DNA from: Parahoeflea alexandrii
GTDB lineage: Bacteria > Pseudomonadota > Alphaproteobacteria > Rhizobiales > Rhizobiaceae
Direction: 5' to 3'
Assembly: GCF_027214025.1 (NCBI RefSeq)
Contig: NZ_JAPWHB010000009.1
Location: 1-64,000, forward strand
Length of the DNA stretch: 64,000 nt
Below the pieces are notes generated by a model. It made no database searches. It was given only the letters and a program-made list of their open reading frames with translations, and had not been told where the DNA came from. Numbering within the stretch: position 1 is the stretch's first letter; each line of letters opens with the position of its first letter. The translations under genes were made by a program, and so were the position numbers. Below are positions 1-64,000 of this stretch, one piece after another.

Positions 1-84
1 AAGGCCTACATCAAATGGGAATGCCAGGATGCATGATCACCCCATCCGGGAATTTCCAGACAACAGGTTGCTCAATCCCTGATA

Positions 85-903
85 ATGTCATTTGTTCTGC
101 TGCTCTTTGCGCTGGCGCTCTCCGCGATAAGATGGGTCCTGGTGTGCAATCTTACCGGAATCGGACTCAGCATATTGATGTCCGGAGCGATTGTCCTGAT
201 CGGGCATTTCTTCAATCAGCTCCTTCCAACCTCTTTCGGTGGCGACGCAATGCGTGGCTGGTGTCTGTGGCGTCAGGGAACGACGTTGAAGATGGCTTTC
301 GCAAGCGTTCTCCTCGACCGGCTATTCGGTTTGACAGCACTCTTGCTTCTTGTAATCGGTGGACTGCCGCTATTGGCCATCCGTTTGGAGACAAACCTGC
401 CGTTCGTTCTGGCCGGAGGACTCGTTGTCTCCGGAGCATTTGGGCTATTCCTGTTGCTGAATCTGCACGTTGCTCCATTAGCGCTTCGGCGCCGACGCTT
501 TTGGTCGCTGTTTGAGAGACTGTCCCGTCATGCACGACGAATTTTGGGCTCACCAAGTAAGATAGCAATCATCATGGCCCTGTCTCTGGCGGTTCACGCA
601 AGTGCTCTTTACACAACAGCCCTTTTGTCAAATGCGCTTGGTGCGCCGCTTACGATGACCGACGCCCTGCTCATTGTGCCATCCGTCCTCGTGTTGTCCG
701 CGTTGCCGATTTCCATTGGCGGTTGGGGCGTACGCGAAGCGGGCCTTGCCGGCGGTTTCGCGCTCATCGGACTGGATCCTGGCATCGCGGTTACAACGTC
801 CATTCTCTTCGGAACCGTCAACATCCTGGGAGGCGTCATCGGCGGCCTGGTCTTTCTCGCCATGGGCCGTCCCGGGCCGGTTACGTCCGAGGACGCTTCC
901 TGA
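85..903 (+). CDS. Flippase-like membrane protein (LPG_synthase_TM / YbhN family), possibly N-truncated
   Basis: Integral membrane protein of 272 residues with about seven hydrophobic helices. The early segment FFNQLLPTSFGGDAMRG and the late segment PISIGGWGVREAG match the two conserved stretches of the lysylphosphatidylglycerol synthase transmembrane/flippase-like family, members of which are linked to lipid or glycan transport and often lie in polysaccharide loci. The reading frame starts directly in what is normally the second helix, so about 40 residues expected at the N-terminus are absent. An in-frame stop lies at 34-36 and I see no good ribosome site before 85. The gene may therefore be shortened or frameshifted near the window edge. 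It converges on the methyltransferase gene, overlapping it by 23 bp. The family call is fairly safe; the substrate is unknown. Confidence 0.72.
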   Translation: MSFVLLLFALALSAIRWVLVCNLTGIGLSILMSGAIVLIGHFFNQLLPTSFGGDAMRGWCLWRQGTTLKMAFASVLLDRLFGLTALLLLVIGGLPLLAIRLETNLPFVLAGGLVVSGAFGLFLLLNLHVAPLALRRRRFWSLFERLSRHARRILGSPSKIAIIMALSLAVHASALYTTALLSNALGAPLTMTDALLIVPSVLVLSALPISIGGWGVREAGLAGGFALIGLDPGIAVTTSILFGTVNILGGVIGGLVFLAMGRPGPVTSEDAS

Positions 904-1693
904 GCGCATAATAGACTAGGCATTCGCCCTCGTCCCTCACAGCCCGGTCCACGGCGCCAGCCAGCAAAGTCTCAATCACCGGCGCGGTAAGCGGACGCAA
1001 TCCCGGCAAGAGAAGCCACCGCCTGAACAGTTTCTTTGCGATCAACGCAGGCAGCGCCAGGGGGGTCAGCAGGTCATACAGCGTCGAAATGTTCCTGGGA
1101 ACATACGGGCGTTCAACCTCAACCTCGAACCCGGCCTGCTCGAACATCTGCCGCCACTCGGCCAACGTATGAACATTATAGTGTTTCCAGAAACGGTTAT
1201 AGAATTTTCCATATCGTTTCGCCTGCTCCCGAAGACCGATGGCAGCGAGGAAACGTGCAATGAAGGTCGCGCGCTCAAGCTTGTCCGTTGGTATGGTGAT
1301 GTAGAAGCGAGCGGTGTCGCTCATAAGCCGATGCACCTCCTTCAATACCGGCATGAGATCGGGAATGTGCTCCAGCACACTGTTTGAGAAGACGGTGTTG
1401 TAGGCGCCGTCCGGCTTTGGAATATCGTCGCCAAAACAAACAATCAGTTCATCATATTTGTCGAGACCTTTGGCACGCTCCACTTCACTGGCATCCGGAT
1501 CAATGCCAGTCTCAATCCTGTCGGCAAACAGAATGTCTGCGAAGATTCCATCACCACAGCCGATGTCCAGGATGGGTGAAGGCCATTCCTTGCCGACGTG
1601 CAGGCCACACTCTATGGAGCGCTCCAATGCAAGGGCCGCCGGCGCGATCTTCAGATACTGCTTCAAAAAATCATTGTGAAACCGCACGATCAT
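881..1693 (-). CDS. Class I SAM-dependent methyltransferase
   Basis: Soluble 270-residue protein. The SAM-binding motif I is visible as DIGCGDG near residue 43, followed by an acidic end of strand 2 (GIDPDAS) and a motif-IV-like FSNSVLEHIPD segment. This is the Methyltransf_11 type. The C-terminal 80 residues carry a hydrophobic patch (TPLALPALIAKKLF), which may associate with membrane. The gene begins inside the 3' end of the upstream membrane-protein gene (23-bp overlap), so the two are probably translated together. From context it probably methylates a sugar or lipid-linked glycan intermediate, but the substrate cannot be read from sequence. The start has a purine-rich GGAAAGGA just upstream. 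Confidence 0.8.
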   Translation of the reverse strand: MIVRFHNDFLKQYLKIAPAALALERSIECGLHVGKEWPSPILDIGCGDGIFADILFADRIETGIDPDASEVERAKGLDKYDELIVCFGDDIPKPDGAYNTVFSNSVLEHIPDLMPVLKEVHRLMSDTARFYITIPTDKLERATFIARFLAAIGLREQAKRYGKFYNRFWKHYNVHTLAEWRQMFEQAGFEVEVERPYVPRNISTLYDLLTPLALPALIAKKLFRRWLLLPGLRPLTAPVIETLLAGAVDRAVRDEGECLVYYALRKRPRT

Positions 1694-3530
1694 TCCTTTC
1701 CGGGGCGTAAACCACGTATGTTGAGTTCTGGAACACCGGCGTGAAATCCTCCGGGGATTTCAGCAAGTCGGTTTTCCGCAATAGCAGGTATTTGTAACTG
1801 TATATCCGATCAGCGCCCTCCTGTCGGACCCTCTCGATCCTCTCAACGAAGTCGGGGGCGACTTGTCCGCTTGCGAACAGGTCTGGGATCGCTGCATTGT
1901 AATTCTGGTAAATCAACAGCTGGTAGAAACCCACCGCCTGAAAGGCATCCTGGTCGTAAAGGGTTTTCATCGGGCCGTAGAGGTAGTCGTAAAATGCCGC
2001 GATCTGATCCTTCGTCGCATTCAGGATCGGCTCGATAATGTCCCGATTGTTGGCGATGAGATCAACTACGTGGAAATAACGCTTCATGAGTTCGTCAAAT
2101 GGCAACGCAGTCATCCCATACAGACCGACAAAAGCCGTTGCATCCGTGTAAAAATCGATCAGCGTGGTGTCATCGATATTCCCGGAAGCCACGACATCAC
2201 CAGACTTCGTATGTGCCGCCACCCACGATATTGCCTCATATCGATCACGTTCGAGAAACCCATACCACTTTTGCGGATCGTAAGGCCTGTTCATCTCGGA
2301 TAAACCGATAAAGCCAACAATCAGCACAATGCTTGCCGGTATCTGCCAATACCACACGCGCTGCCTTGTCGATGCCGTGAACCTCTTTTCAAGTGCTCGT
2401 CCCACGATGCTCCACACCCACGCGGCCGCGGAAATGCACAAGGCGATACACAGGACGAGCGCAATCATCGTTGCTCCGCGCAACCAAAGCCGATCACCGA
2501 GCGTGACGCTGGTGCTCAACAGACCTATCAACATCGAGCCGAACAGGATCGACTTCAGCAGGACTTCTCTTGTGCCCCATTTGTATCCAATACGACCGAT
2601 CAGGATGGGAATGAGCAGAACAAGGAAATTCCAGTTGATGTTGACGCCAATGAAACTGCCATGTCCGAGCTGGGCGCCCAGTTCGGTGTGGTAAAACCGG
2701 TAGAACGCCAACTGCTGCCATGCCAGCCCGACCAGTAGCGCAAGGGCGGCGGCCAGAAGCGGGAAATGAATGCGCCGCTGCCAGACGAGCACGAGCAGGA
2801 ACGCAAGACCTACGCCCGCTCCAATATTCGCTCCCACAGCGATACTTGACGCAGATGTCAATGCGAGCAGTGCGCCCGCTACAAGGTACCGCGCGACGGT
2901 TGGTTTCTCCAGAAGAGCCAGGAGGGAGGCAATGGCAAGAAGGCCAAAGCTCCAGAACAGCGTCGGGCTCACCAAGCGCACGACATTGGCCTCGAAACGC
3001 CAAATATACTCGAAATTGGTGTAAATGGTGCCGGAGAACAGGCTCCACGAAAATGCATCAGAAACAAAGATGATGAGCCCGGCCAGCGCCAATGACGACG
3101 CGATGCCGAAGCGGTGATGCAGGATCTGCTGGAGAGCCACGAGCGCGGCGAACGCAAGCAGAGCCGTCTGGACCACCATCAATCCACCGAGAGACGCTGC
3201 TCGGTTGGGTGCGACCAACACTATCGCCTCGTAGATCAAGTGATCAACGATCAGTCCCGCTACATAGGTGCAGGCCAGTGGATTGCCACTTGCGTCGGGT
3301 TCATTTTCGTCCGCAGGGCTACGGCATGCGCTGGCGCCGCGCTTGAGCAGGCTGAAATAGAGATAATTGTCATTCAGGTCGGTGCTGTGGCCGGCGATGG
3401 GTACGCCGACACGGGTCTCATCAGACGACACACTCCGGCGCAGCATGTTCTGGTGGGCGATCAAAGCAATCATCATGGCGGCAAGCGCGTAAACGACGAT
3501 GGAGCGCCATGTGGAGCCGCTATTGGTCAT
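1671..3530 (-). CDS. Polytopic membrane protein, GT-C glycosyltransferase-like
   Basis: 619 residues counted from ATG at 3530. A longer frame reaching 3803 would run into gmd and is rejected. The first helix (about residues 11-28) is followed by an extracytoplasmic loop with acidic motifs (SSDET, STDLNDN), then about ten further hydrophobic helices, and a soluble C-terminal region of about 180 residues containing GDVVASGNIDDT. This layout, an acidic first loop, many helices and a C-terminal extracytoplasmic domain, resembles GT-C enzymes that use polyprenyl-phosphate sugars, but I recognise no specific family. It lies between gmd (26-bp gap) and the methyltransferase (overlap), so it belongs to the same transcription unit. 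An O-antigen-ligase-like or unknown membrane role is also possible. Confidence 0.6.
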   Translation of the reverse strand: MTNSGSTWRSIVVYALAAMMIALIAHQNMLRRSVSSDETRVGVPIAGHSTDLNDNYLYFSLLKRGASACRSPADENEPDASGNPLACTYVAGLIVDHLIYEAIVLVAPNRAASLGGLMVVQTALLAFAALVALQQILHHRFGIASSLALAGLIIFVSDAFSWSLFSGTIYTNFEYIWRFEANVVRLVSPTLFWSFGLLAIASLLALLEKPTVARYLVAGALLALTSASSIAVGANIGAGVGLAFLLVLVWQRRIHFPLLAAALALLVGLAWQQLAFYRFYHTELGAQLGHGSFIGVNINWNFLVLLIPILIGRIGYKWGTREVLLKSILFGSMLIGLLSTSVTLGDRLWLRGATMIALVLCIALCISAAAWVWSIVGRALEKRFTASTRQRVWYWQIPASIVLIVGFIGLSEMNRPYDPQKWYGFLERDRYEAISWVAAHTKSGDVVASGNIDDTTLIDFYTDATAFVGLYGMTALPFDELMKRYFHVVDLIANNRDIIEPILNATKDQIAAFYDYLYGPMKTLYDQDAFQAVGFYQLLIYQNYNAAIPDLFASGQVAPDFVERIERVRQEGADRIYSYKYLLLRKTDLLKSPEDFTPVFQNSTYVVYAPERNDRAVSQ

Positions 3531-3556
3531 TGCCACTGTCCCGGGTTCAATCGACG

Positions 3557-4630
3557 TTACAGGTGCTCGATTCGCGACTCCAGCTCGCCCAACTGGAGCC
3601 TGCGCCGATCGGAATCGACCATTTGCCGAACCATGTCTTCGAACGACGTCTTGGGTTCCCACCCCAATACACGTTTTGCCTTGCTTGCATCGCCGAGCAG
3701 GTAGTCGACCTCCAATGGACGGAAATACTCCGCCGAGACCTCGACCAGGGTGCGGCCGCTTTCCCGGCAGATTCCCTTCTCTTCTACGCCACTGCCAACC
3801 CAATCGATTTTTCGGCCGCAGTGTTCAAAGGCCAGCTGGGTGAATTCGCGCACTGTCTGTGTCTTGCCGGTGGCAAGCACGTAGTCGTCGGGTTGATCCT
3901 GCTGCAACATCAACCACATGCCTTCCACGTAGTCACGCGCATGTCCCCAGTCCCGGCTGGCGTCGAGATTGCCCAGATAGAGAACCTCCTGTTTGCCTTC
4001 ATCAATGGCAGCCACGGCCCGCGTGATCTTCCGGGTAACGAATGTCTCACCTCTGATGGGGCTTTCGTGGTTGAACAGAATCCCGTTCGAGGCGTGGATT
4101 CCGTAAGCCTCCCGGTAATTCGCGGTGATCCAGTAGGCATAGAGCTTTGCGACAGCGTAGGGGCTGCGTGGCTCGAAAGGCGTCGTCTCGGTCTGCGGCC
4201 TTTGGGGAGAGTTTCCAAACAATTCCGAGGTTGATGCCTGATAGAACCGCGTGCGCTCGTTGAGTTTCAGGATCTGGATCGCCTCAAGCAATCTCAGCGT
4301 GCCGAGCGCATCGGAATTGGCGGTGTATTCCGGCGTTTCGAAGCTTACATGCACATGGCTTTGTGCCGCGAGATTGTAAATTTCGTCCGGTTGAACTTGC
4401 TGGACAACCCGCAACAGGCTCAATGCATCCGTCATGTCTGCGAAATGCAGAAAAAGCCGGGCGTCTGGGTCGTGACGATCCTTGTAGAGCGGATCGATAC
4501 GGCCTGTATTGAAGGAAGACGAGCGGCGCTTGACCCCGTGAATGACATAGCCTTTGTCCAACAGGAACTTGGTCAGATATGCACCATCCTGTCCCGTAAT
4601 TCCGGTTATCAAGGCAGTTTTACGAGACAT
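3557..4630 (-). CDS. gmd: GDP-mannose 4,6-dehydratase
   Basis: Converts GDP-D-mannose to GDP-4-dehydro-6-deoxy-D-mannose, the entry step to GDP-fucose, GDP-rhamnose or GDP-perosamine. It is a 357-residue extended SDR. The NAD(P)-binding GITGQDG lies at residues 10-16. ADMTD, the catalytic TSELFG segment, the YAVAK (Tyr-x-x-x-Lys) pair and the GMD-typical [16 protein letters not shown] segment are all visible. Length is usual for the family. It heads a minus-strand unit with the membrane protein and methyltransferase behind it. No GDP-fucose synthase or perosamine aminotransferase sits directly beside it, so the final GDP-sugar is unclear. Confidence 0.95.
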
Positions 4631-4831
4631 CGGTCACTCTTTCGGCAATTGAGGCAGGCACTATTGATCGAGGTATTTGAGTACGCCGGGTTCATACAGT
4701 CTCGACACGACCGAGTCCAATAAATGTTGCCTCGCTCACACGAGGTCATCGACACCTTCCAATCCTACAAAACCGTCCGCTTAGACTGGTCCGGCCATCC
4801 AACGCCAACGCAAATCGGACGGAGGGACCAG

Positions 4832-5241
4832 ATGTCCAATCCCGCGAGGACATCGTCAAGGGATCGACGAACCGTAATTTCGGTACCGTCTTTGCAATCT
4901 TCTTCAGATTGATCGCCTCCTACGGTATCTACGCATCCACCCCGCACCGGCACTACTGGCTGGGCGCGGCGATTGTCATGGCTGGCATCACCATCGTTGC
5001 CCCCGGACTGCTCACGTACCCGAACCGGATGTGGGGCAAGCTCGGTGTGCTGATGTCTAAGGTCATCAGCCCGGTCGTCATGGGGCTGCTTTTCTACGTG
5101 ATCATAACGCCGATCGCCGTGTTCATGCGGCTGATCGGCAAGGACCTGCTGAGCCTGAAATGGCATCCCGAAGCCAAGAGCTACTGGATCGAACGCGATC
5201 CGCCCGGCACCGCCGCTGAATCCTTGCGCAATAAATTCTAA
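4832..5241 (+). pseudogene. SxtJ-like small membrane protein, frameshifted near its start
   Basis: The downstream frame encodes EDIVKGSTNRNFG, two helices, SPVVMGLLFYVIITPIAV, GKDLL and the terminal SLRNKF, all features of the SxtJ membrane protein family that accompanies carbamoyltransferases and DUF5989 proteins. The well-placed ATG at 4832 has GGAGGGA just upstream and reads Met-Ser-Asn-Pro-Ala, but it is in another frame from the conserved part. Restoring one base near 4843-4846 would join them. No acceptable start exists in the conserved frame; the first ATG there is 4907-4909, inside the conserved region. I call it a probable pseudogene by a single-base deletion. The usual partner carbamoyltransferase is not present upstream (4631-4831 shows no recognisable gene). 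Confidence 0.7.
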
Positions 5242-5257
5242 TCGACAGGTGTAGACA

Positions 5258-5409
5258 ATGCTTTCGTTTATCCGCGAGTTCTGGCGTTCCTGAAGCATCG
5301 CAAGAAATACTGGCTTCTGCCGATCCTGATTGCGATGGCCGTGTTCAGCGGCCTGATCGTTCTGACAAAGGGCAGCGCCATGGCGCCGTTCATTTACACC
5401 CTGTTCTAG
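5258..5409 (+). pseudogene. DUF5989 family small membrane protein, frameshifted
   Basis: Starts 16 bases after the SxtJ-like gene and reads Met-Leu-Ser-Phe-Ile-Arg-Glu-Phe-Trp, then hits a stop at 5291-5293. In the next frame the sequence continues as FLKHRKKYWLLPILIAMAVF and ends with FIYTLF at 5407-5409. This is the full DUF5989 pattern, a protein of about 50 residues with one helix. One missing base around 5286 (CGTTC where CGGTTC is expected) explains the break. It pairs with SxtJ in intact operons of other bacteria, so two adjacent genes carry independent single-base lesions. Confidence 0.8.
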
Positions 5410-5519
5410 CAACAGGCTCTTGGGGCGATGGCCAGGATCGAGCCGGGTCACGCCGAAAGCAGAACCGAAAATCCTGACCTCGCGGGCAGGATCGGGATGA
5501 AGGTGACATCCGGGTACTA

Positions 5520-5530
5520 AAGCGCGTCGC
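5520..5530 (+). repeat. Left terminal inverted repeat of IS630-like element
   Basis: AAGCGCGTCGC, matching the reverse complement of the right end at 10 of 11 bases and preceded by the TA target dinucleotide. Confidence 0.85.
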
Positions 5531-5600
5531 GACTATTCAGATTCGGGATTCCCTGACTGATTGATTTGTGATTCACTTTGGCCATGGAAGGAGAACCGCC

Positions 5601-6469
5601 ATGGGCAAGCCGCATCCGGTCGAGTTGCGTGCGCGTGTCGTTGGATTTGTAGAAGAAGGCAACAGCCATCGGGAAGCGGCTCGGCATTTCCGGGTGTCGC
5701 CGAGATTTGTCAACAACATGATGATCGTGCATCGGGCCACCGGCTCGCTTGCGCCTCAAAGGCAAGGCCATCCGCCTGGATGGCAAGCTAACACCGCATG
5801 GCGATTGGATTGGAGCCCGTGTCACCCAGAATGGTGAAGTGACGCTCGATGAACTCTGCGTCGAACTCGCCGGGCGTGGCGTTGGCGTGCACCGCTTGAC
5901 GGTCGGCCGGTTTCTCAACCGGCTTGGGCTGAGCCATAAAAAAGTATCAAGGCAAGCGAACAGTTGCAGCCGGAGATCGCCCATGCCCGTGATCTCTGGA
6001 TCAGGCGACGCCAGCGTTTCTTCAACGAGGCATTGGCGCGGCTGTTTTTTATCGATGGTGAGGCGGATCAGCAATCGATCCAGTGAATTGATAGCCAGCC
6101 GAACGCAACCATCACCAAGCTGACCAAACGCACCGGATGGTCTGCCAAAGGGCAGCGCTTCAGCGCCGGTTTGCGCAGTCACGGGTTGACCGCGCCATAG
6201 ATCGTCAACGCGTCGATGAACGGCCGCATCTTCGAGACCTGGGTCGAGAAGATGGTTCGGCCAAAGGCGCATGGCTTCTCTTCCTGCCGCCCTACAGCCC
6301 CGATCTCAATCCCATCGAGATGGCCTTCTCAAAGCTCAAGGCGCTGCTGCGAAAACACGCTGCACGCAGCTTCGATGCCATCAGCATGGCGCTCGGAGAA
6401 ATCGTTAGCCTATCCTCTGTCGCTGAATGCCGAAATTTCTTCAAGGCTGCAGGCTATGAGACAGAATAA
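5601..6469 (+). pseudogene. IS630 family transposase, multiply frameshifted
   Basis: Three frames together make one IS630 transposase. The first piece (from ATG 5601, MGKPHPVELRARVVGFVEEG) is the helix-turn-helix N-terminus. The second (about 5749-5945) carries LTPHGDWIGARVTQNGEVTL, up to GLSHKK. After a frame change, EQLQPEIAHARDLWIRRRQR leads to FFIDGEADQQ and a stop, where the catalytic FIDET is lost. The last piece (about 6270-6469) has LPPYSPDLNPIEMAFSKLK and ends KAAGYETE. At least two frameshifts, an internal stop and a deletion in the catalytic core mean it cannot make active transposase. Confidence 0.88.
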
Positions 6470-6470
6470 T

Positions 6471-6481
6471 GCGACACGCTT
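6471..6481 (-). repeat. Right terminal inverted repeat of IS630-like element
   Basis: GCGACACGCTT followed by the TA target dinucleotide; inverted copy of the left end with one mismatch. Confidence 0.85.
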
Positions 6482-6484
6482 TAG

Positions 6485-6651
6485 GGATCCCTCTCCTGGC
6501 AAAACACAGCCCTGCTGCGTGACACACTACCGAAAGGCAGAATACGTACATCCTCGTATTCGAGGCCGTTCGCATCCCAGTGCACGCTGGGCTTAAAGGT
6601 GGGGAGAGCTTCCTTGCCGTCAGCCTTCAGATCCCGGAGCCGAAACCGCTC
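6485..6651 (-). other. Possible gene fragment cut by the IS630 element
   Basis: The frame of the cytidylyltransferase stays open past its stop codon down to a TAA at the IS edge. It encodes a peptide that looks protein-like (RDLKADGKEALPTFKPSV, then HWDANGLEYEDVRILPFG). It has no convincing start codon. It may be the start of a further operon gene that was cut by the IS insertion, or chance coding in high-GC DNA. I do not recognise a family. Confidence 0.25.
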
Positions 6652-7569
6652 TCAGGTCGATGCATATTGTTCCAGAGCGCCGGCGATCAGACCGACTTCC
6701 CTGTAGCAGCGATGGGTCATCTCACGATCGCCGCTGGCGAAGGCCTCGTGCCCCAGCCGGCACAGTTCGATGATGTCGGCGTTCATGTCGCGGATGATGC
6801 CGGGGGAATTCCAGAAGGCGTGTGCCACCGGCGGCCGCTCGAGCCTGGCGCTTGCCGCTGCAACCTCGGGGTCGGTCTCTATCAGGGAGAGCACATCGGC
6901 GATCTGGATCACGCCGCCGGGCTTGTAGAGCCGGTCATAGACAAGCTTGAGGAAATCGAAATCCTCGGGAAAATCCAGCGACCAGTGGTGCCGCGACAGG
7001 TCGGGATCGTGGGTGTAATTGTCGATCCGGCAGGAGCCCGGGTGCAGGCTGAGATAGCTGAAGGCGTGGATGCGCTGCGACGGAGCCAGCGCATTGGCGT
7101 GCGCCAGAAGTACCGCGTCCCTGGTGATGACGTTGACATCCAGCCCTTCCGGGAAGGTCGGCGGATCGTAATTGTTGAGATAGTCGCAGCCGCTTTCGAA
7201 GAACCGGTCGATGGCTGCGCCGAGCATCATCGGATCAAGCAGCGGACAATCGCCGCCGACATAGACAATGATGTCGGCCTGGCATTCCTCGATGGCCTGG
7301 ACGATGCGATCGAGCACGAATTCGGGATGTCCACGGACGACCGGAACGCCTGCGCCAGCGCCCAGTTCCGCAAGCGGATCGTCCTTTTCAAGATCGGTGG
7401 TGACCAGCGCCACTTCGTCGACGCCGGGGATCTGGCGGGCTATGTCGATCGCGTGTTCGACGACCGGCTTGCCGGAGAGCTGAAACAGCGATTTTCCCGG
7501 CACCCGCGTGGATCCCATCCGGGCAATGACCATGGCCACGACTTTCAGGCCTTCACGCTCTCGAGACAT
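6652..7569 (-). CDS. SpsF-type cytidylyltransferase with C-terminal extension
   Basis: Predicted to activate a sugar acid as its CMP-linked form, as CMP-Kdo and CMP-nonulosonate synthetases do. The N-terminal motif AMVIARMGSTRVPGKSL is the signature of the SpsF/CTP_transf_3 group, followed by PVVEHAIDIAR, VYVGGDCPLLDP and FPEGLDVNVI. At 305 residues it is about 50 longer than the second copy at 26270-27031; the additional C-terminal helices are of unknown role. The start is set at ATG 7569 because GGGAGG lies six bases upstream; the in-frame ATG at 7575 would leave no spacing. It is the last intact gene of the long minus-strand unit before the IS scar. Confidence 0.82.
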   Translation of the reverse strand: MSREREGLKVVAMVIARMGSTRVPGKSLFQLSGKPVVEHAIDIARQIPGVDEVALVTTDLEKDDPLAELGAGAGVPVVRGHPEFVLDRIVQAIEECQADIIVYVGGDCPLLDPMMLGAAIDRFFESGCDYLNNYDPPTFPEGLDVNVITRDAVLLAHANALAPSQRIHAFSYLSLHPGSCRIDNYTHDPDLSRHHWSLDFPEDFDFLKLVYDRLYKPGGVIQIADVLSLIETDPEVAAASARLERPPVAHAFWNSPGIIRDMNADIIELCRLGHEAFASGDREMTHRCYREVGLIAGALEQYAST

Positions 7570-7599
7570 GACCATCCTCCCTTTCACCGCCGGTCGGGT

Positions 7600-8574
7600 T
7601 CAATCCGCCGGGATCCATATGTCCAGCGGCTGGCTCGCCAGGCTTTCGCAGATCGCCTGGGTGGCGACGGCATCGTCTATCGTTGCAGGCAGCGGCGCAC
7701 CGGTATCGAGGAAATCGCCGATCGCAGTATAAACATCACCAAGCGCGGTCGATAAAGCCGTGGGGCCCGATCCGACCGGCAATTGCTCGAAATAACCCGG
7801 GAAAACCGGATCCGGGCGCACCTCGAAGCGCTCCAGTTGCATGCCGGACTGGGAATAGCGGTAGCGGCCCTTTTCGAACAGAAGGTCGATCTCGAAGATC
7901 GAGAACAGCCGCTCGTCGCCGACAAGCAACTCGATGTCGACGTCGTTGAACCGCACGGTGCCGGCAACGCTCGGATCAACCTCGGTGAAATCGAAAGTCT
8001 TGCGCCGGGCGATGCCGGCCTGCACCTCGCCGAAGAGAAACCGCAACAGATCGATGGCGTGCGAACCGTTGTGGCGGATCCCCTTGGAATACCAGACAGC
8101 GCCCGACAGCGGCTTGCCCAGAGCGCCGGAAACCATCTCGGACCGCAACTGGCGGACGCTCTGCTCGAAGCGCCGCTGATAGTTGACCATCAGCGTCTTG
8201 CCGGCGGCCTTGTAGCCTCCCGCGATGCTGCGGGCCTGCGCGATATCCTGGGTCAGCGGCTTCTCGCACAGCACCAGGCCTGTGTCATGGCGGAGCATAT
8301 GTTCGAGATAGGTCGCGTGATGCGGGTCGGGAACTGCAATGACCGCGACGTCGAACGACCGCCCCATGACTTCATCCAACGTGGCCGCCACCGGCACGTC
8401 CCAAACTGCGCCCATGCGGCGCGCACGCTCCGTGTCGAGATCGAACAATGCCCCGCACTCAAAGCGGGGTTCGGCCTGAATGGCATGCAGATGGGTGAGG
8501 ATTTGCTTAGAGGCGGGAGTGTCATATCCGCCGGCAATGTTACCGGCGCCGATAACCACGACGGAATAAGTCAT
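7600..8574 (-). CDS. Gfo/Idh/MocA family oxidoreductase (copy 1)
   Basis: NAD(P)-dependent sugar dehydrogenase family protein of 324 residues. The Rossmann motif VIGAGNIAGG is at residues 7-16, the family CEKP motif is present (VLCEKPLTQ), and the C-terminal HNGSHAIDLLRFLFGE carries the His-Asp pair that usually sits in the active site. It is 3 bases downstream of the aldo/keto reductase stop, so the two are coupled. Substrate is not readable; in this locus a UDP- or CMP-linked sugar or a free sugar intermediate is likely. It is one of five members of the family in 25 kb. Confidence 0.85.
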   Translation of the reverse strand: MTYSVVVIGAGNIAGGYDTPASKQILTHLHAIQAEPRFECGALFDLDTERARRMGAVWDVPVAATLDEVMGRSFDVAVIAVPDPHHATYLEHMLRHDTGLVLCEKPLTQDIAQARSIAGGYKAAGKTLMVNYQRRFEQSVRQLRSEMVSGALGKPLSGAVWYSKGIRHNGSHAIDLLRFLFGEVQAGIARRKTFDFTEVDPSVAGTVRFNDVDIELLVGDERLFSIFEIDLLFEKGRYRYSQSGMQLERFEVRPDPVFPGYFEQLPVGSGPTALSTALGDVYTAIGDFLDTGAPLPATIDDAVATQAICESLASQPLDIWIPAD

Positions 8575-8577
8575 TCT

Positions 8578-9453
8578 CTACCACATGCGCGGATCGATGA
8601 TGGATGCATCATTGCAGGAAAGCCCGGCGAAGTCGATCTCGACACTTGCGGCAAGCGCCAGCGCGTCAGTGATCTCCTCGAGTTCCGCTGCACTGGTCAC
8701 GCCGCAGACGACGGATTCGACATCCTCGTTGCGGGCGATGAAGGCCAGGCAGGCCGCCAGCGGGCTGATGCCGGCCTGTTCCGCCGCCGCGCGGAAGCGG
8801 TCGATATAGGGCATGGCCGCCCGGCGCTTTTCAGGGATGGCGGAGCGGTCCATCAACAGCAGTCCCTGCAGGAACGCCGACCTGATGTGGCTGCTCACCC
8901 CGTTGGTGCGGGCGACGCCCAATGCGCCGCTTGCCTGCATGCGCTGGTCAAGCACGTTCATCGGGGCCTGCATCACATTGACCGGATAGCGCTCCATCAG
9001 GGTCAGGAGTTCGGCGGGATCGTAGACCGATACGCCGATGGAGCGGACCAGGCCTTCGCTCTTGGCGTCGCTCAGTGCACCCCACAACAGGTCGCCGCCG
9101 CGGGCAAGCAGATCCCCCGGCCAGTGCACGAGCACACCGTGGAGGCTTTCAGTGCCAAGTCTTGTGAGCGATGTTTCGATCGACCGCCGAACCTGGTCGG
9201 CATCCTCGGCAAGGATTTCCTCGCGCCTGAACTGCGGCGTCTTGCTGATCAGCTTGAAGTCTGAAGCCGCCTTGAGTTCACCGAGCACCTGCTCGGACGT
9301 GCCATAGGCCGGCGCGGTATCAAGAATGTCGATACCGCGCTTCTTTGCCACGTCGAGAATGGCATGGGCATCATCCAGCGAAATCTGCCCCCGGGTGTTG
9401 GACACACCGTAGTTGAGGCCGAACTGCGCCGTTCCAAGCGAGAGCTTTGCCAT
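8578..9453 (-). CDS. Aldo/keto reductase
   Basis: NADPH-dependent reductase fold of 291 residues from ATG 9453. A GTG nine bases earlier is possible. Visible features are LGTAQFGLNYG at the N-terminus, DILDTAPAYGTSE (catalytic Asp and Tyr), GVLVHWPGD, SIGVSVYDPAE and VVCGVTSAAELEE near the C-terminus. This subgroup is common in nonulosonic acid and capsule loci. It is followed at once by Gfo/Idh/MocA copy 1. The role is probably reduction of a keto-sugar intermediate; the exact step is unknown. Confidence 0.82.
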   Translation of the reverse strand: MAKLSLGTAQFGLNYGVSNTRGQISLDDAHAILDVAKKRGIDILDTAPAYGTSEQVLGELKAASDFKLISKTPQFRREEILAEDADQVRRSIETSLTRLGTESLHGVLVHWPGDLLARGGDLLWGALSDAKSEGLVRSIGVSVYDPAELLTLMERYPVNVMQAPMNVLDQRMQASGALGVARTNGVSSHIRSAFLQGLLLMDRSAIPEKRRAAMPYIDRFRAAAEQAGISPLAACLAFIARNEDVESVVCGVTSAAELEEITDALALAASVEIDFAGLSCNDASIIDPRMW

Positions 9454-9498
9454 GCACGTCACACCCTGCTGGAGTTCAGATACAGCGGCTCAGCTGGC

Positions 9499-10542
<1,044 letters not shown>

Positions 10543-10600
10543 TCAGCGCGTCGAGGCCAGCCCCATCGAAAGCTTCTCTATGCAGTCAGGTTGCTGCCGG

Positions 10601-12274
10601 TCAGCCCGTTGCAGCAACGAACTCGGTAGTTTTTGAAAGATCGCCAATCCGCAAGATGTCAAGATAGCGTGCGACTGCGGCATGCGGGCTTCCGTAAACC
10701 ATTTGTTGCCCGTGATGCAAGAGCAACGCCTTGTTGCAGCGGTTGAGCACAAACGGAACACTGTGGGTAACGATGATGACAGCCTTTGCACGATCAATGG
10801 TTTCTTCCATCCGGCGCGCGGCCTTCTGCTGGAAACCGATGTCACCGGCGTTGAGCAATTCATCGAGCATGATGATATCGGGAGCCACGGCGGTCGCGAT
10901 GGAAAACACCAGGCGGCTCTTCATTCCGTCCGAATAGAACTTGTAGGGCTGGTTGATGAACTCACCCAGCTCCGAGAATTCGACGATACTCTGATAGAGA
11001 GCGTCAGCCTCCTTGGTAGACATGCCCATGAAGCAGCAGGCCAGCCGGATGTTTTCCGAACCGGAAAGCTCGTCGCGGATGCCGAGGCCGGGGCTCAGGA
11101 GCAGCGGTTTGGCGTAGAGCGAGATGGCCCCTTCCTGGATCGGCACAAGCCCGTTGATCGCCTTCAGAAGTGTACTCTTGCCGGCGCCGTTGGCGCCGAT
11201 GATACCGAGAATATCGCCGGGATAGACGTTGAAACTGACCCGGGAAACGGCATCGAATGTGGGCGCCTTGCGGAACCTGAGCAGATTCTGGGGCGCCCAT
11301 TTCTTGGCCGGGTTCTTGAAGAGCCTGATCGTGACGCCCTCGACCTTGACCGATGGAACCGGCAGGTCATCGACATGACGCTTGCGCCAGGCGGCCGCGG
11401 TTTCCGCGGGCAATGCCGACAGGATCTGGTCGACGCCCCAGTCCGGGAACCCCTTGTTGACGGTGAGGCTCTTGTCGAGAAGGACAATCAGCTTGTCGCT
11501 GAGCGGCGCAAGATCGACGTCGTCGAAGGTTGCCAGAAAGTCGCAAACTTCGGTCAGATCGCCCGAGTCGATGATACCGTTGAGCTCGTCCTGCAACGTA
11601 CCGCTTGCCGCGTGTTCAAGCCCAGTGAATTCACCATCCAGGCTCCACACCTCAAGGCCGTGTATCAAGGCCCCCAGATCCGCGGACTCATCACCCAGAA
11701 GATTGATCTCGAGCCGGTCGCTCTTCAGTTCGCCGTCGATCTTCTTGCGAAGCTTGAGCGTTCCGTTCACATAGATGCTGACGCGTGTGGGCGAACGCAC
11801 CAGGGTGATGAACACCAGCTTGTTTTCCAGATGGATTACCGATGCCGTTTCAACCCAGGTAAGCGACTTGTTGCTGACCCGCAGGGAGCGCTGCTTTGTG
11901 CCGTCCATCGAGATGTAAAGATTGTGGTCGATGTTGGACGACAGGTCGATGAGCATGTGCATCGCCACCGAGCCGCTCCGGTCAACTGCACCCTGCCAGT
12001 TCAGTTTCACCGTCTCGCGAGACATGGCCACCATGTGAAAGCCACCCTGTTCAAGGAGAGTAGCACTGCCATCCCCTTCAACCTCGGCGCGGTCGAGCCA
12101 ATGCTGGCTACCGTGCTCATAGGTCGAGAGCGTACGCTTGGCGTTGTTGACTTTCAGCAGCTGCTCAAGTTGCGCATTGTAAAGCGCACTGTCAGTCTGA
12201 CCCTTAAGAGCCAGCTCCCTGATCCGCGCGCCCGTAGCAGGGGCGGCGCCCCGGTTCATGTTTGTCTCGTTCAT
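10601..12274 (-). CDS. Polysaccharide export ABC ATPase with N-terminal LamG-like domain
   Basis: Nucleotide-binding subunit of a Wzt/KpsT/TagH-type exporter, 557 residues. The C-terminal half is the ATPase: Walker A GANGAGKST at 360-368, ABC signature YSDGM at 447-451, Walker B IIMLDE at about 467-472 and the switch His in IVTHS at 501-505. The first 330 residues are not part of a normal ATPase. Residues about 55-215 read as a beta-sandwich of laminin-G/concanavalin type (SIYVNGTLKLR, HGLEVWSL), followed by a helical linker. Wzt proteins of some O-antigen systems have a carbohydrate-binding domain at the C-terminus; here the additional domain is N-terminal. The permease gene lies 15 bp upstream. 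Confidence 0.88.
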   Translation of the reverse strand: MNETNMNRGAAPATGARIRELALKGQTDSALYNAQLEQLLKVNNAKRTLSTYEHGSQHWLDRAEVEGDGSATLLEQGGFHMVAMSRETVKLNWQGAVDRSGSVAMHMLIDLSSNIDHNLYISMDGTKQRSLRVSNKSLTWVETASVIHLENKLVFITLVRSPTRVSIYVNGTLKLRKKIDGELKSDRLEINLLGDESADLGALIHGLEVWSLDGEFTGLEHAASGTLQDELNGIIDSGDLTEVCDFLATFDDVDLAPLSDKLIVLLDKSLTVNKGFPDWGVDQILSALPAETAAAWRKRHVDDLPVPSVKVEGVTIRLFKNPAKKWAPQNLLRFRKAPTFDAVSRVSFNVYPGDILGIIGANGAGKSTLLKAINGLVPIQEGAISLYAKPLLLSPGLGIRDELSGSENIRLACCFMGMSTKEADALYQSIVEFSELGEFINQPYKFYSDGMKSRLVFSIATAVAPDIIMLDELLNAGDIGFQQKAARRMEETIDRAKAVIIVTHSVPFVLNRCNKALLLHHGQQMVYGSPHAAVARYLDILRIGDLSKTTEFVAATG

Positions 12275-12289
12275 AGTGAACTCCGGCGA

Positions 12290-13129
12290 TCAGATAAACG
12301 AAAAGAAGTGCCGGCGGGCGCGACCCAAAAGCCTCAGCGCCCCGAAGGAACAAAGCAGCCCGATAACCGTGATCAAGAAGAGCGGCCAAAGTGGCGGCAG
12401 CTCATGCCTGAGTATGATTTCCCGATAGGCTGGCAGGATGTGCGCGAAAGGATTGAGGTAATAATAGGTAAGATACTGCTCCGGAATCCGCTCCACCGGA
12501 TAGATGCCGGGAGAGAGATAGAACCAGATACCGGTAATGACGTTCACGCCTCCGGCAAGATCGCGCACAAACGCACCCGCGGTGGCAAACAGCACAGTCA
12601 GGAACAGCATGATCGAGAGCTGGGCCATCATCGGGAAGACAAGGTAGACGTAGCTGGGATGCGGCGGGTAACCCATCATCGTGGCAAACAGGAAGAGCAC
12701 CATCAGGGCTACAAGGAACATCGCGAACTCGACCCCGATATAGGCCAGGATAAGCGAGAACACCGAGAAATTCGTCTGTTTGAGGACCGATGAATAGCTT
12801 GCAAAGGTAACGGGGGAACCATCAACCGTTTTGGCGAGCCAACGCCAGAACACCACTGCGATGTAGATGTTCAGGAACTGGCCGCTGGGCAGATTGCCGC
12901 GCATCAGAATTTGCGTCAGGAAGAAGTACACAAACGCCATGAAGATCGGCTCGATCGCGAGAAAGAAAATGCCGAGCGCTTTCTCGAAAACCTTGCTCTT
13001 CATTTCGGACTGAACGATCAACCGGATTTTTGACCATTCGGACGCCATCGTGCGCTTGGAATCTTCCCAGGTCAGCGGCGCGTAAGTGCTACCTTGTGGC
13101 GTGATTTTCTTGTAAAGGGACTTGTCCAA
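12290..13129 (-). CDS. Polysaccharide export ABC permease (Wzm/KpsM type)
   Basis: ABC-2 membrane subunit of 279 residues with six predicted helices. These begin after a cytosolic stretch of about 50 residues with an amphipathic segment (SKIRLIVQSEMKSKVF) typical of this class. The loop GIWFYLSPGIYPVE and YYYLNPFAHILPAYREIIL match the family's conserved C-terminal region. It starts with TTG at 13129 behind GGAG. It is immediately followed by its ATPase gene. The pair would move a finished lipid-linked glycan across the inner membrane. No outer-membrane Wza or KpsD partner is in the window. Confidence 0.9.
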   Translation of the reverse strand: MDKSLYKKITPQGSTYAPLTWEDSKRTMASEWSKIRLIVQSEMKSKVFEKALGIFFLAIEPIFMAFVYFFLTQILMRGNLPSGQFLNIYIAVVFWRWLAKTVDGSPVTFASYSSVLKQTNFSVFSLILAYIGVEFAMFLVALMVLFLFATMMGYPPHPSYVYLVFPMMAQLSIMLFLTVLFATAGAFVRDLAGGVNVITGIWFYLSPGIYPVERIPEQYLTYYYLNPFAHILPAYREIILRHELPPLWPLFLITVIGLLCSFGALRLLGRARRHFFSFI

Positions 13130-13291
13130 CTGCCACTCCAGTTATCGGCATTTACCTGCCTTTAGAGGTCGGCCCGTCTCTATCACCCGCCTTGTCGCAA
13201 AGTCAAGGAATACACCCCACGGCAACGGCCATGGTGATCGGGCCGCGGAAGTCTGGATCTCCAGGCGAAATCCGCCGGCTTGGGAACCGGT

Positions 13292-14335
13292 CTAACGGCC
13301 CAAAACCGAGCGAATGGCTGCGCCGCATGCCTGCACGTTTTGACACTCGTTGACCCAGCTTGCGAACCGGCTGAGCCGAAGCCCCTGATAGGATTGATCA
13401 GGAAACCAGGAATAGCTCGGGACACCGGCACGGCCCGCCTCGGCCAGCAGCATCGAGTTGAGGCCGAAGGCGATGTCGGCGATCGCGAACAGTTCGGGCT
13501 TGTCGAGGTTATGCCCCTGAAGAACCAAACCGGCTTCATGCCGGGCGGCGAACGCCCCCCAGTCATGGGATTCCGCCGGGTGCGGACGGATCATCACATG
13601 CATCGGTCGCTCGGCATCTACCGACATGGACCTAACCTGCGCGACCAGTTCGTCGGCAGCGAGGTAGATGTCTTCTTCCTCCGCCTGATCCCATTGCCAG
13701 CCTTCTGAATCGGCAAAACCATATTCGGAGACGAACATCACCACGACGGCATCGGGGGCAATCCCGAGTCGTTCGCGAACCCGGGGCCCGAGCGCAGGGT
13801 CCGCCGGCGCCAGGGAAGCCCAGAGCAACGGATGCTCGAACGTTACGACCGTATCCACCGGACATCCCAACTCCTGCAGCCGGTCGCGGCACCATGGATC
13901 CGGAACGGCGATCGCGTCGGGCTGGTAGCGCCATCTGTCGGTAGGCGTATCGCCGGCAAACCGCTGCCAAAGGTTCCAGTAATGGTCGACAATGGAGATG
14001 ACCGGGACGCCGGCCTGGCGGGCCGCCTCGATCAAAGCCTTCTCGATCGTGAATCCGACGGAGGCGCCGACGATCACACGGTCGGGCCGATGCTGTTTGA
14101 CTGCCTTGCGGGCGATATCGCGAAGGTCCTCAGGCGACAACCCCGCCGCGAGCGCCTGAACCTGATCGGCGCGGTCTTCGAAATAGCGGTCAGCGGGACT
14201 TTCAAGCAGTACAAGCAGGGTGTCGTCGGCCGGACGCCCGCTCATGAAACGCGCTATCAGCGAGCCGGCGCCCGCCTCCCGCGCACCGACAAGCAGCCGG
14301 GGCGCGTCGAAGGCATCGGCCAGCAGGCTAGCCAT
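13292..14335 (-). CDS. GT-B-like surface carbohydrate protein, family not recognised
   Basis: 347 residues from ATG 14335; a TTG nine bases earlier is also open. The layout suggests two Rossmann-like halves. The first has DRVIVGASVGFTIEKAL and VISIVDHYWNLW; the second has VVVMFVSEYGF, MHVMIRPHPAESHD and DIAFGLNSMLLAEAGRAGVP. An Arg-Pro-His-Pro followed by a Gly-Val-Pro helix is seen in CDP-glycerol-type and capsule transferases of GT-B fold. I infer a glycosyl or glycerol-phosphate transferase. It overlaps the upstream oxidoreductase gene by 8 bp, and is the last gene of the sialidase/oxidoreductase sub-operon. Confidence 0.55.
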   Translation of the reverse strand: MASLLADAFDAPRLLVGAREAGAGSLIARFMSGRPADDTLLVLLESPADRYFEDRADQVQALAAGLSPEDLRDIARKAVKQHRPDRVIVGASVGFTIEKALIEAARQAGVPVISIVDHYWNLWQRFAGDTPTDRWRYQPDAIAVPDPWCRDRLQELGCPVDTVVTFEHPLLWASLAPADPALGPRVRERLGIAPDAVVVMFVSEYGFADSEGWQWDQAEEEDIYLAADELVAQVRSMSVDAERPMHVMIRPHPAESHDWGAFAARHEAGLVLQGHNLDKPELFAIADIAFGLNSMLLAEAGRAGVPSYSWFPDQSYQGLRLSRFASWVNECQNVQACGAAIRSVLGR

Positions 14336-15338
14336 CGCGGACAACCTGTCCGGTTTCCAGCGAGCGGCGGATCATGTCGCCAACACGGACGGTTTCAAAA
14401 CCGTCGTTGACTGCCGATCCATCCCAGGGTCCGTTCTTCACCCGATCCAGGAACCGGTCGATCATCGGTTCGAAAAATCCGCGCTTGGCACCATGAATAT
14501 CGACATATTCATAGGTGTCCGGAGCGATAACCGCGTTTTCGTCCTTGAACAGGCGCACGTTCATGTCGAAGTCGGCGACTTCGAGCGCTCCGCCGGATCC
14601 GCGAACCTCGAACACTGCCTCACGCGACGTGCCGGACAGGGGCGGCGTGACCCAGGAGATCTCAAGCACCGCATCGACGCCATTGGCAAAACGCAGGTTT
14701 GCGATCAGATAATCGTCCTTGTCGCGCAATCCGGCGCGGGACCGTGCGAACACCTCGACCACTTCACTGCCGGTTACCCAGCGCATGATGTCGACGTCAT
14801 GCGGGGAGAGCCAGTAGACCAGATCGGTCTTGCCGAGCACGCGCTCGGCCCGCTTGCGATTGGAGTTGCGCCTTGCAAAGATGTGGCGCACCTCGCCGAC
14901 TTCGCCCGCGTCCACCAGGCGCTTCATTTCGGAAAAGCGGGAACTGTAACGCAACACGTGGCAGAGCGCGCCGAGCTTGTCTGGCCGGTCCAGCAAAGTG
15001 ACCAGCTGCTCGGCATCCGACATCGAGGTGGCGAAGGGCTTTTCCAGAAGGATATGCTGCCCCGCATCCACGGCGGCGCGTACCGGCTCCACGCGCACCC
15101 ACTCGGGCGTCGTGATGATGGAGGTCGTGGCGTTGGGGAAATCCTTGTAGGGGGCGGCAAAATCGCTGCCCGGATATCCGGCAATGCCGTAGCGGTCGGC
15201 AAAGTCCGCGGTTTTCTCGGGGGTATTGCCGACAACCGCGACCAGTTTGCAATCGGCACGCTGGGCGATGATGCTGCCGTAGATATCGGCCATCAGGCCG
15301 GTGCCGATCATGACGATTTCTATGGGGGCCTGGCTCAC
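14328..15338 (-). CDS. Gfo/Idh/MocA family oxidoreductase (copy 2)
   Basis: 336 residues with GTG start at 15338 overlapping the upstream oxidoreductase stop by 4 bp (GTGA). NAD(P) motif VMIGTGLMADIYGS lies near the N-terminus; the LLEKPFATS segment provides the family Glu-Lys-Pro; YWLSPHDVDIMRWVTGSEV holds the conserved His-Asp. The C-terminal domain is the usual mixed sheet. The neighbouring sialidase-like gene and copy 3 are translationally coupled to it, suggesting that these three act on one substrate. Confidence 0.85.
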   Translation of the reverse strand: MSQAPIEIVMIGTGLMADIYGSIIAQRADCKLVAVVGNTPEKTADFADRYGIAGYPGSDFAAPYKDFPNATTSIITTPEWVRVEPVRAAVDAGQHILLEKPFATSMSDAEQLVTLLDRPDKLGALCHVLRYSSRFSEMKRLVDAGEVGEVRHIFARRNSNRKRAERVLGKTDLVYWLSPHDVDIMRWVTGSEVVEVFARSRAGLRDKDDYLIANLRFANGVDAVLEISWVTPPLSGTSREAVFEVRGSGGALEVADFDMNVRLFKDENAVIAPDTYEYVDIHGAKRGFFEPMIDRFLDRVKNGPWDGSAVNDGFETVRVGDMIRRSLETGQVVRDG

Positions 15339-16192
15339 GAGCGGTAAGTGTCCCTGTTGTCGATTTCCTCGAGCAGTTCGATAGCTGCCAGCGAGCTTTC
15401 GAGCGCGATTGACGACTTGCCGGGCAGGAACCCGTTCAGCAGGTGGTCCAGTTCGGCATGGTAATAGGCGCCATCCAACTCGACTGTCTCGATCTGCTGG
15501 CCGGCTTCATCGATGCGGCCGATGGAATAGAATTCCGGCGTATCGCGCACGAGGGTGAGCGATCCGGCATTGCCCGACTTCATGTCGAGGTGCAGGTGAA
15601 TGAAGCGCGGACCGAAGGTGATCTGGTGTTCGGTAATGTCGTGGCCGGCCAGTTCAAGCAGCATTTCGAGGGCATGAATGCCGTAGAAGAATGCGCTGTT
15701 GAGGCGAGGATCCGGCCCCAGGTCGGTGCAGGCGGCCGGCGCCGACGCCAGATAGGTCGCCTTGCCCTTCGCTGCATTGCGGACGCTGACCAGTTCGGGC
15801 GTGAAGCGCAGCGGCGACGCCGAGCACAGGGCCACGCCCCTGGCGCGAGCAGCCTCGATCAGCTTGCGGGCATTGGCCGCGTTCTCGGTGAACGGCTTGT
15901 CGACGAATGTCGGGACGCCCGCCTCGATCGCTGACAGCGCGGGAGCGGCATGACCGTCGGCAAAGCGGCCGATGACCATCGCGAAGTCCACGTCCTGCAA
16001 GGCTTCGGCCGGCGTGGCCGCGACCTTCTCGATGCCGAGCGCCTTGGCCTTGCTGGCAGTCTGCTCGGGGTCTTCGCCCCAGATCGAGGTGACCCTGGCC
16101 ACCGACGCGAATGGTGCGTCGGCGCCGTTGATGCGATTGGCGAAGGCTTCGGTGTGGGTGCTGTCGGAGCCCAGAAAAGCGATACGGATCAT
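15335..16192 (-). CDS. Gfo/Idh/MocA-like oxidoreductase (copy 3), divergent
   Basis: Shorter member, 285 residues, with an atypical nucleotide motif (IAFLGSDSTHTEAFANR) instead of Gly-x-Gly-x-x-Gly, and VDKPFTENAANARKL where Glu-Lys-Pro is normal (Asp replaces Glu). FFYGIHALEMLLELAG occupies the place of the conserved His-Asp helix. The altered cofactor loop means it may bind NAD differently or act as a non-catalytic partner of copy 2. It overlaps the sialidase-like gene and copy 2 by 4 bp each, so it is tightly coupled to both. Confidence 0.72.
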   Translation of the reverse strand: MIRIAFLGSDSTHTEAFANRINGADAPFASVARVTSIWGEDPEQTASKAKALGIEKVAATPAEALQDVDFAMVIGRFADGHAAPALSAIEAGVPTFVDKPFTENAANARKLIEAARARGVALCSASPLRFTPELVSVRNAAKGKATYLASAPAACTDLGPDPRLNSAFFYGIHALEMLLELAGHDITEHQITFGPRFIHLHLDMKSGNAGSLTLVRDTPEFYSIGRIDEAGQQIETVELDGAYYHAELDHLLNGFLPGKSSIALESSLAAIELLEEIDNRDTYRS

Positions 16193-17319
16193 GGCAGCTT
16201 CCAGTGCGTGCCGCAGACGTGGCGGGTGCCGGTGTCATCAACGAAATAGTAGACCGTGAACATCTTGCCCGGCTCGAGTTCGATGCTGAACGGGTAGCCG
16301 CAATCCCAGGTCGGGCTATCATCGCGGATGATGATTTCCTCGTCGACCAGCCAGGTCTGGCCGCGGTCCTTGCTGATGGCGCAGCGGATGCCGTAAGGCG
16401 CGCGGCGGTAGCCGTAGGTCGCCAGAAGGTCGCCGTTCGACAGCACCATCAGGCTGCCGGGCTGGCCCCAGATCCCGGTTTGCTGCGGGAAAGTCCAGCA
16501 CAGTCCGCCATTGAGGCTGCGTGCAGTGACCAGGTTGCCGACCATGCCGACCGGCATGAACTGGTCGCCGCTGGTGTGATAGGTCTCGTCGGCGCGGATC
16601 ATCGCCAGCATTTCGCCGCCACCAAGCGAGATCAGAGACGTCTCGTTGTAGTTGATGCCCTGCAGCTCGGAGAAGCGGCCTTTCTCGTCCGAGGCGATGC
16701 GGATCGGCTCGCACCAGGTCCGGCCGCGGTCGAACGAGCGCACCACCCAGGAGATGTCGGAGCGCTGCGGCGCGCCGGTGTAGACGGGTGCCAGCCACGA
16801 TCCGTCGGCCATCTCAACGATCGGGTCGCGCGAGCAGGACCCGCCGATCTCGGGCACGTCCTCGACGCCGATCTCCGTCCATGTCTCGCCATTGTCGGTC
16901 GAGCGCATGATCATGTTGCCAACGACGGAGGTCACCAGACCATGCTCGGCGCGATGCGAGAAGATCTTGCGCGGAGGTTCGCCACCCACGGCGCTGGTCG
17001 GGCGGATGTCGAGCGCGACGAAGCGGCAGATCACGCTGCCGTCGGCCAGCACGGTCATCGCCGGATCATTGACGCCCCAGCGGCCCTTGTAGACCAGGCG
17101 GCGGTTCTCTTCCGGCCAGGTCTGGCCCATGTCGTCGGACGTGATCATGTAGATCGCGCTGTCCGGATCGTGATGGGTGGCGACGTTGTTCTTGGCCGCG
17201 TCCGAGCTGAACTTTCCGGCCCGGCGGAAGGCGACCGCCAGTTTGCCGTTGGGCAGGATCACAACATGGGGAAAGGAACTGTAGGCGTCGCTCTCGCGAT
17301 AAATGGTGACGTGCTTCAC
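16189..17319 (-). CDS. BNR-repeat sialidase-like protein, predicted cytoplasmic
   Basis: 376-residue beta-propeller protein with GTG start and GAGG upstream. Five Asp-box repeats (Ser-x-Asp-x-Gly-x-Thr-Trp and variants) are visible: SDDMGQTW, STDNGETW, SFDRGRTW, SLNGGLCW (degenerate) and SKDRGQTW. FRRAGKF near the N-terminus may supply an Arg of the sialidase site. There is no signal peptide or anchor, so it should stay in the cytoplasm, unusual for a secreted-type sialidase. It is coupled to two Gfo/Idh/MocA genes. It could process an intracellular nonulosonate or related sugar, or be a non-hydrolytic propeller enzyme; sialidase activity itself is unproven. Confidence 0.78.
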   Translation of the reverse strand: MKHVTIYRESDAYSSFPHVVILPNGKLAVAFRRAGKFSSDAAKNNVATHHDPDSAIYMITSDDMGQTWPEENRRLVYKGRWGVNDPAMTVLADGSVICRFVALDIRPTSAVGGEPPRKIFSHRAEHGLVTSVVGNMIMRSTDNGETWTEIGVEDVPEIGGSCSRDPIVEMADGSWLAPVYTGAPQRSDISWVVRSFDRGRTWCEPIRIASDEKGRFSELQGINYNETSLISLGGGEMLAMIRADETYHTSGDQFMPVGMVGNLVTARSLNGGLCWTFPQQTGIWGQPGSLMVLSNGDLLATYGYRRAPYGIRCAISKDRGQTWLVDEEIIIRDDSPTWDCGYPFSIELEPGKMFTVYYFVDDTGTRHVCGTHWKLP

Positions 17320-17462
17320 TTTTTAGCCTCGGGCTGGATCATTCGACATCGGTTTGGTGCCCTGAAACGGGCGGATGGTCCTCTAAGACGCGATTTTTTC
17401 ATCGCTGGCCTTCGCTCTTATCTGTGCAATACGGTCTTTCTGCAACCCCGGTTTTGGATTGT

Positions 17463-19625
17463 TCATGCCGAATCGGCGGGATTTTGGGCGGTCCCGGTAT
17501 CCGGCTTCGGGTACATCGAGTTCGTTATCATCTGCCGGAGTCCGGATAGCCAATTCGTTTGTGGCCTTACGATAATATCGGCAATGCGTTCGCAGCTCCG
17601 ACCGTCATTGGGACCATTGAAGCGCCGGATACCGTGCCGCAAAAGCTCCCGCGCCCGTGCCGCAGTGGCCTCGTCGAAAAGCATGGCATGCACCATTTCA
17701 CCGACACGGCTCGGATCACTACACCCCATGCTCAGTCCCTCCGCGACGAAATCCACCACTTCGGTCTTGCCGCTGAAATCGCAGATCAGGGTCGGGGTGC
17801 CGATAATGGCGGCTTCAATGGCAATGTTGGACACCACCACGATCAGCAGATCGCTGGCGCCCAGCAGCTGGCCGAGAGGATATTGCTTGACGATATCGAT
17901 CCTGTCGCGAACCCCAAGCCGCTCGGCCATTGCCTCGAAATCAGCGATCTGGTCGCTTGGATGCAGCTTGAGAACGACATGCACGCCTTCGAGATTTGGC
18001 ACCGCACCAAGAACGGGATCAAGCTCGGTTTCGGGGTCCGGGAAGGCTTCCGTCCCAACGGTGACCAGCTTCTTGCCTTTTGCGCGTGGGAAATCTTCCT
18101 CGACACGGTGCCGGTCGGCGTCGCGGTTTCCCCCGTGGTGCTTGTCGTAGGTATGGGCACCCACGACTTCTATCGTGTTTGGCTTTACTCCCGCCTTTAC
18201 CATGTGGTCACGGATTTGATCACCATAGGCGAGATGATAAGGCGCCGGGAAGAAATAACCGTCTGGCCGATGTCCCAGAAGGATCGGGAAATGCCCAATC
18301 CACGGGGTGTGGTGCGCGACAGCCTTGCGCCCGAAAGCGACTGCAAGCGGCAAAGTTTCATTTATCGACAACACCGCGTGAACCCGGCCATTTCTTGCTA
18401 TATGTTCGTAGAGATGATGCAAATCGCGCTGACGCCGCATGAAGTAAGGCCAATTCATTTCGAAATGGAACCGAATCGCCGAGGCCAAAAGTGGTTGGTC
18501 TTTGTTCAATTGCATGAGTGGCCAGTTCAGCTTTTCCCCGCGCAGCTCGCTCTTCTGCAGTGAGGTGTAAATCAAAGACAAACCTTGAACGTCTGTTCTA
18601 TCCACGGTGAAAAGCGAATCTGTGACAAGCACAACTTTCATGCCGCGCGCTTCAACGGCCTGCGCAATTTTTATGGCCGGGTCCAGATTCACTTTTGAGC
18701 CGGAGTCACTGACGGTTATCAGAACCCGTTCTTGTTTATCAAGATTAGGTATTTCCTCGAAAGGTAACGACTCGGAGGTCGGCTTGATACCTATTAGAAA
18801 TTCGGCAAGCTGCAATTTCCATTTGTTTAGGCTCGAGTTTTTGTCGGCATACTTTGATGTTTTCTGCCGTTGATAAATTCGTTCGCCGATGCGGTTACTC
18901 AACTGCATCAACCGTACGCCAATCCGCTTTCTTTTATTTGCAAAGAACTCGCTGATGTCACCTGTGTGAATTGCCCTAACGTTACGGAGGAATCGTAAGA
19001 AGCGGATTCTCATGCGCTTCTTGAAATTGCGTGCGCGCTTGTCGTTTCGGATCAGCGATTGTGGCAAAGTTAGGCGACGAACGAGGAGCGGATGTACTTG
19101 AACAAAGTGATTCACCATGAAGCGGAGACGCTTGGCATGAACAATCGGAAGATGCCTGTTTTGCCACCCGATCGCGAGGTGATCTGCGAGTTCCCGGCTT
19201 AGTCTTCGGGACGCCAGGCGAAAACACTCATACGTGTCTCGATCTACCAAAATCACGCAATTATGTGTGTTTGCAGCGGCTTTGTAGGCCAGCATGATGT
19301 GAAACCAGCTACTAGCAATCTCATGATAGCTGGTGAGCAACACGTCGTGTTTAGATCGCCACCTCACGGCCGAAACCAAATTGTCTACTAGTTGATAAGC
19401 CTGCCACTCGACCTCATTTATTTCGTGAGTCGTCAGCGTAGTGCGAAAGGGCTTAGCATCCCACCTTCGCTCTTCATACTCAAGTACAGTAGGGCTATTC
19501 GCAAGCAAGTTAATGCTGTCCGCTGGCCAGCCCATAATCTCGTCGAGCTGCCCAAGAAGCTCCAGATCATTTTTGTGGTTTCTAATGACCACAAAGTTGG
19601 CACGGTCAGGTTCAATGATAAGCAT
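17463..19625 (-). CDS. Large GT-B-like transferase, paralogue A of three
   Basis: 720 residues from ATG 19625, chosen because AGAGG lies at good spacing; an upstream start at 19667 lacks this. The C-terminal half has VVLKLHPSD, PLGQLLGASDLL, IEAAIIGTPTLICDFSGK and RRFNGPNDGRSCERIADII, shared with the genes at 20685 and 27034. A central HTPWIGHFPILLG/HRPDGYFFPAPYHLAYG block is also shared. The His-Pro motif and following helices recall GT-B glycosyl- and glycerophosphotransferases. In this locus it could transfer a CMP-activated nonulosonate, but this is inference. An inserted basic stretch (about residues 170-290) is specific to this copy, and the first half of the gene has distinctly lower GC than the second. 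Confidence 0.62.
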   Translation of the reverse strand: MLIIEPDRANFVVIRNHKNDLELLGQLDEIMGWPADSINLLANSPTVLEYEERRWDAKPFRTTLTTHEINEVEWQAYQLVDNLVSAVRWRSKHDVLLTSYHEIASSWFHIMLAYKAAANTHNCVILVDRDTYECFRLASRRLSRELADHLAIGWQNRHLPIVHAKRLRFMVNHFVQVHPLLVRRLTLPQSLIRNDKRARNFKKRMRIRFLRFLRNVRAIHTGDISEFFANKRKRIGVRLMQLSNRIGERIYQRQKTSKYADKNSSLNKWKLQLAEFLIGIKPTSESLPFEEIPNLDKQERVLITVSDSGSKVNLDPAIKIAQAVEARGMKVVLVTDSLFTVDRTDVQGLSLIYTSLQKSELRGEKLNWPLMQLNKDQPLLASAIRFHFEMNWPYFMRRQRDLHHLYEHIARNGRVHAVLSINETLPLAVAFGRKAVAHHTPWIGHFPILLGHRPDGYFFPAPYHLAYGDQIRDHMVKAGVKPNTIEVVGAHTYDKHHGGNRDADRHRVEEDFPRAKGKKLVTVGTEAFPDPETELDPVLGAVPNLEGVHVVLKLHPSDQIADFEAMAERLGVRDRIDIVKQYPLGQLLGASDLLIVVVSNIAIEAAIIGTPTLICDFSGKTEVVDFVAEGLSMGCSDPSRVGEMVHAMLFDEATAARARELLRHGIRRFNGPNDGRSCERIADIIVRPQTNWLSGLRQMITNSMYPKPDTGTAQNPADSA

Positions 19626-19771
19626 GCAAGCCTCTTGGGACCAACCGGTGTGGATGCCGAATGGCAAATCCCGCTCAACGGTGCCTCTGCGATTTCGCGC
19701 GACTTATCGGACATTTTGTCTGCCAGCGCAACACGATCAAGCGCCGGCAACCCGCCGAAAACCGATCTCTC

Positions 19772-20644
19772 TCACGACCAGAATCTGCGCACCTGCAGGT
19801 GCATGCGCGGCACCATCAGCCAGGAGTAGAGAAGGTTCCACACGCCCCTGGCCATCTGTGTGCGGGTCTTCAGCCGGCTGGCAGCATATTCGAGCGCTAC
19901 ATAGGCAAACAGGTGCCTGCGGATGGAACGATCAAGACGCGGATCGGACCGGTATTTTTGCAAGAGGTAATCGCCTGCGGCCTTGACCCTGGCGAAAACC
20001 GGCCGGCCTCCGAGATGGATGATTGCCAGCGGCTCCGGCACGACGGCAAGATCCCCACCCGCCAACGCGAAGCGGGCGAACCAGTCCACATCCTCCAGCC
20101 GCAGCATGTTCTGGTCATAGGGGCCGACTGCCTCGAACGCCTCGCGGCCAATCAGGACGGTCGAGCCCGGACAGAACCAGCAGCCGGAAAAGAACATCGA
20201 CGGATCTGCGCTTGGGACCGGGACGCGCTGCTCGCGCCGCCCGTCCGCGAAGCGGTATTCGAAGCCCGAGGCAATCGCGGTCCGTTTCGGCTGGGCCCCA
20301 TTGGCTGCAATGAAATCAATCTGGCGCTCAAGCTTGTGCGTGACCCATTCATCGTCGGAATCAAGCCAGGCGATCCAGGTTCCGCGCGCGGCCCGGGCGC
20401 CGGCGTTGCGCGCAGCCCCCGCTCCGCTGTTGACGGGCTGCCGCACCAGCCTGATGCGCGCATCGCCTTTCACGTCATCCGGCAGCGCGAAGGGCGGCGT
20501 GGAACCGTCATCGACCACGATCAATTCGAAATCGGCGAAGCCCTGCGCCAGAACCGAGCGGATCGAGGCGGTCGCCGTATCCTGGCGGTTGAAGACGGGA
20601 ATGACCACACTGACCAAAGGAGTGTCATTTTGCGGCAAGCTCAC
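19772..20644 (-). CDS. Family 2 glycosyltransferase
   Basis: Inverting GT-A enzyme of 290 residues with GTG start. VSVVIPVFNRQDTATASI begins the nucleotide-binding fold, ELIVVDDGS the first acidic pair, AWLDSDDEW the metal-binding Asp-x-Asp, and RLEDVDWFAR the catalytic acidic segment. No membrane helices except a weakly hydrophobic C-terminus. It lies between paralogues A and B of the large GT-B family and is probably one of the assembly enzymes of the same glycan. Donor sugar unknown. Confidence 0.88.
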   Translation of the reverse strand: MSLPQNDTPLVSVVIPVFNRQDTATASIRSVLAQGFADFELIVVDDGSTPPFALPDDVKGDARIRLVRQPVNSGAGAARNAGARAARGTWIAWLDSDDEWVTHKLERQIDFIAANGAQPKRTAIASGFEYRFADGRREQRVPVPSADPSMFFSGCWFCPGSTVLIGREAFEAVGPYDQNMLRLEDVDWFARFALAGGDLAVVPEPLAIIHLGGRPVFARVKAAGDYLLQKYRSDPRLDRSIRRHLFAYVALEYAASRLKTRTQMARGVWNLLYSWLMVPRMHLQVRRFWS

Positions 20645-20684
20645 GATACGATCATCCCATCAGGTCCGGTGCACACTGACACTC

Positions 20685-22433
20685 TCACGTGTTTAGACCC
20701 TCTGCTGCTGCGCCCGCATCGACCCGATCGGCAGTCAACCGGGCGATGCGTCTGGCGCTGTGCCCGTCGTTCGGCCCGTTGAACCGCTCGATACCGTCGT
20801 GCATTTTCCGGTTGGCAAGCTCCGCCGTCGCAGGGTCGAACAGGATGGCCTCGGCCTGCCGCCGGACTTCGGCGGGATTGGTGCAGCCCAGGCAGAGCCC
20901 CTCCCCGACGAAATCCAGAACCGCCGACTTGCCGCTGAAGTCGCAGACCAGCGTGGGCGTGCCGACAACCGCGGCCTCGATGATCACCGTCGACATGACC
21001 GACACCAGCAAGTCGGCGGCGCCGAGCAATTGTCCGAGCGGATAGCGGTGAACCATGTCGATCCGGTCCGCGACGCCAGCCCGCTCCGTCATTTTCTGCA
21101 TGAAGGCCGGATCATCGTCCGGGTGCAGCTTGAAGATCACATGCGCGCCGGCGATCTGGGTGACCGCCTGCAATATCGGAACCAGTTCCGTCGCCGGATC
21201 GGGAAAGGCCTCGCTGGTCACGACAATCAGGCGATTGCCGGCCAGGCGCGGGAAATCGGCTTCCACCGCGGTCCGGTCCGCCGCCCTGTCGCGGCCCAGA
21301 TGCGCATCGAATGCCGGGCTGCCTACGACATGGATGCTTGCCCTGTCCTTGCCGGTCGAGGCGATATGGTCGGCAAGCTGGCCCCCGTAGGCGAGATGCT
21401 CGCTCGCGGGGAAGAAATAGTGATCCGGGCAGCGCCCGATGGTGGCGCCGAAATGCCCCGACCAGGGCAGCGACCGCGCACGCGCCCAGAGCCCGGCGGC
21501 GATCGAGACCGGCAAGGTTTCGGGGATTGAAAGAACGGCCCGGATGCTGCAGAGCCGGCCGGCAATGCCGAGGACGCGCTGGCCCCGGTCGAAGCGGGTG
21601 ACGTATTTCGGCCAGCCCCAGGCAAGCGACCTGTCAAGCGCGGTCACGAGCGTCTGCGGCAACGAACCCGCCGCGTCGACCGACTGCCATTTCGGCGACG
21701 CCGACGTGACCGGGAAGACTGGCAGGTCACCGTCAATCGTCAGCACGTTGCGCCGAGAAAGATCGGGATCTTCGGCAACCAGTGAAACTTCCGTGAGCAG
21801 CAGGATCTGCACCTTGAGGGCATCCAGCTCGGGAAGGATCGCCTTGAGAGGCCTCAGATTGATTCCGGTTCCCGAGTCATTGCACGTCACAATGGCAACC
21901 TTGCGGCCCGCAAGCCGGACCGCCGCGCGGGCTGCGGCAGGAAGTTGCCGCGCCAATCGCAGGCCACGCCTTGCAGGGCGCAGCAGCGAACGGATGCGGC
22001 GCAGCACGGAGGGCGGCGGTTCCGCGCCATTCTCTCCGGCTGGATCGAACGCGGCCATCATCGGCTGATCCATCAGCGCAAGTGCTACATCGCCCTGCAT
22101 CAGGACTTCATGCATGGCGAGAACGCGCAGCGAACCGGTGGCGATTTCATGATAAGCGCTGGTGAGGATGTCCTTTTGAGCCCCGTCGTGTTGGGCATCG
22201 AGCAGCGCATCCGCCATCCCGTAGGCCTGCTCTTCGAGACGGGAAAGTGCGGCGGCACCAAGCGCTTCCTCTATGGGGACAATCTCCCGCTCGCCATCGG
22301 CGACTGCAAGCGAACCGGCGGCGGTTCCCACCACCCGACCCGCAGGCAGTTTCATACCGGCCAGCGCCGCTCGTGCCGCCTCGTCATCCCTCGCGATCAG
22401 GGTGGAAGCGCCATTCAGAGCCAGCCTGCGCAT
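20685..22433 (-). CDS. Large GT-B-like transferase, paralogue B of three
   Basis: 582 residues from ATG 22433; a GTG six bases earlier is also possible. Shares with paralogues A and C the blocks VAIVTCNDSGTGINL, SIPETLPVSIAAGL, SGHFGATIGRCPDHYFFPAS, VIFKLHPDD, PLGQLLGAADLL, GTPTLVCDFSGKS and ERFNGPNDGHSARRIARL. The N-terminal 190 residues hold a YHEIATGSLR motif also present in A. It starts right after the stop of the DPM1-like GT2 gene, so the pair is coupled. Predicted cytoplasmic glycosyltransferase; the specific family is not one I can name with certainty. Confidence 0.62.
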   Translation of the reverse strand: MRRLALNGASTLIARDDEAARAALAGMKLPAGRVVGTAAGSLAVADGEREIVPIEEALGAAALSRLEEQAYGMADALLDAQHDGAQKDILTSAYHEIATGSLRVLAMHEVLMQGDVALALMDQPMMAAFDPAGENGAEPPPSVLRRIRSLLRPARRGLRLARQLPAAARAAVRLAGRKVAIVTCNDSGTGINLRPLKAILPELDALKVQILLLTEVSLVAEDPDLSRRNVLTIDGDLPVFPVTSASPKWQSVDAAGSLPQTLVTALDRSLAWGWPKYVTRFDRGQRVLGIAGRLCSIRAVLSIPETLPVSIAAGLWARARSLPWSGHFGATIGRCPDHYFFPASEHLAYGGQLADHIASTGKDRASIHVVGSPAFDAHLGRDRAADRTAVEADFPRLAGNRLIVVTSEAFPDPATELVPILQAVTQIAGAHVIFKLHPDDDPAFMQKMTERAGVADRIDMVHRYPLGQLLGAADLLVSVMSTVIIEAAVVGTPTLVCDFSGKSAVLDFVGEGLCLGCTNPAEVRRQAEAILFDPATAELANRKMHDGIERFNGPNDGHSARRIARLTADRVDAGAAAEGLNT

Positions 22434-22439
22434 CGGCAC

Positions 22440-23093
22440 TTACCGTCCGAAATGCTTGAAGAACGCGATGACGGCGGCACGCCCGATGATATAGTTGGCC
22501 TTGAGGTTGCCGCCGATGCGGGCCTGGCCGACGCGCGGCGCTGTCGGGACAGGCAGCTGGTCAAGCTTGCCGCCCTGGCGCACGATGAACAACATGAATT
22601 CGGTGCCGATCGAGCGATAGCTGTCGAACCAGCCGAGCTTTCGGTAATAGCTCATGCGGTAGGCCTTCATGCCGCAAAGCGGGTCCTGCAATCCGTAGAA
22701 TTTGCGCGCCATGATCTGAAACGCCAGTTCCGAAACGCGCGGCACGAAGTCGCGAATGCCGACCACCAGGTCGGCACCTTCGTCGAGACGCTTGACGAAC
22801 TCGGGAATGAGATCGCCGGGCAACTGGCCATCGGCATCGATGGTGATGGCGTAGTCGAACCCGAGCGCATCGGCACGGGCAAATCCGGACGACAAGGCGC
22901 CGTCATAGCCCTGGTTGACCTCATGGGTGACCACATCGGCGCCAAGGCTGCGCGACAGTTCGGCGGTGCCGTCGGTCGAACCGTCATCGACAACGATCGG
23001 CTGTCCGAAGGCGGACACGACCTTGAGCACCGGTGCAATCGTGTCCGCCTCGTTGAGAGCCGGAATGATGATGGCTAGTCGAGGTGAGCCCAT
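22440..23093 (-). CDS. Family 2 glycosyltransferase, dolichol-phosphate mannosyltransferase-like
   Basis: 217 residues from ATG 23093; AGGGGAG lies upstream and the longer frame lacks support. LAIIIPALNEADTI, PIVVDDGSTDGT, YAITIDADGQLPGDLI and DLVVGIRDFVPR are the DPM1/GT2 landmarks. It has no C-terminal membrane helices, unlike bacterial ArnC or GtrB, so it is the soluble short form. It overlaps the NeuB gene by 19 bp. Likely transfers a sugar to a polyprenyl phosphate or adds a residue to the growing glycan. Confidence 0.85.
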   Translation of the reverse strand: MGSPRLAIIIPALNEADTIAPVLKVVSAFGQPIVVDDGSTDGTAELSRSLGADVVTHEVNQGYDGALSSGFARADALGFDYAITIDADGQLPGDLIPEFVKRLDEGADLVVGIRDFVPRVSELAFQIMARKFYGLQDPLCGMKAYRMSYYRKLGWFDSYRSIGTEFMLFIVRQGGKLDQLPVPTAPRVGQARIGGNLKANYIIGRAAVIAFFKHFGR

Positions 23094-24157
23094 GTGAGAT
23101 GCTCCCCTTGCTTGACCGCTGACCGCAATGTTTTTCCGACGATCCGGTCTTCCATGTAGGGCGCAAAACCATCTCTGGGACAAGGACGCAGAGCCTCGAG
23201 ATCGGCGCTGGTCAGAACCTCGCCCGGAGCCAGGTCACGCTTTGCACGCAGGCCGCGGCGCTGAACCACCACGGTGTCGATCTCGTTGTCCTCGACCTTC
23301 TTGATCCCGTCGCCGAGCGCCATTTCGAGCTCGCGGGTGCGATCCATCATGTCGCGCCAGGTGCGTGGGTCCATGGCGAACTTGTGGTCCGGACCGGTGC
23401 GGGTGGTGTCGTCGGTGAAGTGCTTTTCCATGATCCTGCCGCCCAGGGCGACCGCTCCGAGCACGGTTGCATGGCCGGGCGTGTGGTCGCTCAGCCCGAG
23501 GATCATGCCCGGATACATGGCGGCGAAGGTCTTGAGCACGTTGAGCTTGATGTATTTGAAGTTCTCGAGGCTCGCGGTGTAGTTGGTGTTGCACTGAAGC
23601 AGGGCAACCTTCTCGTTGACGGCAAGTGCTGCCTGCACGGCGCGGTCGGCATCCTCGGCGTTGGCGGCGCCACAGGCGAGAATCGTGGGTTTGCCCTTCC
23701 TGGCGACATACTCGATATATTGCGGCCAGGAAACATCGCCCGAACCGATCTTGTAGGCCGGCAGGTGCGGATCAAGCTCGTCGACAAGATCATAGGAATA
23801 GGGTGTGGTGAAAAAGCTCACGCCGGCGGCCTTGGAGGCCAGCTTCAGTTCCTCTGTCCAGTCGGGATTGACCGAGGCCGCCTGATAGACTTCGAAAACC
23901 GATTTCTCCCACTTCGACTGGTGCGACATGGCTTCGGCCGGCATGCTTCTGAAGCCGACATCGGAGACGATCGATTTCGCCTGGAAATGCTGGAACTTGA
24001 CCGCGTCCGCCCCTGCGTCGGCCGCCAGCTTGATCAGGTCCTTGGCACGCTGCAATTCGCCATCGTGGTTGGCGCCAATGTCGGCAATGAAGTAGGTCGG
24101 ATGATCGAGGCCGATGGTCTTGCCATCAATTTCGAATTCGGCGGCTGGCTTGTTCAT
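23075..24157 (-). CDS. neuB: NeuB-family nonulosonic acid synthase
   Basis: Condenses phosphoenolpyruvate with an N-acylated hexose to give a nine-carbon sugar acid (Neu5Ac, Pse or Leg type). 360 residues: a TIM barrel (about 1-280) with FIADIGANHDGELQRAKDLI, KFQHFQAKSIV, PAYKIGSGDVSWPQYI, ILGLSDHTPGHA and IMEKHFTDDTTRTGPDHKF, then a C-terminal SAF antifreeze-like domain (about 290-355, RRGLRAKRDLAPGEVL). These are diagnostic of the family. Which hexose it uses cannot be told from sequence. Surrounded by glycosyltransferase, RmlD-like and aminotransferase genes in one transcription direction. PseI and LegI are the main alternative names. Confidence 0.93.
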   Translation of the reverse strand: MNKPAAEFEIDGKTIGLDHPTYFIADIGANHDGELQRAKDLIKLAADAGADAVKFQHFQAKSIVSDVGFRSMPAEAMSHQSKWEKSVFEVYQAASVNPDWTEELKLASKAAGVSFFTTPYSYDLVDELDPHLPAYKIGSGDVSWPQYIEYVARKGKPTILACGAANAEDADRAVQAALAVNEKVALLQCNTNYTASLENFKYIKLNVLKTFAAMYPGMILGLSDHTPGHATVLGAVALGGRIMEKHFTDDTTRTGPDHKFAMDPRTWRDMMDRTRELEMALGDGIKKVEDNEIDTVVVQRRGLRAKRDLAPGEVLTSADLEALRPCPRDGFAPYMEDRIVGKTLRSAVKQGEHLTWAHLD

Positions 24158-24198
24158 TGTCAGTCTCCCTGGCGTCTTTGCATGTGACCTGACCGCCT

Positions 24199-25041
24199 CT
24201 AGAGGGCAGCGATCTCGTCTTTCAGATCTGGAAGCGTTACGGAAAACGCCTGTTCGAAGCGCGTAACGTTCATTCGCATGTCCCGTGGCCTATAGGCCAT
24301 AAGCGACATGTCGGCAACGCTGCCCTTCTTCATCGCCCCTGCATCGAGCCCCAGATGCCCGGCCAGAACCAGCGCAAAATCGGCCTTCGACATGCCGCCG
24401 TGCGAACCGAGATTGAAGATGCCGGGGCGGCGCGCCTCGATGGTCCGGGTGATCATCGCAACCAGGCTGTCGAGCCCCAAGGGACTGAACAGCACATCGG
24501 TGAAGCCGGTGAACTCCGTACCCGCCCGCAGGGTCTTTTCCAGCCAGTCGCTGAAACTCGGCCGGCCCTCCAACTGGCTGTGACCGAAGAAGTTGGTCCG
24601 CAGTACCGTGGCCGGCATCCTCAACGCCGCGAGCTCCCCGGCATATTTCGAGAAGGCGTAGGTGTTGGCGACATGGACATCGTCCTCCCCGAACGGCCCG
24701 TTGCCTTCGTAGACCTGGTCGGTCGAGATCTGCACGAGATGAGAACCGGGTCGCTTCTCAAGGGCTGAGACCAGGTTTTCGACCAGCTTGACGTTGATGC
24801 GGTAGGCTTCGTTGGGGACCTCTTCGCAGCGGTCGACATTCGTCAGCGCCGCCAGGTTGACCACAACGTCGGGTTCTGAGGCGGCAACCAGATCGGCGGC
24901 AACAGCCGCATCGGTCAGGTCGCCGGCGACGTCCATTCCCTTGCTGTTGCCGTGAGCAACAACGTCCATGCCGGCAGCACGCAACGCCGGCACGAGGCTG
25001 TGCCCGAGCATTCCACTGGCTCCAGCCAAGAATACGCGCAT
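24199..25041 (-). CDS. RmlD-like SDR sugar reductase
   Basis: 280 residues of the RmlD substrate-binding family, which reduces 4-keto groups of nucleotide sugars. N-terminal AGASGMLGHSLV binds NAD(P)H; VVNLAALTNVDRCE, QISTDQVYEG and TYAFSKYAGE (Tyr-x-x-x-Lys) are present. No rmlA, rmlB or rmlC neighbours occur, so a dTDP-rhamnose role is not supported. In this setting it more likely reduces an intermediate of the nonulosonate or a 6-deoxy sugar. Lies between the aminotransferase and NeuB genes with short gaps. Confidence 0.82.
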   Translation of the reverse strand: MRVFLAGASGMLGHSLVPALRAAGMDVVAHGNSKGMDVAGDLTDAAVAADLVAASEPDVVVNLAALTNVDRCEEVPNEAYRINVKLVENLVSALEKRPGSHLVQISTDQVYEGNGPFGEDDVHVANTYAFSKYAGELAALRMPATVLRTNFFGHSQLEGRPSFSDWLEKTLRAGTEFTGFTDVLFSPLGLDSLVAMITRTIEARRPGIFNLGSHGGMSKADFALVLAGHLGLDAGAMKKGSVADMSLMAYRPRDMRMNVTRFEQAFSVTLPDLKDEIAAL

Positions 25042-25076
25042 TGAAGTCTCCCCCGGTGGCTCGAAATTGCTGCCGG

Positions 25077-26273
25077 TCAGGACAGGCTGGCGATGGTCTC
25101 TGCCAGGATTTCAGCCTGGCGGTCGGCCTCGGCGAGATCCCAGTAGTTGGTCTTGAACTGCATCAGCCGCGGCTGCAGGTCTTCGGCCACCGGGCAAAGA
25201 CCGCGCTGGTATTTCGCCTTGTTGTCTTCGGAAATGAAGCGCTCGCGGCCGAGCAGGTTCATGTCGCGGAACATCGGCTCGAGATAGGTGAGCTGCCATG
25301 CGCCGTAGACGCCGTGACCGCCGCGCGACTTGAACGCGTCGCGGACCTTGTTCCAGCTGTGTTCGGGATGGCGCAGCTGGACGACATAGGTCCAGTAGCT
25401 GTTGACGCAATCGGCCGGCGTGAACTGCGGAATGAGCCATTCGCAGCCCTGCACCGCGGCATCGAGCTTCTTCGCCGCGTCGATGCGGGTCTGCACCAGC
25501 GGCTCGATGTTTTCGACCTGCGCAAGGGCAACCGCGGCGCAGAGTTCCGGCATGCGATAGTTCCAGCCCATGGTGACATGGCGCTCGTAGGTCGGCTCCT
25601 GGATGTCGTCCTTGGTGATCTTGCCCTTCTTGGCGCCGACGCCGGCATAACCCAGCGACTGCACCTTGCGGGTACGATCGGCGAGCTCGCCATCGTTGGT
25701 GATGACCATGCCGCCTTCGCCGGAGGTCAGGTGCTTGGAGCTCTGGAATGAGAAGCTGGCGGCGTGGCCGAGCATGCCGACCATGCGGCCCTTGTACTTG
25801 CCGAGGAAGCACTCGGCATTGTCTTCCATGACGAACAGATCATGCTTGCGCGCAAGCTCCATGATCGGATCCATGTCCGGTGACAGGCCGTAAAGCGCGA
25901 CCGTGATGATCGCCTTGGTCTTCTCGGTGATCCGCTCGGCAATCGATGCGGCCGAAATCTGGAAGGTGTCGGGTTCGACGTCTGCGAACACCGGCGTGGC
26001 GTTGGCCTGCAACACCGCGAATGTCGTGGCCGACATCGTCAGCGGAGGCACGATCACCTCGTCGCCGGGGCCGATGCCCTGTGCCTCAAGAAGCGCATGC
26101 ATGGTTGCCGTGCCATTGGTGAAGCTGAGGGAGTAATCACAGCCATACACCTGGCAAAACAGGTCTTCCAGCCGGCGGGTCATTATCGAGCCCTTGGAAC
26201 TGCGGAAATCCGTCGCCAGCACCTCCAGGACATATTTTTCCTCGTTGCCGAAAAGACGCTTGGACGTGGTCAT
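25077..26273 (-). CDS. DegT/DnrJ/EryC1/StrS sugar aminotransferase
   Basis: PLP-dependent enzyme of 398 residues that puts an amino group on a keto sugar, normally from glutamate. SLSFTNGTATMHALL forms the phosphate-binding turn, VMEDNAECFLG supplies the Asp facing the PLP ring, and SFSFQSSKHLTSGEGG contains the PLP-binding Lys. PseC/LegC-type function after PseB is the obvious guess, though the sequence is equally like perosamine or scyllosamine transaminases. ATGA overlap (4 bp) couples the downstream cytidylyltransferase frame region at 26270; both are read in the same direction. Confidence 0.87.
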   Translation of the reverse strand: MTTSKRLFGNEEKYVLEVLATDFRSSKGSIMTRRLEDLFCQVYGCDYSLSFTNGTATMHALLEAQGIGPGDEVIVPPLTMSATTFAVLQANATPVFADVEPDTFQISAASIAERITEKTKAIITVALYGLSPDMDPIMELARKHDLFVMEDNAECFLGKYKGRMVGMLGHAASFSFQSSKHLTSGEGGMVITNDGELADRTRKVQSLGYAGVGAKKGKITKDDIQEPTYERHVTMGWNYRMPELCAAVALAQVENIEPLVQTRIDAAKKLDAAVQGCEWLIPQFTPADCVNSYWTYVVQLRHPEHSWNKVRDAFKSRGGHGVYGAWQLTYLEPMFRDMNLLGRERFISEDNKAKYQRGLCPVAEDLQPRLMQFKTNYWDLAEADRQAEILAETIASLS

Positions 26274-27031
26274 GAATTTTCCTCGTTCAGGGATTTGAGA
26301 TAGCCTTCGTTGCGCACGGTGCCTGCATTGATGTCCCGCAATTCGGGCTTTTGCTTGAGCAGGGCGATCACGTCGCGATACGAAAACAGGTTGCTGCTTT
26401 TCCCCAATGCGGCGAAAATGGCCCGCATCAGTTCGAGATCATCGGGCTTGTCGACGGTCAGCCGCCAGTCACTGATGTTCTCCCGGTATTCGAAGTTCTT
26501 CACCTGGAACAGGTCCGGGTTCTTCCAGATGTAGGGTGTCACGTGTTCCCGCTCGGACGCAAGCCTGGCCTCGCGGTCCGCGCGGTCGAGTGCGGAAAAC
26601 CGGAACACCTCGATGTCCAGCCCCTCGGGGAAGGTCGGATTGAGCGTGTTGCTGCAATAGTCGAGCGAGGGATCTGCCAGAAGCGCATCGATGGCCTCGT
26701 CGATCACCGCCGCATCCTTGAGCGGGTCATCGGCGGTGATGCGGACGATCATGTCGGCGCCGGCCTGGCGCGCGGCGCCGATGAAGCGGGACAGCACGTC
26801 GTCGGTCGATCCGCGGTAGACCGGCACCTTCAGCTCTTCATCGAGGTAGCGGGCAAGCCGGTCGTCATCGGGCTCTTCGGTTGTCGCCACGACGATCTGC
26901 TCGATGTGTTTGGAGGCGGCGCAGCGCTCGACCACGTGCCGGATCAGCGGACGGCCTTCGATGTCGAGCAAGACCTTGCCCGGCAAGCGGCTGGAACCAA
27001 GTCGGGCCTGCACTATTCCGATGATTTTCAA
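26270..27031 (-). CDS. SpsF/PseF-type cytidylyltransferase (second copy)
   Basis: 253 residues with TTG start at 27031; this start is needed to keep IIGIVQARLGSSRLPGKVL, the CTP-binding motif. PLIRHVVERC, VRITADDPLKD and FPEGLDIEVFRF follow. It is the compact form of the gene at 6652. The likely role is CMP activation of the NeuB product before transfer. It sits directly before the aminotransferase gene (4-bp overlap) and 2 bases after the stop of paralogue C. Two copies in one locus suggest two CMP- (or other) activated sugars. Confidence 0.83.
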   Translation of the reverse strand: MKIIGIVQARLGSSRLPGKVLLDIEGRPLIRHVVERCAASKHIEQIVVATTEEPDDDRLARYLDEELKVPVYRGSTDDVLSRFIGAARQAGADMIVRITADDPLKDAAVIDEAIDALLADPSLDYCSNTLNPTFPEGLDIEVFRFSALDRADREARLASEREHVTPYIWKNPDLFQVKNFEYRENISDWRLTVDKPDDLELMRAIFAALGKSSNLFSYRDVIALLKQKPELRDINAGTVRNEGYLKSLNEENS

Positions 27032-27033
27032 GG

Positions 27034-28896
27034 CTAAACTGAACCTTTCAGCTCGTGGTCCGCAAGAGCGTGCAACAGCCTTGCAATTCTGAGCGCGCTA
27101 CGCCCGTCCGACGGTTTATTAAACCCTTTCATACCGGTCGGCAAGAGTTCCAGAGCCCGGCTGCGGAGACCATTTTCGTCGAGCATCGAGGGAAGAATCT
27201 GCGGCAGCCGGTCGGCTGAAAAGCACCCCAGCGCCAGCCCGTGACTGACGAAATCGAGCGGCGCGCGCTTGTTGGAAAAATCGCAGACAAGCGTCGGTGT
27301 TCCGAGCAGCGCGGCGTTGACAATGATATTCGACAGAACACAGACGAGCAGGTCGGCGGTGTGCAGCAGCGCATCGAGATCGCAACGCTCGACCAGCGTC
27401 ACCCGCTCGGTCAAGCCGAGCCTGAAGAGGAAGTTCCTGAAATACTCGGCCGAATCCGCCGGGTGCAGCTTGAGCACAATCGTGACGTTCCCGATCCCGG
27501 CCAGGGTTTCGAGGACCGGCTGCAATTCTTCTTCCGGGCGCTGCAACGCTTCGGTGGCGACGACGACCAGCGGTGAACGGCCGTCCCATTCGGGTACGAT
27601 GCCATCCCTAACGCGAGCGATATCCTGATCCTTGCTGCGCCCGAGCGAGACGTCGTAGTTCACGGAGCCGACCGACTGGACGGCGCTTTCCTCAAAGCCG
27701 AGCGCGATCACGTGGTCGCGCAGCTGATCGCCATAGACCAGGTGGGTCGTGGCCGGGAAATAGTCGCAGTCCGGCCGATCGCCCAGCAGCGCCGGCCAGT
27801 AGCCGCAGTCGGGAATGCCCTTCTGCTTCAGCCAGGAGAGCGCGAGGCCGGAAATGGGCGTGCCCTCGTTGATCAGCAGGCCGGCGCCGATCGGCGCGAC
27901 ATCGTGATGATAGCTCTCCAGCATCGCGGTTGCCGTGGCATGCAGCAGCAGCCAAAGCGGCAGATCCCCTTTCAGCGAACGGGCGAGGCGAGCGATATCG
28001 GGATCAACCGCATCCTTGCCGGCAAGAGCGCCCAACTGCGCAAAACAGGCTCGTGCGAATGCGATCCATTTCGGGCGCAGCAAGGTCGGCGACAGTTCGA
28101 CCGGGCACAGGCAAGCAACGCCTTTGGCGGCTGCGAGCGCGTGGATGGTGCGGTTCGGCGTGAGGATCAACGCATCCCGACCTTGCGTTCGCAGCTGTTC
28201 GGCCACGGCGAATGCGGATGGCGAGTTGATCGCCGCCACCCCTTCCTGCACGGCGATCAGGACATGGGATTTTTCAGATGCCCTTGTATCGATCGCTCCA
28301 GCCGTCTGGTCGGCATCCGCATCCGCTCCGGCCGGAGCCGCAGCAGATGGCCGCAGCCGCCGCGTCAGCTTGGAGGTCATGGCCCCGGTGACGAACTTCA
28401 CGCGGCGCCAGAAAACACGCAGCCTTTCGCCCAGGGAGCTTACCCGCCAGATCGTTGCAGGCATGGTTGAAAAGGGTCTTGTCGAGCGCGACGGGAAGAT
28501 GACCATCGTCGGCCGGGCTGGGTCGGCAAGCAGTGCATCAAGCTGCAGAAACTGGTGCGACCGGTCGGCGATCGAATGGTAATAGGGCTGCAGCAAGCTC
28601 CGCAGCTCGCCATGCAGGCAGGCCATGAAGTCGTCCGCCTGCTGATAGGACTGCCGCCAGGCCCGGTTGTAGGCCTCGCCCCCCAGGGCGCTGCGCCAGT
28701 TCTCGATGCGCCGGTTGCCGCCGATTTCCGCAGCGTCGAACTCATCAACGAAGGTGACGACGCGCCCCGCGGGATGGCTGGTCCCGAAGGCACGGGCCTT
28801 TTCGAGAAGCCGGTCCCGCGCCGCCGGGGACAGCCGGGCAATTGCGCAAATGAGGTGTGCGGGCGGTTGGTTATCCCGCCCGGCCGTTTCAGCCAT
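27034..28896 (-). CDS. Large GT-B-like transferase, paralogue C of three
   Basis: 620 residues from ATG 28896, which overlaps the upstream oxidoreductase stop by 8 bp. Shared blocks: SHVLIAVQEGVAAIN, INEGTPISGLAL, GYWPALLGDRPDCDYFPAT, IVLKLHPAD, ADLLVCVLSNIIVNAALLG, TPTLVCDFSNK and KGFNKPSDGRSALRIARLL. It is the most diverged of the three and lacks the PLGQLL segment (DLDALLHTADLL instead). The N-terminal 240 residues are poorly conserved. Cytoplasmic, no membrane helices. Function as a glycosyltransferase is inferred from fold-like motifs and context. Confidence 0.6.
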   Translation of the reverse strand: MAETAGRDNQPPAHLICAIARLSPAARDRLLEKARAFGTSHPAGRVVTFVDEFDAAEIGGNRRIENWRSALGGEAYNRAWRQSYQQADDFMACLHGELRSLLQPYYHSIADRSHQFLQLDALLADPARPTMVIFPSRSTRPFSTMPATIWRVSSLGERLRVFWRRVKFVTGAMTSKLTRRLRPSAAAPAGADADADQTAGAIDTRASEKSHVLIAVQEGVAAINSPSAFAVAEQLRTQGRDALILTPNRTIHALAAAKGVACLCPVELSPTLLRPKWIAFARACFAQLGALAGKDAVDPDIARLARSLKGDLPLWLLLHATATAMLESYHHDVAPIGAGLLINEGTPISGLALSWLKQKGIPDCGYWPALLGDRPDCDYFPATTHLVYGDQLRDHVIALGFEESAVQSVGSVNYDVSLGRSKDQDIARVRDGIVPEWDGRSPLVVVATEALQRPEEELQPVLETLAGIGNVTIVLKLHPADSAEYFRNFLFRLGLTERVTLVERCDLDALLHTADLLVCVLSNIIVNAALLGTPTLVCDFSNKRAPLDFVSHGLALGCFSADRLPQILPSMLDENGLRSRALELLPTGMKGFNKPSDGRSALRIARLLHALADHELKGSV

Positions 28897-29875
28897 GAGT
28901 GGTTCTCGCGTAGCCGCCGATACGCTCGGCAAGGCCGACCAGGTCGATCGCGCTGTCAAGATCGCACAACCGCGTGTCCGCGGCGCCGCTCAGCCAGGCC
29001 TCGTGCTGGCGATAGAGCCCCGGCTTGAAGCGCTGGTCGAGATCATCGTCGAGCGGGATTTCGTTGACGGCGACCGAGCCCTTGTCGGTGACGTGCAGCT
29101 TCTCCAGCGGCCTGAAGATATAGCGGCGCGACGGGGTCAGCCATTCGAAGCCCCAGCGGCCAGGCGCATCCCAGTTTGCAGCATAGCTGAACGGCACGCC
29201 TTCGACCGTCACTCCAGAACCGGCAAATTGCGCCGTCGGGTGCCAGTCCAGCTCTCCCGAGGCGATGAACTGGCTGCGCACCGCATCGGGCAAACCCACG
29301 GGCAGGAAGGCGGTGTCGATGACGTGCATGCTGTTGGCCAGGATCCACCGCGCCTTGGTGGCCTCGGACTGGTTGGTCAGCGTGCGGATGATGTGCGACC
29401 ACTCGGTGAATTCGAAATTGATGCTGGTGACCTTCTCGCCGCTCTCGGCAATCAGCGCCAGCGCCTTGGCCACGGAGCCGTAGTAGCGGCGGTTGTATCC
29501 GACCACCAGGCGTGCACCGGCTTTAGCCGCTGCGGCCTTCATTTGCTCGCCTTCCTGACCGTAAAGAACGGCCGGCTTTTCAATCATGATCTCGCGCACG
29601 CCTGCTTCGATGGCGTTGACCGTCTCGGCGGCAAGGCGCTCGACCGGCGCCGCAACGACGAGATGGCTGGGGGCGAATGTCTCGATCGCATCGCCAAGCG
29701 TTCCGGCGAAGAAATCCGCGCCCAGTTCCTCGACGGCGTCCTTGTTGCGCGCACTCGGAGCGCATACCGCGACCGCGCCGACACCAAGCCCCTGCAGCGC
29801 CGCGACATGGGCCCGGCCCATCTCTCCGGCTCCGGCGACGAGAACGCGGTGTTCGTTATTGGGGGACGTGGGCAT
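28889..29875 (-). CDS. Gfo/Idh/MocA family oxidoreductase (copy 4)
   Basis: 328 residues. RVLVAGAGEMGRAHVAAL is the nucleotide-binding loop; MIEKPAVLYGQEGEQM has the Glu-Lys-Pro motif; NSMHVIDTAFLPVG contains the His-Asp helix. It heads the minus-strand unit that runs on through paralogue C, the cytidylyltransferase, the aminotransferase and NeuB, so its promoter should be in the 29876-30026 interval. Likely a sugar oxidoreductase in the same pathway. Confidence 0.85.
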   Translation of the reverse strand: MPTSPNNEHRVLVAGAGEMGRAHVAALQGLGVGAVAVCAPSARNKDAVEELGADFFAGTLGDAIETFAPSHLVVAAPVERLAAETVNAIEAGVREIMIEKPAVLYGQEGEQMKAAAAKAGARLVVGYNRRYYGSVAKALALIAESGEKVTSINFEFTEWSHIIRTLTNQSEATKARWILANSMHVIDTAFLPVGLPDAVRSQFIASGELDWHPTAQFAGSGVTVEGVPFSYAANWDAPGRWGFEWLTPSRRYIFRPLEKLHVTDKGSVAVNEIPLDDDLDQRFKPGLYRQHEAWLSGAADTRLCDLDSAIDLVGLAERIGGYARTTHG

Positions 29876-29956
29876 GAAACAGTTCCTTTTTCTCTAAGCC
29901 ACATACATGGTATCAGGGCATGGCTCACCGGGCTCGAATTCGCGACCTTGTGCCAT

Positions 29957-29967
29957 GCATACAGTGT
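29957..29967. promoter_or_regulatory. Short inverted repeat in divergent promoter region
   Basis: ATACA-G-TGTAT, a perfect 5-1-5 inverted repeat about 60 bases before the methyltransferase start and 80 bases before the start of the long minus-strand sugar operon. It is centrally placed in the only divergent gap of the polysaccharide locus, so it could be a regulator site; this is position-based guesswork. Confidence 0.25.
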
Positions 29968-30026
29968 ATATTGCACGCTTTTTTTGCGAGAAATCGCCCC
30001 TCATTTTGACAAAGGTGAAGGCTCCG

Positions 30027-30956
30027 ATGGAAGTGAGATCTCTGCAAACCGATAGTTTTTACGGCTACGACAGGACAGCCGGAAAATTTTCGGACGGTGA
30101 CGAGATTGGCGAACTCGTCCTGCAGGTCAAGCCTGCCATGCAGGCGCTGATCGAGCGGTATGACCTGGCCGATAGATCCATGATATCCATCGGCGCGGGC
30201 CGGGCTCACGAGGAATTCCATTTCCTCGAAGCCGGGTGCAAGGTCGACCTCCTGGACTTGCTGGACCCGGTGATCGATCCGCTTGCGGACAGCATTCGCC
30301 AGCGTATCGATGCCGGGCAAAGCCCGACCGAAACGTCGCTGAACTACATCATCAGCGATCTTTATCTGTTTCTGGAAGATGCCGTGACTTTCAGCCAGGC
30401 TAAATACGATGTCAGCTATATTTCCAGCTTTGCACCGGATGAGCTCGATCGCGAGGCTATTCAGCTTTCCTATCGCCGCCGGCGCACCAAAGCGGAAGCC
30501 TATGCCAGCTACCAGTCCTGGCCGGAGGGGATGCCGCCGTTTCAACAGGCGATCATGGATGTCGGCCAGTTGGTAAAAGACGGCGGGCTGTTCCTGCTTC
30601 AATCCTATCGCGGTGGTGTCAACATCCAGGAGAACCCGCATTACGGCCAACTGGTCCGGGACCAGCTCGCGCGCAACGATCTTTACCTCCTCGAGATCCA
30701 CTATTTTACGCAGTCACCCAGCATTCTCCTGATTGCCGCCGTAAAAGGGAAAGATCAGCATCAGACTTGGATGGAACGCCTGGCGTCAAAACCCGGCCTG
30801 CCTGAGTTTCACGGGCGCTATCCCGATCCGGACATGCGGCGCGATATCAGCCGCTGGGAACCGGAAGCCGAAAAAGACGCCACGCCTGCGGAGGAAACAG
30901 AGGTCGAAACGGCTCCACCCCGCAAGACACGGTCTCCGAAGAACGCTCAGGTGTAG
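30027..30956 (+). CDS. Methyltransferase-like protein with SAM-binding fold
   Basis: 309 residues from ATG 30027, where the coding pattern begins; an upstream frame to 29907 would cross the promoter gap. RSMISIGAGRAHEEFHFLEAG followed by KVDLLDL is a class I SAM motif I and strand 2 pattern. YDVSYISSFAPDELD takes the place of motif IV. The last 35 residues are charged, proline-rich and probably disordered. It is the only plus-strand gene in the sugar cluster proper, divergent from copy 4 and convergent with copy 5 (10-bp overlap). Substrate unknown. Confidence 0.62.
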   Translation: MEVRSLQTDSFYGYDRTAGKFSDGDEIGELVLQVKPAMQALIERYDLADRSMISIGAGRAHEEFHFLEAGCKVDLLDLLDPVIDPLADSIRQRIDAGQSPTETSLNYIISDLYLFLEDAVTFSQAKYDVSYISSFAPDELDREAIQLSYRRRRTKAEAYASYQSWPEGMPPFQQAIMDVGQLVKDGGLFLLQSYRGGVNIQENPHYGQLVRDQLARNDLYLLEIHYFTQSPSILLIAAVKGKDQHQTWMERLASKPGLPEFHGRYPDPDMRRDISRWEPEAEKDATPAEETEVETAPPRKTRSPKNAQV

Positions 30957-31915
30957 CGGAAGGGCTTTCCAATGCCGGCTTTTTCAAGACACTCATGCAA
31001 AAGGCGATGCGCCGTCAGGATCGTTGACAGGTCGGGGAGCTCGATTTCCGCTTCCGCCCAAAGCCCCGATACATGGTCCATCGGGAGATAATCCATGACG
31101 CCGCTTTCGATCACCTCGTAGTCCGCGCCACACCGATAGGGTGGCAATGTGGATTCGGGTTTCCGGACTGCCAGTTCCCATTCAAGCGTCCGCTCGTTGA
31201 TGATCGCGGAGAAATTTTCCCCGGTGATCATCACCAGCGGGGCGACGCTGGAGGTGGGCACGCAGACATTCCGCATCATCCCGCGTTGGTTGCGAAGTTC
31301 GAATGTGCCGCCATAGTCCACGAAACGGTCGCCACGGCCGCTGCGGATGGTCGGTTCGAACAGTTCCACGCCACTCACATGTGTCGGAAGGTCTCCGGTC
31401 AGATAGAGGAACAGATCCATATGGTGGATGCCATTGCCGCCAATCCCGTAGGCTCCGCCATGAACGCTCATATGGATCTTCTCGGCAGTATCGCAGATGG
31501 CCTTCAGCCGGTGGAAAGGCGCCCAGGCTCGGCGGGTGAAATTCCCCGAGACCTGCGCGTCCGACATGCCTTTTCGGGCAAACAGACCGGCATAGGCTTC
31601 AACCTCGTCGGGATCGGAGGACAGGGGTTTTTCCAGCAGAACCCGTTCAGCCTGCGCCAAGTCCAGGAAACGCCCGACATTGCCAAAGCGCAAGTCCGCA
31701 TGTTCGGTGAAAATCGCGGCTTGATAGGAGCCGGCGCCGGCCTCGACACGCTCGACAAGACCTTTATCCAGGCTGTTCCGCTCGAGATCCGCTGCCAGCG
31801 CTTCATGGGCGGCATCGCTGGGATCGAAACAGTCAACATGGTAGCCCTTGCGAACAAGACCGACGACATGGCGCCTTCCCATGATGCCCAGTGCCGATAC
31901 ATATGCTCGTTTCAT
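30947..31915 (-). CDS. Gfo/Idh/MocA family oxidoreductase (copy 5)
   Basis: 322 residues. The N-terminal loop is ALGIMGRRHVVGLVRKG, a shifted Gly-x-x-Gly version. VLLEKPLSSDPDEVEAY is the Glu-Lys-Pro site and GIGGNGIHHMDLFLYLTGD carries the His-x-x-Asp helix. It is separated from the other minus-strand sugar genes by the methyltransferase. As with the other four copies the substrate is not known; the variety of nucleotide loops suggests that they are not recent duplicates of each other. Confidence 0.8.
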   Translation of the reverse strand: MKRAYVSALGIMGRRHVVGLVRKGYHVDCFDPSDAAHEALAADLERNSLDKGLVERVEAGAGSYQAAIFTEHADLRFGNVGRFLDLAQAERVLLEKPLSSDPDEVEAYAGLFARKGMSDAQVSGNFTRRAWAPFHRLKAICDTAEKIHMSVHGGAYGIGGNGIHHMDLFLYLTGDLPTHVSGVELFEPTIRSGRGDRFVDYGGTFELRNQRGMMRNVCVPTSSVAPLVMITGENFSAIINERTLEWELAVRKPESTLPPYRCGADYEVIESGVMDYLPMDHVSGLWAEAEIELPDLSTILTAHRLLHECLEKAGIGKPFRYT

Positions 31916-32001
31916 TTCAGACCCCGTCGTGTTGATGCTTTTGACATGTCCGGCTCACGGACCGACCGATGCGGCCTTCATGCCGAGGCAAACCCTCCGC
32001 G

Positions 32002-33300
32002 TCAATAATATTCCTCGACCATGACAGCACCGGGCGCGCCGCTGCCACCCGCACGCGTGCCGGCTCCGGGCAAGGCTTCGCCACCGCCACCGCCGCCGCC
32101 ATAGTTGCTTCCGTTCCGGGCCGGGTAGCCTCCGGCTCCGCCACCTCCACCGCCGCCCAGAAGGGCAGCACCGCCGTTTCCGCCGGCGATAGTGGCGGCC
32201 GATGCGAAGGAGCCGGAAATCCCCCATCCGCCCTGCAAATTGAGATCGCCGCCGACGCCTCCACCGAGAGTTCCACCGGCTCCGCCGGAGCTCGGCCCAG
32301 CATAGGCGCCGCCGCCGCCGCCGGTGGCGGAACAGTGCCCGCCAAAATGAGAGGCCGTGCCCGGACCTCCGGACGCGCCGCTTCCGCCGCTTCCGCCGCC
32401 GCCGACCGTGACCGCGACTGACGGCATTGCGGACACGTCGATCATCTTGATGCAGGCGCCTCCTGCCCCGCCGCCACCGCCGCCGCCAGTGGATGCCGCT
32501 CCACTGGCGCAACCGCCGCCACCACCACCGCCACCCTGCACGGTGACCTTGATGCGGACACAGCCGGACGGCCGCGTCCATGTTCCTGAACTGGTGAAGA
32601 CCTGCAGGGTGGGAGGTTGACTTCCGGCGCCAATCCCGCTCACGCCGGATGGAAAGCTGACGATCCCGGTTGCATTGTCGATGACAAGGGATTCGTTCCA
32701 GCTCGCGCCATCGGCGCTGACCTTGAGATGATAAAGATCGTCGCCGGCAAGCCCCATTTCCGCCCTGCCGGAAAAGCCGTTCTGCATCAGCACGGAAGCC
32801 GTGTCGCCAACTCCGGCCTTGTTGATGATGAGCCGATGGCCGGCCCCTTCATGGCTGAACAGGCTCGCCGGACTGGCTACACACAACCGGTTGGTCGTGT
32901 CGGCCGTGGAATTTATCCCGACCAGACCACCGGTTGCCGGGTTGAGAATGCCTCCAGCTCCGCCACCCAAAGCACTCCATAGCGCGCCGTCCCACACCAC
33001 GAGTGCAGCTTCGTCGGCCACCCAGCATCGCCATCCCTCTTGCGGCGTGTAAAACTCCCAGGCCCCGTTCTGGAAGGCCGCGATCAGGTTGTCCTTGCCT
33101 GTCCAGGCGCCGGAAGCCGGGTCTGCAACGATGTAACAATCGCCCTCATCGGGTGCTCCGGGAGGGCTCGCCAGATCGCGATCGATGGCAGACAGTTGCG
33201 CAATCACGTCCAGGCTTTGCAGCGCCTGATTGTGGGTTACATGCTTGAGCGCCTGGGCGGGCATGATGTAGGGCAAGGACAGTTTCGGGGTGGTATCCAT
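32002..33300 (-). CDS. DUF2793 protein with glycine-rich C-terminal domain
   Basis: 432 residues. The first 110 or so (LSLPYIMPAQALKHVTHNQA, then DEGDCYIVADPASGAWTGKD and WVADEAALVVWDG) match DUF2793, common in Rhizobiales and phage-derived tail proteins. From about residue 230 the protein becomes a glycine-rich beta domain with long runs of Gly, as in phage adhesins and tail-tip receptor-binding proteins. A SWNESLVIDNATG segment sits in the middle. No signal peptide. It lies alone between sugar genes with no other tail genes nearby, so a recruited surface adhesin or cargo protein is more likely than a prophage. Confidence 0.72.
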   Translation of the reverse strand: MDTTPKLSLPYIMPAQALKHVTHNQALQSLDVIAQLSAIDRDLASPPGAPDEGDCYIVADPASGAWTGKDNLIAAFQNGAWEFYTPQEGWRCWVADEAALVVWDGALWSALGGGAGGILNPATGGLVGINSTADTTNRLCVASPASLFSHEGAGHRLIINKAGVGDTASVLMQNGFSGRAEMGLAGDDLYHLKVSADGASWNESLVIDNATGIVSFPSGVSGIGAGSQPPTLQVFTSSGTWTRPSGCVRIKVTVQGGGGGGGGCASGAASTGGGGGGGAGGACIKMIDVSAMPSVAVTVGGGGSGGSGASGGPGTASHFGGHCSATGGGGGAYAGPSSGGAGGTLGGGVGGDLNLQGGWGISGSFASAATIAGGNGGAALLGGGGGGGAGGYPARNGSNYGGGGGGGEALPGAGTRAGGSGAPGAVMVEEYY

Positions 33301-33467
33301 GTCGTTTCATCCTGTCTGGTGGTGTGAAAACAGACGTCCATTTTACAACCGTGGCACCGCGCGTGGATGAAATGGGTTTGTCGGCGAGCCGTTTCCTTGC
33401 TAGTCGTCGATCGTCAAGCACCCCGGAACCGCTTTGAAACGATCGCGGCAATGCTCCAGAAATCACC

Positions 33468-34991
33468 ATGACAGCGCACGCGGACCCATTGCCGGATGAA
33501 AAATTGTCCAGGCTGGACAAGGTGTTGCTGGACATTCCGCGTTCCACCGACGTGACCACGTGGCGGATCGACGGCCTGGACCTCTGGCCGCTGTTTGTCA
33601 CCGTGATCGCCGGCCTGGCCTTGCACATCGATATCGGATACCGGCGTGGACGCATCCGCGTTGGAAGCCGGGCCTGGCAGGCGGCCATCCACGCGGATTA
33701 CAGGCTTCGCCCGCTGCTCGCCAGGCTGTTCGGGCACCGGCATGCAGCCCCAGGGGAGTTGTTCGGGGACCCGCTGTCCGGCACCAACCTGCTGGTTGGC
33801 ACGAAGAACCACGGTCGCAGGGTCGGTGACTATCACGTCATCCCGCCGCTGGATGTGCCGTCCCTGGCCTTGCGTACCGCAGGTCAGGACACCGTGCAAT
33901 GGCTCATTGATGCCGACCTCGATGATCCCGTCCTGGCCCGGCTGATCCAGCAGCCGGCAAGCGGCATCGCGGCCATGATGCGGGAAATTCAGGCGGACGC
34001 GCTTTGCGCCCAACAAAGCCTCGGGCGTCTTGAGACCCTGCCGGGTCTGCGCACCTCGCTTGCGCGCACCGGTGCGCTGCTGCAGCTTAAGCCGGATTTC
34101 CTGATGATGTGGTTTGCCCGCCAGGTCGATCTGATGCTGTCCGCCCACCGGTCTTTTGGCGAGATCTTCGACCGGCAGGGCCATCCGAAGACCCTGATTA
34201 TCGTCGCAGGAGGCTACTGGTGGTCCGCCGGGCTTTCGGCGGCAGCCCGTGAACGCGGAACCGTGGTTGTCGAGATCGAGCATGGCGCCGAACGCCCCTG
34301 CGCGCTGACGGCACAAGGGCAGTTGCATCATTTTTCCCGGTTCAACACAGCTCCCGAAGCTCTGGTCTCCTGGTCCGTCCAGGACCGCAATGACCCGCGT
34401 TTCCTGCCACTTGGTCCAGTGGGAAATCTGCTTCCGGCATTGGCCAAAGCCCGCCCCGCGCTGGACGGGACGATTCGAGCCCAGGAAGAGGCGCTGGCCA
34501 GACGGGCAGAACCGTTTCGGCGCGAAGTGCTGATCTCGTCCGACGATGCCAACGCCGATGCGTGGATTGCCGGCATCGTCAACAAGCTGCCGGAAGATGT
34601 GTTCTGCTGGATTCGCCGTCACCCCGCCGAGCGAGACCGGCCGTTGCCCGACGCCGGCACGCTGGATCCGCGCCGCTGCGACATCGACCTGGCATCCGGC
34701 GTCCTGTTGCCGCTGCTGCTGGCGCGTGTCGATGCGCATTTTACCCGGTTTTCCGCGGTCACGCTCGAGGCCGCGGCCATGGGCGTTCCTACCTTGGCGA
34801 CCCAGCCCTATGCGGCGGCCCTGTTCGCCTCGCACGTGCCTGCGGATCTGTTCACCCTCATAGACCCGCAAACGGATGTTGCCCGCGAGTTGGCCGGGCT
34901 CAAGCCACGCCGGGAGAGGGGCGAGCCCCTGCCGGGCCACTCCGGCGACGAACTCGCCGGTTTCATCCAATCGCTTACCGCGACCGGGTAA
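33468..34991 (+). CDS. GT-B-like protein of unknown family
   Basis: 507-residue soluble protein, divergent from the DUF2793 gene. N-terminal WRIDGLDLWPLFVTVIAGLA resembles the opening of surface-glycan proteins that begin with a short hydrophobic helix. TLIIVAGGYWWSAGLSAAA, VVVEIEHGAE and SWSVQDRNDPRFLPLGPVG occupy the centre, and the C-terminal half has FCWIRRHPAERD and FTRFSAVTLEAAAMGVPTLA. The Arg-His-Pro and the Glu-Ala-Ala-x-Met-Gly-Val-Pro-Thr helix are typical of GT-B acceptor/donor sites. I infer a glycosyltransferase; no strong ribosome site is visible before the ATG. Confidence 0.5.
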   Translation: MTAHADPLPDEKLSRLDKVLLDIPRSTDVTTWRIDGLDLWPLFVTVIAGLALHIDIGYRRGRIRVGSRAWQAAIHADYRLRPLLARLFGHRHAAPGELFGDPLSGTNLLVGTKNHGRRVGDYHVIPPLDVPSLALRTAGQDTVQWLIDADLDDPVLARLIQQPASGIAAMMREIQADALCAQQSLGRLETLPGLRTSLARTGALLQLKPDFLMMWFARQVDLMLSAHRSFGEIFDRQGHPKTLIIVAGGYWWSAGLSAAARERGTVVVEIEHGAERPCALTAQGQLHHFSRFNTAPEALVSWSVQDRNDPRFLPLGPVGNLLPALAKARPALDGTIRAQEEALARRAEPFRREVLISSDDANADAWIAGIVNKLPEDVFCWIRRHPAERDRPLPDAGTLDPRRCDIDLASGVLLPLLLARVDAHFTRFSAVTLEAAAMGVPTLATQPYAAALFASHVPADLFTLIDPQTDVARELAGLKPRRERGEPLPGHSGDELAGFIQSLTATG

Positions 34992-35057
34992 TCGAAGACC
35001 TTATGCTCGTCGCCATCCAGGGTCTTTGATTTGCCCAACGGACATCGCCGGGGGGAT

Positions 35058-36203
35058 TCACTCCGGCCCGGCCACCTCCCGGTAAACCTCAAGCGTCTGC
35101 CGCCCGATAGGCTCGTTGGCATAAAGCTCTTCGGCGAGCTTTCGCCCTGCGGTTCCCAGCCGGTGCCGCAAGGCGGCGTCACCGCACAGTGACGCCAGCG
35201 CCGCGGCGAGTGGTTCCGGTTGGCGCGCCGGAACGATAAGGCCGTTGACGCCGTCCTGAACGGCCTGACGGCAACCGGGAACATCGGTGGTCACGATCGG
35301 CTTGCCGCTGGCCATGGCCTCAAGCAGCACCTTGGGGAGGCCTTCACGATAGGAAGGAAGGCAGGCTATATGGCTGTTCGCAAGCACAGCCGCGATGTCG
35401 GTGCGGTGACCGAGCCATTCGGCGACCCCTTCCTCTGCCCAGCGCTTCAGCTCGTCCTCGCCGATCGTGCCGCGATTGTGCGGGTCCGGCGCGCCGACAA
35501 GCTGCATCCGGACAGCGACCCCGTCGCGTTTCAGGATCCGGGCTGCCTCGACGAATTCGCGAACCCCCTTGTCGATCAGCATGCGCGCGACCAAGACCAC
35601 CACCGGAGGGCCTTCCGGTTCGGGACGGACACTGAACTCATCGATATCCACACCGGCGCCGGGGATGAGCCGCGCATCGTTGCGCCGGATCGTGCCGCTT
35701 TCGACGAGGGCTTTCAGGTCGTCGGAATTCTCGAACACCACCTTGCTGCCGGCAGGATTGAGAGACGCCTTCAGGGCCAGAAAGAGAAGCGGTTTCAGTA
35801 TTTGCGCCCGCAATGCCGAGGAGGAGAAGAAGTAGCCCATGCCGACCGGGGCATTGACGATCCGACTGATCCCAAGCGACCGGGCCGCCAGCGCCCCCAG
35901 AACGATTGGCTTGAGCGCGACATTGTGAACGATCGACGGGCGGTGGCGCTTGAAGATCGCCCGGACGGCAAGAAAATCCTTGATCGCCGCAAAGGGATTG
36001 AGGCCACGCCGGTCGATCGGCACGGATTCGAATTCGAACCCCATGTCCCTGATCCTGGCCGCCGACCCATTGTCACGTGCAACGATGATGCACCTGTACC
36101 CGGCTTGCCGGGCCAGACGGGCCCGGTCGAGAAAATGGGACAGGAAAAACCAGTCTTCGGACACAAAGAGGATCAGCCGAGGCTTGTTGTCATCTGACTG
36201 CAT
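35058..36203 (-). CDS. Family 4 glycosyltransferase
   Basis: Retaining GT-B enzyme of 381 residues; start set at ATG 36203 because the protein-like sequence begins there ([20 protein letters not shown]). [17 protein letters not shown] in the N-domain and [51 protein letters not shown] (Glu-x7-Glu) in the C-domain are the GT4 landmarks. Closest in pattern to WecA-independent N-acetylgalactosaminyl/fucosyl transferases such as PglA/WcaI-like enzymes, but the donor is not certain. It is the last polysaccharide gene before the housekeeping region. Confidence 0.9.
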
Positions 36204-36513
36204 CAAATCTCTCTGTTTTCTGCGCCGCCTAGCGCAAGTGGCTCGTTCCCCGGCTCCGCGCCTGTATAGCCGCGGCCCGCCAATTTGCAAACGGGCATGG
36301 CCGGTGCAATTGAGCCCCCTGAAGCGCACCGCCCCTTCGGAACCGACCGGCGCGCCGCAAGGAAGCGGATTGCTGCAAATACCGGGATCAATTGCCGCAG
36401 CGCCCATCTTCTGCAGTAATGGCATCCGTCAAGCGAGATTTTTGCAACTGGATCAATGTCTCGAATCTGTTTCCGCGATTGCGTTTTTCCACCGGACTGC
36501 TAAATCGCCAGCT
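36204..36513. other. Divergent gap between the glycosyltransferase and lepA
   Basis: 310 bases without a convincing gene. Open frames run through it from both sides but have no start signals and no recognisable protein sequence. It should contain the start signals for both flanking genes. The only element I can point to is the possible lepA promoter at its right end. Confidence 0.6.
36479..36506 (+). promoter_or_regulatory. Possible lepA promoter, near-leaderless
   Basis: TTGCGT (36479-36484), a 16-base spacer and TAAATC (36501-36506) lie so close to the lepA ATG (36514) that transcription would begin at or next to the start codon. No Shine-Dalgarno sequence precedes the ATG, which fits a leaderless message. 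Prediction by eye only. Confidence 0.35.
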
Positions 36514-38322
36514 ATGACAAACACGCCCCTTTCCCATATTCGCAATTTTTCGATCGTCGCCCACATCGACCACGGCAAGTCGACGCTGGCGGACCGGCTG
36601 ATCCAGACCTGTGGCGGCCTCGCCGACCGGGAGATGAGCCAGCAGGTTCTCGATTCCATGGATATCGAGAAGGAGCGGGGCATCACCATCAAGGCCCAGA
36701 CGGTGCGCCTGCACTACACCGCCAAGGATGGCGAAAACTATGTGCTCAACCTGATCGACACGCCGGGCCATGTCGACTTCGCCTACGAGGTGTCGCGGTC
36801 GCTCAGGGCCTGCGAAGGCTCGCTGCTGGTGGTCGACGCCTCCCAGGGCGTCGAGGCGCAGACGCTGGCCAATGTCTATGCCGCGCTCGACGCCGACCAC
36901 GAGATCGTGCCGGTTCTGAACAAGATCGACCTGCCGGCGGCCGAACCCGACCGGATCAAGGAACAGATCGAGGAAGTCATCGGGCTTGACGCGTCGGACG
37001 CAGTGATGATCTCGGCTAAGACGGGCTTGGGCATTCCCGACGTGCTGGAAGCCATCGTCACGCGCCTGCCGGCGCCCAAGGGCGGCACCGTCAAGGATCC
37101 GCTCAAGGCGATGCTGGTCGACAGCTGGTACGACACCTATCTCGGCGTCATCGTGCTGGTGCGCATCATCGACGGGGAAATGAAGAAGGGCCAGCAGATC
37201 CGGCTGATGGGCACCGACGCGCGCTACACGGTCGAGCGGATCGGCGTGATCACGCCCAAGCTGGTGGCGACCGAGTCGCTCGGTCCGGGCGAGATCGGCT
37301 TCATCACCGCCTCGATCAAGGAAGTCGCCGACACCCGCGTCGGCGACACCATCACCGAAGAGCGCAGGCCGACAGCAGCGGCGCTGCCCGGCTTCAAGCC
37401 GGCGCAACCGGTGGTGTTCTGCGGGCTGTTCCCGGTCGATGCGGCGGATTTCGAGGATCTGCGCGCCGCCATGGGCAAGCTGAGGCTCAATGACGCCTCG
37501 TTCTCGTTCGAGATGGAAACTTCCGCCGCACTTGGTTTCGGCTTCCGCTGCGGCTTCCTCGGGCTGCTGCACCTCGAGATCATCCAGGAGCGGCTTGAAC
37601 GCGAATTCAATCTCGACCTGATCGCCACGGCGCCGTCCGTTGTCTACCGGATGAACATGACCAATGGCGATGTGATCGAGCTGCACAACCCGGCCGACAT
37701 GCCGGACGTGGTCCGGATCAAGTCGATCGAGGAGCCGTGGATCAAGGCGACAATCCTGACGCCGGACGAGTATCTCGGCGCCATCCTGAAACTCTGTCAG
37801 GACCGCCGCGGCATCCAGACCGATCTCTCCTATGTCGGCAAGCGGGCAATGGTGACCTATGCGCTGCCGCTGAACGAGGTGGTGTTCGATTTCTACGACC
37901 GGCTGAAATCCATCTCCAAGGGCTATGCCAGCTTCGACTACCAGATCACCGGCTACCAGGAGGGCGACCTGGTCAGGATGTCGATCCTGGTCAATGACGA
38001 GCCGGTGGACGCGCTGTCGATGCTGGTGCACCGGACGGCTGCGGAAAAGCGCGGCCGCGCCATGTGCGAGAAGCTGAAAGAGCTGATCCCGCGGCACATG
38101 TTCAAGATCCCGATCCAGGCGGCGATCGGCGGCAAGGTGGTGGCGCGCGAGACGATCTCGGCAATGCGCAAGGACGTGACCGCCAAGTGCTACGGCGGCG
38201 ACGCCACCCGCAAGCGCAAGCTTCTCGACAAGCAGAAGGCCGGCAAGAAGCGGATGCGCCAGTTCGGCAAGGTCGACATCCCGCAGGAAGCCTTCATCGA
38301 GGCCCTGAAGATCGGCGACTGA
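36514..38322 (+). CDS. lepA: Elongation factor 4 (LepA)
   Basis: Translational GTPase that back-translocates or remodels ribosomes; 602 residues, the usual length. G1 AHIDHGKST, the switch-I segment [12 protein letters not shown]3 DTPGHVDF, and G4 NKID are in the N-terminal 150 residues. The LepA-specific C-terminal part includes [13 protein letters not shown] and [17 protein letters not shown]. Start at ATG 36514 matches the family's N-terminus ([12 protein letters not shown]). The conserved sequence is typically rhizobial and anchors this part of the window to the core chromosome. Confidence 0.98.
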
Positions 38323-38431
38323 GGCCTTGCAGCTTCGCCCGGCTTGACCTTCGCCTGGCTTGACCGGCAGACATTGCCCCGAACGCGACCCCTCATGCCT
38401 TGCTGCATGGGAGGCGTTCTGTCCTGTCCGG

Positions 38432-39373
38432 TCAATTCGGCAGCGGCAGCGCCGTGCGGCGGCTCATGTGCCATTGCCAGAGAATGTGGCCGACCAGTGC
38501 TAAAAACACCATGCCGCCGCCGACAAGCGTGCGGGGCGCGGGGACTTCGGCATGGATCAGCCAGACCCAGATAGGCCCCAGGACCGGCTCCATGGTGGAA
38601 ATCAGCGCCGCCAGTGCCGAAGGGATCAGCCGCGCGCCGGTGGCGAACATCGCCATGCCGAGCCCGAGGTTGAAGGCGCCGAACAGGAACAGCAGGCCAT
38701 AATCGCGGGCGCTGACGATCAGTCCCGATGACAGCGCCACGCCGACCAGGGTGCCGATGATCACCCCGAGGCAGACCGCCGGCGTCATGCGCACGCCGGA
38801 GAAGCGCCGGGTGATCACCGTGGCCGCGGCAAACACCACCGCGATCACCAGCGCCAGCCCGTCGCCGATGAACGACACGTTGGCGGCAAACGAATCGGAC
38901 ACCATGACGCCGATGCCGGCTATCACCGCCAGGATCGCCGCCCAGGTGACGCGATCGACCGCTTCGCGCAGAAAGACGACGCCGAGCAGCGCCGCGATCA
39001 GCGGCACGCCGGCCTGCATCAAGAGGATGTTGGCGACGCTGGTGTAGCCGAGCGCCACCACGAAGGAGATGGAGGCGGTGGCGAAACAGAGCGCCACGCC
39101 GATGCCGGGCAGTCCCATTGTGCGAAACAGCTTGACCGTACCCGCCGGGCCGTCGCGCCAGAGCATGAAGCCAATGAGGAACAGGGCTGCGAAGAACGAC
39201 CGCCAGGCAATGATCGTCCAGGGATCGCCGACATCGAGCCCGCGGGCAATGGCGCCGCCGAAACTCCAGACCAGCGCGGCGCCGAAAACCAGCAGCACGC
39301 CATTCCTGGCGTCCGCGGCACCTGGCAGCGGGGACGTGGGGGGTGCAGCGGTGGCGGCGGTTCCAGAATCCAT
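38432..39373 (-). CDS. DMT superfamily transporter (two EamA domains)
   Basis: 313 residues with ten predicted helices arranged as two EamA repeats. The first repeat contains LLVFGAALVWSFGGAIARGL and the second VCLGVIIGTLVGVALSSGL and RLIPSALAALISTMEPVLGPIWVW, the latter a typical EamA closing motif. Probably an exporter of small metabolites or amino acids in the inner membrane. It converges with lepA across 109 bases in which I see no strong terminator. Confidence 0.9.
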   Translation of the reverse strand: MDSGTAATAAPPTSPLPGAADARNGVLLVFGAALVWSFGGAIARGLDVGDPWTIIAWRSFFAALFLIGFMLWRDGPAGTVKLFRTMGLPGIGVALCFATASISFVVALGYTSVANILLMQAGVPLIAALLGVVFLREAVDRVTWAAILAVIAGIGVMVSDSFAANVSFIGDGLALVIAVVFAAATVITRRFSGVRMTPAVCLGVIIGTLVGVALSSGLIVSARDYGLLFLFGAFNLGLGMAMFATGARLIPSALAALISTMEPVLGPIWVWLIHAEVPAPRTLVGGGMVFLALVGHILWQWHMSRRTALPLPN

Positions 39374-39586
39374 CGAAAATCCTTAGTCAGCCCGGCAATG
39401 TTTGAAAAGCCGGGCAGCGCGACATTTCGGGGCGCGAACAGACTGGCGAGCCGCGCCAGACCTGCCGCAGGGTCGCTGTCCGGCAAACCGTTCCTGCACG
39501 GGTGGCGGAAAATCACCCGAAAAGCAGCAATCGGTCCGCAGGCCGAAACAAAAACGAGATAAATGCGATAGCCGTGCATTCAGGCG

Positions 39587-39615
39587 TTGACACGGCCACG
39601 CGCAACCCCTAAATC
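39587..39615 (+). promoter_or_regulatory. Sigma-70 type promoter of tRNA-Leu
   Basis: TTGACA (39587-39592), 17-base spacer, TAAATC (39610-39615). Transcription would start a few bases before the tRNA at 39625. The consensus -35 and exact spacing make this the best promoter in the window. Confidence 0.7.
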
Positions 39616-39624
39616 GGCCCGCAT

Positions 39625-39711
39625 GCCCAGATGGCGGAATTGGTAGACGCGCCAGCTTCAGGTGCTGGTACTGGCAACGGTGTGGAGGTTCGAGTCCTCT
39701 TCTGGGCACCA
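39625..39711 (+). tRNA. tRNA-Leu (anticodon CAG)
   Basis: 87 nt including encoded CCA. The acceptor stem GCCCAGA (39625-39631) pairs with TCTGGGC (39701-39707). The anticodon stem CCAGC/GCTGG encloses loop TTCAGGT with anticodon CAG. The long variable arm and GGTTCGAGTCC T-arm are those of a class II leucine tRNA. Followed by a strong terminator. Confidence 0.97.
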
Positions 39712-39731
39712 CTAATTGGTGCTAACGCATT

Positions 39732-39772
39732 AAAAAGCCGTCGTAATCTGAAACAGATTGCGGCGGCTTTTT
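39732..39772. terminator. Rho-independent terminator of tRNA-Leu
   Basis: A 14-bp stem (39737-39750 with 39754-39767, two G-T pairs), an AAA loop, five T after and five A before. The A/T flanks allow it to work in both directions, so it may also end transcripts coming leftward from the monooxygenase gene. Confidence 0.92.
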
Positions 39773-40056
39773 GTTTGTGTGCCCTGGTTGGGCGCCAGCT
39801 GGCCGGCATCGGACGCCGCGATGGAGCGGAACGCTCATGCTTCATAGCGCAATCACCCTTTTCCATGATCATCGCGCCGGAACTTGTGGTCCGGCGGCCC
39901 TTGCGGCGCGACCAGGATCGCCTTGGGTTTGCTCGGGGATCGCAGATGCGATGTCGGCTATCATTTCCGTGACCGCGGACCGTTTGCCGGGGCTATGGGA
40001 TGCAAGCGGGCAAGGCGGCCGCGGCATGGATCTGGCTACCAACTCCGCCGTGCCGC

Positions 40057-41994
40057 TCAGTCCGCGTCGATCCGGGGAGCCTGCTCCAGCATGAAACCGT
40101 CAAAGAAAGTCTTGAGCGCATCATGGGCATCGATCGGCAGGACATGGGCGACATACTGGTCGGGGCGGACGATCACCAGGCAGCCCTCGCCCCGGTCGAT
40201 GCCGCGGGCATCGAAGATGTCCGGCCCGTGCTTGAGATCGGAGCAGAACGTCTTCTCGTAGTCGACGAGGCCGAGCCTGCCCTTTTGCGGCTTCAAGAAA
40301 GCCGGCAGCGCTTCAAGCGCAAGCTCGTGCGGGGCCTGCTGGAAGATCGCGCGGACATCGAAGACAGCATCCACGTCCTGGTCCGGGCGGGTGAAGCGGC
40401 GCACGGGGGATGCGGGATCTTCGGAGAGGAAGCAGCACAGGCGGGCAATGGCGGAATCAGCCGATGACGGATCCTCGCCGGGGCAGAAGGCAAAAAGCCG
40501 CCACCGCGTGTCCGCCTCGATGACATGGCCGAGCTCGACAGGCTTGGCGTCAGCAAGACGGATGACCGGCGCCGAATGGAAGCGGGCGCCGATCTCGAAG
40601 CCCCGGGCAAGCGATTGCCATTGAGTGCTGCCGGTCAGCTGCGATACCTCGTATTTCACCGACATCCCGGCGGTGTAGCGGCCATGCTGGATGAAGTAGC
40701 GCTGGAACCGGGGCGCCTGGCCATTCTCGCCATCGCCCGCCTCGGGCGGCTCGCTCATGATGCGCGACCACTCCCGGTCGAAGTCGATCAGATCCTGCGC
40801 CACCGCCTGCCGTTCGGCGGAATAGCTGTGCAGGATGTCGGCGGGACAGAGCCCCCGCAGCACCGAGGCCAGTTTCCAGCCGAGATTGAACCCGTCACCC
40901 ATCGACACATTCATGCCCTGGCCCGCCTTCGGGCTGTGGGTGTGGCAGGCGTCGCCGCAGATGAAGACATGCGGTAGGCGGGCGCCAACCTCGCTCTCGG
41001 GTACATCGTCGAACTTGTCGGTCAGGCGCTGGCCGATCTCGTAGACCGACCACCAGACCACCTGCTTCACGTCGATCGAATAGGGGCGGAAGATGCGTTG
41101 CGCGGCGGCGACCAGATGGTCGACGGTGATGTTGCGGGCGGCGACGCGTTCGCCGGATTTGAGCTTGTCGAGCTCGATGTAGAGCCGGACCAGATAGCCG
41201 CCTTCGCGCGGGATGACGATGATGTTGCCCTCGCCGGCGGACTGGATCAGGGTCTTGCAGCGGATATCCGGGAAGTCCGTGACGGCGAGGACATCCATGA
41301 CCCCCCAGGCCTGGTTGGCGGAATCGCCTTCAAGTTCGCGGCCGATGGCCTTGCGCACGGCGCTGCGGGCGCCGTCGCAGCCGACGACGTAGCGCGCCTT
41401 GAGCTCGACCGTCTCGCCTTCACGGCCGGGATCGAGCCTTTCGAGCGTTGCCGTCACCGGGTAGTCGCCGGCAGCCGGATCGACGGTCAATCCCGCAAGC
41501 TGGAGGGAATAATCGGGTTCGAGCCGGGAGGGCGAATTGCGCATCACCTCGAGATACATGTCGTGCACGCGGGCCTGGTTGAGAATCATGTGCGGCATCT
41601 CGGAAAGACCATCCTCGACATCCTGGATGCGGCCGTTGCGGACAATGTTCTCCGGCGCCCGGGGGTCCGGCTTCCAGAATGTCGTCTCGTTGACCCAGTA
41701 GCCCTGCCTGAGGATCTTCTCGGCGAAACCGAAGGCATTGAACATTTCCATCGAACGGCAGGAAATGCCGTCAGCCTGGCCCTTGTCCATCGGGCCCGGC
41801 CGGCGCTCGACGAGCCGTGTTTTAATCTCCGGGAAGGCAGCAAGCTGGGCGGCGAGCGTCAGGCCGGCCGGGCCGGAGCCGACGATCAGCACATCCACCG
41901 GCGCGTTGAAATCCTGAACGGTAGCCGGCCGGCCGGCAGCGGCTTCCGACACTTCGGGATCGCCGGGGCGAAATCCGTCGAGATGGTACTGCAT
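40057..41994 (-). CDS. FAD-dependent aromatic monooxygenase (MobA / phenol hydroxylase-like)
   Basis: 645-residue class A flavoprotein hydroxylase. VLIVGSGPAGLTLAAQLA binds FAD at the N-terminus; VVGCDGARSAVRKAIG is the DG motif; ICGDACHTHSPKAGQGMNVS with the following DGFNLGWKLA is the second FAD motif. The C-terminal 200 residues fit the thioredoxin-like dimerisation domain of phenol 2-monooxygenase and 3-hydroxybenzoate 4-monooxygenase. The length and layout favour the latter. It would ortho-hydroxylate a phenolic acid with NADPH and oxygen for ring cleavage. It is divergent from a MarR regulator, which probably senses the substrate. No ring-cleavage gene is adjacent. Confidence 0.88.
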   Translation of the reverse strand: MQYHLDGFRPGDPEVSEAAAGRPATVQDFNAPVDVLIVGSGPAGLTLAAQLAAFPEIKTRLVERRPGPMDKGQADGISCRSMEMFNAFGFAEKILRQGYWVNETTFWKPDPRAPENIVRNGRIQDVEDGLSEMPHMILNQARVHDMYLEVMRNSPSRLEPDYSLQLAGLTVDPAAGDYPVTATLERLDPGREGETVELKARYVVGCDGARSAVRKAIGRELEGDSANQAWGVMDVLAVTDFPDIRCKTLIQSAGEGNIIVIPREGGYLVRLYIELDKLKSGERVAARNITVDHLVAAAQRIFRPYSIDVKQVVWWSVYEIGQRLTDKFDDVPESEVGARLPHVFICGDACHTHSPKAGQGMNVSMGDGFNLGWKLASVLRGLCPADILHSYSAERQAVAQDLIDFDREWSRIMSEPPEAGDGENGQAPRFQRYFIQHGRYTAGMSVKYEVSQLTGSTQWQSLARGFEIGARFHSAPVIRLADAKPVELGHVIEADTRWRLFAFCPGEDPSSADSAIARLCCFLSEDPASPVRRFTRPDQDVDAVFDVRAIFQQAPHELALEALPAFLKPQKGRLGLVDYEKTFCSDLKHGPDIFDARGIDRGEGCLVIVRPDQYVAHVLPIDAHDALKTFFDGFMLEQAPRIDAD

Positions 41995-42010
41995 GATCGC
42001 TCCTCCAAAT

Positions 42011-42028
42011 TAATATGTTGACTTATTA
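42011..42028. promoter_or_regulatory. Candidate MarR operator
   Basis: TAATA-N8-TATTA inverted repeat, 17 bases before the monooxygenase start and overlapping its proposed -10 box. AT-rich repeats of this size and place are typical MarR sites. A wider inverted pair TTATCCC (42029-42035) and GGGATAA (42078-42084) also lies in the gap. Confidence 0.4.
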
Positions 42029-42054
42029 TTATCCCGGAAATGTCCGCAAGGCAA
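42026..42054 (-). promoter_or_regulatory. Candidate promoter of the monooxygenase gene
   Basis: Read leftward: TTGCCT (42054-42049), 17 bases, TAATAA (42031-42026). The gene's GGAGG ribosome site and ATG (41994) follow. Overlap with the inverted repeat suggests repression by the neighbouring MarR protein. Confidence 0.45.
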
Positions 42055-42148
42055 ATAGTATGTGTAATTATCATTTTGGGATAAGATGGCGCCGGGCGTG
42101 CCTGTGCCGAGGCCGCGTCCCGATGACATGCGAAGAAACGGAGAGACG

Positions 42149-42589
42149 ATGACAGATGTATCGAGAATGCCCGGGCACCTGATCCGGCGGCTGCATCAGA
42201 TCTCGACCCATGTCTTCATGACGCGCACCCGGGAGGCGGGCTTCGATCTTACGCCGGTGCAGTTTGCCGCCCTCGACACCATCCGCGAAAGCCCCGGAAT
42301 CGACCAGGCGGGGCTTGCCGAGGCGGTTGCCAAGGACCGGGCCACCATCGGTGCAGTGGCCGACAGGCTGGAACAGAAGGGACTGGTCAGCCGGAAGGTG
42401 AATGCGCGCGACAAGCGGGCGCGAAAACTGGCGCTGACGGACGAGGGAGAAGCGCTGGTCGCGGCGCTCAGGCCGCTGGTGGAGCAGCTTCAGGCCGAGA
42501 TCCTGCCGGGTCTCGACGAGGCAGAATACCGGCTGTTCGTCGAACTGGCCGCCAAGGCAGCCAAGGCCGCGGGCACGCCTCAGGCATAG
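42149..42589 (+). CDS. MarR family transcriptional regulator
   Basis: 146 residues from ATG 42149, preceded by GGAGAG; an earlier in-frame Met at 42128 is possible. The winged helix is seen in DLTPVQFAALDTI, DQAGLAEAVAKDRATIGAVA and RLEQKGLVSRKVNARDKRA, with the conserved Asp-x-Arg wing. N- and C-terminal helices form the dimer interface. It is divergent from the aromatic monooxygenase, the standard layout for a repressor released by a phenolic ligand. Its 3' end overlaps the 853-residue gene's 3' end by 10 bp. Confidence 0.9.
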   Translation: MTDVSRMPGHLIRRLHQISTHVFMTRTREAGFDLTPVQFAALDTIRESPGIDQAGLAEAVAKDRATIGAVADRLEQKGLVSRKVNARDKRARKLALTDEGEALVAALRPLVEQLQAEILPGLDEAEYRLFVELAAKAAKAAGTPQA

Positions 42590-45141
42590 AGAACCGAATC
42601 GTAGCCGTAGGTCTCGCTCAGCTTCTGGCCGAGGATGTGCTTGTGCTTGTGCTCGAAGGTGAGGAATTCGCTCAACGTCGTCGAGCTCTCGCGCGGCCAG
42701 AGCAGTTGCAGGCGACGGAGTTTCGTCGGCACCCTGATCCCCGCCGCTTCCGCACGCATAATGATGTCGGAAATGTCGTCCCAGGTCTTCTGCATTTCAT
42801 GGGCTGCCGCGAACTCGATGATGGCGGCCTTCTTCTTCTCGTCGGTCGGGGTGTTCAACGAGGCGTTGTCAAGCTCGACCTGCGCCATCTTGCGCATGTT
42901 GACCGCGTTCGGCAGCAGCCAGGGTTCGATGTTCTGCATGTTCTCTGCAACGCTTCCGACCAGCTTCTCGTCGAAATTGCGCATGTCGAAATTGCAGCCG
43001 GATTCGGTCAGCAGGCCGCGCAGGAACTCCATCAGTTTCTTGGAGTCGTTGGGTAGAAGATCCGGATAATTCTTGTAGATGTCGGCAGCGATCCTGCTTC
43101 GGTAGTAGGCATTGCGGCCAAAGCGGGCGAGAAGGGATTCGTAATGCTGGCCGGCGACCTTGTCCCGCGCCAGGTCGGACTCGGTCAGGGTGGCGATCAG
43201 GTTTTCCAGCATTTCCTCGCTGGCGCCCTGCGGCTGCCAGCGTCCGCCGGCGGTGACGCCCGGGGCTGGACGCTTGGCGGTTTCGCCGAGCGCGCCATGG
43301 AATGCATCGAACACCTCACCGGCGTGCATAAGCTCCCCGGACAATTGCTTGAGCATGCCGCGCTCGATTGGCCTGGAACCGCCGTTGGGCTCGCACAGCG
43401 CCTCGAACAGCCCGGGTTCGCTGAAAGACAGCCACTCCCGGAACTCCTCGTCGCTGAGCCGGTCATCGATCAGATTGACCAGTTCCGCCAGTGCCGGCAA
43501 ATCGTCACCGGCCGGGCTGAGATGGTTGATCCGGTAGATGCAGGTCTCGAGAACCGGGGTTCTCGCCAGCCGCATGATCAGGAATGCCGCGACGATCTGG
43601 TCTTCCAGCTGCGGCAGGGCGACGAATGCCTCGTCACGCCCAAGCAGGCTCAGAGCCCTGACAAGGATATTGCCGTCCCGCGCAACCCGGAAATCATCCT
43701 GGCCCGCCCAGAAATTCGGATTGATGGCATCCGCCAGCAGCCACGGCGCCGGATCGCGGGTGAACGCATCCCAGGCAAAGGCGCCCTCGGCGCTGCCCAT
43801 TCCGTAATGAAGCGCCGAGTGGACCTTCAGCGGCGTGAAGTCGAACGGCGTATAGGGTGCTCCAACCCAGTCATGCTTCTTGCTCAGCGACGCCGGCAAG
43901 GATTCGAAATCGTGCGGTTCGGCCAGGGACGAGCGCTTGGCAGGCCGGTGCGCGTCGATTTCGGCAATCTTCTTGTGGCTGGTGGTGTAAACGCCGCGCA
44001 ACAGCTGCAGACCGGTCGTGTTGGCCTTGAAGGCAATGATGCTGTCGGAGCTCAGATGCTGCCCGGCGCGCAGCTTGCGGCCCATGGTGTCGTAGAAAAC
44101 CAGGTGGTCTCCGGCCGAAATCTCGTAGACGGAAAGCTTGACCTTCTCCCCGTTCTCGTTCGGCAGCACGTCGACAAAATAGTCAGGCGACGACAGTTCG
44201 AACCAGCGATGTTCCTGGGTGAGGATCTCGATGAGGTTCTGCCCGGCGTCTCCGACCTCGGCCTCGTCCCAGTCGCCGGTGCTGGCGAGCAGCTGACGGT
44301 AGGCTTCGACCAGATTGTCGCTGATCGACTGGAAGGTACCCGGATCGATATCGATGATATCGCTCCACTCGTTGGCGCGCTGGCGATGTGCCGAGACGTG
44401 AAGGAAATACAGGCCCTGCAGCAGGGGCCGGCTGCCCTCAATGGTCAGGACGGCGTTCTGTACCCGGTCGTTCTCGACCGAGGCCCGGGTGATGGCAGTC
44501 GCGTCGTCATCCCTTGCAACCAGTTCGGCTTCGGTGATGTCATAGCCCACCGGGAATATCTGCAGGGCGTCCTCGAGATGCGGGATCTCGAGCCGGAAGC
44601 TGGAGACGGCGACCACGTTGCCCATGCCATCGCCCTCGTGGGCACCCTCATGGACTGGCCAGGAAGTAAAATATCCTGCCCAGCCGATGGGGGCATTGGG
44701 CTTCTTGACATGATGAATGCGCTTGTCGGACCAGACGAAGCGGGCGTCCGGATTGTCGCCGGGCTCCTCGGGAAGCGCGATCACGACATTGCCGTAGCGG
44801 GCGTTGGGGACGAGGCCGTCCGTTTCGCGCGCCAGTTCGAAGGCCTTGAGCGGCCTTGCTGTCTGAGCGTCGTCAATCAGCAACTCGACCGAGTGGGTGC
44901 CGCGTGGCAGCCGAAGCGTCCTGAGGAAACTTTCCCCCGGACCGATCGAGAAAACGTCAACGACGATTCCCGAGCGATTGCCTTCCCGGAAGGCGTGCGG
45001 CTTGAGATGGCACAGGACGATTGCACCCTTGCGATGCTTGACCAGTTCCTCGCCCTTCGACGCAAAATATCCCAGAACCGCCTGGTCCTCGCCATCCCAG
45101 GCCAGCCAGACATTCTCGCAACCCCCACCCCGATAACCCAT
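42580..45141 (-). CDS. Large protein of unknown family (first gene of the envelope module)
   Basis: 853 residues from ATG 45141, preceded by CAGGAAAGAG; a longer frame to 45261 would overlap the GTPase start. No family recognised, no signal peptide, no membrane helix. The first 300 residues are beta-rich (VLCHLKPHAFREG, RLPRGTHSVELLID, SFRLEIPHLEDALQ), the rest mainly helical (DKVAGQHYESLLARFGRNAY, PNAVNMRKMAQVELDNA). Divergent from the GTPase gene with a 79-base gap, implying shared regulation. I place it in the module by position and by its similar size and style, not by homology. Confidence 0.6.
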   Translation of the reverse strand: MGYRGGGCENVWLAWDGEDQAVLGYFASKGEELVKHRKGAIVLCHLKPHAFREGNRSGIVVDVFSIGPGESFLRTLRLPRGTHSVELLIDDAQTARPLKAFELARETDGLVPNARYGNVVIALPEEPGDNPDARFVWSDKRIHHVKKPNAPIGWAGYFTSWPVHEGAHEGDGMGNVVAVSSFRLEIPHLEDALQIFPVGYDITEAELVARDDDATAITRASVENDRVQNAVLTIEGSRPLLQGLYFLHVSAHRQRANEWSDIIDIDPGTFQSISDNLVEAYRQLLASTGDWDEAEVGDAGQNLIEILTQEHRWFELSSPDYFVDVLPNENGEKVKLSVYEISAGDHLVFYDTMGRKLRAGQHLSSDSIIAFKANTTGLQLLRGVYTTSHKKIAEIDAHRPAKRSSLAEPHDFESLPASLSKKHDWVGAPYTPFDFTPLKVHSALHYGMGSAEGAFAWDAFTRDPAPWLLADAINPNFWAGQDDFRVARDGNILVRALSLLGRDEAFVALPQLEDQIVAAFLIMRLARTPVLETCIYRINHLSPAGDDLPALAELVNLIDDRLSDEEFREWLSFSEPGLFEALCEPNGGSRPIERGMLKQLSGELMHAGEVFDAFHGALGETAKRPAPGVTAGGRWQPQGASEEMLENLIATLTESDLARDKVAGQHYESLLARFGRNAYYRSRIAADIYKNYPDLLPNDSKKLMEFLRGLLTESGCNFDMRNFDEKLVGSVAENMQNIEPWLLPNAVNMRKMAQVELDNASLNTPTDEKKKAAIIEFAAAHEMQKTWDDISDIIMRAEAAGIRVPTKLRRLQLLWPRESSTTLSEFLTFEHKHKHILGQKLSETYGYDSVLYA

Positions 45142-45220
45142 TCGACTCTTTCCTGTACTATTCAAATGGTTTATTGCTTTGTGGAACTTACAATGAAATT
45201 CAGCAAAAGGGAAAGCTGAA

Positions 45221-46249
45221 TTGGCTGTTAATGATAACAACGAGATACATGTCGGGCTCACAGGACCTGTGAGGTCAGGTAAGACGAACTTGTTCGTCGA
45301 CTTCGCAAAATGCGTCGAGTTGAACTTTCACGGGTTCCGGCAGCTGCACAATATCAAGATCGAGACCGACAGGGTAAACCGGAAACTACTTAGGAGTTAC
45401 TATCGGAACCTGCCGGAGGCGACCGAGGGGGTCACCGACATCCGGTTTGATCTTGAACTGGATCTGCCGTCGGGCGACGGACTTCAGTCCGCCGCCACGC
45501 TTGATCACAGGCAATTCACCATTCACGTGCGGGACGCGCCGGGCGAAGCCGCGTTTCCAAGCAGCGACCTTTCGGGCAAGGCCAATCCGCACGCGGAAAA
45601 GGCCAAGGAGCTCGACGAATGGTTCTCAAAGGCCAAGGGGATTGTCCTGGTCATATCCGCCCTGAATGCCGGCACGGACAAGGGCTTCGAAGCACTGATC
45701 GACAAGGTGGAAGACTTTTTCGAGCGGGCCGGAAAGCCTGAATTCCAGAATCTTGAACGAGTGGCCATCGCCATCAGCATGTTCGACCTGTTGCTGCTGC
45801 GCTTTGGCAACCGGTCGCGGGATATCGCCACCGAGCCCGAGGCGGTGCTGGCGATCCTGCATGCGCACATGCGGCCAGCCTTTGACATCATCAAGGATTT
45901 CAGGCCGTTTCCCTCACAGGAGCGGGATATCGACCTGCGCTTCATCGCCACGTCGAGCTACGGCTTCCACCCGCAACTGGGCTGCGCCAACATCGACGCC
46001 AACGCCGAAATACTGGATCCGGGCAATTCCCGGTTCCCGGTTCCGTTGACGCCGGACAATGTCCGCTATCCCTACATGACCGCCGATCCCTTCATCTTCG
46101 CAGCACTCGGGCTCGACAGTCCGTTCCTGTTCACGCGGGACGAGATCCTCAGCGGGATCCTGAAGGAACGGGAACCGGTCGTCGTCGCGCCGCCCGCTGC
46201 CAGTCCGGCGTCGCCGGCGGCTGAAAACGCCGACAGCACCCAGGTCTGA
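45221..46249 (+). CDS. TRAFAC-like small GTPase of the envelope module
   Basis: 342 residues. Starts with TTG; AGGGAAAG lies at proper distance and no ATG is available before the P-loop. Walker A is GPVRSGKT (15-22). A G3-like RDAPGE (104-109) follows a strand, as in TRAFAC GTPases. The G4 position reads SMFD (186-189) instead of Asn-Lys-x-Asp, so base specificity may be relaxed. The last 25 residues are Pro/Ala-rich and flexible. No membrane segment. It is the only module gene on the plus strand and is divergent from the 853-residue protein. It may switch the envelope complex on; other possibilities are a dynamin-like or ATP-binding role. Confidence 0.72.
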   Translation: MAVNDNNEIHVGLTGPVRSGKTNLFVDFAKCVELNFHGFRQLHNIKIETDRVNRKLLRSYYRNLPEATEGVTDIRFDLELDLPSGDGLQSAATLDHRQFTIHVRDAPGEAAFPSSDLSGKANPHAEKAKELDEWFSKAKGIVLVISALNAGTDKGFEALIDKVEDFFERAGKPEFQNLERVAIAISMFDLLLLRFGNRSRDIATEPEAVLAILHAHMRPAFDIIKDFRPFPSQERDIDLRFIATSSYGFHPQLGCANIDANAEILDPGNSRFPVPLTPDNVRYPYMTADPFIFAALGLDSPFLFTRDEILSGILKEREPVVVAPPAASPASPAAENADSTQV

Positions 46250-46272
46250 TCTCGGGCTGCCTGATCTCGGGC
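46246..46272 (+). repeat. Short tandem repeat after the GTPase gene
   Basis: CTGATCTCGGGC occurs twice with a period of 15 bases, spanning the GTPase stop codon. Probably a replication-slippage product. Confidence 0.7.
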
Positions 46273-46411
46273 CTCCTGAGTTCAGGGTGAAACATGCCCA
46301 GTTCGGGGAAATATATCATCGCAGGGAAACGGTCGATCTCATTCTTTAGGTGCGTTCCGAATTCGATATTAATCTGCTCGTCCTAAATTCTAAATCTGAG
46401 CCACATTTCGG

Positions 46412-46440
46412 TTGTCTACAACGCCCTGCGTCACTACGTT
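46412..46440 (+). promoter_or_regulatory. Candidate promoter of the cutA-like gene
   Basis: TTGTCT (46412-46417), 17 bases, TACGTT (46435-46440), 35 bases before the ATG at 46476. Lies in AT-richer DNA following the GTPase gene. Confidence 0.35.
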
Positions 46441-46475
46441 AGACGGTGAAATGTCAACAGAATAAAGAGGCTAGT

Positions 46476-46793
46476 ATGGCGACGATGGTCGGAACCACTG
46501 TATCTTCAATGGAAGAAGCACGAAAAATCGCGGCAGCGTGTGTCGAAGCAAAACTGGCAGCATGTGCGCATATAGACGAAATAAATAGCATGTTTTTTTG
46601 GGACGGTAAGGTCCAGGATGAGAAGGAATTCCGAGTTTTCCTGAAGACAACGGAATCATCGTACGATGAGATCGCAAAAATCATATTGCAACATCATAGC
46701 TACGAGGAACCCGCCATTTTTTGTATACCTATTACCCATGGGAGTGTAACATATTTAAAGTGGATCGATGACAATTCAACTCCAGTGAAATGA
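46476..46793 (+). CDS. cutA: CutA-like divalent-cation tolerance protein
   Basis: 105 residues from ATG 46476, with AAAGAGG upstream. The pattern EEARKIAAACVEAKLAACAH, then MFFWDGKVQDEKEFRVFLKT and HSYEEPAIFCIPI, is that of the trimeric CutA1 fold (KLAAC, W-x-G-K, YE.P). Function of CutA is debated: copper tolerance in E. coli, and PII-like signalling folds. GC is clearly lower than in the neighbours and codon use differs, suggesting that it arrived by transfer together with the next gene. ATGA overlap with the downstream gene. Confidence 0.82.
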   Translation: MATMVGTTVSSMEEARKIAAACVEAKLAACAHIDEINSMFFWDGKVQDEKEFRVFLKTTESSYDEIAKIILQHHSYEEPAIFCIPITHGSVTYLKWIDDNSTPVK

Positions 46794-47284
46794 TATTCGA
46801 CTTAAAAATCATTGAGATCGCGGCACAAGTCGCAACAATTTTCGCCTTATTCTTGGCAATAATTGGCTTTTTCAAGGAAAGAAGAATCCGAAAAGAGCTT
46901 CAATATAGAGCCAAGGTGTTGGTCTGGTCTGACATTGCGAAGATTCGAGGATTAATGACAGACCTCGAAAAACCGTGCGATGAGGGTTTTGATTACGGTA
47001 AGCATCAAGCGGTTGGCAAGCTGACATCAATGTATAGGGATAAGATCAGGCAGGTCTATGAGCTTTCGCCGAACGTTACGCCGAACGACATACAGTTGTG
47101 GCGAAAGTCTGGAAAAATTGCCTCGGACTGGCAAGAGGGATGTTTCTGGGAGGTATTTCCACAGGGCAATCTGGACAGCGTGGCTACATACAACAAATTT
47201 TCCGCGGTTGATGAATTACCAGAGACGCACTCGATGGCTGCAAAGCCAGTAGAAGCGAATAGGTCTAGTAGCGAACCGCTCTAA
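46790..47284 (+). CDS. Small single-pass membrane protein, unknown
   Basis: 164 residues, overlapping cutA by 4 bp. One N-terminal helix (IIEIAAQVATIFALFLAIIG) is followed by a basic, then helical cytoplasmic part (RRIRKELQYRAKVLVWSDIA) with WRKSGKIASDW in the middle. No family recognised. Low GC like cutA. Such TM-plus-helical proteins are common on mobile DNA. It may be a partner of the CutA-like protein. Confidence 0.55.
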   Translation: MIFDLKIIEIAAQVATIFALFLAIIGFFKERRIRKELQYRAKVLVWSDIAKIRGLMTDLEKPCDEGFDYGKHQAVGKLTSMYRDKIRQVYELSPNVTPNDIQLWRKSGKIASDWQEGCFWEVFPQGNLDSVATYNKFSAVDELPETHSMAAKPVEANRSSSEPL

Positions 47285-47307
47285 CGGGGTTTTGAGTCGA
47301 CCGTGAT

Positions 47308-47466
47308 CTACGCGATTTTGGCGGTTTGATTGATGATCGATGTGGCCCAGATTTGGAGCCAAAGAAGCCTGATCCATTTGAGGATGAGACGGAAGTTGTA
47401 TCCGATGGCAGCGAGGATCGGGTTGATGGCGTCGTCTTGTTCGTGGGCGAGGTAATTGCGGTCCAT
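47308..47466 (-). pseudogene. IS5-family transposase, C-terminal remnant
   Basis: The minus-strand frame ending at 47308 encodes MDRNYLAHEQDDAINPILAA followed by IGYNFRLILKWIRLLW. This is the typical end of IS5/IS1182-type transposases (R-N-x-L, D-A-I-N-x-x-L-A-A-x-G-Y-N-F). An in-frame stop lies directly upstream (47467-47469) and the rest of the element is missing. It marks an old insertion next to the low-GC cutA pair. Confidence 0.8.
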
Positions 47467-47689
47467 TCACGCTGGTTTCTTGCAAAAACGAATACTCCAG
47501 TTGCCTCAATCAGTCAGTCAATTCATAGGCTTGTGAATTCTTGACGGACGACTCCTGATCTCCGGGGAGCGATTGGCCGGGATATCCGCGCCGGGGCTTG
47601 CCATGCCATGAAATGCCGACGGTGCCCGGTGAAATCCGACCGGACGCCGCGCTTGTGTTGCCGGTTGCCGCGCCCCGAGGCGCGATGCC
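47467..47689. other. Gap without recognisable gene
   Basis: Together with the transposase remnant this makes 405 bases between the small membrane protein and the coiled-coil gene. Short frames exist but none has protein-like sequence. I find no terminator of usual form. Confidence 0.5.
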
Positions 47690-49924
47690 TCAGATCTCGC
47701 GCCTGAAATTCGGTCTGACCACCACCGGACGGCGGCGGCGCGGCCGCTGCGCCGGATTTTCCTCGGTCTGATCGAATGCCTCGGCCCCTGAAACAGCCAC
47801 TCCCGGCTGGGCCGCGATCGTCTTTCCGGCCTGCCTGTCTTCGCCGACAATGCGGGCAGCGGTTTCGCCTGGGACAGTGGCGGTATCGCGACTGTCACCA
47901 GCGATGCCGGCGTCGACGGCGGCGATTTCCGGTTCAGGCTGCGCATTCCTGTTCTCGACGGCTTCATTGTGCTTTCGGATCCGGCGCCCGACTTCCGCCA
48001 GACCCTGTTCCGATATCAGAATTCCACGGCTGGTTTTCCTGGCCAGCTGCTTGCGGAACAGGTTGTCGACGATCAGCCGCATCTGGCTGCGCATTTCGTG
48101 GGAATAGTCCTCGTCATAGAGCAGCGGCAACAGATAGCCCTGCTTGTCGAACACGGCGTTGAGGATCACGTTCTTGGCCGCGAGCACGGAATCCGGATCG
48201 TCGGATTTTGCATCGAGATCAAGGTCGGCCGTGTCGAAATCATCCTTGCGGCGCGAAGCCTTGGCCACGACATTGGCATCCCAGAACAGTTTTGCCAGCA
48301 GCAGCGACAGCTCCTGCAGCAGCGCCAGCAGTGCCGGGAAGTAATCCCGGGCCGATGCCGTTCCATTGAACAGCGCCTCGACCTTACCGATGGCCTTGCT
48401 GATCGCGTCCTGCGAGGGATTGATGCGATCGTAGAGACTGGCGAGATCCTCGCGGTAGGGGCCGCCCTCAAGGCCCCGCTGCTCGGCTGCGACAAGGCAG
48501 GTCTCCAGCACTTCCGCGCGCATCTGGTCATAGGCCCGGGTGATCGGCTTGAGCCGCTCGGAGCCGGACACATCCAGCATTTCCGTCCGCAGGTTGTCGA
48601 TGATCTGCTTGCGGCGGTCGGTTTCATCGCAGGCCTGGCCAAAGGCGGCCTGGTCGGTTTCCAGCGTTTCGATCTGCCGGAACACGGCCATCAGCGGCTG
48701 CGGCTCGCAGGCGGGAAGGTCGGAAACGGACTTGAGATCGGACAAGACCTCGGTGACCACCTGGCAATAGCTGGCGGTCTGCTCGAAGCTGGTCTGGGAT
48801 GGCGTGTCGATGAACGCGTTGACGCTTTGCAGGAATCCGTCGGCATCGAGGGTGTAGCCCGATGCAACGTCCTGGCTGAGCTGGGTCGTGGCGGACTCCA
48901 GCTCGGCGGTGATCTTGACCAGATCCGACTGCAGCGCGGCCTGCTGCTGATTTGCGTTGAGCAACTGGGTGCGCGCGGATTTGTATTCCTTGTCCGCATC
49001 CGCAAGCTCGGCCCGGGTTTCGGCAAGCTTTTCTCCCAGCGCCTTGTAACAGGTCCCGGCAAGCCCGCCGCCGGTGCCGGCGCGGCGACGGCGATTGCAG
49101 GCCGGGTCGCTCACCAGTTGACCGGCAAGCCCGTCGGCCAGAAGAACGGCCTTGTCATTCGGGGCCACACCGGGTTCGCCTTCCTCTTCCTTCAGCGCGG
49201 TTTCGAGTTTGCCGACCAGGTCGGCGGTGGCGGCCACGCGGGCCTGCTTTGCGGCAGCCTGCTGCTCGAGATTGCCGATCTGGGCCGCAAGTTTGGTCAG
49301 ATCCCGCTCGACTTCGCTTTGCCGGGTTGTCAACTGGGCCTGGCGGTTGCGCAGCTCGACCTTCTTGGCCTCGATCAGCGTCTGCAGTTCGGAGGCGATT
49401 TCCTTCTTCCTGTCGCGGTCGCGCAGCTCATCGGTCAGCGCTCCCATTCTGGCCGAATAGTCCTTCAGCGCTTCGTCGCCCAGCAATGCGGTCCTCTTGT
49501 CGGAATACCGGTCGTTCATTTCCTGGCTGATTTCATGGGCGTATAGCCCCATCTGCCGCAAATTGGTCTCGGCATTGGCAAGGTCGGAGCCGCCAACGCT
49601 AAGGAACTGCTGATGGTAGGAGGCGAAGGAGGAAATCCAGCAGATCGCCACGGCGACGAGATAGAACGGCATCACCAGGGCAACCTGTGTCAGCCGGTTG
49701 GAGGATATGCCGTCGCCCAGAACAAGCGAGGTGAAGGCCAGGAAGCCGACAGCAAGCGCGGTAATGCCGACCCAGGCATAGGTCTCGGTCATGAAAATGC
49801 GCGCGCCACCACTGGTCGCGTAAGCAGTCATGAAGAAGGCTACCGCGGCGAAGACAATAATAAATGCCTGCTTCAACCGTGTCGTACTTAGGACGGCATT
49901 TCCGTCATTGGGCTTCTTGTCCAT
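47690..49924 (-). CDS. Membrane coiled-coil protein of the envelope module
   Basis: 744 residues. Three N-terminal helices (about 18-40, 48-70, 80-103) anchor it. A long helical region with coiled-coil heptads follows (about 145-245 and 295-350, such as KKVELRNRQAQLTTRQSEVE and LNANQQQAALQSDLVKITAE). A loop holds paired Cys (DPACNRRRRAG, GTCYK) and further Cys (SYCQ, LPACEP, AFGQACDE, ETCL), suggesting disulfides and therefore a periplasmic location of this part. A fourth hydrophobic segment is near 535-555, followed by a polar C-terminus ending in arginines. No family recognised. Gene lies 37 bases downstream of the SEDS gene. It may be a scaffold of the complex. Confidence 0.65.
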   Translation of the reverse strand: MDKKPNDGNAVLSTTRLKQAFIIVFAAVAFFMTAYATSGGARIFMTETYAWVGITALAVGFLAFTSLVLGDGISSNRLTQVALVMPFYLVAVAICWISSFASYHQQFLSVGGSDLANAETNLRQMGLYAHEISQEMNDRYSDKRTALLGDEALKDYSARMGALTDELRDRDRKKEIASELQTLIEAKKVELRNRQAQLTTRQSEVERDLTKLAAQIGNLEQQAAAKQARVAATADLVGKLETALKEEEGEPGVAPNDKAVLLADGLAGQLVSDPACNRRRRAGTGGGLAGTCYKALGEKLAETRAELADADKEYKSARTQLLNANQQQAALQSDLVKITAELESATTQLSQDVASGYTLDADGFLQSVNAFIDTPSQTSFEQTASYCQVVTEVLSDLKSVSDLPACEPQPLMAVFRQIETLETDQAAFGQACDETDRRKQIIDNLRTEMLDVSGSERLKPITRAYDQMRAEVLETCLVAAEQRGLEGGPYREDLASLYDRINPSQDAISKAIGKVEALFNGTASARDYFPALLALLQELSLLLAKLFWDANVVAKASRRKDDFDTADLDLDAKSDDPDSVLAAKNVILNAVFDKQGYLLPLLYDEDYSHEMRSQMRLIVDNLFRKQLARKTSRGILISEQGLAEVGRRIRKHNEAVENRNAQPEPEIAAVDAGIAGDSRDTATVPGETAARIVGEDRQAGKTIAAQPGVAVSGAEAFDQTEENPAQRPRRRRPVVVRPNFRREI

Positions 49925-49961
49925 CTCAACGCCTGCTCCCTTGACTCAAACACTAACGGCA

Positions 49962-52900
49962 TCAACCCCGGCGTCGTGGCGGTATACGAATTGTTAACAC
50001 GGGTGCTTTCATTCCTGCAAGGCGAGTTGCCACGAGGAGCACCAGCGACGCCGGGATTGCCATGAAAAGATGATGACTTGTACCTGCCGACAGCCAGGTC
50101 ATCGGCTGCCCCATGACGGGCAGCAGCCCGAATGCGTTCGACCACGCCAGGATCCACTGCATCAGGAACAGCATGCCTGCGCCAAGCGCAATGCACGCCA
50201 GCGCCTGGTCCGCGCCGGTCTCGACCGGATCCCGCGACCGCTTGGCCTGGAGCTTCAGATAGAGCCCGATGACGAAGAAGATGAAACAGGCCTGAAGGGC
50301 GATCAGCAGCGTGGCTGCGGCATTGCCATGGCGGGTTGCGATATAGGTCGCGGCAAAGTCGCTCTGCACCACAGGCACGCAATGCGGCCTGACCGGCCCC
50401 TTCAGGGTCGAGGGCGTGCACCGGAGCGTTTCGGCCTGCTGCGCCTCGTCCGGGCAGGAAATCCCCAGGCTCCTGGAAATTCCGTCGCCAAGCCATCCAA
50501 CCGCGTAACCGATATTGTAGGGCGCCGCGGTCAGCTCTGTGCTGAGCCCGCATGGCGCATTGGCCAGCGTCGCGCGCGAACGCAGGACGTGGAAGTTCAT
50601 ATCCCTGAGAACGAGCTGCCGCGGCTCCTCGTAGCCGCCGGTGCGGCCAAAGCGCAGATCGGCCCAGCTCATCAGCCGCTCCACCGGCAGCCGGCGTCCT
50701 TCGCCCAGAACCTTTTCCAACTCGGTGATCTGCTTGTCGGGTCCGTCGAACCAGGACCAGTCCTGCACCCCGAGCCCGGCCTTCGCCGGCACGTCCCTGA
50801 GCGCCACAGCCATGACCAGGGCGATGAGCGGCGCGGCAATTGCCACGCGCGCAAGCGTCCAGTTCACGCGGTTCCGCATCGCAACGGCGAATGCAATGGT
50901 GCCGAGACATGCCACCGCGATTGCCAGGATCACCATCTCGTTGCGCATGAGCGCCCAGGTGCCCATCAGCGCCAGCGGCAGGCCGAGCAGCAGGATGAAC
51001 ACGGCACGTGGGACGGCCATTGTCCTGACGAGCAGGACAAGGACCAGCATCAGGGCCACACCTGCCGCAATCGTATACTCGACCTTCCCCATCACCAGAT
51101 CGATGATCATCCGGCCCTGGTCGGTTGAAAGCAGCGGCGCGAGAATAATGGCCGCGAACAGCAGCAGCAGCAGCAGGAACTGGCTTGAACTCAGGCGGAA
51201 ATCCTGGATGGAAGGGACATAGGACAGCGGGATCCGCCTGATGTCCCTCAGGTCGTCGAACTCTTCCTCCCGGATCCGCCAGCCGATTGCCATCACCCCG
51301 ACGACCGCGGTGATCCCGGTCGCCGAGCTGATGATGATCAATGGCGAGTAATCGGACTTCACGGCCGGCACGAACAGCAGGGCCGTGATGAACAGGACCG
51401 ATAGAACAACCCCGATAAGTGTTATCCCGAACCAGGCCTGCGCGAGCAGGCGGGCGCGGATCAGCCATTGGGCCAGCATCGCCCCCAGAAGCACGACGAT
51501 GGCGAATTTTCCCGCCTCGACCGGCTGGATCGAGCCACCCAGACCTGTCTGGTTGCCAAGAAAGAACCAGGCCGCGAACAATGCAAACACGATGGCGAGC
51601 AGCCACATGGTGGGAGAAAAGAAGGACGGACGGCCGGCAAAATCATTGCCGATCCTGAGCTTCAGCGCCGTCGGAGACACGATGGTCAGCGCCATGACGA
51701 ACAGCGGCAGGATGTCGAGCACGACCAGCTTGTGCTTGATGAAGAAGCGTTCCCAGTCGGTGTTGGGTCCTTCCGCGCTGAGACTGAACATGGAGATCGA
51801 GCTCAATGCGATGATGGCGGTCAGGACGAGCCAGAAGACGGAGAGGCTGGCGCCGCCGGAGCGGTCAAGCGTGACGACGATCGTCGCGCAGACCCACAGG
51901 GCGCCCATTGCATAAAACAGCCATCGAGAGGCATCCGGAATCTCGGTGACCATCCGCGCGATCGCGACCAGATCGGGAAGAAGCGCGAGGGTGAGCACGA
52001 AACCGCCGGCGAGAACCAGGAACGCCGCCCGCACGATGCTGCCGTTGGAACGCCAGATCGTGGCGCCGGGAACCGCCAGCACGATCAGCAGGGACAGGCA
52101 GATCGCGGCTCCCCTGGCCAGTATCTCGGCGCTGACAAGGCCTTCCGGGCTGGCCACGAACAGCCGGTCGAGGGTCGAGGGCAGCTGCAGCTTGGCAACC
52201 TCGATGCTCGCTCCGTCCGGCAGCGCGTTGGGCGAACTGTCGAGCGGCGGCGGGCAATCTTCCGCGGAAGCGGTTTCCACATCGCTTTCGGACGACTGGG
52301 CGCACACGCTCTGGTCAAACAGCGCCGCCCGGCGGTTGGGCTGAATGTGGACTTCCCAGCCACCCTGCTGCAGCGGGGCCGCATCGATCGAGTAACGGGT
52401 CTTGCCGGCGGTGAAATGCGTGACCGGCGGATAATCAAGTGGCGCGGTGGAGGCAACCGGCACCTCGATGCCGGTGCGGCCATAGTTCTGGCGTATCCGC
52501 TTGCCATCCAGCCAGGTCTCGAAGCTGACCGGGACCAGTTGGGCGTCGCGGTAGATCGACACGAACAGACGGTCGTCCGAGAGGTTCTTGCGGACGATGA
52601 ATTCGAGCTCCGGGTTGGCGCGCGGCATGGCCACCAGGGCGTAGCTGTGCATCGTGCAATCGACCTCGCCGCCCAGCACGGCAATCGTCGCCCGGCCTTT
52701 TCTCCGCAGCAGATCGCTGAGCCCGATCGGCTCGAGCAAGCTGGACAGCTTGCCCACGACATAGGTGCTGAGCCTGTTGGCCTGCGAGACCACACGGCTT
52801 GCCGTTCCCTGCTCGTAGCAGGCCCCGGCCGGCTCGCCGTTGACGAGGATCTCCGCGCCGTCCTCATAGACCACGGCGGTCGAGGTGTTGCCGGCCCAGT

Positions 52901-53357
52901 CTTCGACGGCGAATTCGATCCCGCCGTCATCGGCCACTGCGATCTTGACGAATTGCGAACCGGCGGAAAGCAGCGTGTAGGCGCCTTTTCCCCGGGAGAT
53001 CTCGTAGCGCTCGCTCGACCCCTCTTCGGTCTTGCCGCCGAATTCGACATTGAGATCGCGAAGTTCCGCCACCCGGCTGATCAGCAGCCGGCCGTTTTCA
53101 GATGCGCGCAGCCGGACATGCTGCAACTCCGCCGAGCGGGCGCCGGCCGGCTGAAGCAGTTCGGCCCGCCCGAGCACGACTTCCTCGCCTTTCGGGATCG
53201 TCAGCTTCAGATCCTTGAGCGAACTGAAATGCGGCGCGTGCTCTGCGGCGGTTTGAAGGGCAAACATCCACCAGACGATCACCACCATTGTTGCAAGCCC
53301 GAGGGCGAGGCGCATCAGAATGGCGAGGACCGAAGTGATGGAGCGGACGAGTTTCAT
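49962..53357 (-). CDS. Divergent SEDS (FtsW/RodA-type) polymerase with large N-terminal domain
   Basis: 1131 residues. One helix (about 13-33), a predicted extracytoplasmic region (about 35-405) with Cys residues and beta-rich sequence, then about 17 helices. The C-terminal half matches SEDS landmarks: GLGGSIQPVEAGKFAIVVLL at 605-624 corresponds to the family's IQPSE-x-x-K, SDY at 668-670 to the Asp-Leu-Gly region, QSDFAATYIATRHG at 998-1011 to the TDFIFAVIGEELG box, and LLPVMGQPMTWLSAGTSH at 1078-1095 to the LP-x-TG-x-x-LPF-x-S-x-GGSS box. Known SEDS proteins are peptidoglycan glycosyltransferases paired with a class B PBP, and the PBP gene is directly upstream, overlapping by 4 bp. Additional helices and the N-terminal domain are not normal. 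Catalytic competence is unproven. Confidence 0.85.
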   Translation of the reverse strand: MKLVRSITSVLAILMRLALGLATMVVIVWWMFALQTAAEHAPHFSSLKDLKLTIPKGEEVVLGRAELLQPAGARSAELQHVRLRASENGRLLISRVAELRDLNVEFGGKTEEGSSERYEISRGKGAYTLLSAGSQFVKIAVADDGGIEFAVEDWAGNTSTAVVYEDGAEILVNGEPAGACYEQGTASRVVSQANRLSTYVVGKLSSLLEPIGLSDLLRRKGRATIAVLGGEVDCTMHSYALVAMPRANPELEFIVRKNLSDDRLFVSIYRDAQLVPVSFETWLDGKRIRQNYGRTGIEVPVASTAPLDYPPVTHFTAGKTRYSIDAAPLQQGGWEVHIQPNRRAALFDQSVCAQSSESDVETASAEDCPPPLDSSPNALPDGASIEVAKLQLPSTLDRLFVASPEGLVSAEILARGAAICLSLLIVLAVPGATIWRSNGSIVRAAFLVLAGGFVLTLALLPDLVAIARMVTEIPDASRWLFYAMGALWVCATIVVTLDRSGGASLSVFWLVLTAIIALSSISMFSLSAEGPNTDWERFFIKHKLVVLDILPLFVMALTIVSPTALKLRIGNDFAGRPSFFSPTMWLLAIVFALFAAWFFLGNQTGLGGSIQPVEAGKFAIVVLLGAMLAQWLIRARLLAQAWFGITLIGVVLSVLFITALLFVPAVKSDYSPLIIISSATGITAVVGVMAIGWRIREEEFDDLRDIRRIPLSYVPSIQDFRLSSSQFLLLLLLFAAIILAPLLSTDQGRMIIDLVMGKVEYTIAAGVALMLVLVLLVRTMAVPRAVFILLLGLPLALMGTWALMRNEMVILAIAVACLGTIAFAVAMRNRVNWTLARVAIAAPLIALVMAVALRDVPAKAGLGVQDWSWFDGPDKQITELEKVLGEGRRLPVERLMSWADLRFGRTGGYEEPRQLVLRDMNFHVLRSRATLANAPCGLSTELTAAPYNIGYAVGWLGDGISRSLGISCPDEAQQAETLRCTPSTLKGPVRPHCVPVVQSDFAATYIATRHGNAAATLLIALQACFIFFVIGLYLKLQAKRSRDPVETGADQALACIALGAGMLFLMQWILAWSNAFGLLPVMGQPMTWLSAGTSHHLFMAIPASLVLLVATRLAGMKAPVLTIRIPPRRRG

Positions 53358-56194
53358 TTGCCCGCCTCGTACAGGGCGAGGAGGAAATCCCGGACGATGG
53401 GCCCGCAGACCGAACCGCCGTAGCTTGGAGAAAACGCCACCCGGCAGGCAAACGCAATCCGCTGATCAAAGCCGGGCAGACCGGCCTGGGGCTCGACATA
53501 CCCGACCAGCCAGGAAGCGTATCGTCCGTCCGGCGGGGAATTCGCATGGCCAAACACCGGCGCGGTTCCGGTTTTTGCGAAAATCGCATTCCGCAGTTCC
53601 TCGGGAATCTTGGCAAAGGCGCTGCGCGAGGTCCCGCCCTGCTTGCGGATGACGGCGCCCATGCCATCGCGTATTTCCCGCAAGAGCTGGTCCGCCAGCG
53701 CCTGCTTATCCGGCGGCGCAACCAGCAGCGGCTCGCCTTCCAGCGGATCATCCGTCGGGCCGCGTTCTGCCCGCGGCACGAGGTGGGGCCTGACAATCCG
53801 GCCCGACGCCACGGAGGCTGCGACCGACGCCATTGCCAGCGGGCTGGCACTGACACTGAGGCCGATGCCGCCGCGCGCCAGTCTCAGCCGTCGCGGTTCA
53901 CCGGGAGGCACCGGCAACCCGGCTTCAACGATCACAGGGCTGGCCCGGCCGCGCCCGGTCGCCGGATAATTCACATCCAGGATATCAAGCGCGCTCTTGC
54001 GTTCGACCGCCTCGGGACTGCGAGCGGCAGGGAAAAACCTTTCGGCCTCTTTGGCCAGCAGGAGATCGGGGACAAGACGGGTGTGCTCGAACCCGGTTTC
54101 CGGATCCACCAGCTTGTCCGCATCGAGATACATGGCGATGCCGGCGAAATAGAGGTTCGAGGACCGCTTGATCGCCTCGCACATGCCGCTGCGCTTGGTC
54201 TTGGTGTCGCCACATCCACTTTCGACCCCGGTTTCCTCTATGTGGCTGATGCCGCTGCGCACGCCGGCGGAAGAGGCCGAGTTGCCCATGCAGAAGACAA
54301 TGCCGCCGCGCGCACCGGGGATTGGCAGGGCATTGAGCTTTTTCGGATCGCGCTCCTCGTAGTCGGGCTTGCAACGTCCGTTGAAGGAGGGGCGGGTGGC
54401 GACGATGCCGAACAGATCGGCAATTTCGGAGGGGCTCGCCGTCCCGAGCAGGACGCTCTCCAGCGCCTTGTCGCCGCTGTCGATGACATACTGGCTTGCC
54501 GCCAGCGCAGTGATCAGCTTGAACGACGAGCCGGGCGTGCCGCGAAGGTCATAGTTGCGCCAGGCATAGGCCGCCAGCGGGCTCTTGGACGCCGCCGTCA
54601 GCTCCAGCGTCTCGATGTCCCAGGAGGACATCCCGGTTCGCGGCTGCGGCAGGCTGGCTACGGCAAGCACATTGCCGGCATCCTCGCCGTCCGCATCGAG
54701 AATGACGAGATCGGCCCGCCGGCTGCATCGCTCCTCGTCGCCGGGGCACTTGTAGTTCTCGGCCAGCGCCGCAAGCGCTTTCTCCTGGTAGTCCGGGATG
54801 ATGGTCAGGGACGGATTTTCGCCCGCATCGGTTCGGGTCAGGGCCGCGGCAACCGATCCGGAATCCCCGGTCCCCAGCCCCAGCAAGGGCGCGAGACCCA
54901 TCTCGAAAGCGTTCTGCGTCAGCGCGCCTTGCGAATCGAGAACCGGCAGGTCACCCAAGGCCAGGCCGGTCAGGGGCTCGGACTGCCGCTCGACCCTCTG
55001 GTTGCCGGGAACGTTCCAGTCAAGATCGCAGCCCGTATCAGGGCGGCCCCTCGCGGATCCGCCAACTTCAAAACCTGCGAGGTTGCAGGCAACCCGGATG
55101 CGTCCGAAACCGAGCGAGACTTTCTCGTCAGCGGCTTCCGGCGCGCCTTTCTCGCGACTGGCGATATAGCGCCGGAGCCCGCGGTCGATCCTGATCGAGG
55201 GTTCGATGACCAGCTCGAGATCAACCACCCGTCCCTTCGGCTCGGTCAGAGTGATCAGCGAGCCGGTCGGCCGGCCGCGGGGACTTTCGCCCTCGCAGCG
55301 CACCCGGTGGCCCGTCCCGCGGGAATCGTCGGCGCAGTAGATTGCCAGCGATGCCAGCTGTGCCTGCCCTGCAAGCTGGCGCACGTCCTGCGGCCCCGTG
55401 GCAGGATCGATTTTCAGAGGCGAGCCGTTGACCGAGATCGAACGCACCGCTCCGATTGTGCGAATGCTGACCGGCATCTCGCCGAACGCCATGGTGGTCC
55501 TGAACCGGTATTCGCCGGATTCGCCGGTCTGGGTGTCGATGACCGGCGTGATGACTTTCCAGTCGCCGAAGAAACTGTCGGTCTCGCTGGCCAGGAAGGC
55601 ATAGTCGAACTGGGAAATCGTCGCCGTGGTGATCGACTGGACCGCCCTGCCGTCAGTTGCAATCGTCGCATCCCACTTGTTGGGCAGGCAGCGCGGCGGC
55701 ACGAACAGCCGGGCCGTGCTGATGCCGTCGGCGCAGGCCACGCCCTCGTCGGATTTCCGCGCATTGCCGGCTTCACGGTTGTCCGAGACCGAGACGATCC
55801 GGTAGCTCTGGTTGAAATTGGCGACTTCCTGGCGAATCCGTTCGCCCTGGGCCGACTCGCAGAGTTCGCGGACATATTTACGGCCGGCTTCGCCCGCCGG
55901 ACCGGAGACCAGCGTCACGGTCTCGGGCGAGCGCATCGCCAGAGTGTTGCAGGGTGCATGCCCCAGCGCGACCGACACCCCGTCCCGGATCGGCCAGATC
56001 GCACCGCCATCGACCAGGAAGTCGAAGGTCGTCGCATCGAAGGCCAGGGCGCTGGGGATCTCGACCCGTTCCATCCAGATCCGGTTGACCCTGAAGGTGT
56101 CGACGAAAAAGTAGGCGCCCAGATAGAGAAGACCGGCAATCAGCGACAGCACGGCAATCTGAAAATAGCGCACGCCGATCAGCCTGGTTCTCAT
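53354..56194 (-). CDS. Class B penicillin-binding protein, transpeptidase motifs intact
   Basis: 946 residues: one N-terminal helix (about 10-31), a long non-catalytic part (about 35-540) with several Cys, and a C-terminal transpeptidase domain. The three active-site motifs are all present: Ser-Ser-Phe-Lys at 556-559 (in TPGSSFKLITALA), Ser-Ser-Asn at 678-680 (in KRSSNLYFAG) and Lys-Thr-Gly-Thr-Ala at 874-878. Order and spacing are those of PBP2/FtsI-type enzymes. At 946 residues it is about 300 longer than those, mostly in the N-terminal part. It should cross-link peptidoglycan in the periplasm with the overlapping SEDS gene product. It would be expected to bind beta-lactams. Confidence 0.9.
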   Translation of the reverse strand: MRTRLIGVRYFQIAVLSLIAGLLYLGAYFFVDTFRVNRIWMERVEIPSALAFDATTFDFLVDGGAIWPIRDGVSVALGHAPCNTLAMRSPETVTLVSGPAGEAGRKYVRELCESAQGERIRQEVANFNQSYRIVSVSDNREAGNARKSDEGVACADGISTARLFVPPRCLPNKWDATIATDGRAVQSITTATISQFDYAFLASETDSFFGDWKVITPVIDTQTGESGEYRFRTTMAFGEMPVSIRTIGAVRSISVNGSPLKIDPATGPQDVRQLAGQAQLASLAIYCADDSRGTGHRVRCEGESPRGRPTGSLITLTEPKGRVVDLELVIEPSIRIDRGLRRYIASREKGAPEAADEKVSLGFGRIRVACNLAGFEVGGSARGRPDTGCDLDWNVPGNQRVERQSEPLTGLALGDLPVLDSQGALTQNAFEMGLAPLLGLGTGDSGSVAAALTRTDAGENPSLTIIPDYQEKALAALAENYKCPGDEERCSRRADLVILDADGEDAGNVLAVASLPQPRTGMSSWDIETLELTAASKSPLAAYAWRNYDLRGTPGSSFKLITALAASQYVIDSGDKALESVLLGTASPSEIADLFGIVATRPSFNGRCKPDYEERDPKKLNALPIPGARGGIVFCMGNSASSAGVRSGISHIEETGVESGCGDTKTKRSGMCEAIKRSSNLYFAGIAMYLDADKLVDPETGFEHTRLVPDLLLAKEAERFFPAARSPEAVERKSALDILDVNYPATGRGRASPVIVEAGLPVPPGEPRRLRLARGGIGLSVSASPLAMASVAASVASGRIVRPHLVPRAERGPTDDPLEGEPLLVAPPDKQALADQLLREIRDGMGAVIRKQGGTSRSAFAKIPEELRNAIFAKTGTAPVFGHANSPPDGRYASWLVGYVEPQAGLPGFDQRIAFACRVAFSPSYGGSVCGPIVRDFLLALYEAGK

Positions 56195-56199
56195 CGGCC

Positions 56200-57711
56200 T
56201 CAGCCTCCCTCGTAGGGGGTGAGGACCAGCGGACCGACAACCTGCCGCGTCTGCCCCGGCTCAAACCGGGAAATCGGCATGCCGGAACATTTTTCAGCGT
56301 AGGCTTCTCCCAGCGACAGCACGGTGTCGCCGAAGGAAATGCGGCCGCACTGGTCCAGCCAGTCGAGGTGATAGCCACTGAACGACTGGAACGTGTCGGA
56401 GAAGATCACCTTTTCCGGCGTGTCCGGCAGCTCCAGGTAGCCGAACGGCTTGCCGTCGGCGCGGCCGACCTCGATGATGTTGTTTTCGATGGTCCGGCAT
56501 TTCAGCCCGACGCTTCCGGGCGTCTTGAACGGCGCGCCGGTCTGGCCCCATTCATAGACATACTGCTCTTCGTTCTCGCAGTCCCAGACAAGCGAAACAC
56601 GTGCAACCTGCAGCGCATAGGCGGTCAGGATGTTGTCGCGGTCGAGATCGATCCACAAACGGTCGACGTCACGATGGGAGAAATCCTTGAGATCGAACAG
56701 CAGCGAGCTGATGGCGGCATTGCAGCTGTTGGTCGGCGTCCAGTGCAGTCGCGACCTGCGCGAGTCCACACAGATTTCCAGCCGTCCGGGAACCTGGGCG
56801 GTGCCGACGAAATCTATTTTCCAGGCGATATCGCAATAATCGTCGGTGCACGGCACCCGCGTCGGCACGGGCTCGTTGCCATGGCTGCGGCAGAAGGAAA
56901 GCCTGGCGTCGACACCGCGGGCCCGGGGCTCCTCGTGAACCGGCGCAAGAACCGCATCCTTGTTGATGAACATGAAGGGCGACTGCACTTCCTCGTCCGA
57001 CCCGAGATCGATGCCTGCGTGAAGAAGGCCCTCGCCAATGCCGATCACGAGGCCGCCCTGCCCCTTGTAGAGACCGGCCGGACGGCCATCGAGCAGTTCC
57101 GGTTCGTTGTACTGGTCCCGCCTGGTGGGGTCGGGGAAATAGCGGATCCAGCCGATCGGCCGTTCGCCGCGGCGGGGCACGAAGATGCCCTGGCCGAGAT
57201 ACATGTTGAGCTGATTGGCCGGCAGCGCCGGGTTGACCATGCAGTCGACCCTGACGCCGATGGTCGGATCGAAATAGCCTTTCAAGGTCGACCCCAGGCT
57301 TTCCGAAATCCGCTCCTCGAGCCCCCTTTCGGACGCGGTGTCACACACCCCGCCGGGTCCCGAGACAAAGGTAAGATGCTGGAAGGCGACCTCGACCACT
57401 TCACTGCCGTTGGCCGTTCCAATGATCAGCGTGTCGGTGATGTTGTAGAGGACCTCGTCGACCGAACCGCGCGAGACCTGGAACCAGCCGGCGCGCTTGC
57501 CGGGATCGGGGTTTCCGCCAACCACCCAGGGGAAATCGCGTGCGGCCTTGCTGCCCTTCTTGAACAGCCAGCCGAGCAGGCCGGACTTCGGAATGGCAAA
57601 GACATTGCGGCGCCAGAATGCCTGGTTGTCGCGCAGATCCAGCTTGACCGGAATCATGATGACCGGACGGTCGGACTCATCGCTGAAACGGACTGGATTA
57701 CCAAGAGACAT
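56200..57711 (-). CDS. Module protein of unknown family (503 aa)
   Basis: No recognised family, no helix long enough for a membrane anchor except a possible short hydrophobic stretch (SGLLGWLFKKG). Mostly beta-like, with scattered Cys (GVCDTAS, VDCMVNP, CTDDYCDIAW, NSCNAA, WDCENEE, DQCGRI) that could pair. Notable segments are PVIMIPVKLDLRDNQAFWRR near the start and LDWLDQCGRISFGDTVLSLG near the end. The latter recalls the closing strands of FHA-like or beta-sandwich domains, without proof. It starts 15 bases after the 272-residue gene's stop and 5 bases before the PBP start, so it is in the operon. Confidence 0.55.
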   Translation of the reverse strand: MSLGNPVRFSDESDRPVIMIPVKLDLRDNQAFWRRNVFAIPKSGLLGWLFKKGSKAARDFPWVVGGNPDPGKRAGWFQVSRGSVDEVLYNITDTLIIGTANGSEVVEVAFQHLTFVSGPGGVCDTASERGLEERISESLGSTLKGYFDPTIGVRVDCMVNPALPANQLNMYLGQGIFVPRRGERPIGWIRYFPDPTRRDQYNEPELLDGRPAGLYKGQGGLVIGIGEGLLHAGIDLGSDEEVQSPFMFINKDAVLAPVHEEPRARGVDARLSFCRSHGNEPVPTRVPCTDDYCDIAWKIDFVGTAQVPGRLEICVDSRRSRLHWTPTNSCNAAISSLLFDLKDFSHRDVDRLWIDLDRDNILTAYALQVARVSLVWDCENEEQYVYEWGQTGAPFKTPGSVGLKCRTIENNIIEVGRADGKPFGYLELPDTPEKVIFSDTFQSFSGYHLDWLDQCGRISFGDTVLSLGEAYAEKCSGMPISRFEPGQTRQVVGPLVLTPYEGG

Positions 57712-57726
57712 GAAAAAGTCCGCGCC

Positions 57727-58545
57727 TCACCATGATCGATCAAGGATCAGTATTCGGGGGCTCTTGCGGCCGTTCGGCCCGCTCCATCCGGGACGCTCGC
57801 AATCGATCACCAGTTCCTCTCCTCCCTGCGGATTGGCAAAGCGCGAATTCACCCCAAGCGCCGCGGTGCGGATGCGCGGGATATCCCGGAGCTTTTCGCT
57901 GTCGTCGGTGGTGAAAACGCAATTCTTGACGCTTTCCACCGTAAGCGGCCGCGGCGCGATGACCTTGACCTGCCGGCGCTTGAGCAGATCGAGAACGGCA
58001 TGGGCGGCAAGGCTGTAGGCATCGGTCTCCTCGCGATCGGGGAAATAGGCCTCCATGCGGCGCCAGAAGCACACGAGCTTGTCCATGTCGCCATTTGCAA
58101 GCGCGGGGACGGGATCGATGCGCTCGGCGGCAAGGCCCTCGATCAGGTCAACCACCCGCTTGTGGGTACGGCTCACTTCTTCGACGCTGTCACTGGAGGC
58201 AAAATGCGGCGGCTCGACCGAAGCCAGCGCCTTGTGCGCGGCCAGCAGCAGAGGTTCCCGCGGCGCCTCGGCGCCCGAGGCCGGCATCGCGCCTGCAACC
58301 CCGGCCTTTTCGTTGCGCAGCCGCTCCTGCCAGTCTTCGGGAAGCCGGCCATTGGTGGTCCAGCCGGTGATGTTGGCGATCTCGTTGCGCAGTTTGCCGT
58401 TCTCGCGCCGGATCGAAGCCAGCTGGGCTTCGCTCTGGCGCAGCCGCCGGACCAGCCAGACTGCCGCGACCACGGCGGCGATCAGCAACAGGGTGATTAT
58501 CACTTGTGCAATTGCGGATGTGAACTCGATACCAATCACCGCCAT
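57727..58545 (-). CDS. Membrane-anchored helical module protein (272 aa)
   Basis: N-terminal helix (about 10-32, IAQVIITLLLIAAVVAAVWL) then a short coiled coil (SEAQLASIRRENGKLRNEIA), a helical middle (FWRRMEAYF, AHAVLDLLKRRQVKVIA) and a C-terminal beta-like part. No family recognised. The order TM, coiled coil, helices, small beta domain directly downstream of an Hsp70-fold ATPase gene (10-base gap) raises the thought of a nucleotide-exchange or adaptor protein for it, but there is no GrpE signature that I can show. Confidence 0.55.
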   Translation of the reverse strand: MAVIGIEFTSAIAQVIITLLLIAAVVAAVWLVRRLRQSEAQLASIRRENGKLRNEIANITGWTTNGRLPEDWQERLRNEKAGVAGAMPASGAEAPREPLLLAAHKALASVEPPHFASSDSVEEVSRTHKRVVDLIEGLAAERIDPVPALANGDMDKLVCFWRRMEAYFPDREETDAYSLAAHAVLDLLKRRQVKVIAPRPLTVESVKNCVFTTDDSEKLRDIPRIRTAALGVNSRFANPQGGEELVIDCERPGWSGPNGRKSPRILILDRSW

Positions 58546-58555
58546 CTTGCGCCCT

Positions 58556-61500
58556 CTAGGTTCCCGCCAAGCGACTTCGTGGCTGCCGGACGATAATGTC
58601 GCCGACCGTGAACTCTACATCGGAATTCCGGCGCTTCCAGGAAATCTCGACATGCTGATCCTGGCCGCCGGCGAGCCCGCCCGGCTTGACCTGGGACTGG
58701 TCGACAACGACCTTCTGGCCGAAAATGCCGAACAGGCGGACGATCTCGTCGCGGGTGATGTCGTTCTCGCTGCCGACATCGTCCAGTCCCGGCAGAACGC
58801 GGCTGAGCCAGCGATTGGGAAGGAAGCGCACGCTCTTGTTGCCTTCGGAGCGCGACCGCGTGTCGAGATACTCGATTTCCGAGACGACCCCGCGTCCGTC
58901 GTCATGCAGAACCAGCGCATAGGAATGATCGGCGCCGTCGGTGATCTCCAGTCCGGAGGTGGCCAGGCGCGCGGCGCCGTAGACCGTGGCGTTCTTCATG
59001 TCGTCCGGGCTGAACGGCCGCATGGGGGCAGCGTCGCGCGGCTGGCCGAGCAGTTGCGCGGTGCGCCCGATGCCGGTGAAAATCGAAGGCCAGAGGCTGG
59101 CGCGACCGGTGATGGCCCATTGCGGATCCCTCAGACCCAGCCGCCGCGCTTCCCTGATCAGCATGGCGGGCACAGCATAACCCAGGGTTCTGGCGACCGT
59201 TTGCGGATTGCTTCGCGATGGATTGGCGATCGATTCGCCGGCATCGAGCAGGTCCGGCGAAATCTCGATCCACACCGCCTGTCCGCCCGTCGAGGCGGTC
59301 CTGACGCGCAAGTGAACCTTGTCATTGGAACCGGGAATGGCGGTGTCGCGCTCACTCAACGGCTGGCCGGGCGAGGCGCTGCGGAGAATGTCGTTCAATT
59401 CGACCGCAAACGAGCTGCCATCGCCCTCTTCAGCCCAGTCGTACTCGCCCTCGGAGCCCGCATTCTTCATCAGCGTTTCGGAAAGCGCCCGCTTGGCTTC
59501 CTGGACCCGCGGCAGCAGGACGGTCTTGAGGGCCTCGTCGCGCAGGAAACGGTGGTCGAGTTCGAGATCCTCGAAAACCGGTTCGGTCGACGTAAACAGC
59601 TCGCGCAGGTTCTGGATCAGAATGGCCAGCAGCGCCTCATCCAGGTTCGCCCCGCCGATGGTAGCGCCGAAATGCGCAAAGACCTTCCAGCTTTCGATGC
59701 TGTCGTGCCGCATCTTCACTTCGATCAGGCTGGCGTCGACGGTGCTGGCGCCAATGTCGATGCAGGCGAAAACCTCCGTCTGCTCGCGGCGGCCCTGCGA
59801 ACGGGAAATGCCAAAATAGGCGGCGGCGAGTGCTTCCGGGATCAGTTTGGGCTCGCGGGCCGAGCGGGGATCCTGGGTTCCGGTCAGGCCCTGGGCAAAG
59901 GCCCGGGCGGCGTTCTTGTAGAGATCGCGCTTGTGATGGGCGATGCCGCTTGGATGGGTGACGACCACCTGGACATCGCTGTCGGCGGACTCGAGCCACT
60001 GGTCAAACCGTTCATCGCCGGTTTCGCTCACGATCGGGCCATCGAGCTGGTCATGCGCATAAAACAGCGAATTGGGGATCATGTAGGATCCAAGCTCGTG
60101 AAACGCATCCCTGGTCAGGGCCACCAGATTGATCTCGCGGGTCGCCTGCAGGCCATTGGCCGTGCGTTCGATGACGGATTGCTTGATGCGGTGCTTGAAG
60201 CCGGGCTCCGAGTTCATCAGCATGCGCTTGAGGTCTGGGATGACGAGCGTCTGGAGTTCGAGATAGGCGGAGCTTTCACTGTCCGTGATGAAGTCGCGAT
60301 CGACCGGGATCGAAATGTCATAGGTCCGGCCAAACAGGGCCATCCGCTTCTCGGCCGCCTGCAGCTTGGTGCCGACATAGGAGAGATTGCCGTAGGAGAG
60401 CGGCGCCTTGCGCGAGCGCACGTGCCTGGCCGGGTTCAGGCCGATGGTGGACGGAATGAGGACATTCTGCCAGCGCTTCTTGTTCGGATCATACTCGGAA
60501 TGGGCGCCGGCGAGACTGTAGGCGTAGGAGCCGAGCGGGATCAGCTGGCGGGCCAGGTTCCGCTCGACCCGGCCGAACCAGGCGGCAATCGCCGAGGCGC
60601 CATAGTCGAGGCAGATCAGGAACTTGGGGTCGCGCTGGCGCAGCACGATGTCGACCGCAACCATGCCATATTTGTGCTCGAACAGATCGTCCTCGGCCAC
60701 CAGCGACATGCCGGCCCGGATTTTCAGCCGCCTGGCTTCAAACCGGATGAACAGCTGGTAACGGTCGGTGTCGCCGGTCTCGTCCAGCGTGGTGTTGTGG
60801 AACGGGATCAGGATCTTGCCGCCATTGGCCTGATCGACCTCGATGTCCTGCACCAGCTTGAAGTCATCGCGGCTGGTGAGCGCCATTTTCTCGCCTTCCG
60901 GCAAGATGTGGGCGTGGGCGACGACATCCCAGCTGTCGTCGAGACAGACCACGTCGAACTCGATGGTATCGCCAAGCTCGAACTGGACGCCGCCGCCGGA
61001 GATCGGCACCGAAAATTCCAGCGGGAAGCGCTCGGCAAAGGGCGCTTCGCCACGGGTCATGTTGGGCACGGCCGAGGCGTCACGGTATTTCAGCGCCAGG
61101 ATCTCGCCCTGCCTCAACTGCAGATCAAAATCATAGGTACCGGAAAGCGGCGCCTGGGTTTCCTCACTGAAGACGCAGCTCCAGTCGAATTGCATCTGCA
61201 GGCTGTCGGCGCCTTCGGCGACGTCGAAGATCTCGTTGATCGAGACGATGCAGGGAACGGACACCTCGTCGCCGGCGCGCAGTTCGCAGGCGATCCCGGC
61301 GGTGGAGCGCGTGACAACCGGGCCCAGCGTGAAGTTCGCCGAAACGTCCCTGATCTCGTCGTCGACGCGACAGCTCAGGCGGCCCGACACCAGCGCGCTG
61401 GTGGGCGCGCCTCCATATTCCAGCCGGGTGACGGGCTGTCTGATGTTGAGGGTGAAGAGATCGACCTCGTTGCGCTCCTGCCTTTCGACCCGGCTCAACT

Positions 61501-61954
61501 CCGGAATCGACAGCTGCCGGGTCTGCACCAGCGGCGGCTGCCATTTCAGCGTCTGCAGGCGCAGGCTGGCAAGTTCGACCTTGAGATTTTGCGACTGCCC
61601 ATCGGCGCGTTTGGTCTGCAGCGTGATCGAGAGCGTGAAATGGTCGCGGGATGCGTCGGCTATCTCGTCTTCGGTCGGCTCGCGCGCGCACTCAAGAACC
61701 AGATCAATATTCTTTGCCTTGCCCAGCTCATACTGAAGCAGTGTCTCGCCAGTCCCCGCATTGCGCAGGGTGGCGTTCAACCATGGAGCTTCTTCTATGT
61801 ATCCGGCAACAGAAATCTTCAGTGTTTCGTCGGCCAGCAAAGATGAATTGGAAATCGTAACTATACGAGAGAACCTTCCAAGATCACAGATCACGGAACA
61901 ATTCTCTGCGCGCAGCAGCGTCTTCTTTGGGTTACTTAGATCCCAATTCAACAT
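58556..61954 (-). CDS. SrfB-like ATPase with Hsp70/actin fold (ASKHA)
   Basis: 1132 residues. The first 440 or so are beta-rich with no helices in the membrane. The remainder shows the set of ASKHA nucleotide-binding motifs in order: phosphate-1 ICLDYGASAIAAWFG (447-461), connect-1-like EALAAAYFG (707-715), phosphate-2 CIDIGASTVDASLIEV (731-746), adenosine ITGRASLWPSI (948-958) and connect-2-like GAARLA (993-998). Size and layout match the virulence factor SrfB family, though I cannot confirm membership. Such ATPases often assemble or chaperone large complexes. It is the largest cytoplasmic protein of the module and lies upstream of the PBP/SEDS pair in the same direction. Confidence 0.75.
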   Translation of the reverse strand: MLNWDLSNPKKTLLRAENCSVICDLGRFSRIVTISNSSLLADETLKISVAGYIEEAPWLNATLRNAGTGETLLQYELGKAKNIDLVLECAREPTEDEIADASRDHFTLSITLQTKRADGQSQNLKVELASLRLQTLKWQPPLVQTRQLSIPELSRVERQERNEVDLFTLNIRQPVTRLEYGGAPTSALVSGRLSCRVDDEIRDVSANFTLGPVVTRSTAGIACELRAGDEVSVPCIVSINEIFDVAEGADSLQMQFDWSCVFSEETQAPLSGTYDFDLQLRQGEILALKYRDASAVPNMTRGEAPFAERFPLEFSVPISGGGVQFELGDTIEFDVVCLDDSWDVVAHAHILPEGEKMALTSRDDFKLVQDIEVDQANGGKILIPFHNTTLDETGDTDRYQLFIRFEARRLKIRAGMSLVAEDDLFEHKYGMVAVDIVLRQRDPKFLICLDYGASAIAAWFGRVERNLARQLIPLGSYAYSLAGAHSEYDPNKKRWQNVLIPSTIGLNPARHVRSRKAPLSYGNLSYVGTKLQAAEKRMALFGRTYDISIPVDRDFITDSESSAYLELQTLVIPDLKRMLMNSEPGFKHRIKQSVIERTANGLQATREINLVALTRDAFHELGSYMIPNSLFYAHDQLDGPIVSETGDERFDQWLESADSDVQVVVTHPSGIAHHKRDLYKNAARAFAQGLTGTQDPRSAREPKLIPEALAAAYFGISRSQGRREQTEVFACIDIGASTVDASLIEVKMRHDSIESWKVFAHFGATIGGANLDEALLAILIQNLRELFTSTEPVFEDLELDHRFLRDEALKTVLLPRVQEAKRALSETLMKNAGSEGEYDWAEEGDGSSFAVELNDILRSASPGQPLSERDTAIPGSNDKVHLRVRTASTGGQAVWIEISPDLLDAGESIANPSRSNPQTVARTLGYAVPAMLIREARRLGLRDPQWAITGRASLWPSIFTGIGRTAQLLGQPRDAAPMRPFSPDDMKNATVYGAARLATSGLEITDGADHSYALVLHDDGRGVVSEIEYLDTRSRSEGNKSVRFLPNRWLSRVLPGLDDVGSENDITRDEIVRLFGIFGQKVVVDQSQVKPGGLAGGQDQHVEISWKRRNSDVEFTVGDIIVRQPRSRLAGT

Positions 61955-61993
61955 TAAAGACCCAACGCTAGTACATACCCGATACGAACCCGA

Positions 61994-62022
61994 ACGATAT
62001 AGTTTATGAATCGTTAGCGCAA
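61994..62022 (-). promoter_or_regulatory. Candidate promoter before the SrfB-like gene
   Basis: Read leftward: TTGCGC (62022-62017), 17 bases, TATCGT (61999-61994), 40 bases before the ATG at 61954, in an AT-rich gap of 134 bases. Weak consensus. Confidence 0.3.
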
Positions 62023-62088
62023 CAGCCTGAGGTCCAATGGCTGGCGCTAAAGTAAATGATTAAAATGCAACATAATTCTTTGAAATTA

Positions 62089-63012
62089 TTATGAAAGCCA
62101 CTTCAATGGGATGGGTTCGCTGCCGATCTTGCGGTCAAGGCTGTCGGACGATCCGGAAGTATGCTTAACGCCACTTTCGGAGCGAAGATTTTCTTCACTC
62201 CTGATGATTGCAATCCTGAGCGCATGCAAGTCCGGGGCTTCGATCGCGCTGCCGCGGTGGCCTGGGAAATAGCTGACCGCGCCCGGGGTCAATTGCGGAT
62301 CCAGCCCGAGATTGAGGATGAACTGATCGGACTCGCCGGGGCGCAGCGGAAATTTTCGCGGCAGCGAGGAAATGACATCGAGATCGGCTGCGATCAGGGC
62401 CGCAGGCCTCTGCTTCTCCTCTTCCGCAACCATCCGGGACACCGTCCAGCCGACACGCCGGGTGATGGCCTGGAAGGCGGATCCGAGCTGGATCTGGCGG
62501 CGCTGGCTCAGATTGTCGAACCAGTTGACGTCCCGCGCCTCGAATGCCGGCAGCTCGACCGGCCGCATCTGCGGCACGCTCGGCTGATCGAAGACGAACG
62601 GCTGGGCGACGAGCGCCTGCTCGCACCAGGAAAACAGTCCCGGCGGGATCTCGTGCCAATCGTGCACATCCGGCAGAAGCAACGTGCGGGACAGGAGAAA
62701 CTGCCGCCCGCCCTCGCCCTCGCCGGCCTCGGCACGGTAGCGCATCCGCATGATGGCCAGACCCTCGCCGACCGCCTTGACGATCAAGGCGCCACGTCCG
62801 GCGAATTCCGGATCGATCATGCTCGACGTGAGATTTGCATTTCCCAGGAAACTGGCCGGAATGAAGCGCAAGGGATCGGCGATGCCCGGGGTGACGGAAC
62901 TGACGCCGTAAAGGGCGCTTTCGTGCAGCGGCCCGTCGATCGTGCGCACGGGCTTGCCGTAACAGACTTCCTCAAATCTTAAAGCTCTTGCTTCGCCAGG
63001 AACAGTTTCCAC
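62089..63012 (-). CDS. Module protein of unknown family, possibly GTPase-associated (GAP1-N-like)
   Basis: 307 residues with GTG start behind GGGAGGA. No membrane helix. The order LRFEEVCYG, then HESALYGVSSVTPGIADPLR, then GRQFLLSRTLLLPDVHDW resembles the pattern I remember for the N-terminal domain of GTPase-associated protein 1 in bacterial conflict systems (a Tyr-Gly start, a Thr-Pro-Gly turn and a Gly-Arg-x-Phe helix). This is a recollection of pattern, not a search result. A GTPase is encoded in the same module, which fits. It is the first gene of the minus-strand run leading to the SrfB-like, PBP and SEDS genes. Confidence 0.5.
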   Translation of the reverse strand: METVPGEARALRFEEVCYGKPVRTIDGPLHESALYGVSSVTPGIADPLRFIPASFLGNANLTSSMIDPEFAGRGALIVKAVGEGLAIMRMRYRAEAGEGEGGRQFLLSRTLLLPDVHDWHEIPPGLFSWCEQALVAQPFVFDQPSVPQMRPVELPAFEARDVNWFDNLSQRRQIQLGSAFQAITRRVGWTVSRMVAEEEKQRPAALIAADLDVISSLPRKFPLRPGESDQFILNLGLDPQLTPGAVSYFPGHRGSAIEAPDLHALRIAIIRSEENLRSESGVKHTSGSSDSLDRKIGSEPIPLKWLS

Positions 63013-63258
63013 AAGATCCTCCCTTCGCAGAACTTCAAAACGAACATACTACGAATTTACAAAGCCGATCTGGAGAAAGACTGTATCGACATGCAGGCGG
63101 AAATCAACGGTGGAGCGCAAACACCGGCCTGCTCACCCGGCGACGGCCGTGACCGCCGGGACCGGCGGCAAAGCCGGTCGTCCATCTGAACGCGAGGCGG
63201 AAAGGCGTCCCGCTCAGACGGCGTCGCCGCGCGGCATGTCGCAACACCAGCTTCAGGA

Positions 63259-64000
63259 CTAGTAGGTCAGCCTCGAAATGCCCCGCAGTTCATCCGAAGT
63301 CGCGGCGGGAAACCCGAAGAACTCGAGATAGGCCGGGATCTGTTCGTAGAGCATGTCGGCGCCGATCTGGGTCATGCAGCCGCGCGCGCGCGCTGCCGCC
63401 AGGAAGGGCGTCTCGGCCTGCTTCATCACCACCTCGCCGACAAAGGCCGCCGGATCGATGCGGGAGACGTCGACCGGCATCGGGTCGCCGGCATTCATGC
63501 CGAGCGGCGTGGCGTTGACGACAACGTCCCAGCCGGCTGGGTTATTGGAGCCCGTGCGGATGACAAGGTCCGGGCAATGACGCCGCAATCTCTCGGCCAG
63601 TTCATCGGCGACCTGGCTTCGGGTGTCGAAAAGCCCGATCTCGGCAACGCCTGCCTGCGCCAGCGAGGCGGCGATGCCGGATCCCACGCCGCCGGCGCCG
63701 ACGACGAGCGCCCTGCTGCCCGCCACGTCGCGACCCTTGCGCCGCATGCCACGGACGAACCCCTCGCCGTCGAACATGTCGCCGACGAGCAGACCGTCGG
63801 CATCCTTCCTGACCGCATTGCAGGAGCCGGAGATCAGCACCGCGGGATTGGCCTTGTCGAGCAGCGCCACGGTGGCGATCTTGTGCGGCATCGTCACCAG
63901 CGCGCCATCGATGTTGCGCAGCCGGAACAGCAGCGGCAGGAAGGCCGCGTAATCCTCGGTTTCACAACCCATCGGCACGACCCTGGCGTCAATGCCCTTG
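63259..64000 (-). CDS. Shikimate dehydrogenase-like protein, 5' end outside window
   Basis: Partial gene; 247 residues visible and the frame stays open to the window edge. GALVTMPHK carries the catalytic Lys position of shikimate/quinate dehydrogenases; VVGAGGVGSGIAASLAQAG binds NAD(P); VVNATPLGMNAGDPMP is the AroE signature; GADMLYEQIPAYLEFFGFP closes the protein. It catalyses reversible reduction of 3-dehydroshikimate or a related compound. The second-type member (YdiB/quinate) is possible. It is separated from the module by 246 bases in which I see no gene, and is probably unrelated to it. Confidence 0.88.
   Translation of the reverse strand, partial: KGIDARVVPMGCETEDYAAFLPLLFRLRNIDGALVTMPHKIATVALLDKANPAVLISGSCNAVRKDADGLLVGDMFDGEGFVRGMRRKGRDVAGSRALVVGAGGVGSGIAASLAQAGVAEIGLFDTRSQVADELAERLRRHCPDLVIRTGSNNPAGWDVVVNATPLGMNAGDPMPVDVSRIDPAAFVGEVVMKQAETPFLAAARARGCMTQIGADMLYEQIPAYLEFFGFPAATSDELRGISRLTY

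Follow-up and report, generated by a model that had tools for sequence, protein, structure and literature searches.

Nine intact genes located at positions 42,580-63,012 of the 64,000 nt stretch that was analysed (the window; Parahoeflea alexandrii GCF_027214025.1, NZ_JAPWHB010000009.1, positions 1-64,000, forward strand) are likely to encode an accessory peptidoglycan synthase, which represents a third lineage of SEDS-class B PBP pairs and has a cytoplasmic control module of its own. The products are a SEDS protein, a class B PBP, an ATPase (HSP), a GTPase-like protein, a coiled-coil membrane protein (CC) and four uncharacterized proteins (p307, p272, p503 and P893). Seven consecutive genes form a row on the minus strand in the order p307, HSP, p272, p503, PBP, SEDS and CC, with intergenic gaps of 134, 10, 15, 5, -4 and 37 bp, respectively; the P893 gene is also on the minus strand, and the GTPase-like gene, on the plus strand, is divergent from it. 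This arrangement bears out the preliminary description, which had listed nine large genes, seven of them co-oriented and separated by short gaps. Comparison with four congeneric genomes gave pN/pS values of 0.10-0.36 for all nine frames, indicating purifying selection and hence real genes, and ruling out decay of the block.

Two details of the gene map were revised. The start of P893 at 45,261 lies too far upstream, since in three of seven genus hits (G1010, G1003 and G1014) in-frame stops fall upstream of residue 41; these stops point to a probable start close to 45,141, so that the gene would extend over 42580..45141. The segment between the CC and GTPase-like genes (46250..47689), carrying a cutA-like gene and p164 on the plus strand, has a GC content of 0.485 compared with 0.61 for the window and has no counterpart in the five congeneric copies of the block, and is not part of the system.

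The SEDS protein (49962..53357, minus strand; 1131 aa), designated SEDS3, matched PF01098 at 5.7e-7 with 29.3 bits (cut-off 26.4), a cut-off below which some of its relatives fall, and missed the FtsW and RodA equivalog cut-offs (25 vs 337.5 and 29.6 vs 336.7 bits). Its profile aligned with FtsW (25hr/8p1u) at E 6.2e-8, with the catalytic loop included in the alignment, and MrdB structures were also matched. An N-terminal domain of about 360 aa is followed by QPVE611, the catalytic-type D1000 and LLPVMGQPM1078; E614, K617 and D1000, the last aligned to the TDF of FtsW, are kept in 33/33 SEDS rows. Phylogenetic analysis placed SEDS3 in one separate clade (support 100/100) that is neither FtsW nor RodA. 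An FHA reading of the N-terminus was considered by eye and then abandoned: both C180 and C234 are retained in 32/33 rows and are lost together in L061, a paired pattern that fits a periplasmic disulfide domain better. The genome carries a separate FtsW elsewhere with a PBP near it, and the window pair is not near that FtsW; the window SEDS is thus neither the only SEDS of the genome nor part of its only cell-division pair. At least one canonical SEDS accompanied SEDS3 in all 18 carrier genomes tested.

The adjacent PBP (53354..56194, minus strand) matched PF00905 at 1.2e-15, above the Pfam cut-off, and contains the motifs S556xxK559 (SSFK556), S678xN680 (SSN678) and K874TG (KTGTA874), with the motif columns aligned in 24 rows. 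Together with a single N-terminal hydrophobic segment, a large N-terminal part and the absence of GT51 or any further Pfam domain, these features identify it as a class B PBP, and the best match of a PDB profile search was 6pl5 (4.1e-23). The proposed SEDS-type protein and transpeptidase with SxxK, SxN and KTGTA were therefore both recovered above Pfam cut-offs. C917 and C930 are kept in 24/24 PBP rows, and the residue pattern suggests that they, like C180 and C234 of SEDS3, may form periplasmic disulfides. In 51 of the 56 loci with a PBP match, the PBP gene is on the same strand as the SEDS gene and within 150 bp of its start.

HSP (58556..61954, minus strand; 1132 aa) contains the phosphate motifs LDYGAS449 and DIGAST733 in order, as well as TGRAS949, and D450, G452, D733 and G735 are invariant in 11 members. 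The family profile aligned to DnaK (7n46/1dkg, E 1.2e-4), and HSP70 Pfam models matched 6/11 members (best 0.0034), although the window protein stays below the cut-off of the Hsp70 family proper (PF00012; 12.4 vs 20.6 bits). Judged by the ordered phosphate motifs and the DnaK match, HSP belongs to the Hsp70/actin superfamily, as the preliminary description had it, but its label 'SrfB-like' found no profile support: SrfB (PF07520) was matched neither in the ATPase family nor in the P. alexandrii genome, which separates the block from SrfABC, and as the 14 control genomes also gave no match this search had no positive control.

The row has four further products. p307 (62089..63012, minus strand), whose gene opens the row within the window, has no hydrophobic segment and no Pfam/NCBIfam match at E<=0.05; in G256, in G546 and in Methylobacterium (L019) it is encoded directly beside the GTPase-like protein. 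p272 (57727..58545, minus strand), homologues of which were found in other loci, consists of one N-terminal hydrophobic stretch (residues 1-36, by hydropathy) and a soluble part of about 230 aa. p503 (56200..57711, minus strand) has no hydrophobic segment, its gene adjoins the PBP gene, and its HMM matched 20 of 80 loci in the first round and 53 after iteration. PDB profile searches gave nothing for p503 and only weak matches for its C-terminus (RhoGEF 0.045, APLF 1.4), for which Yop-YscD_cpl was matched in 3/11 members (best 0.0045) and FHA in one (0.26); in relatives outside the ATPase branch this C-terminus is perhaps FHA-like. CC (47690..49924, minus strand) has three N-terminal hydrophobic segments, a coiled coil and one more hydrophobic segment, and its HMM matched in 16/80 loci.

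The GTPase-like protein (45221..46249, plus strand) had been described as a P-loop GTPase. The P-loop part of this claim stands, with G1 (GPVRSGKT15) and G3 (DAPGE105) present, but the NKxD guanine motif is absent from the window protein, which is not a canonical GTPase in this respect. DO-GTPase2 was matched in two of five members below the cut-off (best 0.011), the window protein had no match to DO-GTPase PF19993 at E<=1, and hhalign gave 80 and 86% to a DO-GTPase2 pair and to the P-loop proteins adjacent to it, values obtained without an unrelated P-loop control; taken together, the profiles suggest a relationship to DO-GTPases. P893 has no hydrophobic segment, and no Pfam family was common to more than one of its nine members.

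Members of two other families also carry the gene set, with BLAST identities of 21-41%: all nine window proteins have matches in G546 and eight have matches in G256, where CC was assigned from its position and its similarity to the CC of G546. Within the genus, SEDS and P893 turn up in the same 7/18 genomes, a further sign that the genes belong together. The window ATPase, or a two-row ATPase profile, led to three further genomes, all with SEDS and PBP genes adjoining. Homologues scattered and never found together, which would have spoken against a functional unit, were thus not the case, and this conservation, together with the separate FtsW, upholds the earlier proposal of an envelope machine in its own right, built on a SEDS-PBP pair and including NTPase components. 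Sub-modules of the block are dispensable, as CC, the GTPase-like protein, p272 and p307 were undetected in 9/9 Bosea loci, and the GTPase/P893 pair was not seen in the locus DNA examined from Rhizobium (L016) and Puniceibacterium (L018, L020).

Among 48 well-covered SEDS3 loci, 19 had the ATPase and 29 had no detected ATPase. All 19 ATPase loci carry a PBP that reaches the transpeptidase end, with KTGTA and SSN, and no Ser/Thr kinase was detected in any of them, whereas in the 29 others a kinase was present in 18 and the PBP, often degenerate or missing, reached the transpeptidase end in only 18. PBPs of the Competibacteraceae type have altered motif residues (L051, L062) or no KTG that could be found (L056, L069, L090). 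Many loci outside the ATPase branch combine SEDS, a PBP homologue, a kinase and p503, and those with a kinase are mostly gammaproteobacterial.

According to the explanation that we favour, SEDS3 would polymerise lipid II in the membrane via the conserved Asp1000, and the PBP would cross-link the glycan in the periplasm. HSP may switch or scaffold the pair from the cytoplasm via membrane-anchored p272 and soluble p503, on the model of MreB/RodZ and FtsA/FtsN, which act on their own SEDS-PBP pairs. The GTPase-like protein, P893 and p307 could provide a further on/off input, CC may organise the complex, and a Ser/Thr kinase would take the place of the ATPase in many SEDS3 loci outside the branch of the window. 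The chemistry of the pair is supported by its motifs; the activities themselves, complex formation and the direction of control are inferred. The trigger would most likely be envelope stress or attack.

A doubtful but tangible alternative is an anti-phage or anti-competitor conflict system, in which the GTPase-like protein, P893 and HSP sense attack and the SEDS-PBP pair, as effector, reinforces or closes the wall. Its patchy distribution would fit, with SEDS and P893 in the same 7/18 genomes of the genus, neither being found in the other 11, and the block in 2/297 genomes of the order, as would the right flank of the window, which has nothing in common with the five congeneric copies in the compared DNA. 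The upstream genes in G256 encode a resolvase, vWA, PP2C, a kinase matching PADLOC kinase models and CHAT, and a type II methyltransferase gene lies downstream in G546. The likeness to DO-GTPases recalls the DO-GTPase/GAP1 and TRAFAC GTPase-tubulin-HSP70 systems, predicted conflict systems some of which, in passages of Kaur (2020, PMC7159879), include peptidoglycan-binding domains or HSP70-type proteins; the words transpeptidase, RodA and SrfB do not occur in the main text of that paper, and P893 had no GAP1 match in nine members at E<=1, in a Pfam library presumed to hold GAP1 models. Against this alternative, PADLOC matches of the nine proteins were confined to coiled-coil ones (CC: JetC2 1.8e-6, and others) and a weak one of HSP (0.0068), and three of three window flank proteins tested had none. 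Neither SEDS nor PBP was found in plasmids, and no SEDS in phages or viral contigs, in a pattern-limited viral scan that matched 25 stretches, none of them confirmed. The left flank gene is common to the window and four of the five congeneric copies, which fits vertical inheritance.

It is unlikely that SEDS3, the PBP and the ATPase form an alternative elongation or morphogenesis machine in place of the missing RodA-PBP2-MreB. Rhizobiales lack RodA, PBP2 and MreBCD according to passages of PMC8546619, P. alexandrii has only FtsW besides SEDS3, and the component types parallel MreB/RodZ/RodA/PBP2; however, the 11 genomes of the genus in which the block was not found argue against a general elongation system, and RodA is also present in 10/18 carrier genomes tested. 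That SEDS3 acts not on lipid II but on another lipid-linked sugar, so that a different envelope polymer is made or moved, would agree with the distance of its clade from FtsW/RodA (inner branch 2.8), its large extra domains and the 11/48 well-covered loci, all outside the ATPase branch, with no PBP match (five) or only an N-terminal piece (six), but is quite improbable given the full PBP linked in every ATPase locus and the retained catalytic Asp and QPxExxK loop.

The accessory synthase that we propose shares with FtsW-FtsI and RodA-PBP2 the SEDS core with its catalytic Asp loop, the PBP motifs and gene adjacency, but differs by a 1131 aa SEDS protein of a third clade with a cysteine-paired N-terminal domain and by adjoining ATPase and GTPase-like genes of its own. 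Kinase-type SEDS3 loci resemble in gene content the actinobacterial RodA-PbpA-PknA/PknB-FHA cluster, in which, according to PMC3989709, a SEDS protein and a class B PBP are encoded together with kinase and FHA proteins; the ATPase loci differ from it in that no kinase was detected in any of the 19. Full-text word searches of an open-access subset of the literature gave no description of the gene set among the matches listed.

SEDS-PBP pairs are known mainly as division and elongation synthases. Tentatively, and with slightly less than even confidence, SEDS3 loci may constitute a SEDS-PBP machine of a third class, next to the divisome and the elongasome, an accessory one gained and lost by bacteria, whose regulators were exchanged in evolution: a Ser/Thr kinase and an FHA-like protein in many loci, and a dedicated Hsp70/actin-type ATPase with a GTPase-like switch in the branch of the window. 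This estimate was lowered from an even one because outside the ATPase branch some PBPs are degenerate or reduced to an N-terminal piece. A third clade whose regulators are encoded at the same locus would offer a compact system for studying the switching of SEDS-PBP pairs by cytoplasmic NTPases or kinases and, if true, would add such a pair to the Rhizobiales, a group without the Rod complex.

Nine large open reading frames (42,580-63,012) were read from the sequence, and the preliminary description of seven co-directional genes with short gaps was borne out, as the minus-strand run showed intergenic distances of 134, 10, 15, 5, −4 and 37 bp; the gene for P893, a protein without an assigned family, lies on the minus strand, with the GTPase-like gene divergent from it. 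The SEDS protein is 81-87% identical to those of four Hoeflea loci. As pN/pS was 0.10-0.36 for each of the nine genes, compared with four of the five other congeneric genomes where the ATPase search found the block, all nine are under selection. The left flanking gene is common to four of the five congeneric copies, and the right flank had no match to these copies within the DNA compared. Between the gene for the coiled-coil membrane protein (CC) and the GTPase-like gene, a low-GC insert (0.485; 46250-47689) carries two genes, one for a CutA1-family protein and the other for a small membrane protein, and no counterpart was found in the five congeneric copies. A DUF2793/glycine-rich protein is encoded at 32002-33300; proteins of this kind often lie near phage tail or gene-transfer-agent genes.

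The proposed SEDS-type protein and transpeptidase both passed the domain HMM cut-offs (PF01098, 5.7e-7; PF00905, 1.2e-15). A PBP profile of 24 rows matched PBP structures, with 6pl5 as top match (4.1e-23), and a SEDS profile of 33 rows aligned with FtsW (25hr/8p1u, 6.2e-8), spanning the QPSE loop and the catalytic TDF, and with MrdB (8tj3, 9.2e-5). SEDS residues E614, K617 and D1000 are kept in 33/33 rows; PBP residues S556, K874, T875 and G876 in 24/24, S678 in 23/24, and K559 and N680 in 22/24, the exceptions being loci L051 and L062. Conserved cysteine pairs in both proteins suggest periplasmic disulfides. That the two genes might be the sole division pair of this genome was contradicted by a canonical FtsW on contig 41; beyond this and the window gene on contig 68, PF01098 detected no further SEDS at E 0.001. 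PF00905 matched at seven sites; the one that lies 5.7 kb from this FtsW was, because of that position, taken to be FtsI. RodA, PBP2 and MreBCD are reported absent from Rhizobiales (excerpt of PMC8546619). At least one canonical SEDS was present in all 18 chosen carrier genomes, and RodA in ten.

The Hsp70/actin-fold assignment of the 1132 aa ATPase was supported by both phosphate motifs and a profile match to DnaK (1.2e-4), with a PF00012 score below the cut-off. The supposed P-loop GTPase has G1 and G3 and lacks the guanine motif NKxD; in profile comparisons it appears weakly similar to DO-GTPases. Searches with Pfam, NCBIfam and PADLOC profiles gave no convincing family match for P893, p307, p272 or CC.

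Recurrence of the gene set outside the genus was confirmed. The ATPase search matched 2/297 order, 2/385 class and 3/398 phylum genomes, the own genome being included each time and G546 counted twice. SEDS and PBP adjoin the ATPase in all three further genomes, G256, G546 and G985. The order HSP (the ATPase)-p272-p503-PBP-SEDS-CC is identical in G256 and G546, from two other families, where the GTPase/P893 pair and p307 adjoin the main row in inverted orientation relative to the window. BLAST matches (21-41% identity) were found for nine of nine window proteins in G546 and eight in G256, whose CC was assigned on the grounds of its position and of a match to the G546 CC; G985 (Bosea) has a shorter gene set. 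A P893 profile matched 4/397 order genomes, ATPase, PBP and SEDS adjoining in all four, and found no P893 away from the cluster; as the profile included rows from three of these genomes, the sole new one is G1099, another Bosea, in which the match lies on the contig of L024. Within the genus, the ATPase was found in 6/18 genomes and SEDS and P893 in the same 7/18, the seventh being a fragmented assembly. Downstream of the G546 block is a type II DNA methyltransferase gene (L009 16627-17859; PADLOC 1.6e-153).

When genome_contigs (84,980 species) was scanned for SEDS with a pattern derived from a four-row alignment, 115 stretches matched, of which 93 were confirmed and 80 kept. These SEDS3 loci, encoding relatives of the window SEDS, occur in Hoeflea, Rhizobium, Methylobacterium, Bosea, Paracoccaceae, Thiotrichaceae, Competibacteraceae and others, and further in some Desulfobacterota, Phycisphaerae and one MAG binned as cyanobacterial, a provisional placement. 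Contendobacter genomes carry several each (L043, L049, L081, L088, L089), with two in SCELSE-2 and three in SCELSE-3 by the contig scan. Using local HMMs over four iteration rounds, we detected PBP in 56 of the 80 loci, many of them incomplete, p503 in 53 (up from 20 after one round), the ATPase in 19, CC in 16, P893 in 14, p272 in 10, p307 in 7 and the GTPase in 6. Outside the ATPase branch, p503 matches cover the model partially in most loci, and their C-terminus is weakly FHA-like, with an S-R-H pattern read by eye. Among 48 well-covered loci (>5 kb upstream, >3 kb downstream, SEDS >700 aa), 41 matched p503 and 43 PBP, the latter being absent from L034, L043, L049, L077 and L082; in L034 (Thiotrichaceae; 3072-16597) the SEDS3 gene lies beside M60-type peptidase genes. 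The transpeptidase end was reached in 37 of the 43 PBPs (19/19 ATPase loci, 18/29 others). The remaining six are N-terminal pieces (L063, L064, L071, L072, L073, L087), and no KTGT/S frame of at least 60 aa was found in these loci; in L051, L056, L062, L069 and L090 the transpeptidase motifs are altered or missing. Such PBPs, mostly from Competibacteraceae, are possibly pseudo-enzymes.

In a 61-row tree (the window, 30 chosen SEDS3 loci and 30 canonical rows whose type was assigned from scores against E. coli FtsW and RodA), SEDS3, FtsW and RodA each formed one group, SEDS3 with support 100/100; the inner branch from SEDS3 to FtsW and RodA measured 2.8 changes per column, and several rows had long branches or an unusual composition. 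The ten ATPase-locus rows fell within one group of 11 (99/98), the eleventh being L061, with no ATPase detected and a branch length of 2.9. PBP and p503 accompany the ATPase in 19/19 loci and a kinase in 0/19 (phmmer, 1e-12), whereas 18/29 well-covered loci without ATPase have a kinase; the queries, three PF00069-matching kinases from L062, L054 and L047, are themselves among the 18. Further from the block this exclusion does not hold strictly, since in G256, outside the 80 loci, PP2C, kinase and vWA genes lie ∼7-10 kb upstream of the block. The same upstream region (L003 2855-11875) contains serine recombinase, vWA, PP2C, protein kinase and CHAT-domain genes.

Judged by their motifs and by what is known of their families, SEDS would polymerize and PBP cross-link, and the ATPase, p272 and p503 would be the likely cytoplasmic control, by analogy with MreB/RodZ and FtsA/FtsN, which act on other SEDS-PBP pairs. 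The GTPase-P893-p307 part looks like an add-on input, as its arrangement differs between loci and, p307 of Rhizobium L016 excepted, it was unseen in the DNA around L016 and Puniceibacterium L018 and L020; Bosea retains P893, with GTPase and p307 undetected.

Among published arrangements, the actinobacterial RodA-PbpA-PknA/B-FHA cluster comes closest (excerpt of PMC3989709). Conflict systems with GTPases and HSP70, some with peptidoglycan-binding domains, have been described (Kaur 2020, PMC7159879); transpeptidase, RodA and SrfB are absent from the main text of that paper. In agreement with the preliminary description, a full-text search of the open-access literature subset found no description of the clade, this composition or the regulator change. 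The component superfamilies of the module are already known.
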